The notes under the pieces are model-generated. The model saw nothing but the letters and a program-made list of their open reading frames with translations, did not search any database and was not told the DNA's origin. From positions 107,361 through 171,360 of the forward strand of contig JAEEHF010000047.1 in assembly GCA_016280725.1 (NCBI GenBank): a stretch of 64,000 nt of DNA, written 5' to 3'. The stretch comes from Bacillota bacterium (GTDB lineage Bacteria; Bacillota; Clostridia; TANB77; UBA1234). The first letter of the stretch is position 1. Every line of letters begins with the position of its first letter. This document shows, one piece after another, positions 1 to 64,000 of this stretch. The position numbers were made by a program, and so were the translations under genes.

Positions 1-789
1 CATCATTTTTGCAGCCATATGTCCAACATGTCCTCTGTCACACGGCCCCATGCCAATTTTAGTTCGCTCAATTGCTTCTGACCATCTGTTTGTATCATAC
101 GCTGCCACTTTCAATCTATTAATATCTTTTTCAAGTTTTTCATTTTGCGATAGTTCAAAATTATCTTTATAATCTTTATTCTGCTTCCAGCTAGAATAAT
201 TACCTGCTTGAACGTCTATTGTTGTATTATTAATTGAAATTATGTGGTCCACAACTTTATCTAATAGCTCTCTATCATGTGAAACTAAGATAAACCCTTT
301 TTTTCTTTTTAAATAGTTTGCTATTGCTTCTCTAGAATATGCATCTAAATGATTAGTTGGCTCGTCTATAAGTAGAAAATTATTATTCTTTAAAAATAGT
401 GAGATAAGTAAAATTTTTACCTGTTCTCCACCGCTTAATGTATTAAATGGTCTATATAATACATCTACATCAATTTCCAGAAGATTCATTTCTTTATATA
501 TTTCCCAATCCTCTACACCAACCGCTATAGACTGAATAAGTTCCATCGTATTTTGCGTAGGATCTTTTACTTCAAATGGAAAATAATCTATCTCGACATT
601 TTTAGAAATGCTACCTTCAAAATCTAGCTCACCATTTAGAATTTTTAAAAAAGTGGTCTTACCTTTTCCATTTCGACCAATAATACCTAACTTCCAATTT
701 GTATTTAGTATAAAACTTGTATCATCAAATATCTTCTCATATCTTCCTGGATACGAAAAAGAAAGATGACTAACGTTAATTTCTGACAT
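1..789 (-). CDS. ABC-F family ATP-binding protein (C-terminal part truncated by window edge)
   Basis: Read on minus strand from ATG at 789: MSEINVSHLSFSYPGRYEKIFDDTSFILNTNWKLGIIGRNGKGKTTFLKIL (Walker A), TLSGGEQVKILLISLFLKNNNFLLIDEPTNHLD (signature + Walker B). Lsa/Vga-like ABC-F style. Confidence 0.85.
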   Translation of the reverse strand, partial: MSEINVSHLSFSYPGRYEKIFDDTSFILNTNWKLGIIGRNGKGKTTFLKILNGELDFEGSISKNVEIDYFPFEVKDPTQNTMELIQSIAVGVEDWEIYKEMNLLEIDVDVLYRPFNTLSGGEQVKILLISLFLKNNNFLLIDEPTNHLDAYSREAIANYLKRKKGFILVSHDRELLDKVVDHIISINNTTIDVQAGNYSSWKQNKDYKDNFELSQNEKLEKDINRLKVAAYDTNRWSEAIERTKIGMGPCDRGHVGHMAAKMM

Positions 790-1012
790 ATAATCACCCT
801 TTCGTAATTTATTTTCAAAAATTAACAATTAATCATCTTCCTCACCTACTTTTTCAATAATCTAGGGAAATTATACCACTTTTAGATGATGAATTCTAGG
901 GACGTTCCTTTTTTCGATTGTTTCCTGGTGAACGCAGTGCACGACTACTAATGAAAATCCGCCAAATATGTTAAAAATGCAGTTTGTAGGTTGTATAGGC
1001 ATACAAGGATAA

Positions 1013-1041
1013 TTGACAAGTTTACATAACTGCGATATAAT
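1013..1041 (+). promoter_or_regulatory. sigma-A-type promoter TTGACA-17-TATAAT with TTTACATAA motif in spacer
   Basis: ttgaca 1013-1018, tataat 1036-1041, 17-bp spacer; TTTACATAA (reverse complement of TTATGTAAA) at 1021-1029. Confidence 0.8.
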
Positions 1042-1080
1042 ATAAGTGGTTCCAAAATAATAAATGATGGAGGTATCAGT

Positions 1081-1260
1081 ATGTTCAAAAAGAAAACGGA
1101 CAACAAGCCGAAAGAAGCCTCTTCCATCCCCTATGAGGGGTATCGTCCCTATGGGCCTTGTGTATACTGCGGTTACAACAAAGGTGGCGCTTGTACGAAG
1201 GAAGGACCCTGTGATCGTACTTTTGGCGATCATTACCTTCCTAAGGGTTACAACAGTTAA
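1081..1260 (+). CDS. 59-aa Cys-rich small protein, unknown function (GC-shifted)
   Basis: ggaggt RBS then ATG at 1081; MFKKKTDNKPKEASSIPYEGYRPYGPCVYCGYNKGGACTKEGPCDRTFGDHYLPKGYNS; followed by a strong terminator. The supplied 1064 ORF is a different frame. About 47% GC by hand count in an AT-rich context. Confidence 0.65.
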   Translation: MFKKKTDNKPKEASSIPYEGYRPYGPCVYCGYNKGGACTKEGPCDRTFGDHYLPKGYNS

Positions 1261-1266
1261 CAAAGA

Positions 1267-1292
1267 TACGGGGCAGCGAATGCTGCCCCGTG
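1267..1292 (+). terminator. hairpin GGGGCAGC-gaat-GCTGCCCC
   Basis: Perfect 8-bp stem directly after the 1081 ORF. Confidence 0.6.
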
Positions 1293-1349
1293 TTTGCGTT
1301 TAAAAACATATTATCAGTATAGATGCTAGTAAAGAAGCATCTTTTTTTA

Positions 1350-3185
1350 TTACCTAATTTTAATATGTACTTCTCTTAGCTGTTCTTCAGTTACAAAACT
1401 TGGTGCGCCACACATAACATCCTCAGCACTTTTGTTTAATGGAAATGCTATTACATCTCTTATAGTGTCTAAATCTTTAAGCAGCATAATCATCCTATCT
1501 ACTCCTGGTGCCATACCCGCATGTGGAGGTGCACCATATTGAAATGCTGTATATAAAGCACCAAACTTTCTTTTAACTTCTTCCTCGCCATAACCTGCAA
1601 TCTTAAACGCTTCTATCATTATATCTGGCACGTGGTTTCTAACAGCTCCAGAAGAAAGCTCTACACCGTTGCACACAACATCATATTGATAAGCTAGTAT
1701 TTTAAGTGGTTCTATTTCTTTTAGAGCACTTATTCCACCTTGTGGCATTGAAAATGGGTTATGCATAAAACCTAGTTTTCCAGTAACTTCATCTACTTCA
1801 TACATAGGAAAATCTGTTATAAAACAAAATTCAAATTTGTCTTTATCTATTAGGTCTAATCTTTTTCCAAGTTCTTGCCTTATTTGACCTGCAAATTTAT
1901 TTGTAGTTTTTTCAAATACATCAGAAATAAAGAATATTACATCTCCATCTTTTAGACCATATGAATCTTTTAATTCAATTCTCTTTTCTATGCTTAAATA
2001 TTTTGCGATTGGTCCTTTATAAATTGTCTTACTATCTACTTCTATCTCAGATGTTTTTTCTTCATCAGAGTCTACTATACCTAATTGTTCATGCTTTAAT
2101 TTAAGAGACTCTTTATCATATACCTCAATATATCCTAATCCTTGCATACCAATACTAAGAGCATACTGAAGCATTCCCTCAAAAAATGACTTTGGCATAC
2201 TCGTACAACTTGGAGCGACTATTCCTCTTACAGGTTTTAATTTAAAAGGTTTAAAATCTACCTCCTTAAAAAATTCTGTTAGGTCAATTATTTCAAGTGG
2301 GTTTCTTAAATCTGGTTTATCTGTACCATACTTAAGCATTGACTCTCTATAAGGAATTCTTACAAATGGTGGTTTTGAAACTATCTTTTCTGAAAATGTT
2401 ATAAAAGTATCATATAAAACTTTTTCTGCAATTTCCAAAACATCTTCTTGCGTTGCAAATGCCATTTCAAAATCTAGTTGATAAAATTCACCAGGACTTC
2501 TGTCTGCCCTTGCATCTTCGTCTCTAAAGCATGGTGCAATTTGAAAATACCTATCAAACCCTGAGGTCATTAATAGTTGTTTAAATTGTTGCGGTGCTTG
2601 TGGAAGAGCATAAAACATCCCTTTATGCTTTCTAGAAGGAACTAAAAAGTCTCTTGCCCCTTCTGGAGAACTGCAAGTTAAAATAGGCGTAGTAATTTCT
2701 AAAAAACCTAACTCTTCCATTTTCTTTCTTAAAAAGCTTGTAACCTTTGAACGAAATATAATGTTATCGTGCATTTTACTGTTTCTTAAATCTAAAAACC
2801 TGTACTTTAGTCTTGATTCTTCAGAAGATTCAATAGATTTTGATATTTCAAAAGGAAGTTCTGATTTTGAGGACCCAAGAACTTCTATTTTTTCTGCTAA
2901 TAATTCTACTTCGCCAGTTGGAATTTTATTATTGTAAGTCTCCTCATCTCTTAAAATAATCTTTCCTTCAAAAGAAACTACAGTTTCTCTGTGAACATCT
3001 TTAAGCATAGTATCATCGTGAATTACAATTTGAGAAGTTCCGGTTTCATCTCGAAGATCTACAAACAAAATTCCACCATGGTCTCTAATTGTATCAACCC
3101 AACCTGCTAGCTTGTGAGTTTCATTTAGATTATTTCGTCTAATTTCACCACATTTTAAAGTTCTGTAAATACTCATTTTCATCAT
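1350..3185 (-). CDS. aspS: aspartyl-tRNA synthetase (start may be 3176)
   Basis: Full-length class II AspRS; motifs RFLDLRN, FRDEDARADRSPGEFYQLDFEM, APPHAGMAPGVDRMIMLL. Confidence 0.97.
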   Translation of the reverse strand: MMKMSIYRTLKCGEIRRNNLNETHKLAGWVDTIRDHGGILFVDLRDETGTSQIVIHDDTMLKDVHRETVVSFEGKIILRDEETYNNKIPTGEVELLAEKIEVLGSSKSELPFEISKSIESSEESRLKYRFLDLRNSKMHDNIIFRSKVTSFLRKKMEELGFLEITTPILTCSSPEGARDFLVPSRKHKGMFYALPQAPQQFKQLLMTSGFDRYFQIAPCFRDEDARADRSPGEFYQLDFEMAFATQEDVLEIAEKVLYDTFITFSEKIVSKPPFVRIPYRESMLKYGTDKPDLRNPLEIIDLTEFFKEVDFKPFKLKPVRGIVAPSCTSMPKSFFEGMLQYALSIGMQGLGYIEVYDKESLKLKHEQLGIVDSDEEKTSEIEVDSKTIYKGPIAKYLSIEKRIELKDSYGLKDGDVIFFISDVFEKTTNKFAGQIRQELGKRLDLIDKDKFEFCFITDFPMYEVDEVTGKLGFMHNPFSMPQGGISALKEIEPLKILAYQYDVVCNGVELSSGAVRNHVPDIMIEAFKIAGYGEEEVKRKFGALYTAFQYGAPPHAGMAPGVDRMIMLLKDLDTIRDVIAFPLNKSAEDVMCGAPSFVTEEQLREVHIKIR

Positions 3186-3212
3186 TCCTTTCTTTTTAAA
3201 AATTTATATAAT

Positions 3213-3580
3213 AAAAAAACGTCCCATACATGAATAAATCACGTATGGGACGAATTATATTATTGACTATTATAAAGCAATCTAGAGATATACTCCCTAT
3301 GTGGTAAGCTATCTAAATATGCTTTGATACAAAAATCCCTTGCGTAAAATACGCAAGGGACGAATAATCTTATAATCGTGGTACCACCCAAATTTGATAT
3401 CTAACAATATCCTTTCTATGTTAACGCCATCGCAAGCGTGCTTGCTTTGCACAAGCAAACTCATAAGGTGTTCTTTCGCAAAACTCATATATGAGCACTT
3501 TCAGCCGTTTTCGATGCTCACTCTCTAAATAGTGTTGCTTTGTTACTTTTCCTTAATCATCGTCTCTTTGGTTATTGAAT
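3213..3580 (-). promoter_or_regulatory. T-box leader upstream of aspS, with two terminator hairpins
   Basis: Minus-strand GGGTGGTACCACG core (3376-3389), then TTCGTCCCTTGCGT...ACGCAAGGGA (3336-3360) and a second TTCGTCCCATAC...GTATGGGACG-T7 (3213-3252); GAGAGTGAGC-like stem I region at about 3520. Confidence 0.85.
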
Positions 3581-3627
3581 TTATTATTACACGAAATTTA
3601 TTATTTGTCAATTAAAAGTTTTTTAGA

Positions 3628-4020
3628 CTATAATGAAAAACTATATGGAAGTAAGTCTTTAATTGTGTATTCGTTAGTAACATTCTCATTTTCTACTGTA
3701 TATATCTTGAAATCTTTATCGACAAATTCACTCATAAATTGTCTGCAATATCCACACGGCAAACACTCGGAAGTTGGGCTTTCATCTTCTTTTGCACCAA
3801 TAACTGTAATTGATTCAAACTCTTTTTCACCTTCGGAAATAGCCTTTGTAAATGCAACTCTTTCTGCACATATGGATTGAATCCCATGGTTTTCAACATT
3901 ACACCCTGCAAATACTTTTCCATTTTTGCATCTAAGTAATGCGCCAACCTTAAAATTACTATATGGTACATATGCGTTTTCTCTAGCTTTCTTTGCCATT
4001 TCAATATCTTCTAAATTCAT
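3628..4020 (-). CDS. cdd: cytidine deaminase
   Basis: CNVENHGIQSICAERVAFTKAISEG and PCGYCRQFMSEF zinc motifs; start MNLEDIEMAKKARENAYVPYSNFKVGALL. Confidence 0.93.
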   Translation of the reverse strand: MNLEDIEMAKKARENAYVPYSNFKVGALLRCKNGKVFAGCNVENHGIQSICAERVAFTKAISEGEKEFESITVIGAKEDESPTSECLPCGYCRQFMSEFVDKDFKIYTVENENVTNEYTIKDLLPYSFSL

Positions 4021-4040
4021 AAAAATCTCCCTATTTCTTA

Positions 4041-6728
4041 TTATTTCTTTGTACTGATGAAGTATATACAATCTCCAACTGGTCTTGGTCCATAACGATA
4101 TGCATCATCATTATTTGCATCATACCTCATACTTGAGGCTGCCTGTGCGTACCAGAAACTTGCACCATTATACCAAAGTGTAGAAGAACCTCCTCCGTCA
4201 CAATTGTATAAAATATTACAGTTGAGCTTCATACCCATTTCTGCTACTTGATCTAATGTTTTATTGTTTCCACTAATATTTGAAGAGTATGTAGACAATG
4301 AAGAACCATTTCTATTAGTATTATTACCACCCACCATTCTACCACTTGTATTAATGCCACTATATGTTCCTCCGCCTGTACCACTACGACTTGCTTTAGC
4401 AACTATTATAATATAGTTATTTCGGTCAATTTGCCCAATCGCTGTTCTTGGAGCAGAACCAGTACCTGTAGAACTCGTCTTTTTTACCCCATCCTTAATT
4501 AATAAACCTCCAAAGCGAATTGTACTAATTGTTCCGGCATTAATAATTGTATCATAAGATGCACCACTAAAAAATTTAAGAGAGCCGTCTGACATAATTC
4601 CAAGGAGTGTATCTTTGTTATATGATGATCTTTTCCTTCTAATGACTCCATTTGTTATAACTAAATGTCCTATTGGCGTATTATCCCAGTCTCCTCCATA
4701 CTTTTCCTGTTCAACCCAAAATGGCGTATGAGCAAAACCACTACCATTACAAGCTACTATAGCATTATTTTTGCCTTGCATCATTTCTTCAACTCGTTTT
4801 AATTTTTTATTCCATGAACTTCCGATATCTTCTTTCAGAATCTGTTTCGAAGGATCGGCTATCCATATTTTAGTTATGAAAAATCCATCTGCTTCTTCAA
4901 TCTTTACATCAATAGAAGAATCCTGATAATGCTCTAAAAGTCTACCTGAAAATGAATGATTATATATTGGCCTATTAGAAGTGCTTATTGTTACATTAAC
5001 TGCTTTAGATGTCTTTTTATAATGCGTTCCTTCAGTAAGTGAAAACGATAACGTTGCAACACCAGGTCTCACTCCAGTAATTGTTATTTCATTTTTGATT
5101 GTATCCGTAGAAATAGTAGCAATATCCGTGTTTTTTGATGTGATTGTTAGCGTTCCATCACCAACATAGGAATAAGTTATTTTTTTAGAGTTTCCTTCGA
5201 CTATGTTTCCGATAGTATCATTAACAGTAATACTTGATGAACCCTTATCTATTTTCCATTTTATTTCTACATTTCCAGAATTTCCATTTTCCCAGACGTA
5301 TCCAGCCTTAAGTTTAGCAATGACACTATACTCACCAACTTCAGTTGCTTTTGTAGTTCCAATTAATGTATATCCTTCTTCTTCGGAAATTGATTGTTCT
5401 TTTCCGGTGTATTGCATAGATTTAAATGTAGGAACCTTAACTGATATGTACGAAACCGGTGCATCAGTAGATGTAACTCTTGGTGCAGGCGTTGCTGTTT
5501 TTGCTGGTGTTTTTGTAGCAGTTACTATTGGTGCAGATGTTGCTGTTTTTGCCGGTGTTTTTGTAACAGTTACTCTAGGTACAGGTGTTGTCGTCTTTGC
5601 TGGTGTTTTGGTAATAGTTACTCTAGGTACAGATGTTGTTGTTTTAGCTGGTGTTTTGGTAATAGTTACTCTAGGTACAGATGTTGTTGTTTTAGCTGGT
5701 GTTTTTGTAGTGGTTACTTTTGGCGTTGATGTAACAACCTTAGTTGGTGTTTTTGTAATAATTATTACATTAGTAGTAGAAGGTCTATTTGTTGAGACCA
5801 TTTCTTCCCTACTTGAAGTAACAAAATCTGGATCAAAACCACAAACTGTACATATACCAGATTCAAAATTATGTTCTTCAAATTCAAAATGTGCCATATT
5901 TAATGTACAATATCGTCTATGTACTTCTGCAGTGTATGGCATCCATATACTCCAATTATGTGTGTGACTATCTGTTGATGATATAACAGTTGGAGCAATG
6001 GTTGGAACATTAGTTTGAGATATTGAAGGAACACTAGTAGTTGGCACTGAACTATGCATAGGCGTTGGAGCTAATGTAGTTTTAGTCGTAGGTTTTGGTG
6101 ATGACTTTTTTGTGCCTCTAGAGATTATATCTAAAGCATTTTGCATTATTTGGCAAACTTGTGCCCTAGTTAAACTCCCCTTAGGATTAAATGTTCCGTC
6201 ACCATACCCGTTAACTAGTCCATTTTCAACCGCAATAGCAATGTATTTTTTTGTTTCATCTGATATTTGGTTTTTATCGGAAAATCGATTTAATACTTCT
6301 ATATTATAATTTGTTTCGGCTAATCCTAAAGATGTAACTATCGCTTTGGTAACATCCTCTCGAAGCGCATCATCATTTGGTGAAAAATAGAGTCTGGAAT
6401 TTGTCATATAATAATTCATATATCTACTTGCAATATCAACATAGCCCTTACCCCAAAATGAATTATCAATATCTACAAAATCAATTTCTGTTTTTAAATT
6501 TAGATTTAATGAAATAACAAATATTTTTGCAAATTCTGCTCTAGTAATACTTTTGTCCGGATTAAATGTTCCGTCCGGATATCCATTTATAATTCCTTTA
6601 TTGGACATAGTCTCAATAACTGGATATGCCCAATGCGACGGAAGAACATCTGAATATCTATTTGCTAAAGATATACTAGAAAATAATATCGTCATCAAAA
6701 GTGATAGACATATAATACGTAATCTCAT
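4041..6728 (-). CDS. secreted SLH-domain protein with Thr/Pro-rich repeats, Ig-like region and phosphodiester glycosidase (NAGPA/DUF2233-like) domain
   Basis: Signal peptide; SLH motifs (SHWAYPVIETMSNKGIINGYPDGTFNPDKSITRAEFAKI); TKTPAKTTTSVPRVTI repeats; C-terminal NNAIVACNGSGF...APRTAIGQ...NILYNCDGGGSSTLWYNG. Confidence 0.85.
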   Translation of the reverse strand: MRLRIICLSLLMTILFSSISLANRYSDVLPSHWAYPVIETMSNKGIINGYPDGTFNPDKSITRAEFAKIFVISLNLNLKTEIDFVDIDNSFWGKGYVDIASRYMNYYMTNSRLYFSPNDDALREDVTKAIVTSLGLAETNYNIEVLNRFSDKNQISDETKKYIAIAVENGLVNGYGDGTFNPKGSLTRAQVCQIMQNALDIISRGTKKSSPKPTTKTTLAPTPMHSSVPTTSVPSISQTNVPTIAPTVISSTDSHTHNWSIWMPYTAEVHRRYCTLNMAHFEFEEHNFESGICTVCGFDPDFVTSSREEMVSTNRPSTTNVIIITKTPTKVVTSTPKVTTTKTPAKTTTSVPRVTITKTPAKTTTSVPRVTITKTPAKTTTPVPRVTVTKTPAKTATSAPIVTATKTPAKTATPAPRVTSTDAPVSYISVKVPTFKSMQYTGKEQSISEEEGYTLIGTTKATEVGEYSVIAKLKAGYVWENGNSGNVEIKWKIDKGSSSITVNDTIGNIVEGNSKKITYSYVGDGTLTITSKNTDIATISTDTIKNEITITGVRPGVATLSFSLTEGTHYKKTSKAVNVTISTSNRPIYNHSFSGRLLEHYQDSSIDVKIEEADGFFITKIWIADPSKQILKEDIGSSWNKKLKRVEEMMQGKNNAIVACNGSGFAHTPFWVEQEKYGGDWDNTPIGHLVITNGVIRRKRSSYNKDTLLGIMSDGSLKFFSGASYDTIINAGTISTIRFGGLLIKDGVKKTSSTGTGSAPRTAIGQIDRNNYIIIVAKASRSGTGGGTYSGINTSGRMVGGNNTNRNGSSLSTYSSNISGNNKTLDQVAEMGMKLNCNILYNCDGGGSSTLWYNGASFWYAQAASSMRYDANNDDAYRYGPRPVGDCIYFISTKK
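5455..5760. repeat. in-frame tandem repeat encoding (V/A)xxTKTPAKTxTxVPRVT linker
   Basis: Near-identical about 60-bp units tgttgttttagctggtgttttggtaatagttactctaggtacaga. Confidence 0.85.
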
Positions 6729-6754
6729 CGAAAACTCCTCTCAAATATAAAAGC

Positions 6755-8125
6755 TCAATTATTTGTAATCGTATAGAATACTAATTTTTCATTACTATAA
6801 GCCGACCAAACATTTCTCTTCTCCAAACTTAAAGAATTGCTCTTTTTTAAAGCACTAAGAAGTCCATTTTCTTTTAACCATTCAATAAATCTTTTATAGT
6901 CATCTTCTCTATAAAACTTAAATGGAATATTACAAGTTTTATTATTCTTGATTGAATTTTCACAGTATTTAGTAAGCTTATCCTCATCAAAATCATCAAA
7001 AAAGCACCCTGTTTGTACATAATAATTTTTTGAATTATCTTTACATGCTGGATACTGCCAATTCATATAGTAATGAATACCATTTGTATCAATGATTTCG
7101 TACTTTACTATTCGATTTTCTAATAAAGAATCATTGACAAGAAAATTTGAATAGTCAATAACTCTGATTAGTTTTTTATTATCATCTAAATAATTCTTTT
7201 CTTGGTTTAATGATACATCTATCCAATAATAATTATCATCTATTTTAACCAAATTCCACATATGATTCTGTTCATTAATAAGTCCTTCAACAATAGTGCA
7301 CTCAATTCCAATCTTATTACATAGATATTGAAATGCCCTTGAATAACCAGCGCATACTGACTTTTTATCGATGAAAACACTTTCTATTGTTTGCCCTATA
7401 GAATTATCCTCATACCAACGATAGTCATACGTTGTATTAGTAATTATCCAATCATATATTTCTTTTAATTGATCTTCTATACTCCCCGATAGACTTCCTA
7501 AAATCTCATTTACGCTTTCTTCGATTTTTGAAATAATATTTTTTATATCTTTTGGGACATCAAAGATTACTTCATATACGTTTTGATTTTTATCCCATCT
7601 CCATCCAATTGAGTCGATCCAAAAGAACTCAGGGTGATCATTTTTAAGTGAAAAGTTTGCAATAATTAAATCAGATACTGCCACGTTGTTGACTCTAATA
7701 ATGCTTTCAAATCTTTCACAGTTATCCTTAAGAGTTAGATATATTTGTTTTTGAACTGGCGTTAGAAAACTATAGTAATAATTAGTTAGTGTGTTACTCT
7801 TAACTATATCAAGGTTTTCTGCTGGTTTTGGAAGATTGGGAGAACTTCCTGAGGAAATTGGAGCTTTTCTACCCATAAAAGAATCATATTTGCAATCTTT
7901 ACAAACACCTTGAAATAACCTATGAGAGCTTACTTCATAATGTGAAAATGACTTTTTACAATAACGAATGTGATAACTCTTTGAATAAACAATCCAACCA
8001 GTCCAATCATCTTCATTTATACTTTCGCCCATTACTTTAGAATCAAGCGTGTCACTTGCAAAAGATACGCTTGAAATAACCAATATTAACATTAATATTT
8101 CTATCAAACGTACCTTTACACTCAT
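6755..8125 (-). CDS. secreted transglutaminase-like domain protein
   Basis: Signal peptide; SVCAGYSRAFQYLCNKIGIECTIVEGLINEQNHMWNLVKIDDNYYWIDVSL typical of transglutaminase-like Cys-His-Asp core. Confidence 0.8.
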   Translation of the reverse strand: MSVKVRLIEILMLILVISSVSFASDTLDSKVMGESINEDDWTGWIVYSKSYHIRYCKKSFSHYEVSSHRLFQGVCKDCKYDSFMGRKAPISSGSSPNLPKPAENLDIVKSNTLTNYYYSFLTPVQKQIYLTLKDNCERFESIIRVNNVAVSDLIIANFSLKNDHPEFFWIDSIGWRWDKNQNVYEVIFDVPKDIKNIISKIEESVNEILGSLSGSIEDQLKEIYDWIITNTTYDYRWYEDNSIGQTIESVFIDKKSVCAGYSRAFQYLCNKIGIECTIVEGLINEQNHMWNLVKIDDNYYWIDVSLNQEKNYLDDNKKLIRVIDYSNFLVNDSLLENRIVKYEIIDTNGIHYYMNWQYPACKDNSKNYYVQTGCFFDDFDEDKLTKYCENSIKNNKTCNIPFKFYREDDYKRFIEWLKENGLLSALKKSNSLSLEKRNVWSAYSNEKLVFYTITNN

Positions 8126-8680
8126 TTAAATCCTAAATTCCTTTCTTAAAACGTCTCTAGGACCCCTGGATAGATCTACATGAGCAACATCTCTAAAATC
8201 ACACTTTATTAAATTATTTAGTGAATATATATTATCAGGGTGTACTGTCCCAAGGCCATGTTTATAACCTAAATCAATTGCTTCTTTTTCTATATATCTA
8301 ATTACATCACATTGAAGACCATTTCCTATATACTCTGGTGAAACCATTTCTGGTCCAAAGTCTGCCACTTCTTCAAATTTTAAATCAGTTTGTAAAAATC
8401 TATCTAAATCTTTTTGTCTAGCAGGAATTAATACTCCACTAGCAACAAATTGACTTATATCACTAAGCTTAATCTCTTTATTCTCCGCTTTTGTCCAAAC
8501 ATATATAAATGAATTATTTTGAAGCATCTTTTCGTAAGCATCCCTTGGAATATCGCCTAGCCATTCTGGATGCTCCATATGATCCTTTACATATTGTTCG
8601 AATTTCATATATGTATCGAGTTCAGATAAGTCCAGTTTTCTTATAATTAAATCTGATTTATCTATTTTCATGGAAATCAC
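8126..8680 (-). CDS. GNAT-like acetyltransferase
   Basis: GNGLQCDVIRYIEKEAIDLGYKHGLGTVHPDNIYSLNNLIKCDF, GNAT-like topology. Confidence 0.6.
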   Translation of the reverse strand: MISMKIDKSDLIIRKLDLSELDTYMKFEQYVKDHMEHPEWLGDIPRDAYEKMLQNNSFIYVWTKAENKEIKLSDISQFVASGVLIPARQKDLDRFLQTDLKFEEVADFGPEMVSPEYIGNGLQCDVIRYIEKEAIDLGYKHGLGTVHPDNIYSLNNLIKCDFRDVAHVDLSRGPRDVLRKEFRI

Positions 8681-8717
8681 CTTCCCTTCTAATTATTATA
8701 TTACTTGTGACAAAATT

Positions 8718-8757
8718 GAACAATATTTTTGCTAATAGTAGGCAAAAATGGTTGTTC
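8718..8757. repeat. imperfect inverted repeat in divergent promoter region
   Basis: GAACAAtATTTTTGC (8718-8732) / GCAAAAATggTTGTTC (8742-8757), 9-nt loop. Confidence 0.6.
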
Positions 8758-8806
8758 CTATTAGGTTTTATGATAAAATTATGTCATAAGTTAGGAAGGT
8801 GTAATG

Positions 8807-9679
8807 ATGGAAGTAGAATTAATCAAAATTCAAGCAACGGATGGTGTCACTCTTGATGGCTATATTTATCACTGCAAAACAAAAACACAAAAATTGCTTA
8901 TTCAAGTGCATGGAATGACAAGTAATTGCTTTAGATATAGACAAACCGCTATTCAGGAAGCAGTTGCAAGCCTTGGTATAGATACACTATGTTTTAACAA
9001 TCGAGGAAGTGATGTAGCAAAACTGATAAAAGGTTTTGATGGTAATACTAGGCTTGCTGGCACATCATATGAAGAAATAACGGAATGCTATTTTGATATT
9101 TGTGGAGTTATTAAACTTGCATTGGAAAAAGGTTATTCAGAAATATATTTGCAAGGACATAGCCTTGGATCAACTAAGGTAGTATATACATACAACAAGT
9201 TACTAGAAGAAAAAAGCGAGTATGTTAATAACATTAAAGCTCTTATACTTATTTCGCTGGTCGACTTGCCAATGGTAATGAATTATTTTGGAAAAAAATT
9301 TATTTCATTTGCAGAAGAAAAAATATCAACTGGAGAAGAAAATTTCATTATGCAAGATGAAGCATTTCCATATCCCCTTTCTGCAAAAACATTTTTAAGA
9401 TATGCTAAAAATGGAACAGATATTGATTTTGCTAAGTTTGGAAATGAAGAAGATGATTTTAAAGTATTAAATAGCTTTAAAATTCCACTATTTTTTAGAT
9501 GGGGTAACGTAAACGAAATAATGGTTTTACCTGTCGAAAAACAAATAGATTTTATTAAGCGTAAAATCAAAAATGAACATCTTGATGTTAATTATATTGA
9601 TGGTGCAAACCATTCATATTATGGAAAAGAAAAAGAACTTGCAGAGCAAATTGCATCTTTTATTAAAAACATTAATTAA
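8807..9679 (+). CDS. alpha/beta hydrolase
   Basis: LLIQVHGMTSNCFRY, nucleophile elbow GHSLGS, C-terminal GANHSY. Confidence 0.85.
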   Translation: MEVELIKIQATDGVTLDGYIYHCKTKTQKLLIQVHGMTSNCFRYRQTAIQEAVASLGIDTLCFNNRGSDVAKLIKGFDGNTRLAGTSYEEITECYFDICGVIKLALEKGYSEIYLQGHSLGSTKVVYTYNKLLEEKSEYVNNIKALILISLVDLPMVMNYFGKKFISFAEEKISTGEENFIMQDEAFPYPLSAKTFLRYAKNGTDIDFAKFGNEEDDFKVLNSFKIPLFFRWGNVNEIMVLPVEKQIDFIKRKIKNEHLDVNYIDGANHSYYGKEKELAEQIASFIKNIN

Positions 9680-9685
9680 TCAAAT

Positions 9686-9717
9686 AAAAGCAGTCACTCA
9701 TAAAAGTGACTGCTTTA
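9686..9717. terminator. bidirectional terminator between convergent genes
   Basis: AAAGCAGTCACT-cataa-AAGTGACTGCTTT. Confidence 0.75.
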
Positions 9718-9718
9718 A

Positions 9719-10522
9719 TTATTTACCTCCACGAGATTTATCAAATAACTGCCAAGGAAGATATCTCTTTCCTTCTGTGTGCCCACTAATTGCAAAACTT
9801 GTTACATCATCAGCTCTTAAAATATCCTCTTCTTTTTCTAATATCTTTAAAAAGTTTTTAATAACATCAACCCATATAAAATCTGGGATTTCTACATATT
9901 TTTCTGGAATTGCATTATTTATTATCTCAGATTTGTATCCAATTTTAGATAAGTACTCTACTCTCTCTTCTCGTGTTTTCTTATATTCTTCATCATTAAC
10001 CAAATATGTTCTATAATCTCTAAAATTATCTAAATTAATGTTTCTTAAATCGAACCATGGTATATCATAGCGTTCATGAGTATAGAGATTTTTTGACACT
10101 TCTCGTCCATCAAATCCTTTTCCAACAGCATCAATTTTAATATATTCACCAAGTTCAACTCCAATAGAAATACCAGCATATCTGTCGTAACGTTCGCTAG
10201 GTTTATTTAGAGTATTAAATAAGGCCAAAACAGCATTACTATCTTTTGTCTTAATGTATCTTATAAGTTCTAAGAAGTCTTCACCAATTCCTTTATTATC
10301 TGTATTTAATGAATTAATATTTGATTTTAATGTATCAACTCTATTATTTTTTAGTGTACCAATATAACTAGCATTCGAAATAAAGTCTTGTTCATTTTCA
10401 ACAATTGTTAAATCTACTATTGGGCTAATATCCGGAAAATATTTAAGAAGCTTTATCATATCCGAAGTGCGGTAGTAATTATTCATCTTATTTCTATCTT
10501 CTTCATTTTTATATAATAACAT
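9719..10522 (-). CDS. hypothetical protein
   Basis: Long ORF; ATG at 10522 preceded by AAAAGGAGAAC; no family recognised. Confidence 0.7.
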   Translation of the reverse strand: MLLYKNEEDRNKMNNYYRTSDMIKLLKYFPDISPIVDLTIVENEQDFISNASYIGTLKNNRVDTLKSNINSLNTDNKGIGEDFLELIRYIKTKDSNAVLALFNTLNKPSERYDRYAGISIGVELGEYIKIDAVGKGFDGREVSKNLYTHERYDIPWFDLRNINLDNFRDYRTYLVNDEEYKKTREERVEYLSKIGYKSEIINNAIPEKYVEIPDFIWVDVIKNFLKILEKEEDILRADDVTSFAISGHTEGKRYLPWQLFDKSRGGK

Positions 10523-10583
10523 CCGCGTTCTCCTTTTAAATAAAAACATATTTTTTTGTGATAATCACAATCTTAGTCGCACT

Positions 10584-11216
10584 CTAACTGTTTTTCATGA
10601 AAGCTCCGTCTACACTTTCTGCGATATGTTCAATTGAATCAAAGCAATCTTCCAAGTGATTAAAAATAGATGTCCATCTAACTACTTCAATAGGATTCGT
10701 CTCGTTAAGATATAGATCTTTTGTTGTAGATTGATATAGCTTATCTCCTTGTTCCTCAATATCATTTATTTCTACAACAATCTTCTTAACTTTTTCGTAA
10801 TTTTTCATGTTTTTAAATTCTAAAAATAGTTCATGCATCTTTGAAGTTGCTGTCTCAAGAAGGTCCATATAAGAAACAATTTCTGGCCTTAATTCATTTA
10901 CAGCATAAATATCCAAATTGATTACTATTTCATCAATAGCATCAACCACATCATCGAGCATTCTAGTGATTGTTATAATATCATCTCGATCAATTGGTGG
11001 GACAAAGTCTTTAATAATATAATTCAAGATACGGTGCTGAGTTATGTCAGCACTATTTTCAAGGCCGTGTATTCTTTTTTCCTTTTCCTTGGCCTCAGCA
11101 TAATTATATGAAAGTATAAAATCCTTCAAAATATCAGTTATTTCTACAGAATATTTCGCCATTTCTATGAATTCGTCATAATAATTTAACACTTCTCTTT
11201 TCATATTAACCTCCAA
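10584..11216 (-). CDS. DUF47/PhoU-like phosphate transport regulator (Pit accessory protein)
   Basis: Helical DUF47-type sequence (VDAIDEIVINLDIYA, LEDCFDSIEHIAESVDGAFMK), directly upstream of a PiT gene. Confidence 0.85.
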   Translation of the reverse strand: MEVNMKREVLNYYDEFIEMAKYSVEITDILKDFILSYNYAEAKEKEKRIHGLENSADITQHRILNYIIKDFVPPIDRDDIITITRMLDDVVDAIDEIVINLDIYAVNELRPEIVSYMDLLETATSKMHELFLEFKNMKNYEKVKKIVVEINDIEEQGDKLYQSTTKDLYLNETNPIEVVRWTSIFNHLEDCFDSIEHIAESVDGAFMKNS

Positions 11217-12266
11217 TTAGAAAACAATAGCAAATAAAATTTTTGTAAGTATAAAGCCTAATAATATGCAACAAGGAAAAACAACTATCCAAGAAATTAA
11301 CATATTCTTTGCAACATTCCAGTTCACACTCGACAGCCTTTTAGAAGCACCTACCCCCATCGTTGATGCTGATTTTGTATGAGTTGAACTAATTGGAATA
11401 CCGAATATATTAGATATTAGAAGGCATGTTGCAGAAGAAATATCTACACACATTCCCTCATAAGTTTCCATTTTAGTAAGCCTTCCTCCCAATGTCTTTA
11501 TTACTTTTGTGCCACCAAACAAACAACCAAGTCCCATAAAAGCACCTATCATAATTGAAATCCAGATTGGAACTTCACTTACTGTCAGACTTGTGCTTCC
11601 CTGACTAATAAAAATAGCAGCCAAAAGGATTCCCGCAAACTTTAATCCATCTTGCGCTCCATTCATAATAGATATAAAAATACAGCCCAATACTTGTCCC
11701 TTTTTAAACACTTTATTTGCTTTTCTTCTATCCGAATTTTTAAACAGAATTCTTATCAATTTTGTTATGAAAAATCCAATTGCAAACCCGATAATAAGTG
11801 AAATAGCAAGCCCAAATAGCACTTTCTTCCATTCGCTAAAATTGATTCCGTGAAAACTATTATGAACCGCAATTGCAGAGCCTGTTATACACGCTATTAA
11901 TGCGTGACTTTCTGATGATGGCATACCTATTCTTCTAACAAACGCTGACCAAATAATTGTACCAACAAGACCAGAGCACAATGCTACTAAAGACATATTT
12001 ATACTACTATTAAAATTCGCTATATTAGCAATAGTATCTGCTACTTTAACACTAAAAAATGCCATTACTGTTACGCCAAGAGCATTGCAAATTGCAGATA
12101 TTATAAGCGCATATTTGGGCTTAATAGCTCTTGTCATAATACAAGTTGCAACACTATTCGGAGCATCTGTCATTCCATCAGATATTGCAAGTCCAATTAC
12201 TATAAGAAGCGTAATTAATAAAATTGGACTATTAATGGCATATGTCATTACTTCTATAAACGTCAT
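11217..12266 (-). CDS. PiT-family inorganic phosphate transporter
   Basis: GMTDAPNSVATCIMTRA and SSTHTKSASTMGVG signature halves. Confidence 0.92.
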   Translation of the reverse strand: MTFIEVMTYAINSPILLITLLIVIGLAISDGMTDAPNSVATCIMTRAIKPKYALIISAICNALGVTVMAFFSVKVADTIANIANFNSSINMSLVALCSGLVGTIIWSAFVRRIGMPSSESHALIACITGSAIAVHNSFHGINFSEWKKVLFGLAISLIIGFAIGFFITKLIRILFKNSDRRKANKVFKKGQVLGCIFISIMNGAQDGLKFAGILLAAIFISQGSTSLTVSEVPIWISIMIGAFMGLGCLFGGTKVIKTLGGRLTKMETYEGMCVDISSATCLLISNIFGIPISSTHTKSASTMGVGASKRLSSVNWNVAKNMLISWIVVFPCCILLGFILTKILFAIVF

Positions 12267-12321
12267 ATTCTCATCCTTTGTTTCAAAAAAAGTATCTTAA
12301 ACATTATAATAATTATACCAC

Positions 12322-12360
12322 AAAAGCTACAAGGAATTGCCAAATTCCTTGCAGCTTTTT
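12322..12360 (-). terminator. rho-independent terminator downstream of 12371 gene
   Basis: AAAAGCTaCAAGGAATTgccaAATTCCTTGcAGCTTTTT. Confidence 0.7.
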
Positions 12361-12370
12361 CATTTTGTTT

Positions 12371-13525
12371 TTATTTAGTTTTTTGTTCTCCTTTACCACC
12401 CATCTTTTGGTTTGGAATCTTTTTTACTTCAGTACCGTTAACTATTATTTTTCCACCATTGAACTCTGCTTTTCCATCATAATCAAATGTAGATGTTCCA
12501 GTTACGGTAATTGTTCCACCATTTACAATAATATCTCCATTTGAGTCAATTCCATCTGTGTCTCCAGCACTTATTGTAATTGAGACATTACCTCCATTCA
12601 TTTCAAATGTTGGCGAATATGAATTTGATTTTTTGCCAGCATTAATACCGTCGTCTTGAGCATTAATAGAAATGTCGCCATCATTAATTTGAATATATGT
12701 TCCTTCTATTCCCTCCGAAGCGCTTAATTTAATTGCTCCACCATCAATTTGAACTACTGACGACGCATGAATTGCATCATCACTTGCAAGTACATTAATT
12801 GTGCAATCATTTATGTATATGTATCCCAAGGCATCCCCATCGCCATTTTCAGAGTGGAAACCATCAGTTCCTGCTTTAATGTTAAAAGTTCCTCCTGATA
12901 CTCGAATTGAATTGTTTGCCCTAATTGCTACTGCCTTTGATTCAATATTATATGCTCCTCCAGTTATTTTTACGTCGTCTTTGCCAGTAATACCATTTTT
13001 ACTAGAATTTATATTTAACGTTCCTACACCATTAAATGTAATATCTGTCTTAGAGAAAATTACTCCATTAAATTCAACTGAATCAACTATTTTGAATTCA
13101 CCTGTTACAGTCAGATTGCTTTCACTCTCAGTTGTAGTAACAAAAACTTTGTCAGCACTTTTAATATATATGCATGGCATATTGTCATTAGTTATTTTTA
13201 AACCATTAAGAACAAGTTGCACTTTTTCTGTATCGCTCGCATCAACTGTTACAGTAACATTGCTAGCCGTTCCTGTTAAAGTATAAATTCCTTCTTCTGT
13301 AATGGTAATATCCCCTGTACTTGAAACATCATATACTTCATCGGATGTCTCTGGCACTTGCTCTAAATCGCGACCAGTAAATAAATCGCTCCCATTAAAA
13401 ATAGTATCTATATTATTAACATTACTGTTTTCGTTTTCACTTGTTCCATTATCATTTCCGCATGCTGTTATAATCAAGGTAAGAATCATCATAAGTGATA
13501 TAACAATTAATAAATTTCTTTTCAT
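12371..13525 (-). CDS. carbohydrate-binding domain-containing lipoprotein (Cthe_2159-like beta-helix)
   Basis: Lipobox LIITACGN; repeated ITITGGxxxI/xDDGInA motifs. Confidence 0.8.
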   Translation of the reverse strand: MKRNLLIVISLMMILTLIITACGNDNGTSENENSNVNNIDTIFNGSDLFTGRDLEQVPETSDEVYDVSSTGDITITEEGIYTLTGTASNVTVTVDASDTEKVQLVLNGLKITNDNMPCIYIKSADKVFVTTTESESNLTVTGEFKIVDSVEFNGVIFSKTDITFNGVGTLNINSSKNGITGKDDVKITGGAYNIESKAVAIRANNSIRVSGGTFNIKAGTDGFHSENGDGDALGYIYINDCTINVLASDDAIHASSVVQIDGGAIKLSASEGIEGTYIQINDGDISINAQDDGINAGKKSNSYSPTFEMNGGNVSITISAGDTDGIDSNGDIIVNGGTITVTGTSTFDYDGKAEFNGGKIIVNGTEVKKIPNQKMGGKGEQKTK

Positions 13526-13539
13526 ATAAACCTTCCTTA

Positions 13540-14484
13540 TTATCTTTTTCTATTTCTTATAATATCTTTTTCATTATAGCTTAACGCATATAAGCCTTTG
13601 TATTCATTGTTAACAAATACTTCCACCGGTCGCTCAATTCTACCTTCGCCAAATTCTCCTAATTTATCTCCGCTTTCTCCTTGTTGCTCTGTTCGATTCT
13701 TTTTATCTTTTAGAGGTTTTTCTTTAATATCCCCACTTGGTCTAAAATCTTTCGGAACTAATTTCATAAGGTTTGGCGTATCATTATTAATATTTTCGCC
13801 TGAGTTAATAACATTCAAATAATATTCGTTACTTGGTCTCATATTTAGTAAAGACATAACGTTTTCTCTTTCGTTATTGTTCGGTGAAAGTTTTGACATT
13901 GAGAATGAATAGTTGGTTTCCCCTTCTATTTTATCTACAAGCTTTATGCTGCCGTTTGACATAACAATCCTATTAACACTGCTATCCATATTATTAAACA
14001 AGAACATCTCCATTGCAATAGGAATGCGATTATTTAGCATTTCTTCATCAAAAACAAGGTTTAACATTGGCATACTCGTGCAAAACATGCTATATTCCCT
14101 ATACTGAGTATCATTATAAAGCATTAGCTTAAACTCATGGTTTGTCATAATTTTATCGTCAGTTATCTCATCCGATAAAAATGCAAGCTTTATATTACCA
14201 GAATTTGCTTTATATCTGATTGTTGGAGAATATTTATTGCTACTACTCTTTATTATTGAGTAATAAACCTTATTATTCTTTTCATCTATTATTAATTCAT
14301 GGTCATTAAACTTTAGACTATTTAAAGCAAGATCTCCTTTTTCTTTACTATTTGCAAGCTCATTCCATTTGGCTTCATCAATTTTAAGCGATTCAAATGA
14401 ATATGATGGATTAGCCAAAACTAATATAGAAATAGCCAAAAGTGATATTGCCATGATAATAACAAGTATTATTTTTCTATTCAT
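13540..14484 (-). CDS. secreted protein, CotH-like/associated
   Basis: N-terminal TM/signal; C-terminal VEVFVNNEYKGLYALSYNEKD resembles CotH core; located in VTC cluster. Confidence 0.5.
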   Translation of the reverse strand: MNRKIILVIIMAISLLAISILVLANPSYSFESLKIDEAKWNELANSKEKGDLALNSLKFNDHELIIDEKNNKVYYSIIKSSSNKYSPTIRYKANSGNIKLAFLSDEITDDKIMTNHEFKLMLYNDTQYREYSMFCTSMPMLNLVFDEEMLNNRIPIAMEMFLFNNMDSSVNRIVMSNGSIKLVDKIEGETNYSFSMSKLSPNNNERENVMSLLNMRPSNEYYLNVINSGENINNDTPNLMKLVPKDFRPSGDIKEKPLKDKKNRTEQQGESGDKLGEFGEGRIERPVEVFVNNEYKGLYALSYNEKDIIRNRKR

Positions 14485-14485
14485 A

Positions 14486-15196
14486 TTAAACTATATCATC
14501 AGCATCATATTCAATAATAGAATACTTGCTAATCCTTTCATTTTTTGATAATTCCGAACTAATTTCGTGGATATCTTTATATGTGAATTCTATCGCATAA
14601 TCATATCCTTTTGAAGTAAGATTTCTTGATTTAAATCTATTTTTTATCTTTTTTTTGTTAAAATAGCTTGTCAAATCGTCTTCCACGTCTTTTTCACTAT
14701 GAAGTATTAATACATATGGCTTACGGCCAAACGTAAGGTTTTCAAGGATTAATAGAACAATTGTAACAACTACACTAGTTAGAATTCCAACCTCATATAA
14801 TTGACACCCACAAATAATTCCTATAAATACACTCCATAATAAATAGAGCATATCAACTGGGTCTTTTACTGCAGTTCTAAACCTTATAATTGCTAAGGCA
14901 CCAATTGTACCAAGCGTTATTACTATATTTGATTGCAAGCATAGTATAATCGCTGAGATAAAAAATGGCAATATTGCAACCGTTATATTAAATGATTTAT
15001 TGTAAAAAGATCTGTGTGATACATATCTATATACAAAAAACTCATAAATTGCCATAAATAAAACCATACATAACATCGTTATAATTGTTGTGGTTGTAAT
15101 ACTTTCATTTGAATACGTACTAAATAAATTTTCTAAAACATTTGACATTTTTGTCTTATCCTTTCTGTTATTGCTATTAATTATCTCATATAGCAA
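14486..15196 (-). CDS. DUF4956 membrane protein
   Basis: TM helices, GTIGALAIIRFRTAVKDPVDMLYLLWSVFIGIICG motif. Confidence 0.85.
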   Translation of the reverse strand: MLYEIINSNNRKDKTKMSNVLENLFSTYSNESITTTTIITMLCMVLFMAIYEFFVYRYVSHRSFYNKSFNITVAILPFFISAIILCLQSNIVITLGTIGALAIIRFRTAVKDPVDMLYLLWSVFIGIICGCQLYEVGILTSVVVTIVLLILENLTFGRKPYVLILHSEKDVEDDLTSYFNKKKIKNRFKSRNLTSKGYDYAIEFTYKDIHEISSELSKNERISKYSIIEYDADDIV

Positions 15197-15879
15197 TCAA
15201 TTATTTTTCTTCCATAATAATATTTTGAAAATGATGTTTGTTTAAAGTTATATGACTCCACTATTCTTCTTATATGTGAAGGAAGAATATCATCAAACTT
15301 CACTTCTAAAAGATTTGTTCCACTTGGTAAAACATAATAGTTTTGGTAATCTCCAGAAATGAATTTATCCAATTCATATGAGGCAGATATTTTCATATCA
15401 AAAGTAATTCTGACATTTGTAATTGGTTCAACATAAGCAATTCTTTCATAGTCAACAATTACCTTTGGTTTATACTGGTTTGCAATCATATCTACAGCTA
15501 GTTCTTTTATTAGTGGCTTATTGGTGGCATATACTAAATCTGCAACATTTCCGTCTACTATGCTATTAAATTCATCAAGCGTTAATTTACACGACTTTTT
15601 GTGGCATCTGCTTTCAAGCTTTTCTTTCTTTTCTAAGACTATGTATGATAAGTCGTCCCCGTAGTATCTTATTCTCCATTTAAATCTTTTTGAATGGCCT
15701 GAATGAGTTGTATCTACTGATGTATCTTTATAATCATCAAAATAAAGTGAGTGAATTAAGTATCTACCATTTGATGGTGTATGAGGATCTAACTCTAAAA
15801 CTTGTGAAATCCTTGATTTTAACATCGATAGTTCTTGATTACTTAATAGATATTTCCATTCGTTTCTGTATTTTTTAAT
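15181..15879 (-). CDS. VTC-domain polyphosphate polymerase; N-terminus needs a non-ATG start or a 1-nt frameshift
   Basis: LIHSLYFDD, RIRYYGDDLSYIVLEKK; upstream in-frame IKKYRNEWKYLLSNQELSMLKSR with no ATG/GTG/TTG; the listed ORF starts at internal Met (15825). Confidence 0.75.
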   Translation of the reverse strand: MKKYRNEWKYLLSNQELSMLKSRISQVLELDPHTPSNGRYLIHSLYFDDYKDTSVDTTHSGHSKRFKWRIRYYGDDLSYIVLEKKEKLESRCHKKSCKLTLDEFNSIVDGNVADLVYATNKPLIKELAVDMIANQYKPKVIVDYERIAYVEPITNVRITFDMKISASYELDKFISGDYQNYYVLPSGTNLLEVKFDDILPSHIRRIVESYNFKQTSFSKYYYGRKIIDCYMR

Positions 15880-15897
15880 TTCAATTCACCTCATTTA

Positions 15898-17769
15898 TTA
15901 CTTTTTAAAAACTTCTACGCTTCTTGATGCTACAATTAGTGCCTGCTCTATTGAAGCTTTTCCGTTTACGTCAAATCTATTTTCAGACGTACTAACACCT
16001 TTTATTATTCCTTTGCCAGACATAAAATAAATTGCGTTCTTTCCCCAATCGTGCATATCTTTTTCATCAGTAAATTTAGTTTTGCTACTTGTTGAAACAT
16101 CTATACCAGCTTTTTCAAGTGCTCTAGTAAGCATTGTAGCCATTTGTTCTCTTGTAATTTCAGCATTTGGTGTAAACTCTGTACTTGAAGTACCTGTTGT
16201 GATTCCTAATTCATATGCTTTTGTGACACTTTCATTATTTACATCTTTAAAAGGATTCTTTATTGTAGCCATGCTTTTAGTATTTGTTAAAGCTTCATAT
16301 AATCTAACTGCAATTTCTGCAAACTGCTCTCTTGTAATGTTTTTTGTATAATCTTTATTAAATAATGTAAATGGTATTAGGCCTTTTGAATTTGCACTTT
16401 TTAGTTCTTCCTCAGCCCACGATGATGCTTTTGACCATGCTTTATCTACATTACCACTTGGAATTTTACCATCAGGTGGAGTCATTTGGCCACCATTTTG
16501 GCTCATATCCGGAGGCGTCATTTGACCACCATTTTGGTTCATACCTTGTCGACCCATTTTTCTATCATTAAATTCCATTTCGGTTGTATTGCCATCTGTA
16601 TTGAAATTTCTTCCTCCGCCAAAATTACCTCTTCCACCACCAAATTGATTAGAAATGGAAGTAACTGTCTCACCATTTACTATTAATGTTCCTCCGTTAT
16701 ATTCAGCCTTGCTATCGTAATCAAATGCGGATTTCCCAGTTATATTTATTGTTCCACCATTTATTACTAAACTACCATTGGCATCAATTGCGTCAGTGTC
16801 TCCTGCAGACATTTTTATTGTTATATTTCCATCATTGATTTCAACACCAACTGGATATCTACTAGACTTATTTGATGCATTTATTCCATCATCTGTTGAA
16901 GTAATATCTATTGTTCCACCATTTATTACTACGCTAGTTGACTCAATGCCTTCCTCTGCTGTAGCAGTAATATCTCCACCATTTATTGTTAATTTACTGT
17001 TTGCAAAAATACCATCGCTTGAAGCATTAATTTTAAATTTACCACCATTAATAGTAATCTCGGCAATAGATTCCGTATCATCTTCATCTGGCTCAGCTTT
17101 AATTCCATCATTTTCTGCAGATATATCAAATGTTCCATTATTTATTATTAATTCATTATCACACGCAATTGCATTCTTTTTTGAGCTAATCTTGTAGTTT
17201 ACTGTTCCATCTAATGTAATCTTTGTAAGTGCTCCGCCTTTAATTCCATTTTTACAATTGCTTGCATCTATATTTAGTGTCCCATTTCCATTAATTAAAA
17301 GTGTTCCACCTGATTTAACTTTAATTGCTGCACCTTCAAAATCTTCGTTTGTATCCTCTGTTGTTGCATCTTCGTTATCTTTTAATGTGACATTTCCTTG
17401 AATAGTTATTACAGTACTTGTAGATTTATTTAACGAAATTGGTGCTGTCTTTGATGATGATAGTGTTAAATCTTTTAAGATTAACGTTACATTTTGTGTT
17501 TCTTTCTTAACTTTAATACTTCCCTCTTCTGCACTACCTGTAATTGTATACGTTCCAGGCTCGTTAATTGTTAGGTCATTACCTTTTATTTCATAACCGC
17601 TTGAATTACTGCTCAATACTGTTATTCCAGAATTGGAAAATGTAAACGAATTTGTATTTGCTGCCATCGACATGCCAAGCATCATATATATCGCAACTAA
17701 TATCGAACAAACTATTATTTCCTTTTTTAAACTTCTTATTTTAATCATATTTTTCCTCCTAATGTTCAT
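15898..17769 (-). CDS. secreted carbohydrate-binding (Cthe_2159-like) protein with C-terminal SLH domains
   Basis: NGGTIDITSTDDGINA-type repeats; two SLH-like repeats (NKDYTKNITREQFAEIAVRLYE; ITREQMATMLTRALEKAGI). Confidence 0.85.
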   Translation of the reverse strand: MNIRRKNMIKIRSLKKEIIVCSILVAIYMMLGMSMAANTNSFTFSNSGITVLSSNSSGYEIKGNDLTINEPGTYTITGSAEEGSIKVKKETQNVTLILKDLTLSSSKTAPISLNKSTSTVITIQGNVTLKDNEDATTEDTNEDFEGAAIKVKSGGTLLINGNGTLNIDASNCKNGIKGGALTKITLDGTVNYKISSKKNAIACDNELIINNGTFDISAENDGIKAEPDEDDTESIAEITINGGKFKINASSDGIFANSKLTINGGDITATAEEGIESTSVVINGGTIDITSTDDGINASNKSSRYPVGVEINDGNITIKMSAGDTDAIDANGSLVINGGTINITGKSAFDYDSKAEYNGGTLIVNGETVTSISNQFGGGRGNFGGGRNFNTDGNTTEMEFNDRKMGRQGMNQNGGQMTPPDMSQNGGQMTPPDGKIPSGNVDKAWSKASSWAEEELKSANSKGLIPFTLFNKDYTKNITREQFAEIAVRLYEALTNTKSMATIKNPFKDVNNESVTKAYELGITTGTSSTEFTPNAEITREQMATMLTRALEKAGIDVSTSSKTKFTDEKDMHDWGKNAIYFMSGKGIIKGVSTSENRFDVNGKASIEQALIVASRSVEVFKK

Positions 17770-17841
17770 GTTGATGTTTTTATATTAACTTACAATCATA
17801 GAAAAAATATATCCAAATCATGAACAATTTGTGAATTCGAA

Positions 17842-17987
17842 CTTTTGGGGACACGACATTGAGGAGAACTTTTTCTCCTTTGGGGACACGACATTGAGGA
17901 GAATTTTTTCTCCTTTGGGGACACGATGATATGTCCCCAAAAACCTGGTCAGCAGGTCTGACCGTCGTGTCCCCAAAAACCTGGTCA
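17842..17987. repeat. GGGGACACGA palindromic repeat, units of both subtypes
   Basis: ttttggggacacgacattgaggagaa[c/t]ttttctccttt x2, then gtccccaaaaacctggtcagcaggtctgaccgtcgtgtccccaaaaacctgg. Confidence 0.85.
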
Positions 17988-17991
17988 AAAA

Positions 17992-18017
17992 AAGAGCGCT
18001 CCGTTTAGGAACGCTCT
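17992..18017 (-). terminator. hairpin AGAGCG...CGCTCT downstream of 18029 gene
   Basis: agagcgctccgtttaggaacgctct with A-rich upstream flank (U-run on minus). Confidence 0.6.
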
Positions 18018-18028
18018 AAAATATTAAT

Positions 18029-20680
18029 TTAGTTTTTATATGCCCATGGATATGAATGTGTTTTCCAAATCTCTCCACCGCTTGGATTATCATAACTATA
18101 GTGAGAAGTAAATGCTTCTACTAAACTATGGTAATAAGGATGCGTAGCTGGTAAATCACTAAATGGCATATCTATTACTGTTGCTGTAGAATCATCTCTT
18201 TCAAGAAGTCTATTAATTACTCTACAAGCATATCCTCTTTGTAATGGAAAATCTACTCCAAAGTATCCATTCTCATCATCTGTAAAGAATCCTCTTGACG
18301 TAACTTGCGCAATTTGTTTTCTTGCCCAATGCTCAGGATTTACATCATAGTATGGTAAAGTTGTATTTGAAGATAGATTTGCATATCTAGCAATTACAGT
18401 TGCAAATTCCGCTCTAGTCATAGTTTGCTCTGGCTTAAATGTTCCATCTGGATAACCAGTTAATACATTTAGATTTGTTAGATGCATAATAGCATTATAT
18501 GACCATCTGTCTCTCTCAACATCTGAATATGTGATAAGTGATAGAACATTACTTGGTTCTGCAGAATCAGTATCAAGTCTAAATAATATTGTAGCTAGTT
18601 CTTCTCTTGTTATTATTCCTTCTGGTCTAACTGTGTAATCTGGATATCCTCTAATATACCAAATATGATTATCCAAGATTTCTTCATTTTCAGTATAAAT
18701 CTCTACTGTGTAGTCAATTATTATTGATTCATGTTTGTTTCTAGCACGAATTTGGAAATAATCTTTAGCTAGCGAATTATACTTTGGAATATATCTTATA
18801 TGTGAGTTATTTACTATCTGAACTTGTCCATCAAGTGGTTGTGAATAGATAGTATAAATAAGTGGCTCAGCATACTCACCAAGATTCTTATCTTTTTGTG
18901 GCAATTCAGGAGAAGTATAAGTTTCATTCATATGAATTCTTATTAGCTTATCCTTTTTCTTAACTATGTCAGATTCTTCTAATTTCTTTCTAATATAGAT
19001 GTCTACTCTTACCGGATCAGAAATATTTCCATCACCATCTTCTAATACAGTTATAAAATAATCCCACCCGTAATAACCTGGATCTGGTACATATTGATAT
19101 CTTCTATCTGGCCAGTATTCTTCATTATTATTTGCTTTTCCATGATCTGGCTTATCTATTAATCTAACTTTTACTATTCCCTTATCATCAGTTCCCTTAA
19201 CTTCAGATATAAATGGAGTATCTTGATCTGTAACTTCAGTTGTATCTGTTCCTGTAGGTCTTCCTGATGATTCTTTTACATTAATCGTAATTCTAGCAGT
19301 ATTTGATTTAACGCCATCTTCATTTATACAATGGTAGCTAAAGTTCTCTTTACCTATCCATCCCTTTTCTGGGGTATAAATAAATGATCCATCTTTCTCT
19401 ACCCATTCAAAAGTTCCATGCTGAGGTTTTGTTTCAAGAACAAAGTCTTTAATTTTACTTCCACCATTTAGTTTAACAGTAACTGAATCTGTTAATGTTT
19501 GATTAACGTAGATTGTGTTATTATAATCCATCGCCATAGGCGGTTTTTCATTTGGATCTGGTGTTGCTGTTGGAGCAGGTGTAGGCGTTGAAGTTGGCGC
19601 AGCAGATGGTGTTGCTGTCGGTGCTGCCGTCGGTGCTGCTGTTGGTTCAGCAGTTGGTACTGCTGTTGGAACTGCTGTTGGCACTGCCGTTGGTTCAGCT
19701 GTTGGTACCGCTGTTGGAACTGCCGTTGGTACTGCTGTTGGAACTGCTGTTGGCACTGCCGTTGGTTCAGCTGTTGGTACCGCTGTTGGAACTGCCGTTG
19801 GTACTGCTGTTGGAACTGCTGTTGGAACTGCTGTTGGAACTGCTGTTGGCACTGCCGTTGGTACTGCTGTTGGTACTTTTGTTGGTTTTGTTGTAGGTGC
19901 AGGTCTTTCCTTAACCAAAATAACAAATCCATCTGACTCTCCATATCCATCAACATGTGCACGAAGAATTACATTTCCTGGCTCTAATCCATACACAGTA
20001 GTACTTGTCCCATATGTATTTATAAGTGAAGCTTTACCCGAAGTAAATGAAATTGACCAATTTGCATTAAGTAATCCACCTTTTTTGCTAACAGCTGAAA
20101 CATCAATTGTCTCACCTACATACACTATTGTTGGACCTTGAATCATAAACTCATCCGAATCTATCGTATTTGGAGCAGGAGTTGTTGTTGATTTTAACTT
20201 TGGCGCTGATGTAGGTGCAGTTGTAGCTGTTCCATTACCTGGAACTTTACACAAAGTACATAGTTGTGGAGTACCTAGCATATTATGGTTTTCAACAATT
20301 CCCCTATTTAGTACTTTATTACAAAGACCACACTTAATGTCGTATGTATGTTGAACACTATGTATATATACATAATTATAGTGAACATACTTTCCTATTG
20401 GGTGATTACATGGTGTATTGGCTGGTGCAGGTTTATTATTTGATTCTTTGTTACTATCCCCCGTAAAACTGTCCGTTATTGTTTTTATAATACTTTCAAA
20501 AAATCCCATGGTTCCTTGCTTTGCAGTTTTTACATAACTATCTTCTGAGTCTTCTCCAAGCGAAACCGCACTAATTGTGAAAATCATGGCAATTAGAGCT
20601 AGAATACAAAGAACCCACTTCCCGCTAATTCTTCCTTCATTATTACGAAATAAACTCTTTTTTTTCATTTGATTTATCAT
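18029..20680 (-). CDS. secreted SLH surface protein with VPTA repeat stalk and cadherin/Ig-like (Big_9-like) domains
   Basis: TM/signal; about 24 VPTAVPTA units; ITREELATILFR / MTRAEFATVIARYA SLH motifs. Confidence 0.85.
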   Translation of the reverse strand: MINQMKKKSLFRNNEGRISGKWVLCILALIAMIFTISAVSLGEDSEDSYVKTAKQGTMGFFESIIKTITDSFTGDSNKESNNKPAPANTPCNHPIGKYVHYNYVYIHSVQHTYDIKCGLCNKVLNRGIVENHNMLGTPQLCTLCKVPGNGTATTAPTSAPKLKSTTTPAPNTIDSDEFMIQGPTIVYVGETIDVSAVSKKGGLLNANWSISFTSGKASLINTYGTSTTVYGLEPGNVILRAHVDGYGESDGFVILVKERPAPTTKPTKVPTAVPTAVPTAVPTAVPTAVPTAVPTAVPTAVPTAEPTAVPTAVPTAVPTAVPTAVPTAEPTAVPTAVPTAVPTAEPTAAPTAAPTATPSAAPTSTPTPAPTATPDPNEKPPMAMDYNNTIYVNQTLTDSVTVKLNGGSKIKDFVLETKPQHGTFEWVEKDGSFIYTPEKGWIGKENFSYHCINEDGVKSNTARITINVKESSGRPTGTDTTEVTDQDTPFISEVKGTDDKGIVKVRLIDKPDHGKANNNEEYWPDRRYQYVPDPGYYGWDYFITVLEDGDGNISDPVRVDIYIRKKLEESDIVKKKDKLIRIHMNETYTSPELPQKDKNLGEYAEPLIYTIYSQPLDGQVQIVNNSHIRYIPKYNSLAKDYFQIRARNKHESIIIDYTVEIYTENEEILDNHIWYIRGYPDYTVRPEGIITREELATILFRLDTDSAEPSNVLSLITYSDVERDRWSYNAIMHLTNLNVLTGYPDGTFKPEQTMTRAEFATVIARYANLSSNTTLPYYDVNPEHWARKQIAQVTSRGFFTDDENGYFGVDFPLQRGYACRVINRLLERDDSTATVIDMPFSDLPATHPYYHSLVEAFTSHYSYDNPSGGEIWKTHSYPWAYKN
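19600..19890. repeat. 12-bp minisatellite (VPTA) with 72-bp higher-order duplication
   Basis: ggaactgctgttggcactgccgttggttcagctgttggtaccgctgttggaactgccgttggtactgctgtt occurs at about 19668 and about 19740. Confidence 0.85.
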
Positions 20681-20838
20681 TCCTTTTCATTAAGCCAAAC
20701 CGTTTTTTCCTACGGAAAACATGGTCTGGCAAAATAATTACAACTACTTACTAATATTTTAGAATAGTTTATATTAAAAGTAAACAAAGAGAATTTTACA
20801 TTTATATTACATTTTTTAAAATTATGTCATCTAGTTTA

Positions 20839-20867
20839 TTGACAATTATGTAAAGTTATGTTAGAAT
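20839..20867 (+). promoter_or_regulatory. promoter TTGACA-17-TAGAAT with TTATGTAAA and TTATGTTA motifs
   Basis: ttgaca 20839-20844; tagaat 20862-20867; TTATGTAAA 20846-20854. Confidence 0.8.
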
Positions 20868-20956
20868 TACTATCGGTAACCAAATCTATTACGAAAGGAG
20901 CAGAGAAGTTCGAAGCTCAAGCATACAACGTCAAGACATGAAAGGAGAATTCGAGG

Positions 20957-21526
20957 ATGTTCAATCATCTCAGGACTCAGAGCATCAAGGAACTCATCAT
21001 TCGCGTGATCTTTTTCGTCATCTGTGCCGCTACCATCCTCCTGGTGGTCATCAGTGAGGTCGGTCCGACGATAATGACTGTTGTCGGGTACTGCGTAACC
21101 ATCCCTGGCCTCATTGCCGGCTTCTACGCAGGAAGTCAGTTGCTTATCAAGCACCTCAGCCGGAAGAAGAAGGACCGGGAACCTACCCTTGAGGAGGTTG
21201 AAGACTGGGACAGCGTTGATGAGCCGGACGAGGAGGACGAACTCCCTCTTCCCACTGGATTTTACAGAGAGGACGATGAGGAAGAGCTTCCTCCTCAGCC
21301 AGCCAAGAAGCGCGCCCCGAAAAAGCGTACCCCGGCCCCCAAGCCCGTCGCTCCTGTCGAGGATGAAGACGAGGATGATGAGGAGTCTGGTGAGCTTCCC
21401 AAGCAGCCGCAGCAGCCGCCCAAGAAACCGGCCCCGAAGAAGCGTAACCCAGCTCCCAAGCCCGTCGCTCCTGTCGAGGATGAAGCGCCTGCTCCGCGTA
21501 GGCGTCGGGCTGCTCCCAAGGCGTAA
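20957..21526 (+). CDS. membrane-anchored protein with Pro/Lys/acidic low-complexity tail, unknown function (GC-rich)
   Basis: Two TM segments then KKRAPKKRTPAPKPVAPVEDEDEDDEE and duplicated PKPVAPVEDE; RBS aaaggag. Confidence 0.75.
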   Translation: MFNHLRTQSIKELIIRVIFFVICAATILLVVISEVGPTIMTVVGYCVTIPGLIAGFYAGSQLLIKHLSRKKKDREPTLEEVEDWDSVDEPDEEDELPLPTGFYREDDEEELPPQPAKKRAPKKRTPAPKPVAPVEDEDEDDEESGELPKQPQQPPKKPAPKKRNPAPKPVAPVEDEAPAPRRRRAAPKA

Positions 21527-21532
21527 CCAAAA

Positions 21533-21564
21533 ACCGCAGCGGTATCTCCGCTGCGGCCTTTTTT
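21533..21564 (+). terminator. rho-independent terminator
   Basis: CCGCAGCGGtatctCCGCTGCGGcctttttttatttt. Confidence 0.9.
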
Positions 21565-21568
21565 TATT

Positions 21569-22450
21569 TTATACTTCAATTAATTCGTATTCTCTACTTC
21601 CGAAACCTAGTTCTGCTGCTCTTTCTATAGTATGTATTCCATTTCTTGAATTAACTCTTTCTAAGAAATGCTCTTTTCCTGGATCATCTGATGCATTTAC
21701 TAAATCAATGCATGCTTGGTCAATTGCAATTGGATCAATTGAAGCAAGAATTCCAATATCTTTCATGCATGGGTCTTCCGCTACTGCACAACAATCACAA
21801 TCAACACTCATATTACACATTACATTAACAAAAGCAATGTTACCATCAAAATGTTTAACAACAGACGATGCTGATTCTGCCATACTTTCTAAGAAATCAT
21901 TTTGTGGTGGCAAATTATCCCAAAGTGTATATTGATCTTTATTTGTTCCAGCTGAATGTATCCAAGCCTTTCCTTCCGTTGAAGCACAACCAATAGATAA
22001 TTGCTTTAATGCTCCACCAAAACCACCCATTGGGTGACCTTTGAAGTGTGAAAGTACTAACATTGAATCATAGTTTAGTAAGTTTTTACCAACAAAATTT
22101 TCATGTAAATGTTTGCCACCTTCTATTGGGAAAACTGCATCTGGTCCTTCAGCATCCATTAAATCTACATCGAAAACATCATTCCAACCATGTTTTTTTA
22201 GTGTCTTTAAATGCTTTTCGGTAGTATTTCTTTCACCGCCGTAAGCAGTATTGCACTCAACTATCGTACCATTAACATGATCAACCATTGGTTTCATAAA
22301 TTCTGGCCTTAAATAGTTTTGATTTCCTTCTTCTCCAGAATGAACCTTAACAGCAACTTTTCCTGGAAGTTTTATTCCAAGTTTCTCGTAAAGCATAACA
22401 ACATTTTCAGGTGTTATTTCTCTACAAAAATACACTTTAGATTTTTCCAT
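21569..22450 (-). CDS. DUF362 domain-containing protein
   Basis: VAVKVHSGEEGN, VLSHFKGHPMGGFGGALKQLSIGCAS, SIDPIAIDQACIDL. Confidence 0.85.
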   Translation of the reverse strand: MEKSKVYFCREITPENVVMLYEKLGIKLPGKVAVKVHSGEEGNQNYLRPEFMKPMVDHVNGTIVECNTAYGGERNTTEKHLKTLKKHGWNDVFDVDLMDAEGPDAVFPIEGGKHLHENFVGKNLLNYDSMLVLSHFKGHPMGGFGGALKQLSIGCASTEGKAWIHSAGTNKDQYTLWDNLPPQNDFLESMAESASSVVKHFDGNIAFVNVMCNMSVDCDCCAVAEDPCMKDIGILASIDPIAIDQACIDLVNASDDPGKEHFLERVNSRNGIHTIERAAELGFGSREYELIEV

Positions 22451-22467
22451 ATAATTCTCCTTTTAAA

Positions 22468-23793
<1,326 letters not shown>

Positions 23794-23877
23794 TCAATTA
23801 TGATTTAACAAGATAATTATTACACTTTTCTTACAAAATATAAAGCGATTTTGGAAATTTGAAAACGAAATTGGACA

Positions 23878-23984
23878 CCAGGTTTTTGGGGACACGACGG
23901 TCACACCTGCTCACCAGGTCTAAGTGTCGTGTCCCCAAAAACCTGGTGAGCAGGTGTGACCGTCGTGTCCCCAAAAACCTGGTG
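23878..23984. repeat. GGGGACACGAC palindromic repeat, two overlapping units
   Basis: Perfect 21-bp inverted repeat CCAGGTTTTTGGGGACACGAC (23878-23898) / GTCGTGTCCCCAAAAACCTGG (23926-23946). Confidence 0.9.
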
Positions 23985-23995
23985 GACGAAAAATA

Positions 23996-24024
23996 TTGCG
24001 TTATGTTAAGTAACGTGATATAAT
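23996..24024 (+). promoter_or_regulatory. promoter TTGCGT-17-TATAAT with TTATGTTAA motif
   Basis: tataat 24019-24024; TTATGTTAA 24001-24009 inside CGTTAtgttaagTAACG. Confidence 0.7.
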
Positions 24025-24093
24025 CGCATCGTTTAAATATTCCCTACCTGTTACCCTAAAAAGACTTTTTTAGTAGAAAGGAGCCTGATCAAG

Positions 24094-26787
24094 ATGGCAG
24101 TGAGACTACTCGACAAGATTGAAGTTTTAATACTTCGGATTCCAGATGGTGACATTTATAAAAATGCGCTTCAAACCGAATACTTAAAGTATAGAACTAT
24201 TTTAGAAGCGCTCCCTAAAGATGTTACTGTTCCTCAAAAACTTTACAGCAGTATTTTTTCACTATCTCAAAGACTTGAGTACTATGTAATCCGTGGCAAA
24301 AGTACAAATCCTTTTTTGGAACTCTCCCCAACTTTATCTGAAAAGATTACTGACGAGAGTGAAAAAGAAGAATTTTTGGACTTAGTAAAATCTAATTCTT
24401 CATACATTGAAACTCAAAAGACTAAACTTGAAGTTCTAAAATCATACTTAGACAATTTATCTACGGATAATACTTTAGACGCGATTATTTCTACTATTCA
24501 AATTGTTGAAAGAGAATATCGCGAACTAAATGTCTACTCTAATATGTTGGAAAAAGAGATTGCAAAAGCAAAATTCATCTATATGCTGAAGCTTCTCTAT
24601 GAAAACATGTTAACTGATGCTCAGAACTTAGCGGACACTTTTGACTATGATATGGTGCTAGTAGTTTACAATCGCTATAAAGACTCTGTAAAGGGACTTA
24701 TAGCTGATGGCAAAGTTACTCTTGCCCATAAGATTAGTGACTTTCTTATCAAACTTTCTTTAGATATGATTACAAATCTTGACTTTTGGAAAGTGCTAGC
24801 ACAAATTGAGAATCCTTCATATGACCCTAGCACTGACATTATCATCACTGAAGAAAATAGTACCATCATCACTTCTCCAGTCGAGCAAGAGCTTGCTGTA
24901 AAAAAGAAAAAGCCAAATTCTTTCTTGCGCTTCTTCTCCGGTAAACCTTCGAACGTTAAAAAAATCAAAGGAAATAACTATTACATCATTATTAACGATT
25001 CGAAGCTGACAATTGAACTTACAGTGTTCAAAGGTCTATACATGTCACCAGACAATCTCCAAAAGCTGTGTGACGAGCTCGAAAAGATTTGCAAGAAAAA
25101 ATCGACTCAGCAAACAATCAATGATGTCATTTTGGTCGTAACTGAAATCTCTACGTTCATTATTCCTAAAACTGCCTCTGGTATTTATAGCATCATTTCC
25201 AAAATTAGTAACGTTATTTCTCTTCGGGAAGTTCAGATTCAAGGTAGCAGTACTACTCACTCTTTCGAAGGCGGATTTATGGAAAGACTTCTCATAGAAA
25301 AAGTCACTATAAGTGGTGGTTCTTGGCTTTTGGGTGCAGGAGCATTCCGCAATTGTCTTCTCCTAAAAGAGGTCGATCTAAGTAGTACACAGCTTGAAAA
25401 GCTTGGTGACTATGCCTTCGATAACTGTGTTGACCTTGTAGAAGTAAAGCTTCCTTATAGAGTAAATGGTTACAGTCTTGGAAAAGGACTATTCCGTGGA
25501 TGCAGAGTTCTTGAAACTGTTAATTGGCCATATGACGTGACCGAAATTCAGAGCGAAACTTTTCAAGGATGTACCAAGCTTAAGACCATCGGCTACACTC
25601 ATCTTAAGACAATTGAAGACCGTGCTTTTGAGGGATGTGAATCACTAGAGTCAATTTCAAGTTCTTCTATTATGAGAATTGGTGAGCGTGCCTTCTATGG
25701 TTGCAAATCTCTTACTAGTTTTTCTTTTGCAAAAGATTGCAGAATTTCTGACTATGCTTTTGCACTTAGTGGACTTAAGAAACTGGAACTTTCTGTTCTT
25801 TTCAAATCCATGGGACGTTATTGTTTCCTAAAGTCCAAGCTCCAATTAGTCTCATTTACTGGTGATCTCTCCGTACCTCAAGGAACTTTTAAGGACTGTA
25901 CTTCTCTTACAACTGTTGAGCTTACTCCGGATATTACGGTCCTTTCAAAAGAAGCATTCTCTGGTTGCACTGCACTTAAAACTATCATCGGTCCAAACGA
26001 GTTCACTTATATTGGCGATGAATGCTTTAAGGGATGTGAAACTCTCAGTAAAATTCTTCTATCAAAAAGCGCCACGTATGTTGGAAAAAGTAGTTTTGAA
26101 GGATGCGCAAGCCTAACAAAAATTCTTTATCCAGCTGTTGAAACTGTTGAAACCGACGCTTTCAAAGATTGTACTCATATTGAAGAATTCATATTCGAAA
26201 CTCCTGAGTCAATCTTAAGAATCTGTGATGGTGCTTTTGAAGGATGTGAACGCCTTAGAACTTTTACTCCTCCACCAAATCTAAAGGTAATCGGAAACAG
26301 AGCATTCAAAGGAACAGACATTAAACTTTTCTTAATGCCAGATTCCGTTACTGAAATTGGTGATGAAGCATTTTGTGAATGTATGTATCTGCAAAAAGTA
26401 GCTCTTTCAAAAAAGCTAAAGCAAATAAGTGCGAGACTATTCTTTGGCTGCACTAACCTTCAGGAAATTGACTTAAGTCCTTGCCAAATTGAAAACATTC
26501 TCGAACTTGCTTTTAGTGAATGTGAGAGTCTTAGAAAAGTTACCTTCTGCTCAAATATCAGATTTGTTTCACATGATGCTTTTGACTTTACTTTTAGTAT
26601 TCGCGAAGTAGTAATTCCTGAGTGGTATGCAAATGGTGAACAATTTGAAAATGAATCTGAGCAGTACAAGTTTCTTCAAGGATGCTTAGTACATTTTGAA
26701 CTTCAACAGTACAGAATAAAAGAAGTAACACTAGTCGATAACACGTATGTCACAACTGTGATTGCCAAGAAATTCGACAAGCTCTAA
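24094..26787 (+). CDS. BspA-type (LRR_5) leucine-rich repeat protein with novel N-terminal region
   Basis: Repeated LxxIxxxAFxGCxxLxxVxLPxxV units; RBS gaaaggag; no obvious signal peptide. Confidence 0.85.
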   Translation: MAVRLLDKIEVLILRIPDGDIYKNALQTEYLKYRTILEALPKDVTVPQKLYSSIFSLSQRLEYYVIRGKSTNPFLELSPTLSEKITDESEKEEFLDLVKSNSSYIETQKTKLEVLKSYLDNLSTDNTLDAIISTIQIVEREYRELNVYSNMLEKEIAKAKFIYMLKLLYENMLTDAQNLADTFDYDMVLVVYNRYKDSVKGLIADGKVTLAHKISDFLIKLSLDMITNLDFWKVLAQIENPSYDPSTDIIITEENSTIITSPVEQELAVKKKKPNSFLRFFSGKPSNVKKIKGNNYYIIINDSKLTIELTVFKGLYMSPDNLQKLCDELEKICKKKSTQQTINDVILVVTEISTFIIPKTASGIYSIISKISNVISLREVQIQGSSTTHSFEGGFMERLLIEKVTISGGSWLLGAGAFRNCLLLKEVDLSSTQLEKLGDYAFDNCVDLVEVKLPYRVNGYSLGKGLFRGCRVLETVNWPYDVTEIQSETFQGCTKLKTIGYTHLKTIEDRAFEGCESLESISSSSIMRIGERAFYGCKSLTSFSFAKDCRISDYAFALSGLKKLELSVLFKSMGRYCFLKSKLQLVSFTGDLSVPQGTFKDCTSLTTVELTPDITVLSKEAFSGCTALKTIIGPNEFTYIGDECFKGCETLSKILLSKSATYVGKSSFEGCASLTKILYPAVETVETDAFKDCTHIEEFIFETPESILRICDGAFEGCERLRTFTPPPNLKVIGNRAFKGTDIKLFLMPDSVTEIGDEAFCECMYLQKVALSKKLKQISARLFFGCTNLQEIDLSPCQIENILELAFSECESLRKVTFCSNIRFVSHDAFDFTFSIREVVIPEWYANGEQFENESEQYKFLQGCLVHFELQQYRIKEVTLVDNTYVTTVIAKKFDKL

Positions 26788-26789
26788 CA

Positions 26790-26828
26790 AAAAACAAGAC
26801 AACCAAGTGATTGGTTGTCTTGTTTTTT
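26790..26828 (+). terminator. rho-independent terminator
   Basis: AAACAAGACAACCAAgtgaTTGGTTGTCTTGTTTTTT. Confidence 0.85.
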
Positions 26829-26847
26829 ATCTAGGAAACAATTTAGA

Positions 26848-26930
26848 CGCGTCCCCAAAGGAGAAAAAATTCTCCTCAATGTCGTGTCCCCAAAGGAGAA
26901 AAAATTCTCCTCGATGTCGTGTCCCCAAAA
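26848..26930. repeat. GGGGACACGAC repeat, GGAGAAAAAATTCTCC subtype, two units
   Basis: gtccccaaaggagaaaaaattctcctcaatgtcgt / gtccccaaaggagaaaaaattctcctcgatgtcgt / gtccccaaaa. Confidence 0.9.
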
Positions 26931-26933
26931 GTC

Positions 26934-29900
26934 TTATTGTTCAAATGAAACTGTTGTATTTCCGTGTTCATCTCTTAGCATTAAGTATACTGTCTTTTCT
27001 CCATCACCATTTGATAGTGACCAAGAAACATCCATTGAAGCCTGACCATTGTAATCTTGCCAATTGATTGTATTTCTACTATTTTCATTTGCAATTGCCA
27101 TATCAGTTACCTCAGAATCATCTTGAGCTGTAATTCTAAGCATTACATCATTAGAATTTACAAACTCTCTATTTGAATTTGCTGTAACTGTATTTAGTAC
27201 TGAAATCGTTCCTGTTGGTGCTACGTTATCATTTGTTACTATTGTAAATGTCTTTGTTGTGTTTGTTAGAACATAGTTCGATGCAAGTGCACCAGTTCCA
27301 GAAACTGAATCAATGCTTGCAAGTGATACATATGTACCAACTTTTGTATATTTAGTCGTTTGTAATGTAATTGTTTGTCCAGAAATTCCTGTTGCACATG
27401 ATGCCGTTGGGCCTTGAGGATTTCCATTATATGTAAATGTATCTGTTGCTCCCCAAACAACCGCAATTGGTTTTGGAGATATATGCCATGGAATTTGTTT
27501 AGCTCCATCCGTACCATCAACCCACATATAGTTTGAAGTAGGTGTTACTGTTGCTGCGTATACTCCTGCATTTGTTGCAGTGTTTACACTTCCAATAGTA
27601 TATTGCGCTGTACCAGTTCCAATTGTCTGACTTGAACCATTATAAACTTTCTCAGCAAATGTTGGAATTGGTATAGGCGCTTTAGTAATTGTAAAGTTAA
27701 CAGCAATTGTTCCTGAGTATCCACTTCCCTCTATAGCTGTAAATGTTGCAGTTGCTGTTCCTACATTAATGTTATTACTATATGTTACAGTGTAATGTGT
27801 TCCTAGAACTAGCTCGGTTGTACCATCCATTAATTTTGGAGTTGGTGTCTTAGCAGTTCCATCATAAACATATGTTGTAGGGCTTACTGAAGCAACTAAA
27901 TTTGAAAGTGTTAATCCTAAGAACGCTGTATCATAAGTAGTTCCCGAAATAACTTCATTTTCGTGAACAACTCCATAACCAGGTTCAACAGCTATAGGTG
28001 CGTTTGTATATGCATCAGTAGCACCTTTTATGATACCATCATAGAAATTCCAGCTTGAAGCGTCAATACCATAAGTTAAACCTTGGATTAATGGAACGCT
28101 TGTTGAAACAGGTAATCCCGAAGTACCAATTGTAATGGTGCTACTTGATTCAGAATAAATTCCTATACTTGAATCCGACTTGATAGTACCACCTGTAATA
28201 ATTAATGAACCTAATGCATTCGCCTCATCACATATTGCTATATTGTTTTGAGATTGTAACAAGCCACCATTAATTACTATATTACTATTCATATTTCCAT
28301 CCATATTTCGTTTTCTAAGTGCATAACCATCCTGTGAAGTTATTGTAGCATCATTGATTGTTAAAGTTCCTGTCGATGAGAACATTATCGCACTATCGCT
28401 TATACTACTTATTTGTGCATTACCACTTATCGTAGCATCTGATGTACATTTATATCCGTTCTCTCCACCAAATGAAAGTGCACTATTGTCACCAAAAATA
28501 CTTCCGCCATTAATTGTAATATTTCCTACTGCATCATTATAACTATTATATCCCCATACCTCGATACCTTTTGCTTTGTTATTTGCAACATCAGCCGAAA
28601 TCGAAGCTCCTTGATTTACCGTCAAAGTTGTATGGCCTTTAATACCTACAGCTCTAGCTGAAGATGAAGAAGATGCTGTATAATGGTCATTACAAATTAT
28701 ATTTGCACCATTGTTCAATGTCACAGAACCAAACGAAGCTCCTAGTATAGTAAACCAAGCAGAAGATCCATATCCTTGATTTTCTAAAGTAACATCATTA
28801 ACAATTAATGCTCCAGTAGTATATATTAGTGTATTAAATGCACCTGTGTTTGATATTATACTTCCTCCACCACCAACGGTTAGTCCTCCATTGTTTACAA
28901 TTCCGTGAGTCACTTGTATAGTTTTTCCATCTAAATCAATTGTTATGTTCTTTTCAGATGCAATAGTTAGTGTAGAAGTATCCGTATTGCTTCTTACTAC
29001 TACAATTGTTCCACTTGAACCACTTATACTATCATAAGCAGACTTGATAGTTGTAAAGTATGTTGTTCCTACTCTATAGTTTGCTTCTGCAATTGTAAAG
29101 TCTGCAGATGCATGAACATCATTATAGTTTCCATTTGGATCAACAAATGTTGCTGTAACTGTATAATCACCAGCCGTAGTTGGTTTTGTTGCAGATGGTC
29201 CATATGTTGTTCCATTTCTTCCACTATATGAATATGTAACATTTGTTGTTCCGTTCGTGCTAGATGTTGGCACTGGATTTGAAGCTGTGTTTCCTTCAAC
29301 CCATCCTGCCATTGTTACACTTCCTGTACCATTAGCTTTATATATTGAGAAGTTTGCTGATGCTGTTGCGTTGCTATGGTTTCCAGTTGGATCAACAAAT
29401 GTTGCTGTTACGGTATAATCACCAGCATTAGATGGCTTGGTACCCGATGGTCCATAAGTTGTTCCATTTCTTCCACTATATGAATATGTAACATTTGATG
29501 TTCCATTTGTACTTGATACTGGTTGTGGATTTGAAGCAGTTCCACCATACGTCCAGCTTGCCATTGTTACACTACCTTCACCTGGAGCACTATAGATTTC
29601 AAAGTTTGTACTTGCAGTTACTTGATTGTAGTTTAGTACTACTCCAAATGTTACTGTAACTGTATATGTACCAACATTTGATGGTCTTGTAGAAGATGGT
29701 CCATATGTTGTACTTCCTCTTCCAGAATATGAATATGTAACTGTACCGCCGGCATTCGTTGGTGATGCCGAAGTTGGATTATTTGGCGAACCATACGTCC
29801 AGCTTGCAAGCGTTACATTAGCAGTACCATTTGCTTTTGTAATATTAACTGTTTCGCTTCCTGTATAGTCTTGATATCCATCAGCAACTACACGATAGTT

Positions 29901-32900
29901 AACCGTCTTAGCACCATTTGTAAAGTCAGTAAACTGTGGATTTGTCGTAGAATATGTGCTTCCACCATCCGTACTATAATATATTGTTCGGCCACTAGAT
30001 GGTACCGTAACATTTACAGTAATTGAATGTGGTTGTCCATTATATACTCCACTATATCCAGAAGAAGTAACTGTCATCTGATTGTTACCAATAGAAACAA
30101 CTTCACTTCCTGTAGCAGGAGTATATCCATCTTTTGTAATTTGGAAGTAAACTGTATATTCACCTGGGTTAGTGTATTGTGGATTGTCTGCTAAATTATA
30201 GGCACCAGTTGATGTAGTTCTATATTTAATTGTTACTCCACTCATTGAACTTGGAGTTGTAACGTTAACAGTTATACTATGTGGTTGCCCATCCCATGCT
30301 CCATTATATCCAGATGAGGTATATACAAAGGTTCTAAGTTGTGGATTTATTATTCTTGTATCTCTCGTTATTGTATAGTTACTTGTAGTAGTTGTACTTC
30401 CTGCTTTTATTACTACACTTTCATTTGTTATAGATAGTGTTGCACTAGAAGCTTGAGTTGATGTTGAAGTAACTGTAGCAGCCGTAATGCTCTCACCTGT
30501 TGCTAATGATCCGTCAGTTATCTCAATATAATCTTTTCCGCTACTAATACTATCTCCCCAGAATATTGTTTGATTAATTGGTCTGACAGTAATAGCTCTT
30601 GCACTTACTACAATATCTACAACTGATGATTCTGGTGAATCATTGTGATTACTGTCACCAACTATCTTAGCTTTAACTTTTGTTGTTCCAACAACTTTTC
30701 TCTTTGGTGCTGTTTCACTATAATTACTCCACGTAGTACCACCATCTGTACTATATGAATATTTAAGCGTTCCTCCGCTTACTGAACTTGGTCCAGTAAC
30801 CGAATAATCTACATTATTATATTCATTATTTGAACCTGTTATAGTAGGTGCTTGTGTACCCGCTTTAACGATTGTAAGTGTACCTGTTTGAAGTGTAATA
30901 GCGTAGTTAGTTGTTGTAACATTTGAATGATTTGAACTCTTTGCAATTACAGCACTATTAGGTGCAATTGTAAGTGTTCCTGGACTCTGACTAACATCAG
31001 TAATATTTGATGTTGGTCCACCAATTGATATTAATTCTTCTCCTGTAATTATTCCGTTTGCAGAAACATAATCAACACCAGTACCTACTTCTTCACCATA
31101 TGTAATTGTTTGATCACTTGCCTTAATTGTTACTGGTTTTGGATTAATAATAATGCTTCTACTACTTGTTACTGTCTCATAGCCAGCTTTTTCTATTTTA
31201 AAATAAACTGTCTTTGGACTCTGACTTACATTTGTTATTGTAGGACTACTATTTAAGTTATATGTTCCTTCAGTTTCACCATACGTTATATTTCCACCAG
31301 TGCATGTTACTGAAATTCCATGAGCAGCTCCATCATAATAATTATTATAGTCATATGCTGTATATACTAGTGTATCTGTCCCAATAGACCAAACGATATC
31401 TCTTGAACCAGTTGGGTTATCACCAGTGCTCCATTTAAAGTTCGACGTTGGTGTTGCCGTTGCATGATAAACTCCAACTGCAGTTCCCTTATTACCTGTA
31501 ATAGTATATTGACCGCCACTTGCCTCAGAAACACCGGTTTGTTCACTTCCCGTGTATGTTAATTCCAATCCAACAGGTACTGCAATCGGCTGTCTTTCAA
31601 TTGTAAAGTCTTGGCTTACAGATGAGTAAGTATAGTGTGTAGTTGAACCAAAACTTGCAGTTACTCTGTATGTGCCTGCATTAGTTGGTTTCGTTGTGGA
31701 AGAAGCATATGATGTATCTCCAATTCCAACATATCTATAAGTAATAGATGGTATCTCATCTTTATCAAAAGTAACACTAGGATTTGGTGTAGGACTATCA
31801 CCATATGTCCAGCCAGACATTGATAGCGTTGCTGTGCCAGGTGCTTTTTTAATACGCCATGAAATAGTAATTGGGCCTGTACGATCTGTTCCTCTATCCC
31901 ACTGATGATTTGAATTAGGAGTTGCTATAGCATCGTAATCTCCTGGTTCTATTCCTTCATTATCAACTATGTTATATTGAGCTGGATTTGCAGGAACACC
32001 GATAATAGGATTACCTGTATATTCTTGAGTTTCATTTGCTACTGGATATGGAATGGTTTTTCTATATATCGTAAAGTCTGTTGTTGCAGTACAAGCTAAA
32101 TAATTTGTTGTTTCAGCAAATGTTGCCCTTAAGGTATAGTTTCCAGCATTTGAAGGTGCAGAGCTTGTAAATGCAGTATATGTGCTGTCTGCTGCACCAC
32201 GAACTTTATATTCGTAGGTTACATTGCTTGTTCCATTTGTCGAAGACGTTGGTTGAGGCACACTTGATGTATTTCCGTACGTCCAGTCAGCAATTGTTAC
32301 GCTTCCAGAACCCTGAGCCTTTTGAATTCTAACTTGTGCCGAGCCACTACGAGGATTATATCCTGTTGCAGTTACTGTATAGTAAATTGTCACAAATCCA
32401 TTTGTAAAGTTTGTATATGTTGGACTACTATTTTGTGTAACACTAGAAGCAGATGTTCCATATTTAATACTATAATCATTTTCATTTGAAGGGTCCGTAA
32501 CCTGAACTGTAATTCCATGTGGCTGACCATCGTACACCCCATCAAATCCCGTTGCTGTAGCTTGAACAAAGTGATCACCAATTGCAACCACTTCACTACT
32601 TTCAACCGTTGTATATCCATCTGCTGTAATTTGGAAGTATACTCTATATTCTCCTGCCTCTATGTAGCTTGGCTTTGTTCCGCTATAAGTTCCTGATTCT
32701 GTTTCTTTATATTTAATTGTTACTCCACTATCTGGCGTTGTAACACTGACACTAATGCTGTGTGGCTGTCCATCATAAGGTCCGCTAAATCCTGCAGAAG
32801 TATAAGTAAATGTCCTTTTAGGTATAGGAATCCCTGTTGTTTGATATGTTATATTATAATTACCTGTTGTAACTACTCCACCAGAAGTACGCGAAATAAC

Positions 32901-35900
32901 AACTGTTGCAGATAGTGTTACTGAATCCGTTTGAGTTGAAGCTGGATTTGAAGTAATCGTTGCAGACGTGATACTTTCACCTGTTGCCAAGCTTCCATTT
33001 GTTATATCTACCCAAGCAGTACCACTATTAATAGGATCTCCCCAATATACCGTTTGAGACTTTGGTTTTACTGTAATTGCTCGTTTATTTACAGTGATGT
33101 TAACAGCAGTCGATTCAGGTGAATCACTATGGTTACTATCACCTACAATCTTTGCTTTAACCTGTGTAATACCATAATCTATTCTTGTTGGAACTTCTGT
33201 GCTATATGAACTCCAACTACTCCAAGTTGAACCACCATTTGTAGATGTTCTATATGAATACTTCAATGTTCCTCCAGATACCGAACTTGGATAAGTAATT
33301 GTATATGGAGTGTTATTATATGTATTTGTAGAACCTGTAATAGTTGGTGCAGTCTCTATAGGAGCTTTTGTAATTGTAAGTGTTCCAGTTTGATATGTAA
33401 TAGCGTAGTTCGTTTTCTTATTTGTACTTGTTCCGCTCTTTACAATTGTTACATCTGCATCAGCAACAGAAAGCGTACCACTTCCGACATTAGTTGTATT
33501 AGATGATGGAGATGTATTTGCAACAGATAATACATCACCTGGTATTAAGTTTCCATTAGTAATAGTTGTTCCATTGTCCGTAACAGTAACAGCACTTAAA
33601 CCTTTTTCAATACTATTGCCATAAACAATTGATTGGTTATTTGCTTTAACTGTTATAGGTCTTTTATTAATCTTAACTACTTCACTTCCAGTTACAGTTG
33701 TATATCCCTCTCTTGTTATCTGATAATAAACTGTCACTCCAGTTGTATAATCAACATATTGTGGGCTTGAACTTAAACCATATGTTCCAGAAGTTGTACC
33801 ATATCTAATAGTTGCACCAGCAGAAGTTACGGTGATTCCATGTTCCGCGCCATCGTAAGTACCTGTATAGCCGCTCGAAGTGTACGACAATGTTAATGGA
33901 TTAACCGTACCACCATCTGTCAAAGGAGCGTATGTTATATCATAATTTGCTGTAGTATTAGTTCCACCCGAGGTTTTTGTAATTGTTGCGTTACTTGGAG
34001 TAAGCGTTGTTGTACCAACAGCAGCTGTAGTTGGAGAAATTGTAATACTACTTAGTTTTTCACTTGATATTATTCCATCTCCTGTGACAGTGAACTTAGA
34101 AGGATCATTGCTAAAGTTTTGCCCATAATTAATTGTTTGTGCTATTGGAGTAATAGTCAAGTTTCGCTGAGTAATTACAACTGTTTTGCTTCCAGTAACT
34201 GTTGTATATCCTGTTTTAGTTATTTGATAATAAACTGTGTATGTTCCAACATCAGTATACGTTGGACTTGACGTTAGTGTATATTGTCCTGACGATGTTC
34301 CATATTTTATAGTTGCACCAGAACATGTTACAGTAATTCCATGTGCAGCACCATCATACTTTTTGTTGTATCCATTTGCTGTATAGTCTAGTGGAATTGA
34401 TTGAATCTTCCACGAAATATCTATTGATGCATTACTTGTTGTGCTCCATTTATAGTTAGATGTTACTTCTGCTGTAGCCGTGTAATTGCCTACATCTGTT
34501 CCTGTGTTACCAGTAATTGTATACTCTCCATTAGAAGCCGGATCAACACCAGTTTGCTGGCTGCCCGTGTAATTCAATGTTTTTCCAGTCGGAGGCGTTA
34601 TTGACTTTTTAGTAATACTAAATGTATCTGTTGCAGTAGCCGAAGTGTAATCTCCTGTAGCAGGGAATGTCGCAGTTACTGTATATGTTCCTACGTTCTC
34701 AGGCTTTGTAGCACTTTCGGTGTATGTTGTTGAGCCTCTTCCCTTGTACTTATAAGTTACGCCTGTTTCTCCATTTGTATCTGAATGTGGCTGTGGATCT
34801 TTTGGAGAACCATATACCCAGTCATCAAGTGAAACAGTACCAACACCAGGCGCCTTTGTAATAGTAACAGTTCCTGTTCCATAGAAATCACCATAACCTG
34901 TTGCAGTAATTTTATAATAAACCATAAGTGGGCTTTCATATACATGCATAATAGTAGGACTTGTATTAGAAGTATATGTTGTTCCTCCGTCAGTACTGTA
35001 TTTTACTTCAGCACCACTAGAAGGTACTGTAACTGTAACCGTTATTCCATGTGATTCTCCATCATATTGGCCACTGAAATTATTAGCATTAGCAGTTATA
35101 GGGTTGTTCGTAATACTTATTGTCCTAAAATCATGAACTGGTGTATATCCTGTGGCAGAAATTTCAAAATAAACTGTAATAGGCGAAGATGTTACATCTC
35201 TATATTTAGGGCTTTCGCTTTCTGTATAAGTAGCTCCTCCATTATTACTAAACTTAACAATCGCGCCACTTGGATCTGAAACTTGTACTGTAACACCATG
35301 TAATTCTCCATCCCACGCACCATTATATCCTGTTGCAGTATATTGAATTGTTAGTGGATTAACTGTTCCTGTTCCCGTTTGAGTAGTAATGGTGTAATTT
35401 CCTGTGGTAACAGCACCAGTTGATGTTCTCTTAATTACAGCAGTTGGAGTTAAGGTAACCTGACCTACTCCAGCAGTAGTTGGAGATAATGTTACTGTTA
35501 CTGTCTCGTTTGGAGCTAAACCATCTCCTGTATTAACAACAGTAAATTTTGTATTATCAAAATCTTCACCATAATTAATCGTTTGATTATTTGCTTTTAT
35601 AGTAATCGTTCGTTTGTTAATCGTAATATTAACTGAGTTAGACTCTGCCGAAGTAGTATAGTTTGAGTTTGGTGCAAGAATTCTTGCCTTAACATTCGTT
35701 GTTCCTACATCAAGTCTTGTTGGTACATCTGTGCTCCACGCACTCCATGTTGATGAAGTGCTCTCTTTATATGAATACTGAACTGTTCCAACTGGAACCG
35801 AACTTGGACCAGTAACTGTATAAGTTGCATTTTTATATGTTCCACTAGAACCTGTTATAGTAGGTTTAGATATAGTTGCTGGATTAACGGTAATAGTTCC

Positions 35901-38882
35901 TGTTTGAAGTGTAATTGTGTAGTTAGAAGTCGTTACAGTAGTATTGTCTGATGTTTTCTTAATTACAGCACTATTTTCAGTTAATGTAAGTGTTCCTGTC
36001 CCAACATTTGTGATACTAGATGTTGGTCCTCCAATTGAAGTAAGGCTTTCACCTGTAATTAGTCCTGTAACTGTTACCGCTCCCGTACCAGTTGTAATTG
36101 GTAAAGGATTTGCGTAAGTTACGGTTTGGTTATTTGCTTTAATTGTTAATCCTTTTGGATTAATTGTTACTGTTTTACTTCCAGTAACTGTTGTATAACC
36201 TGTTTTGGTTATTTGAAAATAAACTGTATATGTTCCTGCGTCAGTATATGTAGGACTAGCATTTAAATTATATGTACCAGAAGCAGTTTTTCTATATTTA
36301 ATTGTTGCCCCCGATGTGTTACATGACACTGAAATACCATGTTCAGCGCCATCATATGTCCCAGTATAGTCGTTAGCTGTATATGAAAGAGTTAATGGAT
36401 TAATTGTTCCACCATCTACAAGCGGTGCATATGTTATCGAGTAATTATCTGTTGTGTTTGCACCACCACTTATTTTAGAAATGGTAGCATTACTTGGAGT
36501 AAGAGTCGTTGTTCCAACTGCAGCTGAATCAGCTGTTATTGTTATTGCTGACACCTTCTCTCCTGTAGCTAATCCACTTCCTGAAATTGCAACTTTTGAT
36601 GTATCACTACTAAAGCTTCCACCAAAGTCAATTGTTTGTGCAATTGGCGTAATCGTAATTGTTCGAGGTGTAACTTCAACATCAACGTCATTTGAAGGTG
36701 GAGAATCATCATGTGATTCATCGCCTACCAAGAATGCTCTAATCTTTATTGTTCCAACATTTGTAATACTTGGTATGGTTTCACTCCATTCACTCCATGT
36801 TGTACCATCATCTTCACTGTATATGTACATAAGTGTACCAATTGAGCCTGCACTAACTTGTGGACTATGCGCCTGCCCATCGTACATACTTGAAGAACCT
36901 GTAAGTGTTGGTGCTGTTAATGCTGGTTTTATGATCGTCAAAAGTCCTGTGCCATAAGTTATATTATAATTGCTTGTTCTATTTTCACTACCATTTCTTA
37001 TTTGAACATCTATAACATTTATATCTTTAGTAAGTGGCGTTCCATTATCTTGTGCCTCAAGTTCAACACTGTATAAAGTATCCCCCGTAGCAAGTCCATC
37101 ACCACTTATAGTTACCTGCGAAGTTGCAGACGACATACTTCCGCCATAATTGATTGTCTGATTTTTAGGTGTTACTGTTATATTTCTCGGAGTAATTTTC
37201 CATGTAACTTCCCTATAACCATTTGTTCCATCTTCCCAACGTTTATAACGTTCTCCATTACTTGCTGCCTTAGGAGAAATGAATATAGAGTATGTCCCCA
37301 CATTAGTTGCACTTGTAACGCTATCGGATCGCACTGTAAAGTCACTCGAAATACTTACCGTTTGTTCACTACCATTATATTTTTTATCCTCAATAGTAGG
37401 AAGTTCTAGCGGATCATATACGTAAAAATTCGTAAGAATGGAAGTTGCTGAATCTCCTCTAACATTTATGCAAGTAAATACAATAGTTGAAGGTTGCCCT
37501 GGTGGTGTATATGCAGAAAGTGCCGTAACAGTAACATCTAAATATCTTTTATTAGACCCAACTGTAATATTCGAAAATTCAACATAATTATTTGGCAATT
37601 CCGTATGACTTACCCCATTAACGTACCAAGGTACTTTATTTTCTGTTATTTGTATTCTATATTTTCTAGTTGCTCCAACAGGAATGTACGCACTTTGTCC
37701 ATCCTCTAACAAAATTGCACCCTCAGGCATAGGCGTTGTAGGAGCAGGTGTTGGAGTTGGTTGCTCACCATACTCTAGCACAACATGTCCATTAGGATAA
37801 TGAGTGGTTGTGTTTTTCGATGTTGTCGTGTAGCCTGAGGCATTCTCACCTCTTAATCCCATATATGCAAAATCATATTTAGTTGTTTGGAATGCCCCTT
37901 TTATTCCAAAAGTCGATGTATTCATTCTCTTTAAGACAACTTGCGAACCTCCTGAAGATAAGGCATCACTCCATGTATCTAGGTTATTCCAATCAAGATT
38001 AACTGTAAAAGTGGTTCCAGCAGTATAATTAGAAAATTGTGTACTCGTACTCTGCCCTGCAACAAGAGCTACAACCTCGCCTGCGGATCCACCACCATAA
38101 GTTACTCTTCCGAATTGTAACCATGTTGCTGTTGATATATTGGTATTATATTTAACAACATATGCCCTCTTATTACCGGAAGGTATACTATCAACAAATT
38201 CTAGATACCTTCCACCTATATTAGAAGAAGATGTTGTTTGTCCCCAAATTTTAACCGTAACATTTCTATCGCTAGTACCATATGAATTGTCAACAACTAT
38301 ATATTGTACATTATCAGAATCTGGTTCCACTGGTTTTGGAACAACACCAGATGGTATAGGTGTAGGTGAAGGTGTAGGTGTTGCTGTTTGACCAGGTATT
38401 AAAGTTGGAGTCGGTGTTGGTGTTGGTGTTGTGCTTTGTATTTTATACTTTTGTTCATAACCACATACTGAACATGTTCTAACATTATATCCATTTACAA
38501 CATGCCAAGAACCAAAGCTGTGAGCTGAAAACGTCCCTGATTGTTGATATCCGCACCATTTACATGCATGCCAGTGGCCTTCAGAATTCTTTGACCACGA
38601 TGTTAAATAGTAATGGGCCTGAAACGAAACGCTTATATCATCACATTTACAATAAACTTGGTGACCCGTACTATTAGGATTATGATATGTGAAACCAACT
38701 GTACACGCATAGTGGTGGGCATTACCATACTGGTTATCTGTTCCTGCGCAGGCAGCACATCTAGCATATGCTTCTTTAGATGTCGCCATAGAAAACATGA
38801 GCAGTATTATTCCCCACAAAAATTTATTTGAAAGAAGTCTCTTTATAATTCCAACTTCTTTGTTATTAACCTCTTTATACAT
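26934..38882 (-). CDS. giant secreted protein with tandem MBG/YDG-type repeats and a beta-helix-like segment (start likely 38882)
   Basis: Signal peptide after MYKEVNNKEVG; >25 repeats of the type TYTVYYQITKTGYTTVTGSKTVxI / ITVKANNQTIxYG; RBS ggagg upstream of 38882. Confidence 0.88.
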   Translation of the reverse strand: MYKEVNNKEVGIIKRLLSNKFLWGIILLMFSMATSKEAYARCAACAGTDNQYGNAHHYACTVGFTYHNPNSTGHQVYCKCDDISVSFQAHYYLTSWSKNSEGHWHACKWCGYQQSGTFSAHSFGSWHVVNGYNVRTCSVCGYEQKYKIQSTTPTPTPTPTLIPGQTATPTPSPTPIPSGVVPKPVEPDSDNVQYIVVDNSYGTSDRNVTVKIWGQTTSSSNIGGRYLEFVDSIPSGNKRAYVVKYNTNISTATWLQFGRVTYGGGSAGEVVALVAGQSTSTQFSNYTAGTTFTVNLDWNNLDTWSDALSSGGSQVVLKRMNTSTFGIKGAFQTTKYDFAYMGLRGENASGYTTTSKNTTTHYPNGHVVLEYGEQPTPTPAPTTPMPEGAILLEDGQSAYIPVGATRKYRIQITENKVPWYVNGVSHTELPNNYVEFSNITVGSNKRYLDVTVTALSAYTPPGQPSTIVFTCINVRGDSATSILTNFYVYDPLELPTIEDKKYNGSEQTVSISSDFTVRSDSVTSATNVGTYSIFISPKAASNGERYKRWEDGTNGYREVTWKITPRNITVTPKNQTINYGGSMSSATSQVTISGDGLATGDTLYSVELEAQDNGTPLTKDINVIDVQIRNGSENRTSNYNITYGTGLLTIIKPALTAPTLTGSSSMYDGQAHSPQVSAGSIGTLMYIYSEDDGTTWSEWSETIPSITNVGTIKIRAFLVGDESHDDSPPSNDVDVEVTPRTITITPIAQTIDFGGSFSSDTSKVAISGSGLATGEKVSAITITADSAAVGTTTLTPSNATISKISGGANTTDNYSITYAPLVDGGTINPLTLSYTANDYTGTYDGAEHGISVSCNTSGATIKYRKTASGTYNLNASPTYTDAGTYTVYFQITKTGYTTVTGSKTVTINPKGLTIKANNQTVTYANPLPITTGTGAVTVTGLITGESLTSIGGPTSSITNVGTGTLTLTENSAVIKKTSDNTTVTTSNYTITLQTGTITVNPATISKPTITGSSGTYKNATYTVTGPSSVPVGTVQYSYKESTSSTWSAWSTDVPTRLDVGTTNVKARILAPNSNYTTSAESNSVNITINKRTITIKANNQTINYGEDFDNTKFTVVNTGDGLAPNETVTVTLSPTTAGVGQVTLTPTAVIKRTSTGAVTTGNYTITTQTGTGTVNPLTIQYTATGYNGAWDGELHGVTVQVSDPSGAIVKFSNNGGATYTESESPKYRDVTSSPITVYFEISATGYTPVHDFRTISITNNPITANANNFSGQYDGESHGITVTVTVPSSGAEVKYSTDGGTTYTSNTSPTIMHVYESPLMVYYKITATGYGDFYGTGTVTITKAPGVGTVSLDDWVYGSPKDPQPHSDTNGETGVTYKYKGRGSTTYTESATKPENVGTYTVTATFPATGDYTSATATDTFSITKKSITPPTGKTLNYTGSQQTGVDPASNGEYTITGNTGTDVGNYTATAEVTSNYKWSTTSNASIDISWKIQSIPLDYTANGYNKKYDGAAHGITVTCSGATIKYGTSSGQYTLTSSPTYTDVGTYTVYYQITKTGYTTVTGSKTVVITQRNLTITPIAQTINYGQNFSNDPSKFTVTGDGIISSEKLSSITISPTTAAVGTTTLTPSNATITKTSGGTNTTANYDITYAPLTDGGTVNPLTLSYTSSGYTGTYDGAEHGITVTSAGATIRYGTTSGTYGLSSSPQYVDYTTGVTVYYQITREGYTTVTGSEVVKINKRPITVKANNQSIVYGNSIEKGLSAVTVTDNGTTITNGNLIPGDVLSVANTSPSSNTTNVGSGTLSVADADVTIVKSGTSTNKKTNYAITYQTGTLTITKAPIETAPTITGSTNTYNNTPYTITYPSSVSGGTLKYSYRTSTNGGSTWSSWSSYSTEVPTRIDYGITQVKAKIVGDSNHSDSPESTAVNITVNKRAITVKPKSQTVYWGDPINSGTAWVDITNGSLATGESITSATITSNPASTQTDSVTLSATVVISRTSGGVVTTGNYNITYQTTGIPIPKRTFTYTSAGFSGPYDGQPHSISVSVTTPDSGVTIKYKETESGTYSGTKPSYIEAGEYRVYFQITADGYTTVESSEVVAIGDHFVQATATGFDGVYDGQPHGITVQVTDPSNENDYSIKYGTSASSVTQNSSPTYTNFTNGFVTIYYTVTATGYNPRSGSAQVRIQKAQGSGSVTIADWTYGNTSSVPQPTSSTNGTSNVTYEYKVRGAADSTYTAFTSSAPSNAGNYTLRATFAETTNYLACTATTDFTIYRKTIPYPVANETQEYTGNPIIGVPANPAQYNIVDNEGIEPGDYDAIATPNSNHQWDRGTDRTGPITISWRIKKAPGTATLSMSGWTYGDSPTPNPSVTFDKDEIPSITYRYVGIGDTSYASSTTKPTNAGTYRVTASFGSTTHYTYSSVSQDFTIERQPIAVPVGLELTYTGSEQTGVSEASGGQYTITGNKGTAVGVYHATATPTSNFKWSTGDNPTGSRDIVWSIGTDTLVYTAYDYNNYYDGAAHGISVTCTGGNITYGETEGTYNLNSSPTITNVSQSPKTVYFKIEKAGYETVTSSRSIIINPKPVTIKASDQTITYGEEVGTGVDYVSANGIITGEELISIGGPTSNITDVSQSPGTLTIAPNSAVIAKSSNHSNVTTTNYAITLQTGTLTIVKAGTQAPTITGSNNEYNNVDYSVTGPSSVSGGTLKYSYSTDGGTTWSNYSETAPKRKVVGTTKVKAKIVGDSNHNDSPESSVVDIVVSARAITVRPINQTIFWGDSISSGKDYIEITDGSLATGESITAATVTSTSTQASSATLSITNESVVIKAGSTTTTSNYTITRDTRIINPQLRTFVYTSSGYNGAWDGQPHSITVNVTTPSSMSGVTIKYRTTSTGAYNLADNPQYTNPGEYTVYFQITKDGYTPATGSEVVSIGNNQMTVTSSGYSGVYNGQPHSITVNVTVPSSGRTIYYSTDGGSTYSTTNPQFTDFTNGAKTVNYRVVADGYQDYTGSETVNITKANGTANVTLASWTYGSPNNPTSASPTNAGGTVTYSYSGRGSTTYGPSSTRPSNVGTYTVTVTFGVVLNYNQVTASTNFEIYSAPGEGSVTMASWTYGGTASNPQPVSSTNGTSNVTYSYSGRNGTTYGPSGTKPSNAGDYTVTATFVDPTGNHSNATASANFSIYKANGTGSVTMAGWVEGNTASNPVPTSSTNGTTNVTYSYSGRNGTTYGPSATKPTTAGDYTVTATFVDPNGNYNDVHASADFTIAEANYRVGTTYFTTIKSAYDSISGSSGTIVVVRSNTDTSTLTIASEKNITIDLDGKTIQVTHGIVNNGGLTVGGGGSIISNTGAFNTLIYTTGALIVNDVTLENQGYGSSAWFTILGASFGSVTLNNGANIICNDHYTASSSSSARAVGIKGHTTLTVNQGASISADVANNKAKGIEVWGYNSYNDAVGNITINGGSIFGDNSALSFGGENGYKCTSDATISGNAQISSISDSAIMFSSTGTLTINDATITSQDGYALRKRNMDGNMNSNIVINGGLLQSQNNIAICDEANALGSLIITGGTIKSDSSIGIYSESSSTITIGTSGLPVSTSVPLIQGLTYGIDASSWNFYDGIIKGATDAYTNAPIAVEPGYGVVHENEVISGTTYDTAFLGLTLSNLVASVSPTTYVYDGTAKTPTPKLMDGTTELVLGTHYTVTYSNNINVGTATATFTAIEGSGYSGTIAVNFTITKAPIPIPTFAEKVYNGSSQTIGTGTAQYTIGSVNTATNAGVYAATVTPTSNYMWVDGTDGAKQIPWHISPKPIAVVWGATDTFTYNGNPQGPTASCATGISGQTITLQTTKYTKVGTYVSLASIDSVSGTGALASNYVLTNTTKTFTIVTNDNVAPTGTISVLNTVTANSNREFVNSNDVMLRITAQDDSEVTDMAIANENSRNTINWQDYNGQASMDVSWSLSNGDGEKTVYLMLRDEHGNTTVSFEQ

Positions 38883-39108
38883 AATGAAGGCCTCCTTATA
38901 CGTCTTCAATAAAATCAATCTATCAATAAAACCTATTAATTGCATAATAAGCTTATTATCCTAATACATTTTACAATACTTCTTATATAAATACACAATT
39001 GTAACAAAATTGTAAGATAAAATCGCGATTTTTCTTAAGGAAGCAAGGTTTTTGTTGACTTTTTTATAAAGGTAAAATAAATTATTTATAATTAAGGGGT
39101 GAATTTAT

Positions 39109-40089
39109 ATGGAAAAGATTAAAATTGGTATATGCGGCTACGGAAACCTAGGAAAAGGCATTGAAAACGAAATAAATAAATCTTTAGATATGGAACTAGT
39201 TGCAGTTTTTACGAAAAGAGAACCTGACAAGTTAACCATAAATTCTTCGGCAAAGGTAGTAAATGTTACGGAAATAGCAAAATGGAAAGATAAAATTGAT
39301 GTCATGATTATGTGTGGAGGCTCAGCAACAGACTTGCCTATTCAAGTGCCAGAATTTGCTAAATTTTTTAATACAGTTGATAGTTTTGATACACATAAAA
39401 AAATACCTGAATACTTTGAGACAGTTGATAAAGTTGCAAAAGAAAATAATCATGTTTCGATTATTTCTATTGGTTGGGATCCAGGTTTATTCTCGCTTAT
39501 GAGACTATATTCTAACTCTATTCTTCAAGATGGAAGCACCTATACATTTTGGGGAAAAGGCGTGAGTCAAGGCCATTCAGACGCTATTAGAAGAATTGCA
39601 GGTGTAAAAAATGCCGTACAGTATACAATTCCAAATGATGAAGCAATAAAGAAAGTTCGAGCTGGTGAAGCCCCTACTCTTACGACACGCGAAAAACATT
39701 TTAGAGAGTGTTTTGTTGTTTTAGAAGATGGTGCTAACAAAGAAGAAATTGAAAAACAAATAAAAGAAATGCCAAATTATTTTGATGAATACGATACAAC
39801 GGTTCATTTTATTTTTGAAGAAGAACTTAAAGAAAACCATAATAGACTTCCACATGGTGGATTTGTAATTCATTCTGGAAATACTGGCGATAATAACTCT
39901 CATGTTATGGAGTTTTCATTAAAGCTTGATTCAAATCCAGAATTTACTTCATCTGTCTTAATTGCTTACGCAAGAGCAAATTATAGGTTACAAAAATTAA
40001 AAGACTATGGTGCAAAAACTATTTTTGATATCCCACCAAAAATGCTTTCAAATGAAAGCGATGATGAATTAAGAAAAAAACTATTATAG
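39109..40089 (+). CDS. ddh: meso-diaminopimelate dehydrogenase
   Basis: KIGICGYGNLGKGIE; IISIGWDPGLFSLMRLY; FWGKGVSQGHSDAIRRI. Confidence 0.93.
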   Translation: MEKIKIGICGYGNLGKGIENEINKSLDMELVAVFTKREPDKLTINSSAKVVNVTEIAKWKDKIDVMIMCGGSATDLPIQVPEFAKFFNTVDSFDTHKKIPEYFETVDKVAKENNHVSIISIGWDPGLFSLMRLYSNSILQDGSTYTFWGKGVSQGHSDAIRRIAGVKNAVQYTIPNDEAIKKVRAGEAPTLTTREKHFRECFVVLEDGANKEEIEKQIKEMPNYFDEYDTTVHFIFEEELKENHNRLPHGGFVIHSGNTGDNNSHVMEFSLKLDSNPEFTSSVLIAYARANYRLQKLKDYGAKTIFDIPPKMLSNESDDELRKKLL

Positions 40090-40104
40090 CGTGAAAAAAT
40101 AAGG

Positions 40105-40179
40105 TCACCAGGTTTTTGGGGACACGACAGTTAGACCTGCTCACATGGTCTAACTGTCGTGTCCCCATTGACCTGGTGA
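40105..40179. repeat. GGGGACACGAC palindrome forming a long hairpin between convergent genes
   Basis: Perfect 20-bp arms GGGGACACGACAGTTAGACC (40118-40137) / GGTCTAACTGTCGTGTCCCC (40147-40166), outer TCACCAGGT/ACCTGGTGA. Confidence 0.95.
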
Positions 40180-40195
40180 TCGAAAAATTTATTAA

Positions 40196-41344
40196 CTACA
40201 TTTTGATTATTTTTTCCCATGGTAAATCTGGCTTTCCAAAATGACCATAGTTTGTTGTCTTTTTATAAATAGGTTTTCTTAAATCTAAATATTCTATTAT
40301 TCCCGTCGGAGTAAGGTTAAAAGTCTCTTTGATTTTTATAATTATTTCTTCTTCTGGAATAGTATTAGTTCCAAAAGTATCTACAAAAATTGATGTTGGC
40401 TTTGCAACTCCAATTGCATATGAAAGCTGGATTTCACACTTTTTAGCGTATCCATTTGCAACAATATTTTTTGCAATATGTCTTGCCATATAGGTTGCTG
40501 ACCTATCAACTTTTGTTGGGTCTTTGCCAGAAAATGCACCACCTCCATGATGTGCAACTCCTCCATAAGTATCGACGATAATCTTACGGCCAGTAAGTCC
40601 GCTATCACCCTTTGGACCAGCTATAACAAATCTTCCTGTTGCATTAATAAATATTTTTGTCTTGTTATCTAAGTAATCTTTTGGAATAACCGCATCAATA
40701 ACTTTTTCTTTTATCTCTCTTCTTAACTCTTCTATATTCTTATCATCTCTGTGCTGTGTTGAAACAACAATTGCATCTATCCTTTTAATTTTTCCATCTT
40801 CAAATTCTGCTGTTACCTGCGTTTTTCCATCTGGACCTATTCCGCTTATTTCATTGTTCTTTCTAGCTTCAGTAAGTCTTTTTGATAGCTTATGAGCATA
40901 ATATATGGTAATTGGCATATACTCTTCGGTTTCGTCAGTTGCATAACCAAACATGATGCCTTGGTCTCCTGCACCACCTGATGAAATCTCTTCACCATTT
41001 TTATCTTCAAAAGATTTATCTACGCCCATACTTATATCACTTGATTGCTTCGAAATAGATAATTCGATTTTGCATGTTTTATAATCTATATCTGCATCAC
41101 CAAAATATCCGATTTCTTTAATTGCGTCTCTAACTATTTTTTCTATCTCATCATTTGAAAAATTAGCACTTGATGTAACTTCTCCGGTAACAAAAATTAT
41201 TCCTTTTCCTGCAACTGTTTCTATTGCCACTCTAGAAAACGGATCTTTCTCAATATATGCATCAAGAATGCTATCCGAAATGAAATCGCAAAGTTTATCT
41301 GGATGTCCCTCGGTAACACTTTCCGACGTAAAAAATGTATTCAT
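40196..41344 (-). CDS. metK: S-adenosylmethionine synthetase
   Basis: [54 protein letters not shown]. Confidence 0.98.
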
Positions 41345-41458
41345 ATTAAACCTCCTACACTATTGTGCCTTGAAATAATAGCACATATAGAGCAAATTTT
41401 CAATTAAATGCTTTTATTTGTTTTTTTATTATTTTATAATCTTTATGAGGAGATTTTT

Positions 41459-42151
41459 ATGGAAAATATAATTCGAGTTAAAGATATAAAAGAAATAGAA
41501 AACACTGATTTGCCAGATAACGCAGTGATAATTCAATTAGACAATGATTATAAGCACATAAAAAAAGAATTTAGAAAAAAGATTCCAGAAGCAGTCAAAA
41601 GCAATCTGCCAATAATTCTAGTAGAAAATGACTCAACATATACTTCGGAATTTGAAAAGTGTATTCATGCACTATCTATTAAAGATAAAAAAGAACGTAT
41701 TACATATATATACGAAAATGTTTGCGACTATTTAGATTCGCAATTTTCAAATTGCAATTTGTGCCAATTTAAAGATAATAAATGCTTGGCAAATAGAGAA
41801 ATACATAATTTTGACTCAATGGGATGTTGTCATCTTTTTGACTCATATAGTATTTTTAGCATTTCGATTCGTCCAAAAGAATATGATGTATGTCCATATT
41901 TAAAAAACAAAAGTTGTAGCACGCAAAACATTTCTTGCAAATTATTTACATGTAGGTATTTGAGAAAAAAAGGTATTTATTTTAACTATAGAAAAATGTT
42001 ATTATTAACATTATTTCTAACCGAAAAACAATTAGATATTGCTAGATTTAACTACTTTAGAACGAAAGAAGAAATAATTAATAAATTACTTAAAAAGGAT
42101 TATTCTCCATATATTTGGTGGCTATTCATTAGAGGCTACAAAATAAGATAA
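41459..42151 (+). CDS. Cys-rich hypothetical protein
   Basis: RBS gaggag before ATG 41459; CNLCQFKDNKC, GCCHLF, CPYLKNKSC, CKLFTC clusters. Confidence 0.7.
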   Translation: MENIIRVKDIKEIENTDLPDNAVIIQLDNDYKHIKKEFRKKIPEAVKSNLPIILVENDSTYTSEFEKCIHALSIKDKKERITYIYENVCDYLDSQFSNCNLCQFKDNKCLANREIHNFDSMGCCHLFDSYSIFSISIRPKEYDVCPYLKNKSCSTQNISCKLFTCRYLRKKGIYFNYRKMLLLTLFLTEKQLDIARFNYFRTKEEIINKLLKKDYSPYIWWLFIRGYKIR

Positions 42152-42153
42152 TT

Positions 42154-42188
42154 AAAGAGACTTGAAATCTTCAAGTCTCTTGTTTTTT
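42154..42188. terminator. terminator AAGAGACTTGAAatctTCAAGTCTCTTGTTTTTT
   Basis: Stem plus T-run between convergent genes. Confidence 0.8.
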
Positions 42189-43752
42189 ATTCAATAGGTC
42201 TTTGCTTTAGCCTCAAGTAGCCATACTCTTCCCAACGGTTATAGTCAAGATTTAGTCTAAATACTATTCTTGGTTTTTCACCTGCTCTGTTCTTATCTAC
42301 TACGCATGCATAGTACCTTGTATTAAATACATCTGGCTTTTCAAAATCTTTAAAATGGTTCTGTGACTCATCATCAACATCTAGTTCGTCACTTACTTCG
42401 TATTGATCATATGTTGAATTATTAATTTCTTTTATTAAGCAAAGATTATCTAATACTTCCTTAACTGTTCTTGATGTTGCGATATCATTAATATTCATGC
42501 TTAAAGGTGGTGTTGAACTTTCTGCAAGCTGTAAGGTTGAGCCAATAAATACTTCAAACTTTTGAGCTATTGTAGAAAGAACCGTTGCCGTCTTTTTAAT
42601 TTCTTCAACATTACCAATGTTATCAATATCAGTTTTCAAAGTATCATAGAAGAAATACTCCATTCCCTCTTTGTAGTAATAGTCCATGATAATATCTCTA
42701 AGTTCGTCATTCGTATGGTCTGATGTATAAACCATATAAATAGAGTTATTGATTTGCGTTTCAACCCAATCCGTAACTTTTACTGTACTTTTAAATTCTT
42801 CTGAATATTTTTCCAATCTTTTAATAAAATCTTTTCTAGATTCATCTTCTTTTTGAATTATAAAACCGTCTTCATCAACTTCAACTTGGTCTTTTTTATC
42901 TTCATCAACTCTAAATTTCATTGCAAGAAGTTCTGCCTCTTTTTTGTGAAGTTTTTGACCATGAATTGCTTGAATTTCAGGAGTATTAACAATTGTTGTA
43001 ATTAAACATAGTTTCATTTTATCTTCCGTCATTTCGTTTGATATTAGCAAAACTTTTTTATGTTCAACAAACGCGATATGACACAAAAGCGAAACTACAA
43101 AACGTGATTTACCTGAGTTAGATGGCATAGCAAATGCAGCCGTCTCACCCTTTCTAAAACCCTTAAATGTTTTTGATAAAATTGGATATGGAAGTGAAAT
43201 TCCAGTCGTTAGGTTGTTGTCACCTGTTAGCAAGAAGTCAGTAACATACTCACTCATTACTGATTCTTTAATACTACTTAAGAAATCCAAATTGTTAATT
43301 CTACTTTGAATTTCGGCAATAGTCATGTCTTCATAACGAGCATAATGCCTAATCTGAAGTATCTTTTTTTGAATTACTTCGGTTGGAGCAACTTTATATG
43401 CTTTTTTTAGCAAAAATAGCTTTTTTATTTTAACGAAAGTGTCTTCGATATTAGCACCAGATTTTTGAGCATATTGCTTACAAGTATCAATATGCATTTG
43501 CGTATCGTCTCTAACTTTTGGGAAAGAGAACGGACTCTTAACAGACTCAGCAACGTAAGCCTGGCCTTCCCTAAAGATAACAAGCTTATATACATCTAGT
43601 AAATTTGGCACGCTGAAACAACACTCTGAATTTTCAAGGTAGTACCTTGAAATAGACTTTGGATTTATATGCATTAAACCACAATAGATAACCTCTAATT
43701 CCTTGTCTACCAGGTCATCCGGGTATTTAAACGTATCTTCTTTTGTAGCCAT
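42187..43752 (-). CDS. DnaB-like (SF4/RecA-fold) helicase/ATPase
   Basis: GFRKGETAAFAMPSNSGKSRFVVSLLCHIAF Walker A, ISNEMTED, FFYDTLKTD; RBS gaggagat before ATG 43752. Confidence 0.75.
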   Translation of the reverse strand: MATKEDTFKYPDDLVDKELEVIYCGLMHINPKSISRYYLENSECCFSVPNLLDVYKLVIFREGQAYVAESVKSPFSFPKVRDDTQMHIDTCKQYAQKSGANIEDTFVKIKKLFLLKKAYKVAPTEVIQKKILQIRHYARYEDMTIAEIQSRINNLDFLSSIKESVMSEYVTDFLLTGDNNLTTGISLPYPILSKTFKGFRKGETAAFAMPSNSGKSRFVVSLLCHIAFVEHKKVLLISNEMTEDKMKLCLITTIVNTPEIQAIHGQKLHKKEAELLAMKFRVDEDKKDQVEVDEDGFIIQKEDESRKDFIKRLEKYSEEFKSTVKVTDWVETQINNSIYMVYTSDHTNDELRDIIMDYYYKEGMEYFFYDTLKTDIDNIGNVEEIKKTATVLSTIAQKFEVFIGSTLQLAESSTPPLSMNINDIATSRTVKEVLDNLCLIKEINNSTYDQYEVSDELDVDDESQNHFKDFEKPDVFNTRYYACVVDKNRAGEKPRIVFRLNLDYNRWEEYGYLRLKQRPIE

Positions 43753-43816
43753 TTTATCTCCTCTTTTGTTATTATTTGATATCATTTTATCATTACTAAA
43801 ATTGCATTTCAAGACA

Positions 43817-43945
43817 AGGTTTTTGGGGACACGACAGTTAGACCTGCTCACCAGGTTTTTGGGGACACGACGGTCACACCTGCTCACCAGGTTTTTGGGG
43901 ACACGACAGTTAGACCTGCTTACCAGTTTTTTGGGGACAGGTCAC
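43817..43945. repeat. 36-bp tandem array of the GGGGACACGAC repeat, four units
   Basis: AGGTTTTTGGGGACACGAC starts at 43817, 43853, 43889; degenerate AGTTTTTTGGGGACAGG at 43925; constant 36-bp spacing. Confidence 0.93.
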
Positions 43946-43969
43946 CCCCCAACTTTTGAACAAAAACAC

Positions 43970-44001
43970 TTGATTTTTCCTGCATATTATGTTAACATAA
44001 T
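43970..44001 (+). promoter_or_regulatory. putative promoter overlapped by 16-bp perfect palindrome ATTATGTTAACATAAT
   Basis: ttgatt 43970-43975, taacat 43993-43998; palindrome 43986-44001. Confidence 0.65.
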
Positions 44002-44064
44002 GGTTGGTAATAGTGTATCCCAATAAATCGACCGAGCTTGTAAGCTCAAAAGGAGGATGTACGC

Positions 44065-44304
44065 ATGATCAGGAGTTCCAAGCGATTCAATTCTCTGGTA
44101 AACAACCTTGCCTTTTTCTGGAACATGGATCGTGAAGAATGCTGGGCTGTTGCTTCCCGGATGGGATGGAAAATGTCTCTTCAGAATGGCTCGGAAGTAT
44201 GGACAGCCATCCGTCTGAATGGAACGACCCTGGTAGTGGCTCAGTATCTCGGCGAGAATGCCGATATGGAATGGATTTTCAACGAGATTCCTCTCCGGAG
44301 GTAA
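44065..44304 (+). CDS. 79-aa hypothetical protein (GC-shifted)
   Basis: RBS aaaggaggat; MIRSSKRFNSLVNNLAFFWNMDREECWAVASRMGWKMSLQNGSEVWTAIRLNGTTLVVAQYLGENADMEWIFNEIPLRR; terminator follows. Confidence 0.7.
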   Translation: MIRSSKRFNSLVNNLAFFWNMDREECWAVASRMGWKMSLQNGSEVWTAIRLNGTTLVVAQYLGENADMEWIFNEIPLRR

Positions 44305-44320
44305 AATTATCCTCAGAACA

Positions 44321-44350
44321 CAAAAAAGCACCCGAAAGGGTGCTTTTTTT
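44321..44350 (+). terminator. rho-independent terminator
   Basis: AAAAAGCACCCgaaaGGGTGCTTTTTTT. Confidence 0.9.
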
Positions 44351-44383
44351 GATTATATTTGCTAATCTTAGTTTCCCTGACCT

Positions 44384-44500
44384 GTCCCCGAAAACCTGGT
44401 GAGCAGGTGTGACCGTCGTGTCCCCAAAAACCTGGTAAGCAGGTGTGACCGTCGTGTCCCCAAAAACCTTAACCGTCGTGTCCCCAAAAACCTGGTTAGC
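44384..44500. repeat. GGGGACACGAC repeat array, inverted orientation relative to 43817 array
   Basis: acctggtgagcaggtgtgaccgtcgtgtccccaaaa x about 3 with one truncated unit; last unit runs into ileS stop codon. Confidence 0.9.
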
Positions 44501-47500
44501 AGACTTTTAGAGATACTTTAATCTTCTCTCCATTTATATCTAATTCTGTACCAGCATTTTCTTTTTGTTCTACTTTATCTGCTAAAGTTTCATCTGCTAT
44601 TTGCTCTTTGTTCTTTTCTATTATTTCTTCTAATTTATCATTGCCACAATAGTACATTTCGATATGATTTTGAACTTCAAATCCGGAATCTTTTCTTAGA
44701 TTTTGTATCTTAGAGATATACTCTCTTACAAATCCTTCTTCGATTAATTCATCATTTAATTCAACGTCTAGAACTACTGTTAAATCGCCACCTTGTGCAG
44801 ATACATACTTATCTGATTTTGTTGTTTCAACAAGCATGTCTTCTTCAAGAAGTTCATATTTTGTTCCGTCTAATTCTATTACAACTTTACCATTTGCATT
44901 TAGTTCGGCAACGAATTTTGTTCCGTCTGTTTCATTTAAATATGTTCTTAATTTTTGTAAATCTTTTCCAAATTTTGGTCCACATGTCTTTAGATTTGGT
45001 TTAACATTATACGATACAAACTTACCAGCATCTTCAGTAAATTCAACTTCTTTAACGTTTAATTCTTCTTTTATGATGTAATAATATCCTTCATCTAAAT
45101 GTCTCTTTGTTCCAACATATGCCTTAGATAGAACTTGTCTATTTTTCATATTTGAAACATTTCTACATGTTCTTCCAAGAGTAACTATGTCTAATACTAG
45201 GTCCATGTTTTGCTCAAGTTTTGCATCTATGAAGCTTTCCTCAACAGCTGGGAAGTCGCATAGATGGATACTTTCTGGTGCATTTTTATCAAAGTTTACA
45301 ACTAAGTTTTGATAGATTTGTTCTGTCATAAATGGTACAAATGGTGCGCATACTTTAGATAATGTAACTAATGTTGTGTATAGAGTCATATATGCATTTA
45401 TCTTATCTTGTTCCATTCCCTTTGCCCAGAATCTATCTCTTGAACGTCTTACGTACCAGTTTGATAGCTCATCTGTAAAGTCTTGGATTGCTCTTGCAGA
45501 CTCTGTTATCTTGTATTCCATCATGTTGCTATCTACAAATTTAACTAAGCTATTTAGTTTTGATAAAACCCATTTATCCATTTGTGAAAGCTTATCATAC
45601 TCAAGCTTATATTCCATTGGATTAAAGTTATCTATATCGGCATATAATACATAGAAAGCATAAGTATTCCAGAATGTTCCTATGAATTTTCTTTGATATT
45701 CAGAAACAGCATCATCATAAAATCTTGTTGGAAGCCATGGTGATGAAGAAGCTGCAAAATACCAACGTACAGCATCAGCGCCTTGCTTATCTAATACTGA
45801 CCAAGGGTCTACTACATTGCCCTTGTGTTTACTCATCTTAAGTCCATCTTTATCTTGAACGTGTCCTAATACTAAGCAATTTTCAAAAGGTGATTTATCG
45901 AATAGAAGTGTAGATATTGCCATAAGTGTATAGAACCATCCTCTTGTTTGGTCGATAGCTTCAGATATAAATTGAGCAGGAAAATGCTTTTCAAATAATT
46001 CTTTATTTTCAAATGGATAGTGATATTGTGCAAATGGCATTGAACCAGAATCAAACCAACAGTCTATAACGTATGGTACTCTGTTCATTGTCTTTCCACA
46101 TTTTTCGCACTTAATGTGAACTTCGTCTATGTATGGTTTATGAAGTTCTATATCGTCTGGAACATTATCACCAAGTTTTTTAAGTTCTTCTATTGAACCT
46201 ATAACGTGGTGATGACCACATTCGCACTCCCATACTGGAAGTGGTGTTCCCCAGTATCTAGAACGAGATAGACCCCAGTCTATGACGTTTTCTAGAAAGT
46301 TTCCAAATCTTCCCTCTTTGATATTGTCTGGCATCCAATTTACAGTGTTGTTGTTTTTAACTAGTCTATCGCGAAGTGAAGACATCTTTATAAACCATGT
46401 ATCGATTGCATAGTATAGAAGTGGTGTATCACATCTCCAGCAGAATGGATATGAGTGCTCAAATGGGATTGCTTCGAATAAAAGACCTCTTTCTTCTAAG
46501 TCTTTTAATACAAGCTTATCAGCATCTTTTACAAAAGTTCCAGCCCACTCTCCCGTTTCTTTTGTAAAGTTTCCTTGTTCATCAACTAATTGTATAAATG
46601 GCAAATCATTTTCTCTACCAACTCTAGCATCATCTTCACCAAATGCAGGAGCTATATGAACAATACCCGTACCGTCTGTAAGTGTAACATAGTTATCAGC
46701 AACTACATACCATGCTCTTCCCTCTACTGTGTCTTTAACGAATGGATATAAAGGTTCATAGTCTGTTTGACATAGTTCTGTACCTACACATTTTCTAACA
46801 ACTTCATATTTTCCTTTTAAAACAGAAGAAGCAAGTGCCTCAGCCAAGATGTATTTAGTACCATCTTCCATTTTGCATACAGCGTACATTTCATTTGGAT
46901 TTACGCAAAGTGCTGTATTTGATGGAAGTGTCCAAGGTGTAGTTGTCCATGCTAAGATGTATGTATTTTCCTCATTTTTAACTTTAAATCTAGCTATACA
47001 TGATGTTTCTTTAACATCTTTATACCCTTGTGCTACTTCATGAGAAGAAAGTGATGTTCCGCAGCGTGGACAATATGGTACAACTTTATGACCTTTATAT
47101 AATAAACCTTTATCATTTATTGTCTTTAATGCCCACCAAACTGATTCGATATAATTGTTTTCATAAGTTACATATGGATTGTCCATATCTGCCCAGAATC
47201 CAACTCTATCTGACATTTCTTCCCATTCGTGTTTATACTTCCAAACGCTTTCTTTACATTGTTTTATAAATGGCTCAACACCATATTTTTCAATTTGAGG
47301 TTTTCCATTTATACCTAGTGCTTTTTCAACTTCTAGTTCTACTGGAAGACCATGTGTATCCCAACCTGCCTTTCTAGGAACTTCATAGCCTTTCATGGTC
47401 ATAAACCTTGGAACAACGTCTTTAAATACACGTGTTTCGATGTGGCCTATATGTGGCTTTCCATTAGCTGTTGGAGGGCCATCATAAAACATAAATGTTT

Positions 47501-47621
47501 TATGCCCTTCTCTTGTTTTCATACTTTTTTGGAAGATATCATTTTTCTTCCAAAACTCGATGATTTCTTTTTCTCTGTCAACAAAGTTAAGTTCTGTTGA
47601 AACTTTTTTGTACAAACTCAT
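44496..47621 (-). CDS. ileS: isoleucyl-tRNA synthetase (start likely 47621)
   Basis: FYDGPPTANGKPHIGHI, DGLKMSKHKGNVVDPW (KMSKS), full-length IleRS. Confidence 0.97.
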   Translation of the reverse strand: MSLYKKVSTELNFVDREKEIIEFWKKNDIFQKSMKTREGHKTFMFYDGPPTANGKPHIGHIETRVFKDVVPRFMTMKGYEVPRKAGWDTHGLPVELEVEKALGINGKPQIEKYGVEPFIKQCKESVWKYKHEWEEMSDRVGFWADMDNPYVTYENNYIESVWWALKTINDKGLLYKGHKVVPYCPRCGTSLSSHEVAQGYKDVKETSCIARFKVKNEENTYILAWTTTPWTLPSNTALCVNPNEMYAVCKMEDGTKYILAEALASSVLKGKYEVVRKCVGTELCQTDYEPLYPFVKDTVEGRAWYVVADNYVTLTDGTGIVHIAPAFGEDDARVGRENDLPFIQLVDEQGNFTKETGEWAGTFVKDADKLVLKDLEERGLLFEAIPFEHSYPFCWRCDTPLLYYAIDTWFIKMSSLRDRLVKNNNTVNWMPDNIKEGRFGNFLENVIDWGLSRSRYWGTPLPVWECECGHHHVIGSIEELKKLGDNVPDDIELHKPYIDEVHIKCEKCGKTMNRVPYVIDCWFDSGSMPFAQYHYPFENKELFEKHFPAQFISEAIDQTRGWFYTLMAISTLLFDKSPFENCLVLGHVQDKDGLKMSKHKGNVVDPWSVLDKQGADAVRWYFAASSSPWLPTRFYDDAVSEYQRKFIGTFWNTYAFYVLYADIDNFNPMEYKLEYDKLSQMDKWVLSKLNSLVKFVDSNMMEYKITESARAIQDFTDELSNWYVRRSRDRFWAKGMEQDKINAYMTLYTTLVTLSKVCAPFVPFMTEQIYQNLVVNFDKNAPESIHLCDFPAVEESFIDAKLEQNMDLVLDIVTLGRTCRNVSNMKNRQVLSKAYVGTKRHLDEGYYYIIKEELNVKEVEFTEDAGKFVSYNVKPNLKTCGPKFGKDLQKLRTYLNETDGTKFVAELNANGKVVIELDGTKYELLEEDMLVETTKSDKYVSAQGGDLTVVLDVELNDELIEEGFVREYISKIQNLRKDSGFEVQNHIEMYYCGNDKLEEIIEKNKEQIADETLADKVEQKENAGTELDINGEKIKVSLKVC

Positions 47622-47642
47622 CTTTTTATATCTCCTTTCATG

Positions 47643-47766
47643 CAATTTGTGTGAAAATCACCTTTCTACTTCGTCATTACGGTCGTCTGCGGTCCTCGAC
47701 GTATATCATACGACTGCGGTCCTCGCTCCCTAATTCCTTGTATAAAGGCAATTTTGACACAAATTG
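47643..47766. mobile_element. MITE-like non-coding element in ileS leader
   Basis: 16-bp inverted termini CAATTTGTGTGAAAAT (47643-47658) / ATTTTGACACAAATTG (47751-47766), one mismatch; interior direct repeat CTGCGGTCCTCG x2 and hairpin CGTATatcATACG. Confidence 0.6.
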
Positions 47767-47837
47767 AAATAATAATTAAAAACTTTTTATGTCGCTGCAA
47801 ATCAAAACTATCGCCATTTTTCATGCAAATCAATAAC

Positions 47838-48092
47838 AAAAAACGTCCTAGACTATAATTAGTCTAGGACGAAATTATCTTAAATTCGCTATACCACCTA
47901 CATACTAACATATGCGTTCCATGTAACGTTGGACAGACGTTGAAAGTTTGCGTAAAGCTTACTTTCAAAACTCCAAGGTGATATCTTTATTCTTACTTAA
48001 CTACTGGGCTTTCACCATCCCCAACTCGCTAAAAGTATGTTCAAAATAAAGCATGTCCTCTTCAATGTTTTTATTAAACTAGGCACATTATA
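47838..48092 (-). promoter_or_regulatory. T-box leader for ileS
   Basis: Minus-strand GTAGGTGGTATAGCG (47887-47901) and terminator CGTCCTAGACT...AGTCTAGGACG-T6 (47838-47871); TATAAT near 48090. Confidence 0.85.
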
Positions 48093-48182
48093 GCACTTTT
48101 TTTAGTAGAAATCAACCATAATTTCTTAGAAAAATAACTTTTTATAGCCAAACTGTATATAAGAAATTAGCTTTCTTCAGGC

Positions 48183-49244
48183 TTATAAGGCTAAAATATA
48201 ATGAGCTATTTCGTCAATTCTAACATAATCCTTCCCTTTTTGCTCAAAATACTGCTCTACTCTGTTTTTATTAGTTTTAAGACTATTAAATTTATCCTCT
48301 ATCTCGTGAAGTCCATCATTATACAATAACTTGGCCTTTTCAATTAGAGTATTATCTCCGCTATAATTGCTCTTATTTATTATTTCGATTCCACATTTTA
48401 ATGTTTCTAAATCCGTATTATAGTAGTTACTGTTTCTTTCGATTTGAGAAACTTTTTCTCGAAGATTATTCATAGCATAAACCAAATATATGTCATCTGA
48501 ACAGTACTTCAAAAGCTCCCTAATTGCATATTCCTGCCAATGATCTGCATACGTTTCAAAATTATTGGTAATATAATAATTCATAGCTTTTTTGGCACTT
48601 TCTAAAAACTGCTCTTCCTCAGTTATTTCATAAGCCATACAAAGTGCTATTACAGCTTCTCCTTCATAGTACACAATCCTATCTTGATCTTTTAAGGTTT
48701 TCCACTCCGCCCAGTATATTTGATTAAACTTTCCATCAAGTCGTTGCATCGAAATAATGCCACTTGCAAGCTTTTTAATTATTTCTTGATACTGTGTATC
48801 ACCGTATGCTTTCTGATATTCACACATTAAGACTGTTGCTAATGCGCAATCACCAACTATTATTTCTTCAGAATCTGATGAGATAATATATGCATGGTCT
48901 TCTTCATCATATATTAAATTATTTAATATATGTCTTATTCCTTTTTCAATTATTTTTCTTTGACTAGAAAGCTTCTTATCGTCATTTTCATACCCTTTTA
49001 ATAACGCAAAATACGATAGCGAATGTCTTAGAATATCATAGTCATCCAGTCTTTTTGTATCATCAAAATAAGAAATGTACTTAAAGCTACCATCCTCTAG
49101 AATCTTACTTTCCAAATATTGAACAAAATCATTTTTAATATCAATTTTAGAATATTCTTTCTGGTGATTATTTGTAACTAAAATGCATACACCAATTAAA
49201 GCAAGACAAATAATTGAAGCAAAGATTATAATTATTTTTTTCAT
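48183..49244 (-). CDS. secreted alpha-helical (alpha/alpha-toroid-like) hypothetical protein
   Basis: N-terminal signal/TM; YYEGEAVIALCMAYEITEEEQFLESAKKAMNYY; operon-like with A2M. Confidence 0.5.
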   Translation of the reverse strand: MKKIIIIFASIICLALIGVCILVTNNHQKEYSKIDIKNDFVQYLESKILEDGSFKYISYFDDTKRLDDYDILRHSLSYFALLKGYENDDKKLSSQRKIIEKGIRHILNNLIYDEEDHAYIISSDSEEIIVGDCALATVLMCEYQKAYGDTQYQEIIKKLASGIISMQRLDGKFNQIYWAEWKTLKDQDRIVYYEGEAVIALCMAYEITEEEQFLESAKKAMNYYITNNFETYADHWQEYAIRELLKYCSDDIYLVYAMNNLREKVSQIERNSNYYNTDLETLKCGIEIINKSNYSGDNTLIEKAKLLYNDGLHEIEDKFNSLKTNKNRVEQYFEQKGKDYVRIDEIAHYILAL

Positions 49245-49309
49245 GGATTAAATTCACCTTTTTAGTATATATGACTGTGGACGCCATAATGGCGTCCACA
49301 AGTTTTTTA

Positions 49310-52300
49310 TTAATATTTTAGAACATCTATTACTTCATTGTCATAGTTCGTAATAACTATTCCTGATTCTCTTTGCTCTCCATTGTTTGTTACTCTTGCA
49401 TGATATTGTATTTCTATGTTGTCATTATCACGTGGAGATGCATAGATATAGTATTCTAACTTTTGACCATCTTTTCCACCTTGCCATGCATGTGTTGTTG
49501 AAATGGTGTCAATAAATGCCATATTATTTGGAACAACATCTTGAAGGATATATCCTTTTTCTCCTCCTAATTCTATGAGTTTGTTTCTGTTAATAGTAAT
49601 TGTAATCGTTACAACTTCTCCTTCTTTAGGATTCTTTGTGCTGTATGATTTAGTAACAATTCCATGATCTTCATATTTTGAAATGTCAAGAGGCTTATAA
49701 TCTTCTAACATAACTTTTATGTTGTCTGATAGTTCCTTAACTGAATACGTCGATCTATTAGAAACATTTTTCTCTGTAAATCCGATGTTGTTAATCTTAA
49801 TATTCTCGTCTTTTCCATCAATATTTAATACAAGTTTTCCTTCAGCAAAATGTCTAGAAATCTCATTTTGAAGGTAATACAAGTTGATGTAGTTTCTAAT
49901 CTCAGGCAATGCGTTCTTGCTTAATAAATTCTTGTAATATGTCTCTCTGTCTTCTGCATTTATTTTTATCGAAAGAGCTGTTAATAAAACATATTCCTTT
50001 TCATCTCTCTCCTGAATTGCTGGCTTTAGGCTATTGTATAGTGCATTAGCTTCGTCAAAATCGCCTAATTCAGCCAAACCTAATGCAACATATAAAACTT
50101 GTTCTTTTGTATATTTTCCTTCTTCACCCTCTGTTATATCTTTGTATACTTCCTTCAAATTCTTAAGAACAGGTTTACCCACAGCTGCTCTTGCCCACAA
50201 AGCCGCTTCTGGTCCCTTATTAAATAAAATTTTATCAAATGCAGTTTCATAGTATCCATCAATTGTACCTATAGCAAAGTTCCTCAATGCTAAATCATAA
50301 TCATATCCAGAATTATTCATAAGCATAAATAGAGTATCAGTCTCATATGATGTTGTTACTCTTTCACTAGTATTTCCTCTTCGTAAACCTTGATATAAAT
50401 CCCACGCAGCCTTTCCTATTATTTTGCTATCATTTCTTTCTCCGTTGAATCTTATATCCATTAATGAAAACAACAAGCCTATGTTTCTTTCAACATCTTT
50501 ATTTAGAACGTATAATCTACTATTAGGAGAAACAACTTTAATTTCAGTTCCTGGATTTAAAGATAATGATTCTCTAGTAAAGATTTCCAACATATTTTTC
50601 TTAACTTCAAACGTCTCAACAAGTGTATCTTCCAGATTATTCAAAGTTCCTGAAACTTTTATCTTATAGTTTCCTTCCTTAAGTCCTTCTTTAACCTTAT
50701 AGCTTGTTACCTTTCCAACGGTTGTAGCTATTTCCCCACTCTCAATCACAGTATTATCTTTGTCTAAAATAGCAACTTTTACAGATGTATTTTGACCCGT
50801 ATATTTTTTGCCAAGTGCTTTAACATTAAATGCAAATAACTCATCTTCTAAATATTTATCTTTATGTGAAAGAGAAACGTAGTAGTCCTTACTAACTATT
50901 ATCTTTGTAACTTTCTTATTTGCTCTATAGTCTTTAGAAATAGCTTGTGTCGTCATTGTCCATTCTGTAATGTTATCTGGCAATTTAACTTTTACAGTAG
51001 CCTCACCATTATTATCTGTTATGATATTTTCAAAATATGCAGTTGTTACAATATCATCTCTTATGCCAGAGCCGTCTCCTCCGCCTCCGCCGCCATCAGT
51101 TCTATCAAAATTAATAAATAGATGTGAAGAAAGCTCTCTAGCAGTAATTGAATAAGGATTAATTAACGCTCCTAAAATATTGTCATAGCTTGAACCATTT
51201 TCATCAATAAAAGCTGAATCTATAGCAGATAAATTAACTCCACTAGATACTCCTTTGCCATCATGAGAAGTTTTAACTTTGATTATAGCCTCCTCACCAG
51301 GCTTATATTTTTCCTTGTTCATGCTAATATCAATATCAAGTTTCAAATTCTCTTGATATGCTGCAATTCTACTGCCAAATCTGTACTTTTCTAGATAATT
51401 TGCATCATACCCATTGTATGAAAAATCAATAAGATTTGCACAATATATCTTTTCCCCATCATAAATTATTGGGTAGATTTCTATATTAGAACCAAACTGC
51501 TCTTCATATAAAAATCTTATAGGTTCTCCAATATATTTCTGTATTTTAGTTCCTTTTCCAGAAACTATAAATGTATAAATCTCTAAACCCTTATAATCGT
51601 CTTCACTTATTTCTTTTTCTTTTTCTATTGTATTGCCTTCCCAGCCACCTCTAAGAATTCCTTCTACAAGAGGCAACTCAATCTTATCGCCGTAATTAGC
51701 AAAATCATTTCTAATAGCGACATGATAGGTTGGTATTTCATTCTTTTTTGTAATTGACGGTTTTTCATTATTAACTGTGTCTTCATTGTCTTCATCATCA
51801 TTATAATCATAAACCAAATATCTTGTATTACCAAAACTGTCTGCTAGAAGCTGTCTTCCATCATCCGTATTGATATATACATTAAACGAATAATACCTAT
51901 AATCTGTTATTCCATCTGTCCAGTTATCTAAATTTAGTTCTACTTTTCCATTTTGAAGAGTTAGCTCAAATGTTTTATCATATTGCGAATCAGGAATGCT
52001 TCTATAAGAGTATACTTTTTCTTCTTTTTTAGTATATTCGTCATAGTAAGTTCTATACAAATACTTTTCTTCATGCATAGCTAAAGCTTTAACTGTAATA
52101 GTATCTTTTCCAGGAATTCCATGGTTTTTAACATCAAATTCATTTATACATAGAGTATATTTATTAGTCTTTCTATCGAAAGTCAATTTATAAATCTCAG
52201 CATCATTTTTGTATGGAAAAACACTATATGATAAGTACTTACTTCCTCCATCCAAAAGTGAATTATCATACCTCACTTCAACATGATTAGAATATATTTG

Positions 52301-54370
52301 ATCCTGATAATTTCCTGCATTAAATGTAACTTTCCCATATCCCACTCCAGTTTCATCAGTCACTATATTTTCTGCTTTAGCATTTACATAATTATCTGAA
52401 TTTCCAATATTGCCTACATTAAAACTTGTTTTTCCAAGTGGAACTCCGTCAAACGTGTTTGCGGTAACTTTTACTTCTGTAGATTCTCCAATTAAGAATA
52501 CTCTACCTTCTTGTTCAACATTTATTGCATATGCACTTTTTGTATAATCTAAAATATTGCTATATGTGCTCGCTGAATAGATACCATTAATACTTAGCTC
52601 AGCCCTAATATCTGTTCCAGAGTTAACACTATCAAGTTTATATTCATATTTAAAACAGCCTAATTCATTTAAAGCAAGTTTATCTTCCTTAACAAGAACT
52701 CCATCATTATAAATACTTATAACGGCTTGTTTCACATCATAAACTCTATTTCTTGCAAAACCCCAGTAGCAAACCGTTTCACCAACTTTATATACTGGTC
52801 TATCCGAATAGATGTATCCATTGTTATGTCTAGAATATACTGCAGTGTCATAGTCATAATTCGAAACATATGCATAATCACCATTTTCAGTATAATAAAT
52901 ATCATCCCATGAACTATTTCTATAATCTAAGCTTCCTGTAGCATCAAACACTATAGGTGTTGAAGTCTTAAATTCAACATAGTTAAATTCTTCATCATAA
53001 TCAGCAGTAGCTTTTTTGGCATCAATAATGTATAAAGTACCATCCGAGTTAGTTTTTCCAACATTAGTATTGTTAAAAAATACATCAACTACGTTATTAG
53101 AATTATCCTTGTTTTTGTAAAGAGCTATAGCTTCTCCAGTATTTAAGAAATTAATTGTACATAAATCATCATTTATTTGGAAAGGACGAATCTCATATTG
53201 ATCATTTAATCTAATTAATGCTAAATAATAACCTGAACTATTTGAGCTAAAATTAGAGTCTATTTGAAATTCCATATCATACGGATAATCAATTGTTTTG
53301 ATATCTAGAGCACTTTGCTCAAGCAACTTTTTCTCGGTTACAACCTTATAATGACTGTTTTCAAATAGTTCTTTTGCATAATTAACATTAGTGTTAATGT
53401 TTCTTAGAACATTGATATATTCTTTTGTTCCTTCTATCTCAAATATCCTAAAAGAGTTTTCTTTTATAGGAATTTCTGTAATATCTTCATTTCTATGAAC
53501 ACTTACGTACAAAATAAATGAAACATCCTCTTTGGTGTTAAATACATTTTCTGAGTATAAAACGATGTCATTGATATAAGAGGTTTCTTTAGATTTTATA
53601 GCTGTGAATGTTAGTTCAAAATCTTGTTCTAAAGAATTTCCATATATATCAGAGATTCCCTTTTTCACTTTAATTGTATATTTTTCATTTTCTTTAAAGT
53701 TTTCATCAGGATGTCTGAATAGGAATGTTTCGTTATATCTATTTTCCCAATACCCATTTATAGGCGGCGTAATAGAAAAGTAGTCATTAATCGTAGATGA
53801 ATCAGTATTTAGTGTTCCATTGAATCTAATTTCTGGAACTTCACTAAGTTCTAAATATAATCCGTTATTTGGATGAGTATTTTCAACTTTAAATGTCTTT
53901 TTGGTTTGAAATGCCCATTTTTTCGTGCCATTAGTTGTTTGTTCAACAACATTATATACATTTCCTTCTGCCAATTGATTCTCTACTTTTAATTTGTACG
54001 AAGAAGGACTCTCTTTTATAACCGTAGTCTCCACTTTTGAAGAACTAGAAAATCCTGCACTTTCTACCTTAAAAGAATTCTTTACATAGTTTTCAGGTAC
54101 ATCATCAGCAAATTTAATATTAAACACAACTTCATTTGTTGGAATAAAATCGTCTTTTTCTTTTTCACAAGTTACTCTAGCATCAGATAAATGTTCAAAT
54201 GACATGTGTGAATCTTCATCCTCAGTCACTATTACATTAGTAGTAGGTGTTGGCGCAATTGAATTTCCTCCACTATTAGAATTCAAATTTCTAATAAAAA
54301 AGAAATATGAAGATGCCATAACTAAAACAATTACTAATAACAAAACTACAACTAAATTTCTGCTTTTCAT
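49310..54370 (-). CDS. bacterial alpha-2-macroglobulin-like protein
   Basis: MG2-like YIYSDRPVYKVGETVCYWGFAR; A2M-like YFENIITDNNGEATVKVKLPDNITEWTMTTQAISKD; ATG 54370 preceded by AGGAGG. Confidence 0.85.
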   Translation of the reverse strand: MKSRNLVVVLLLVIVLVMASSYFFFIRNLNSNSGGNSIAPTPTTNVIVTEDEDSHMSFEHLSDARVTCEKEKDDFIPTNEVVFNIKFADDVPENYVKNSFKVESAGFSSSSKVETTVIKESPSSYKLKVENQLAEGNVYNVVEQTTNGTKKWAFQTKKTFKVENTHPNNGLYLELSEVPEIRFNGTLNTDSSTINDYFSITPPINGYWENRYNETFLFRHPDENFKENEKYTIKVKKGISDIYGNSLEQDFELTFTAIKSKETSYINDIVLYSENVFNTKEDVSFILYVSVHRNEDITEIPIKENSFRIFEIEGTKEYINVLRNINTNVNYAKELFENSHYKVVTEKKLLEQSALDIKTIDYPYDMEFQIDSNFSSNSSGYYLALIRLNDQYEIRPFQINDDLCTINFLNTGEAIALYKNKDNSNNVVDVFFNNTNVGKTNSDGTLYIIDAKKATADYDEEFNYVEFKTSTPIVFDATGSLDYRNSSWDDIYYTENGDYAYVSNYDYDTAVYSRHNNGYIYSDRPVYKVGETVCYWGFARNRVYDVKQAVISIYNDGVLVKEDKLALNELGCFKYEYKLDSVNSGTDIRAELSINGIYSASTYSNILDYTKSAYAINVEQEGRVFLIGESTEVKVTANTFDGVPLGKTSFNVGNIGNSDNYVNAKAENIVTDETGVGYGKVTFNAGNYQDQIYSNHVEVRYDNSLLDGGSKYLSYSVFPYKNDAEIYKLTFDRKTNKYTLCINEFDVKNHGIPGKDTITVKALAMHEEKYLYRTYYDEYTKKEEKVYSYRSIPDSQYDKTFELTLQNGKVELNLDNWTDGITDYRYYSFNVYINTDDGRQLLADSFGNTRYLVYDYNDDEDNEDTVNNEKPSITKKNEIPTYHVAIRNDFANYGDKIELPLVEGILRGGWEGNTIEKEKEISEDDYKGLEIYTFIVSGKGTKIQKYIGEPIRFLYEEQFGSNIEIYPIIYDGEKIYCANLIDFSYNGYDANYLEKYRFGSRIAAYQENLKLDIDISMNKEKYKPGEEAIIKVKTSHDGKGVSSGVNLSAIDSAFIDENGSSYDNILGALINPYSITARELSSHLFINFDRTDGGGGGGDGSGIRDDIVTTAYFENIITDNNGEATVKVKLPDNITEWTMTTQAISKDYRANKKVTKIIVSKDYYVSLSHKDKYLEDELFAFNVKALGKKYTGQNTSVKVAILDKDNTVIESGEIATTVGKVTSYKVKEGLKEGNYKIKVSGTLNNLEDTLVETFEVKKNMLEIFTRESLSLNPGTEIKVVSPNSRLYVLNKDVERNIGLLFSLMDIRFNGERNDSKIIGKAAWDLYQGLRRGNTSERVTTSYETDTLFMLMNNSGYDYDLALRNFAIGTIDGYYETAFDKILFNKGPEAALWARAAVGKPVLKNLKEVYKDITEGEEGKYTKEQVLYVALGLAELGDFDEANALYNSLKPAIQERDEKEYVLLTALSIKINAEDRETYYKNLLSKNALPEIRNYINLYYLQNEISRHFAEGKLVLNIDGKDENIKINNIGFTEKNVSNRSTYSVKELSDNIKVMLEDYKPLDISKYEDHGIVTKSYSTKNPKEGEVVTITITINRNKLIELGGEKGYILQDVVPNNMAFIDTISTTHAWQGGKDGQKLEYYIYASPRDNDNIEIQYHARVTNNGEQRESGIVITNYDNEVIDVLKY

Positions 54371-54392
54371 AATAATCCTCCTATTATTAATT

Positions 54393-55805
54393 CTACTGTA
54401 AAGCTCTAATTTCATCTAAAGAAATATTAAATGAGTCTGCAATAAGCTCCGTTGATATTTGCCCTATTTCGCCTATTACTATTGAATTCCCAGCAAAATC
54501 TTCAACATAGATAGCTAACTGACTTTTTGCACTTGTTCCCTCTAAATCTGCTAGATAAGGATATTTTTCATTTAACTCAGTTAGTTGTTGATTTAGATTT
54601 GTTATTGCATTAATGTGAGCTTGAGAAGCATTATCAACATCTTCTTGTGTAACTACAATCCCATCAATTGGGTGCTCAGAGATCCATCTTGAATAATCTC
54701 CATTTTCATTTTCAATATCTGCTAACAACTTCTTTTTAGCATTTACAAACTCTGTAATTTCATTTTCTAAGTCATTTACTACGTCTTTCCCTTTACCATC
54801 CATCAAATAAAAATCAACTATTGTTCTAGATTCGTAGTCATCCCCTGCTTCCGCTTCTGCTTTGTTATTATTATATGTTTCTAAAGTTTTATACATTATT
54901 TCTTTTACGCCTGTTTCGTCATCCTTTATTATCATATTTGTATTTTCATTATAAAACTCATATTTAGGATTTATATCATCTATTTTAGTAACGTTGATAT
55001 TTATTAGTGATTCCTTGCCCGTTGAGTCTTTAACGTATACTGTATAAAGTCCATTATTTTTAGCCAAAAGTGGATCACCATAATCAAATGATCTTCTAGG
55101 GTCCGAATCCGGTATTCGTTTCATTTCTTCCAAATTCTTAGGACCATGATCCCACTTAAAAGTCCATCTATCCCAATCTGTTCTACTTAAATCTCTTCTA
55201 GGCAAGACCACTCTAAGTTTTGCTTCAGTTACCCAAGAAAGAGGATTTCCTACAATTACTATTTCTTCTTCTTGAAATTCATAAGTGTCTTGGCCAGTAA
55301 CAATATCTGGTGTTAATGTAAAGTATTTTCTAGCAATGCTGTCATTTTCTGATTTATATTCAATTCCACTCAAAACATAAACTTTTAAAGAGCCACCATT
55401 AACAAAGAATTTTTTTGTATAAATGTCATCATCAACGTCATGAATCCCATTGTAGTTCTTAAGTGATAATGCACCAAGCTGTGAAAAATCTATGAAATAA
55501 TAATTTGAATCATCATACGTTGATAATTGGAATCTTAACTCTTCCTGATCATCGCCAATATAAGTTGATACATTATTTATATCAAGTTCAGAGCCATCCT
55601 TAGTTGGAAGTGTTCCTTTTTCTATATAATAATCTACAACCTTATCTTGAATAGCATTTAGATCATAAATAAAATTCATCATTTGTGTCTTTGATCTTGA
55701 CATTGATAACTGGGATATTGAAGCAGCTGCCAGTATCAGTATAATTACTAAAGCAATTACAAGTACAATCATTGAATAGCCTTTGTTATTTTGTCCTTTT
55801 CTCAT
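54393..55805 (-). CDS. prepilin-like (type IV N-terminal methylation-like) surface protein
   Basis: MRKGQNNKGYSMIVLVIALVIILILAAASISQLSMSRS. Confidence 0.65.
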   Translation of the reverse strand: MRKGQNNKGYSMIVLVIALVIILILAAASISQLSMSRSKTQMMNFIYDLNAIQDKVVDYYIEKGTLPTKDGSELDINNVSTYIGDDQEELRFQLSTYDDSNYYFIDFSQLGALSLKNYNGIHDVDDDIYTKKFFVNGGSLKVYVLSGIEYKSENDSIARKYFTLTPDIVTGQDTYEFQEEEIVIVGNPLSWVTEAKLRVVLPRRDLSRTDWDRWTFKWDHGPKNLEEMKRIPDSDPRRSFDYGDPLLAKNNGLYTVYVKDSTGKESLININVTKIDDINPKYEFYNENTNMIIKDDETGVKEIMYKTLETYNNNKAEAEAGDDYESRTIVDFYLMDGKGKDVVNDLENEITEFVNAKKKLLADIENENGDYSRWISEHPIDGIVVTQEDVDNASQAHINAITNLNQQLTELNEKYPYLADLEGTSAKSQLAIYVEDFAGNSIVIGEIGQISTELIADSFNISLDEIRALQ

Positions 55806-55823
55806 ATGAATTCCCTCTCATTT

Positions 55824-57068
55824 TTATAGATTATAATATGCTTTATAAAGTTTGCGTGCCGTTTCTGGACTATCAACTCCCTCGGCATTTTTAATTGGTG
55901 CGAAGCATTCTTCCCTTTTATATCTTAAAACTCCAAGTTCAGGTAATCTATCAAAAGCATCAAATATGAATGTTTCAAATTTGTAGGCATTTGGACTATC
56001 TGGCTTTATCACATTTCCATGTTCATCTATAATGTCAGATTTTTTGTGTGCAACGTGATATGGTAATTCTTCTTTTGCTATGTCAGCAATCACACTAACA
56101 TTAAATAAATTCATTAAAAGGTGTCCTTCCGAAAGAAGAAGTTCACCATTTTCTTTTTTGGCATATCTAAGCTCATCGGTAAGTTCTGTGTATTCAACAA
56201 CAGATGGCTTTCCATCTTTAATGCAAAGGACTCCAACTTTTTCTTCTGGATTGGCTTTTATACAAGAAACAGAAGTAGCCAAAAGCTTATTTTTTATTGA
56301 ATATCCTATCACTAAAGGGTCGACAACCTTAGCAAGTATATTATCTACGCCACAAATAAACACCCATTCAATCCCTTTTTCCTTAAACTGTTCTAAAATT
56401 CCATTTGAAACAAGCGCTTCAAATACTCCACCGTGGCCATTTGCCGCTTCTTTAATTAATCCATCTTCCTGAATTATAAGTTTTCCTTCTTCATCAAGCA
56501 TCGGAAGTTCATTTTGACTAAAGAAAGTTTTTATTCCTTCTTCATAGTCAAAATAGTTATGTTCATAAAAGAATTCTATTGTTTCCATGTTATTATCTTT
56601 ACTTGTCATTATATACCATGGAACAGCTACTCCATACTTTTTCTCAGCTTCCTTAAACTTATCTACAAACACTTCAAAAATCGTTTTGTGTGATTCTAAT
56701 CCAAAATCGTATGTTCCCTTTGGACCTGTATGACCAAGTCGAGTTCCTTGCCCACCTGCCATCATAACAACTGCTAGTTTGCCACTTTTAATTGCTTCCG
56801 TGCCAATTTCAATGCACTCATTTTTTAGTTCTTCTGGCATGGTCTCAGCATCAGTTGCAGAAACAGGTTCAATTTTAAAATCTTTAAACTCTTTTTTTTC
56901 TTTTGTTAAATCATAAAGTTTTTTTGCGCCATCAAAATCAACGCATGAAACCTGATTTAGCAGCTTTGTTTTTCCTTTTTCATCTAGTCTTTCGTATAAT
57001 TTAATAAGGTGGTCTTGGCCATATGATGTTACTTTCTTTTCAAATTCCTCATAGGTCATTTGATTCAA
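55824..57068 (-). CDS. UTP-sugar uridylyltransferase (UDPGP/UDP-GlcNAc pyrophosphorylase family)
   Basis: LAVVMMAGGQGTRLGHTGPKGTYDFGL; VFICGVDNILAKVVDPLVIG. Confidence 0.9.
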   Translation of the reverse strand: MNQMTYEEFEKKVTSYGQDHLIKLYERLDEKGKTKLLNQVSCVDFDGAKKLYDLTKEKKEFKDFKIEPVSATDAETMPEELKNECIEIGTEAIKSGKLAVVMMAGGQGTRLGHTGPKGTYDFGLESHKTIFEVFVDKFKEAEKKYGVAVPWYIMTSKDNNMETIEFFYEHNYFDYEEGIKTFFSQNELPMLDEEGKLIIQEDGLIKEAANGHGGVFEALVSNGILEQFKEKGIEWVFICGVDNILAKVVDPLVIGYSIKNKLLATSVSCIKANPEEKVGVLCIKDGKPSVVEYTELTDELRYAKKENGELLLSEGHLLMNLFNVSVIADIAKEELPYHVAHKKSDIIDEHGNVIKPDSPNAYKFETFIFDAFDRLPELGVLRYKREECFAPIKNAEGVDSPETARKLYKAYYNL

Positions 57069-57103
57069 CTCCTTTTAAATTAAAATTTGGAACATATTCT
57101 TCC

Positions 57104-57946
57104 TCATGTTCTCCGTAGCTCCTGAATAAAACCATTTTCAAATTCTTTTACTAGGTCTAAAACCATATCATATTCTCTTTTAGATATTTTTCGATTTATT
57201 ATTTTATCCTCTTTAGCCTTATATGCCGGAAAATACTGTGCCATTATGCTTATATATGTATCTTTGGATAAATTATCTTTTATCCACTCCAAGATTTTTT
57301 TAGTTTGAATAATATTACCAGGCAATATTAGATGCCTAACGATAAGTCCTTTTGTCATTATTCCTTGTTCATTAAATTTTGGTTTTCCAACCTGCTTTTC
57401 CATTTCGATGATTGCTTTAGTAGCAACCTCAAAATAGTTTGGTGCTTTTGAATATTTTATAGCTATGTCATCATCAAAATACTTTAAGTCTGGCAAGTAT
57501 ATATCTACATATCCATTTAACATTTTGATTGTTTCTACACTATCATAACCATTTGTGTTATACACTATTGGCAATTTAAAACCATTTTCTCTAGCCTTTT
57601 TTATCGCTTCAATAATCATCGGAACATATGGTGTTGGTGAAACAAGATTTACATTGTGAACTCCTCTTTCTTGTTGTTCAATAAATATCTCTGCTAATCG
57701 TTCCACCGATATTTCTTTCCCAAATTGATTTGCACTTATCTCATAATTTTGACAAAAAATGCAAGATAAATTACAACCGGAAAAAAACACTGTTCCGGAG
57801 CCATTTGTTCCAGATATACATGGTTCTTCCCAAAAGTGTTTGGAGACAAGTGCAACTTTAGGGATATCTTTACACTTACATACTCCAATTTTTTTATTTC
57901 TATTTACTTTGCATTTAAAGCCACATAGTGTGCACTCTTCTAACAT
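57104..57946 (-). CDS. radical SAM protein (PFL-activase-like)
   Basis: FFSGCNLSCIFCQNYEIS CxxxCxxC; N-terminal Cys cluster CTLCGFKC...GVCKC. Confidence 0.88.
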   Translation of the reverse strand: MLEECTLCGFKCKVNRNKKIGVCKCKDIPKVALVSKHFWEEPCISGTNGSGTVFFSGCNLSCIFCQNYEISANQFGKEISVERLAEIFIEQQERGVHNVNLVSPTPYVPMIIEAIKKARENGFKLPIVYNTNGYDSVETIKMLNGYVDIYLPDLKYFDDDIAIKYSKAPNYFEVATKAIIEMEKQVGKPKFNEQGIMTKGLIVRHLILPGNIIQTKKILEWIKDNLSKDTYISIMAQYFPAYKAKEDKIINRKISKREYDMVLDLVKEFENGFIQELRRT

Positions 57947-57948
57947 AA

Positions 57949-58899
57949 TTAAAGAACACGCTTTCCATATAATTTAACATTTCTCTCAATAAGCTTAATC
58001 TTTTTACGCGACTGATGAAGTTGCTTTTTTAGTTTGCTTAGTTCTAATTTGTATTCTTTGTATTCTGATTTAACATGCTCCATTCTATTTTGCTTAGCAA
58101 TAAGTGCGCTTGTGTTTTTTGTAACATCATATCCCGAAGGCAAATTATATCGCTTTAGCGTATTTTCTAGTTTCTTAGTGTATCCTTGATCATATATTTG
58201 CTTATATATATCATCAAGTTCTCTAAGTGTCATGATGTCTTCTTCAAGCTTATCTATTTCTCTTTTGTCATTAATTATTGTTTCTTCATATTGATCAACA
58301 ATGTTTAGAAGTAAGTAATAAAGGTACTTAGAACCAAGTTTTCCTTTTTCTACATCATCTAACATTATGCCAACAGCTTTACTAGGTGACATTCCTTCCT
58401 TGTATTGCCTCTTTGCGGTTAATGCATCATAGATATCCGCAATTTCAATCAGTTTTGCTTCTTCTGGAATGTCTTTTCCTTTTAGGCCATCTGGATAGCC
58501 ACTACCATCAAGTTTTTCATGATGACCTCTAACAGCCGGCGCTAAATACCTGAAATTTTCATATCTCATAACAATGTCATAACCATACGTAGTATGCATT
58601 TTCATAATTTCGTATTCATCTTCTGTAAGTCTATCTGGCTTTTGTAAGACTTGAGGTGGAATCATGATTTTACCAATATCATGCAAATATGCAGCAAGAA
58701 TAAGACTCTTTGAGGTTTCTGCATCTAGTGATAATGTCTCACATATCATTGTAGTATATTTAACAACACCTAAAATATGGGCATTTGTAAAAATATCCAA
58801 ACTACCCAAAGTCGCAATTTCAACTTTAATATCTTTATCTATTTCAGAAAAATTAACCGTATTTTGACCAAGTATATCTACTTTTCTTTTACCAAACAT
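57949..58899 (-). CDS. HD-GYP domain phosphodiesterase-like protein
   Basis: YLHDIGKIMIPPQVLQKPDRLTEDEYEIMKMHTTYGYDI ... RGHHEKLDGSGYPDGLKG. Confidence 0.93.
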   Translation of the reverse strand: MFGKRKVDILGQNTVNFSEIDKDIKVEIATLGSLDIFTNAHILGVVKYTTMICETLSLDAETSKSLILAAYLHDIGKIMIPPQVLQKPDRLTEDEYEIMKMHTTYGYDIVMRYENFRYLAPAVRGHHEKLDGSGYPDGLKGKDIPEEAKLIEIADIYDALTAKRQYKEGMSPSKAVGIMLDDVEKGKLGSKYLYYLLLNIVDQYEETIINDKREIDKLEEDIMTLRELDDIYKQIYDQGYTKKLENTLKRYNLPSGYDVTKNTSALIAKQNRMEHVKSEYKEYKLELSKLKKQLHQSRKKIKLIERNVKLYGKRVL

Positions 58900-59133
58900 G
58901 GCTCCTCCTATTAAAGCTTGCTATTATCCACATATATATTACGTTATTTATGCATTTTTATCAATATTTTGGGCTAATTCTTAACATTTTTGAAAGAAAT
59001 AAAAAGTTCACAAAAAAGACAAAAAAGACACATTTTTTCTTCACATACTATCAATATTATTATTCTTGTAACATAGGTAAGTTTATGCTACTAATTAATA
59101 CATATCAACTGAACTATTTGAGGAGGTTTTTTT

Positions 59134-60423
59134 ATGTCTTTTGATAATCATGATATTTATAACGAAATGGAACGAGGAACTGGCAGAAAAGTATTAGGAA
59201 CAGTCTCAAAACTTGCAACAGGAGCCCTACTATTATGTGCTGGATTTGCTATTGGAAACATTTATAAAGTTTCTACGACACCACCAACAGTTGCAGAGCC
59301 TATTCAAAATAAAGCAATTATATCAACTGCTCTTGCCACTACTCCTACTCAAAGTGCATATAAAGGAGACTCTTTATCTATCAAAGAAATTGCTGCAATG
59401 AATTTAGATTCTGTTGTAGAAATAAAAATAGCTGCAACTGCAAAAAGTGCTTACTTTGGAACTTACACAACAACCGGCAGTGGAAGTGGTATTATCATTT
59501 CAGAAGATGGATATATCTTGACGAACAACCACGTAATAACTGGTGCAAGCAATATAAAAATAAAACTTCATGATGGAACCGAATACGATGCTAAAGTAGT
59601 TGGTTCCGACGCCAAGACCGATGTTGGGGTAATAAAGATTGAAGCTGAAGGTTTAAAGCCAGTTAAAATTGGAAATTCAAAACTTCTTTCTGTAGGAGAT
59701 ACAGCAGTAGTAATTGGAAACCCTCTAGGAGAACTTGGTGGAACAGTTACAAATGGTATTATTAGTGCTCTTGAACGTGAAATGAATATTGAAGGAACAA
59801 AGATGAACTTAATTCAAACAAACGCTGCTATAAACCCTGGAAATTCTGGTGGTGGAATGTTTAATAGCAATGGTGAACTTGTAGGCATCGTTGTTGCAAA
59901 ATCTTCTGGGCTTAGCATTGAAGGCCTTGGATTTGCTATTCCAATAAATGATGTTGCAAATGTTATAAACGATATTTTACAACTTGGATATGTTAGCGGA
60001 AGACCTTATTTAGGTGTTGTCCTTTCTGACACTAAAGAAACTTCAGTTCCATATTCTGGCGGAAATTCAATTTTTGATTTCTTCTATGGAGATGGTAGTT
60101 CATACACTAGAACGTACTATGGTGCATATGTTAAGGAAGTAGAAGAAGATAGTGCTGCAGATGAAGCTGGAATTAAAGTAGATGACCAAATTATTTCAAT
60201 CGATGGTGAAATGGTATCCTCTTCTTCAGACGTTTCAAATGCAATTGCTTCACACAAGATTGGTGATAAAGTAACTGTTGGAATAGTTAGAGATAACAAA
60301 ATGCTTTCACTAAAAGCTACACTAAAAGAATATACTGGTTCTTACGAAGAAAAAGAAGAATCTAAGGAAGAGCAAAAAGAAAACAAAAAAGAAGATAGAA
60401 AATCATTTAAGGAATCTGAATAA
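59134..60423 (+). CDS. HtrA/DegP-like trypsin-fold protease with PDZ domain
   Basis: SGSGIIISEDGYILTNNHVITGA, DAKTDVGVIKIE, NAAINPGNSGGGMFN, PDZ YVKEVEEDSAADEAGIKVDDQIISIDG. Confidence 0.95.
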   Translation: MSFDNHDIYNEMERGTGRKVLGTVSKLATGALLLCAGFAIGNIYKVSTTPPTVAEPIQNKAIISTALATTPTQSAYKGDSLSIKEIAAMNLDSVVEIKIAATAKSAYFGTYTTTGSGSGIIISEDGYILTNNHVITGASNIKIKLHDGTEYDAKVVGSDAKTDVGVIKIEAEGLKPVKIGNSKLLSVGDTAVVIGNPLGELGGTVTNGIISALEREMNIEGTKMNLIQTNAAINPGNSGGGMFNSNGELVGIVVAKSSGLSIEGLGFAIPINDVANVINDILQLGYVSGRPYLGVVLSDTKETSVPYSGGNSIFDFFYGDGSSYTRTYYGAYVKEVEEDSAADEAGIKVDDQIISIDGEMVSSSSDVSNAIASHKIGDKVTVGIVRDNKMLSLKATLKEYTGSYEEKEESKEEQKENKKEDRKSFKESE

Positions 60424-60430
60424 TCATAGT

Positions 60431-60468
60431 AAAAAAAGAGATGCTTTTATAAAAAGCATCTTTTTTTC
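60431..60468. terminator. terminator
   Basis: aaaaaaagagATGCTTTTtataAAAAGCATctttttttc. Confidence 0.8.
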
Positions 60469-60474
60469 TTTTAT

Positions 60475-60978
60475 TTATTTGATTGGGTTATCCAATTCTT
60501 CTCTCATTTTTTGCTCAACTAGAGCTTTTTTCAATAACCTCTTACAAATTATACTACCAGTAAAAAAATAACTTAGAACAATAAGTGAAATAATCAAAAA
60601 TGCAGAATAATTATTTATAATGCTAATATCGTGGTAATCATTTGGATTAACTCTAATATTAACCCTCTCACCGTAAATGATTTTGTCGCTTACTACCACC
60701 GAACTATAAGCTTTATCATCAATAGTATACACTAGCGTACAGTTATTAAAAATCCTTTCATGGCTATTATCATCATATTTACCACGAGGTATAAGCTTAA
60801 ACTTTGAATATGCATAATCTGTCCTAGTACATATTGCCTCTGTCTCGATTTTATTATTTGATTTAACTATTTCCTTTGCTTGCAAAAATATGAATACGCT
60901 AGCAAATATAAAAACAGAAATCGTTATAATACCATAAAATCTATACTTTGACTTGTATGTTTTTATCTCCTCATCCAT
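60475..60978 (-). CDS. DUF3592-like membrane protein
   Basis: Two TM segments flanking a beta domain (VVVSDKIIYGERVNIRVNPNDYHD). Confidence 0.6.
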   Translation of the reverse strand: MDEEIKTYKSKYRFYGIITISVFIFASVFIFLQAKEIVKSNNKIETEAICTRTDYAYSKFKLIPRGKYDDNSHERIFNNCTLVYTIDDKAYSSVVVSDKIIYGERVNIRVNPNDYHDISIINNYSAFLIISLIVLSYFFTGSIICKRLLKKALVEQKMREELDNPIK

Positions 60979-60989
60979 AGGTGTCCCCT

Positions 60990-61388
60990 TTAAACTATTT
61001 TATCCCCTAGCTCTTTTCCTGCAATTAGATGAAAATGTAAATGCATTACAGTTTGTCCTGCATCTTTCCCACAGTTACTAATTATTCTATAACCGTTCTC
61101 ACTTACACCTTTTATTCTTGCAACTTCTTTTATAGCTTTAAATATTTCTTTTATATATTTTCCATCACAAGGTCCTTCATGCTCATCATGTATTTCATTG
61201 TGATGGTGGCAACCCTCTCCACCACCTATTTCTAATGCTTCAATATTTTCAATATGCTTTTTAGGAACTATTAGTGTATGAACTGGTGCTTGTGGATTTA
61301 AATCGTCAAATGCGGCAACAAATTCATTCTCATAAACTAAACTTCCAATTTCTCCGTTTGCAATTTTACAAAAAATACAATCATCCAT
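60990..61388 (-). CDS. HIT family protein with His/Cys-rich insertion
   Basis: CIFCKIANGEIGS, QTVMHLHFHLIAG (HxHxH); insertion GGGEGCHHHNEIHDEHEGPCDGK. Confidence 0.93.
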   Translation of the reverse strand: MDDCIFCKIANGEIGSLVYENEFVAAFDDLNPQAPVHTLIVPKKHIENIEALEIGGGEGCHHHNEIHDEHEGPCDGKYIKEIFKAIKEVARIKGVSENGYRIISNCGKDAGQTVMHLHFHLIAGKELGDKIV

Positions 61389-61401
61389 TGTATTACCTCC
61401 T

Positions 61402-62103
61402 TTAATTAAACTTTACTAAGAAGCACGTTTCTCCTGCTTCATTTTTAATTCTTGCAATTCCTGCGCCATAAGAAACCTTAACTTTTTCCCTATATCTTAT
61501 TTGCTTTTTGTATGCACATTCAAATTCTTTAATTTCTAATTCATCCGGCAAAACTTCCGAAACTAAATCAAAATATCTAGCATTATTTAAATGATGATTA
61601 GTGTCTATATCTCTTTTACCAATCTCAAATTCTTTTTCAATCTCAACGATGTCGTTATCTTTAAGCCTTGTAGGTTCTTCTCCCTCAAAAACACTTCTAT
61701 CAATCTTTTGGTAAGCGTCTTGCATTTCTTGTGGAGCTTTCATAAGCTTTTGTTCTTTTAAATCAAATAGTGCCCACGAAGAATCGCCAATTATAATTCT
61801 TTCACCTTCATCATTAAATATTTCATAATCACGTTTGGCAAGAATTCCTTTTATGCCTCTACTCCACGTTCTTGCCTCGATTTCTCTATCTGCTATTGGG
61901 TATTTAAAAATTCGTATTTTCATTCCTGTTACAAGCCATGCCCAGCCTCTTTCCATCATTCCTTTTGTGCCATATCCTATTCCATCTGAATGAATAGTTG
62001 CCACATTTTGACAAAGATCCAAAATTTTCGATAATCTACATCTATCATTAGAATCAACATCGCTATATCCAACATAAAATTTTTTGCTACACTGGTAGTC
62101 CAC
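61402..62103 (-). CDS. acyl-ACP thioesterase
   Basis: Double hotdog; WLVTGMKIRIFKYPIADREIEARTWSRGIKG, DTNHHLNNARYFDL. Confidence 0.9.
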   Translation of the reverse strand: MDYQCSKKFYVGYSDVDSNDRCRLSKILDLCQNVATIHSDGIGYGTKGMMERGWAWLVTGMKIRIFKYPIADREIEARTWSRGIKGILAKRDYEIFNDEGERIIIGDSSWALFDLKEQKLMKAPQEMQDAYQKIDRSVFEGEEPTRLKDNDIVEIEKEFEIGKRDIDTNHHLNNARYFDLVSEVLPDELEIKEFECAYKKQIRYREKVKVSYGAGIARIKNEAGETCFLVKFN

Positions 62104-62229
62104 TTTTAATTACCTCCCTACTAACCAAATAATTTTACACCTTTTCCTTTGAATTGTATATCGATTTTAGGTATGATAGAATTTGTTTGTTATAATAGTT
62201 TAATTATTTTCGAAATAAGGTATGTCCCT

Positions 62230-62262
62230 ATCCCTTCGGAATAAGGGGCCATCCCCTTTTTT
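62230..62262 (+). promoter_or_regulatory. mutually exclusive hairpins upstream of dut (attenuator-like)
   Basis: CCCTT-cggaat-AAGGG (62232-62247) overlaps AAGGGG-ccat-CCCCTT-TTTT (62243-62262). Confidence 0.5.
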
Positions 62263-62302
62263 CAAAGATAATCAACATAGCTATTATTCAAGGAGGAAGT
62301 TT

Positions 62303-62818
62303 ATGAAAAATAGAGGATTTGAAGTATGTAAAGGATTTGAAGATAGAGATATAAATTTACCAATTAGAAAGACTAAAAACTCAGCTGGATATGACTTTGA
62401 AGCAGCCGAAGAAATAGTAGTTCATTCTATTTGGAAAAGCGTTTTTGAAAATATAAAAAGTATCATAAAAGGAGAAAAGGCAGATTTGTCTTTTAAGCCT
62501 ACTTTAGTAAAAACAGGAATAAAGTCATACTTTAATGAGGATGAAGTACTAATTTTGGCAAATAGAAGCTCTAATCCGGCAAAAAAAGGTCTTATACTTG
62601 CTAATAGTATTGGAGTAATAGATTCTGACTACTACGGAAATGAAGATAACGATGGAAATATAATGTTTGCTTTTTACAATGTATTCCCGTTTGATATTAC
62701 AATAAAAAAGCACGAAACCGTTGGGCAAGGCTTCTTTCAGAAATTTTTAATTGTTGACAATGATAATACATTAAATACTAATGAAACAAGGAAAGGTGGA
62801 TTTGGAAGTACAAATTAA
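62303..62818 (+). CDS. dut: dUTPase family protein (in-frame upstream start at 62222 possible)
   Basis: SAGYDFEAAE, NRSSNPAKKGLILANSIGVIDSDYYGN, KGGFGSTN; RBS aaggagga before 62303. Confidence 0.88.
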   Translation: MKNRGFEVCKGFEDRDINLPIRKTKNSAGYDFEAAEEIVVHSIWKSVFENIKSIIKGEKADLSFKPTLVKTGIKSYFNEDEVLILANRSSNPAKKGLILANSIGVIDSDYYGNEDNDGNIMFAFYNVFPFDITIKKHETVGQGFFQKFLIVDNDNTLNTNETRKGGFGSTN

Positions 62819-62832
62819 GCATCCTCACGCTC

Positions 62833-62861
62833 TTGATTTATGTAAACCTTTGTGGTATAAT
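62833..62861 (+). promoter_or_regulatory. promoter TTGATT-17-TATAAT with TTATGTAAA motif
   Basis: ttgatt 62833-62838; tataat 62856-62861; TTATGTAAA 62838-62846. Confidence 0.8.
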
Positions 62862-62947
62862 ATTCTTGACACTGTATAACAAATAGGTAAATCTCATAAT
62901 TGGTTACCTAAACTCTCTGATTTTGGACCGTGTATAGGAGGATTAGC

Positions 62948-63277
62948 ATGGAAAGAGTCATTAAATTTGGTGAAGAAGCACTGGTTGTCATTTACACAAA
63001 TCTGCCTGCTCTCCCGATCGTCATTGGAAGAGTTCAGTTCATGGAACGGAATCGGATCATCATCGCTCCTCAGGTTTTCTTGTTGAATTCAGAAGGGAAA
63101 GAAGCAGTTGGATATTACACCCCAAATGGCCCGCTTGTAACCATCTATGCTGAATCAATAGGGGCTTGGAAGTACTTAAAAAAGACGGATCTCCAGTATA
63201 TGGAGAATACCGCCAAGAAAGTCCCCGAGGAAAGTAAAAAGTATTACAGGGATTTCAATAAGATGGTAATTGTATGA
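62948..63277 (+). CDS. 109-aa hypothetical protein (GC-shifted)
   Basis: RBS aggaggat; MERVIKFGEEALVVIYTNLPALPIVIGRVQFMERNRIIIAPQVFLLNSEGKEAVGYYTPNGPLVTIYAES... Confidence 0.75.
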   Translation: MERVIKFGEEALVVIYTNLPALPIVIGRVQFMERNRIIIAPQVFLLNSEGKEAVGYYTPNGPLVTIYAESIGAWKYLKKTDLQYMENTAKKVPEESKKYYRDFNKMVIV

Positions 63278-63318
63278 GGAGGTAATACGCAGGCAAAAAG
63301 GTTACTACTTGTCTGTTT

Positions 63319-63358
63319 GTTGGCACACACTAGTTACAAAGTGTGTGCTTTACTTTTT
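63319..63358 (+). terminator. hairpin GGCACACAC...GTGTGTGC with T-rich tail
   Basis: gcacacactagttacaaagtgtgtgctttactttt. Confidence 0.8.
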
Positions 63359-63433
63359 ACTATTAAATCTTTCTAATTTGTTAAACAAATTAGCTTTATA
63401 TCCTTTACTAAAATCTCTGCCTACCCAAGTTTC

Positions 63434-63462
63434 TTGACATTATGTAAATTTCGTTATATAAT
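63434..63462 (+). promoter_or_regulatory. promoter TTGACA-17-TATAAT with TTATGTAAA motif
   Basis: ttgaca 63434-63439; tataat 63457-63462; TTATGTAAA 63440-63448. Confidence 0.85.
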
Positions 63463-63497
63463 CTCTCATGAAAATATATTTTGAAAGGAGAATCCAC

Positions 63498-63872
63498 ATG
63501 AGTATGCAAAGACCCACCGTTTCTTGGGCGGAAGTAGACTCGTTTCTGGACCGGATTGCTGAAAAATACTCAGCAATGAACATCTCTGGGATATATGGTA
63601 TCCCGCGTGGCGGAATCGTTCTCGCTACATGGCTGTCGTATAAAATGAATGTTCCCCTTCTTCAGGGCGCTGCTGACAACTGCATTATCATCGATGATAT
63701 ATGTGACAGTGGGGAAACCCTTGTCCACTACGCTCGGAACTCCTCCGATGCTGGACGTGATAGGGGTTATCACCTCGTAACTCTCTTCTACAAAGAGTCA
63801 TCCTCTGTGAAGCCTGAAAGTTATGGCTTCGTCAAGGGTGACCAGTGGGTAATCTTCCCGTGGGAAGTTTGA
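63498..63872 (+). CDS. phosphoribosyltransferase-fold protein (GC-shifted)
   Basis: SGIYGIPRGGIVLATWLSYKM and PRPP loop CIIIDDICDSGETLVHY; RBS gaaaggag. Confidence 0.85.
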   Translation: MSMQRPTVSWAEVDSFLDRIAEKYSAMNISGIYGIPRGGIVLATWLSYKMNVPLLQGAADNCIIIDDICDSGETLVHYARNSSDAGRDRGYHLVTLFYKESSSVKPESYGFVKGDQWVIFPWEV

Positions 63873-63900
63873 TTTTACAAATTGAGAGGAGGATTTCAAA

Positions 63901-64000
63901 ATGAAAGTACGTGTTGAGCGGGGCTCTCTGATCATCGTCTTCACGCCCTCTGATACAGTGACTTTTTTCATTGGCACCGTGACAGCTATCGATGACACGG
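63901..64000 (+). CDS. hypothetical protein, truncated by window edge (GC-shifted, operon with 63498)
   Basis: RBS gaggagg; MKVRVERGSLIIVFTPSDTVTFFIGTVTAIDDT... Confidence 0.65.
   Translation, partial: MKVRVERGSLIIVFTPSDTVTFFIGTVTAIDDT

What the first reader, a model, noticed from the sequence alone, without database searches (positions are those of the whole stretch)
1013..63900. Candidate undescribed regulon: six GC-shifted + strand units share a TTATGTWAA operator-like motif in their promoters
Genes at 1081, 20957, 24094, 44065, 62948 and 63498/63901 differ in composition from neighbours (C/G-ending codons, local GC-rich text), are all on the + strand, mostly lack recognisable families, and most end in a strong intrinsic terminator. 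Each has a 29-bp promoter with 17-bp spacing (1013-1041, 20839-20867, 23996-24024, 43970-43998, 62833-62861, 63434-63462). TTATGTAAA/TTATGTTAA (or its reverse complement in the first) sits 0-3 nt from the -35 box in five cases and over the -10 in the sixth. Position and sequence conservation next to unrelated coding sequences implies one shared regulator. Regulation by a repressor is inference; the motif and promoter geometry are read directly.
Basis: partly seen in the sequence, partly recalled or inferred. Interest (0 to 1): 0.88.

Follow-up and report, generated by a model that had tools for sequence, protein, structure and literature searches.

The report
Shared operator on GC-rich orphan genes
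In a little-known order of AT-rich gut Clostridia, the motif TTATGTNAA lies inside the promoters of about half of the GC-rich, mostly unrecognisable accessory genes but only about 6% of ordinary genes, which points to one undescribed regulator controlling this accessory gene set.

Summary
The bare 9-mer is not over-represented in the whole genome; its placement is what is unusual. In 1.07 Mb of this genome plus 0.53 Mb of the genus, TTATGTNAA (either strand) lies in the promoter core of 38/84 GC3-rich ORFs versus 29/485 others (p=2e-18). With the window excluded it is the top discriminative gapped 8-mer (p=8e-11), it replicates in a second species, and its frequency climbs with GC3 from 3% to 50%. 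Promoter strength alone does not explain it. The motif sits over the -35, in the spacer or over the -10, in both orientations, as expected of a repressor operator. An exact promoter-embedded form occurs in 6/12 genomes of this order but 2/279 of the rest of the class. The genes behind it are mostly unrelated ORFans. Corrections: the site is an asymmetric TTATGT[TAC]AAC, not the palindrome; units are not confined to + strands; some ordinary genes carry it; in other families it prefers one fixed position and is less tied to GC. The regulator is unknown. The motif equals the XerD arm of dif, but no second arm, dif site or cassette boundary was found.

The parts
1013..1041 (+). Promoter of unit 1, TTGACA-17-TATAAT, with TTTACATAA (reverse motif) at 1021-1029
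1081..1260 (+). Unit 1 gene, 59-aa Cys-rich ORFan (the overlapping 1064-1303 ORF runs through the terminator and is unlikely)
20839..20867 (+). Promoter of unit 2 with TTATGTAAA at 20846-20854
20957..21526 (+). Unit 2 gene, 189 aa, hydrophobic N-terminal part and a Pro/Ala/Lys-rich tail, GC3 0.65, no Pfam match
21534..21556 (+). Intrinsic terminator of unit 2 (9-bp stem, T run)
23996..24024 (+). Promoter of unit 3 with TTATGTTAA at 24001-24009
24094..26787 (+). Unit 3 gene, 897-aa BspA-type leucine-rich-repeat protein, only mildly GC-shifted (GC3 0.30)
43970..43998 (+). Promoter of unit 4 with TTATGTTAACATAA (43987-44000) overlapping the -10
44065..44304 (+). Unit 4 gene, 79-aa ORFan, GC3 0.56; terminator at about 44328-44350
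62833..62861 (+). Promoter of unit 5 with TTATGTAAA at 62838-62846
62948..63277 (+). Unit 5 gene, 109-aa ORFan; whole unit absent at the same place in the sister genome G003
63323..63348 (+). Hairpin/terminator of unit 5
63434..63462 (+). Promoter of unit 6 with TTATGTAAA at 63440-63448, conserved in orthologues
63498..63872 (+). Unit 6 gene, phosphoribosyltransferase-fold protein; orthologues found in the four genomes of the genus, one weak match elsewhere in the order
63901..64000 (+). Start of a second ORF of unit 6, cut by the contig end

Best explanation
TTATGTNAA(C) is the operator of one DNA-binding regulator that is conserved in this order of gut Clostridia. It sits inside the RNA-polymerase footprint of sigma-A promoters (over the -35 as TTGACATAA, in the spacer, or over the -10), so the likely action is repression by blocking polymerase. 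Its main targets are single-gene or two-gene accessory units that are GC-richer than the chromosome and mostly ORFans, plus a minority of ordinary genes. Shown: the motif, its placement, both orientations, the association with GC-rich ORFs, its conservation in orthologous promoters and its near-restriction to the order. Inferred: that a protein binds it, that it represses, and that it is one protein.
For: 38/84 GC3-rich versus 29/485 other genes carry the motif in the promoter core, p=2e-18, forward 19 and reverse 20. Window excluded: top discriminative gapped 8-mer, p=8e-11, next 9e-6. Second species alone p=4e-5. GC3 dose-response from 3% to 50%; 26/42 versus 14/105 within the strongest quarter of promoters; GC3 stays predictive beside promoter score; 32 spacer motifs against 1.2 in shuffled spacers. 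Motif kept in four orthologous promoters of unit 6 and displaced onto the -35 in one of them. Relatives: 55/57 genomes of the order with near-zero control counts; 6/12 in the order versus 2/279 in the rest of the class. Genes downstream of the motif in named relatives exceed local GC by 7.4 points versus 0.2-1.4 for other promoters.
Against: No regulator identified. In family f5 (G045, G039) the motif has one dominant position (6 nt before the -10) and little GC preference, as a core promoter element would. The site is not a dimer palindrome. About 6% of ordinary genes have it. Data come from MAGs (own genome 7% contamination); gene calls are from a simple ORF caller.
Confidence: 0.6

Rival explanations
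1. Core promoter variant: the element TTATGTWAA-N2-RTGN-TATAAT is read directly by RNA polymerase or its sigma factor in this order, and accessory genes simply tend to carry the strongest such promoters.
For: Fixed spacing of 6 nt dominates in other families (15 versus 1 control and 10 versus 0); extended -10 in many sites; motif more common in stronger promoters; EM on GC-rich upstream regions returns TGACata...tATG.TATAAT.
Against: In this genus the motif occurs in both orientations and at several positions. GC-rich genes keep the excess among equally strong promoters. Position shifts between orthologues.
Confidence: 0.25
2. The motif is a XerD-binding arm: the units are Xer-recombined cassettes or XerD binds these promoters.
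For: TTATGTTAAC / TTATGTAAAGT is the conserved right (XerD) arm of dif (PMC2731167). A gain/loss of one whole unit is seen between G000 and G003.
Against: No XerC arm or inner dyad next to the sites, no dif-shaped sites above control in the order, only a slight excess 3' of the genes (14/114 versus 65/1018, p=0.03), gain/loss breakpoints outside the motif, xerD's own upstream half-site not conserved.
Confidence: 0.07
3. Common descent: the units are copies of one mobile element that share the promoter by homology, perhaps moved by the REP/RAYT repeats around them.
For: REP arrays flank units 3 and 4 and C62:97791; RAYT genes are present.
Against: Coding sequences are unrelated; only the 9-10 bp are shared, at varying position and orientation; the REP core is in 2 of 57 genomes while the promoter motif is in 55 of 57.
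Confidence: 0.04
4. Chance pattern in an AT-rich genome picked out by the reader.
For: The bare 9-mer is not enriched genome-wide.
Against: Independent replication outside the window and in other genomes with controls.
Confidence: 0.01

Closest known systems
Xenogeneic regulators/silencers (H-NS, Lsr2/CgpS, Rok, MvaT)
   Same: One factor controls many unrelated accessory, compositionally deviant genes
   Different: Those recognise AT-rich foreign DNA over long stretches; here a short defined motif sits in the promoter core and the targets are GC-richer than an AT-rich host
Global transition-state or nutrient repressors of Firmicutes (CodY, AbrB, CcpA, Rex, GlnR/TnrA, PhoP/WalR)
   Same: Operators within sigma-A promoters of scattered genes
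   Different: Their consensus sites (from general knowledge) do not match TTATGTNAAC; no direct or inverted repeat is seen here
dif / pdif modules and Xer-dependent mobile elements
   Same: XerD arm TTATGT[AT]AA[AC]
   Different: No second arm, no paired flanking sites, no dif-like site found; motif tied to the -35/-10
Morons (phage genes with own promoter and terminator)
   Same: Single genes with promoter, terminator and deviant GC between conserved genes
   Different: They lie in a bacterial chromosome, share an operator, and few match phage families (7 PHROG families hit over 48 proteins)

Membership tests
Transcription-factor regulon | A shared sequence motif enriched in promoters of the target set against other promoters | tested here: met
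Transcription-factor regulon | Motif conserved in orthologous promoters | tested here: met
   (unit 6 in four genomes of the genus)
Transcription-factor regulon | A regulator protein that binds the motif | not testable with these tools
   no candidate identified; needs DNA-affinity work
Xenogeneic silencing | Targets are AT-richer than the host and bound over long tracts | tested here: not met
   targets are GC-richer; a 9-10 bp motif only
Xer/dif cassette (pdif module) | 28-bp XerC-6-XerD site | tested here: not met
Xer/dif cassette (pdif module) | A site at both ends of the cassette | tested here: not met
   14/114 with a 3' motif
REP/RAYT elements | Promoter motif is part of the repeat | tested here: not met
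   REP core confined to two genomes of the order while the motif is order-wide
   10/95 genomes, similar to the reversed control; extra copies only in G001

The most novel reading that the evidence does not exclude
A lineage-specific regulator that specifically takes charge of compositionally foreign (GC-rich) accessory genes in AT-rich hosts: each gained gene comes with or acquires an operator-promoter, giving an order-wide regulon of many unrelated ORFans, the compositional reverse of H-NS/Lsr2 silencing.
Probability: 0.3. Interest if true: 0.85.

Novelty: new variant of a known kind. Interest (0 to 1): 0.68.

Why it matters
ORFans of uncultured gut Clostridia have no handle on function. A shared operator groups many of them into one response, so finding the one regulator and its signal would give conditions of expression for a large set of dark genes at once. 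It would also be a control system for accessory DNA that goes by a defined operator and targets GC-rich rather than AT-rich genes.

Tried and rejected
Bare 9-mer counts (not enriched). Perfect palindrome across the order (not enriched). Xer/dif reading: dif search, XerC arm, 3' sites, xerD autoregulation all negative or weak. Phage origin: few PHROG matches, one 48% homologue of the unit 6 protein in a 28%-GC viral contig without the motif in its promoter region, no viral relatives of units 4 and 5 found; phage contig C57 of the bin has GC-rich genes but no motif within 130 bp upstream of them, and it was left out of the main counts. Defence systems: 0/48 PADLOC. REP/RAYT as the driver. Literature searches for a matching operator gave nothing but dif.

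Full report
OBSERVATION. The window is the end of contig C74 (107361-171360) of a 2.23-Mb, 146-contig MAG (G000; window 34% GC; 7% contamination). The six promoters are at the stated coordinates with 17-bp spacers, and the TTATGTWAA motif (reverse in unit 1) lies in each. Downstream ORFs are GC-shifted (GC3 about 0.47-0.65; ORFs of the sampled contigs have a median of 0.20) except the 897-aa LRR gene, which is only mildly so. Only the LRR protein and the unit 6 phosphoribosyltransferase have clear Pfam domains.

IS IT MORE THAN CHANCE? The bare 9-mer is not over-represented in the genome: 190 sites against 241 for the reversed control. So I tested position. From 1.07 Mb of this genome and 0.53 Mb of its genus (fetched in stretches) I took ORFs with a good ribosome-binding site and no close upstream gene on the same strand, leaving out phage contig C57. 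TTATGTNAA on either strand lies in the promoter core of 38/84 GC3-rich ORFs (GC3 at least 0.33) but 29/485 others, p=2e-18, with the two orientations about equal (19 and 20). With the window's genes removed, TTATGTNAA is the most discriminative of the gapped 8-mers tested (37/82 versus 59/473, p=8e-11; the next has 9e-6). The second species G001 alone gives 16/29 versus 26/152, p=4e-5. The fraction with the motif climbs with GC3: 3% at 0.15-0.25, 11% at 0.25-0.33, then 31%, 45% and 50%. Promoter strength also predicts the motif, but GC3 keeps its effect beside it, and within the strongest quarter of promoters the contrast is 26/42 versus 14/105. Shuffled spacers give 1.2 motifs against 32 observed.

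ANATOMY. Aligned sites give TTATGT[T/A/C]AA followed mostly by C, with no second half-site. In this genus the site sits over the -35 in reverse (TTGACATAA), in the spacer in either orientation, or over the -10, with few sites further up or down. These are places where a site fits inside the polymerase footprint without spoiling the hexamers, which is what a repressor operator would look like (inference). In the unit 6 orthologues the site is in the same place in three genomes and moved onto the -35 in the fourth. In other families of the order one spacing (6 nt before the -10) dominates and the GC link is weak (G045) or absent (G039), so a core-promoter role there cannot be excluded.

DISTRIBUTION. 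TTATGTWAANNGTGNTATAAT with up to one mismatch is in 55 of 57 genomes of the order, with close to zero control matches. Exact matches are in 6 of the 12 order members but 2 of the 279 other genomes drawn from the class. Genes behind the motif in those loci exceed local GC by a median 7.4 points, against 1.4 and 0.2 for two sets of promoters without it, p=3e-6 and 4e-9.

WHAT THE GENES ARE. Among 48 GC-rich ones (44 from relatives, 4 from the window), 3 Pfam families and 7 PHROG families are hit, each by one member, and no PADLOC family. They are nearly all unrelated to each other. Not all motif genes are ORFans: an unselected set also includes MnmE, ABC transporters and a ribose-phosphate pyrophosphokinase-like protein. 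Recognisable members in this genus, judged by eye from sequence and not by a family search, include flotillin-like, GH18-like, Fic-like and radical-SAM-like proteins and signal-peptide proteins. The GC-rich genes have orthologues in the sampled part of G001 less often than other genes (6/81 versus 150/823), and those orthologues stay GC-rich (median GC3 0.44 against 0.20; n=6), so GC richness is maintained and not only a trace of very recent transfer. Unit 5 is absent between the dUTPase-like gene and unit 6 in G003, a presence/absence of a whole promoter-gene-terminator unit, with breakpoints outside the motif.

MECHANISM. Most likely an operator of one order-specific regulator acting by blocking polymerase (0.6). 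The strongest rival is a promoter element read by RNA polymerase itself (0.25). The motif is identical to the XerD arm of dif (PMC2731167). I tested that reading and found no XerC arm, no dif-shaped site above control, no general paired 3' site and no conserved site upstream of xerD, so I keep it only as a low-probability rival.

LIMITS. MAG data; a simple ORF caller; GC3 cut-off chosen by eye, though the dose-response does not depend on it; G045 and G039 stretches were partly chosen around motif hits; regulator and expression untested; the organism's formal name is not available from the tools.

Noticed in passing
window 17841-18018, 23869-23985, 26848-26932, 40103-40179, 43810-43958, 44358-44502: Head-to-head tandem arrays of 35/36-bp REP-like units (core GTCGTGTCCCC), 156 cores in G000 and 88 in G003, none in 55 other genomes of the order; RAYT (PF01797) genes are flanked by them at C74:38095, C68:7754 and in G003:C66. 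Arrays form 94-nt inverted repeats around unit 4.
   Followed up: partly
L022/L023 (contig C57 of the same bin): Phage contig (portal, terminase-like matches) with a GC-rich region holding four paralogous ORFans of GC3 0.64-0.82; ORFs lengthen when TGA is read through, hinting at stop-codon recoding.
   Followed up: partly
L264:3004-3369: Homologue (48%) of the unit 6 phosphoribosyltransferase in an IMG/VR contig, inside what looks like a queuosine-type biosynthesis cluster.
   Followed up: partly
window 26934-38945: 4003-aa protein with many repeated segments, next to the LRR unit.
   Followed up: no
window 19511-19930, within the ORF 18029-20680: More than 20 copies of a 12-bp coding repeat.
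   Followed up: no
L269 about 1250-1400 (G001): A different REP-like repeat (GCAACTTGGGGACGGTTCT) upstream of the unit 6 orthologue.
   Followed up: no
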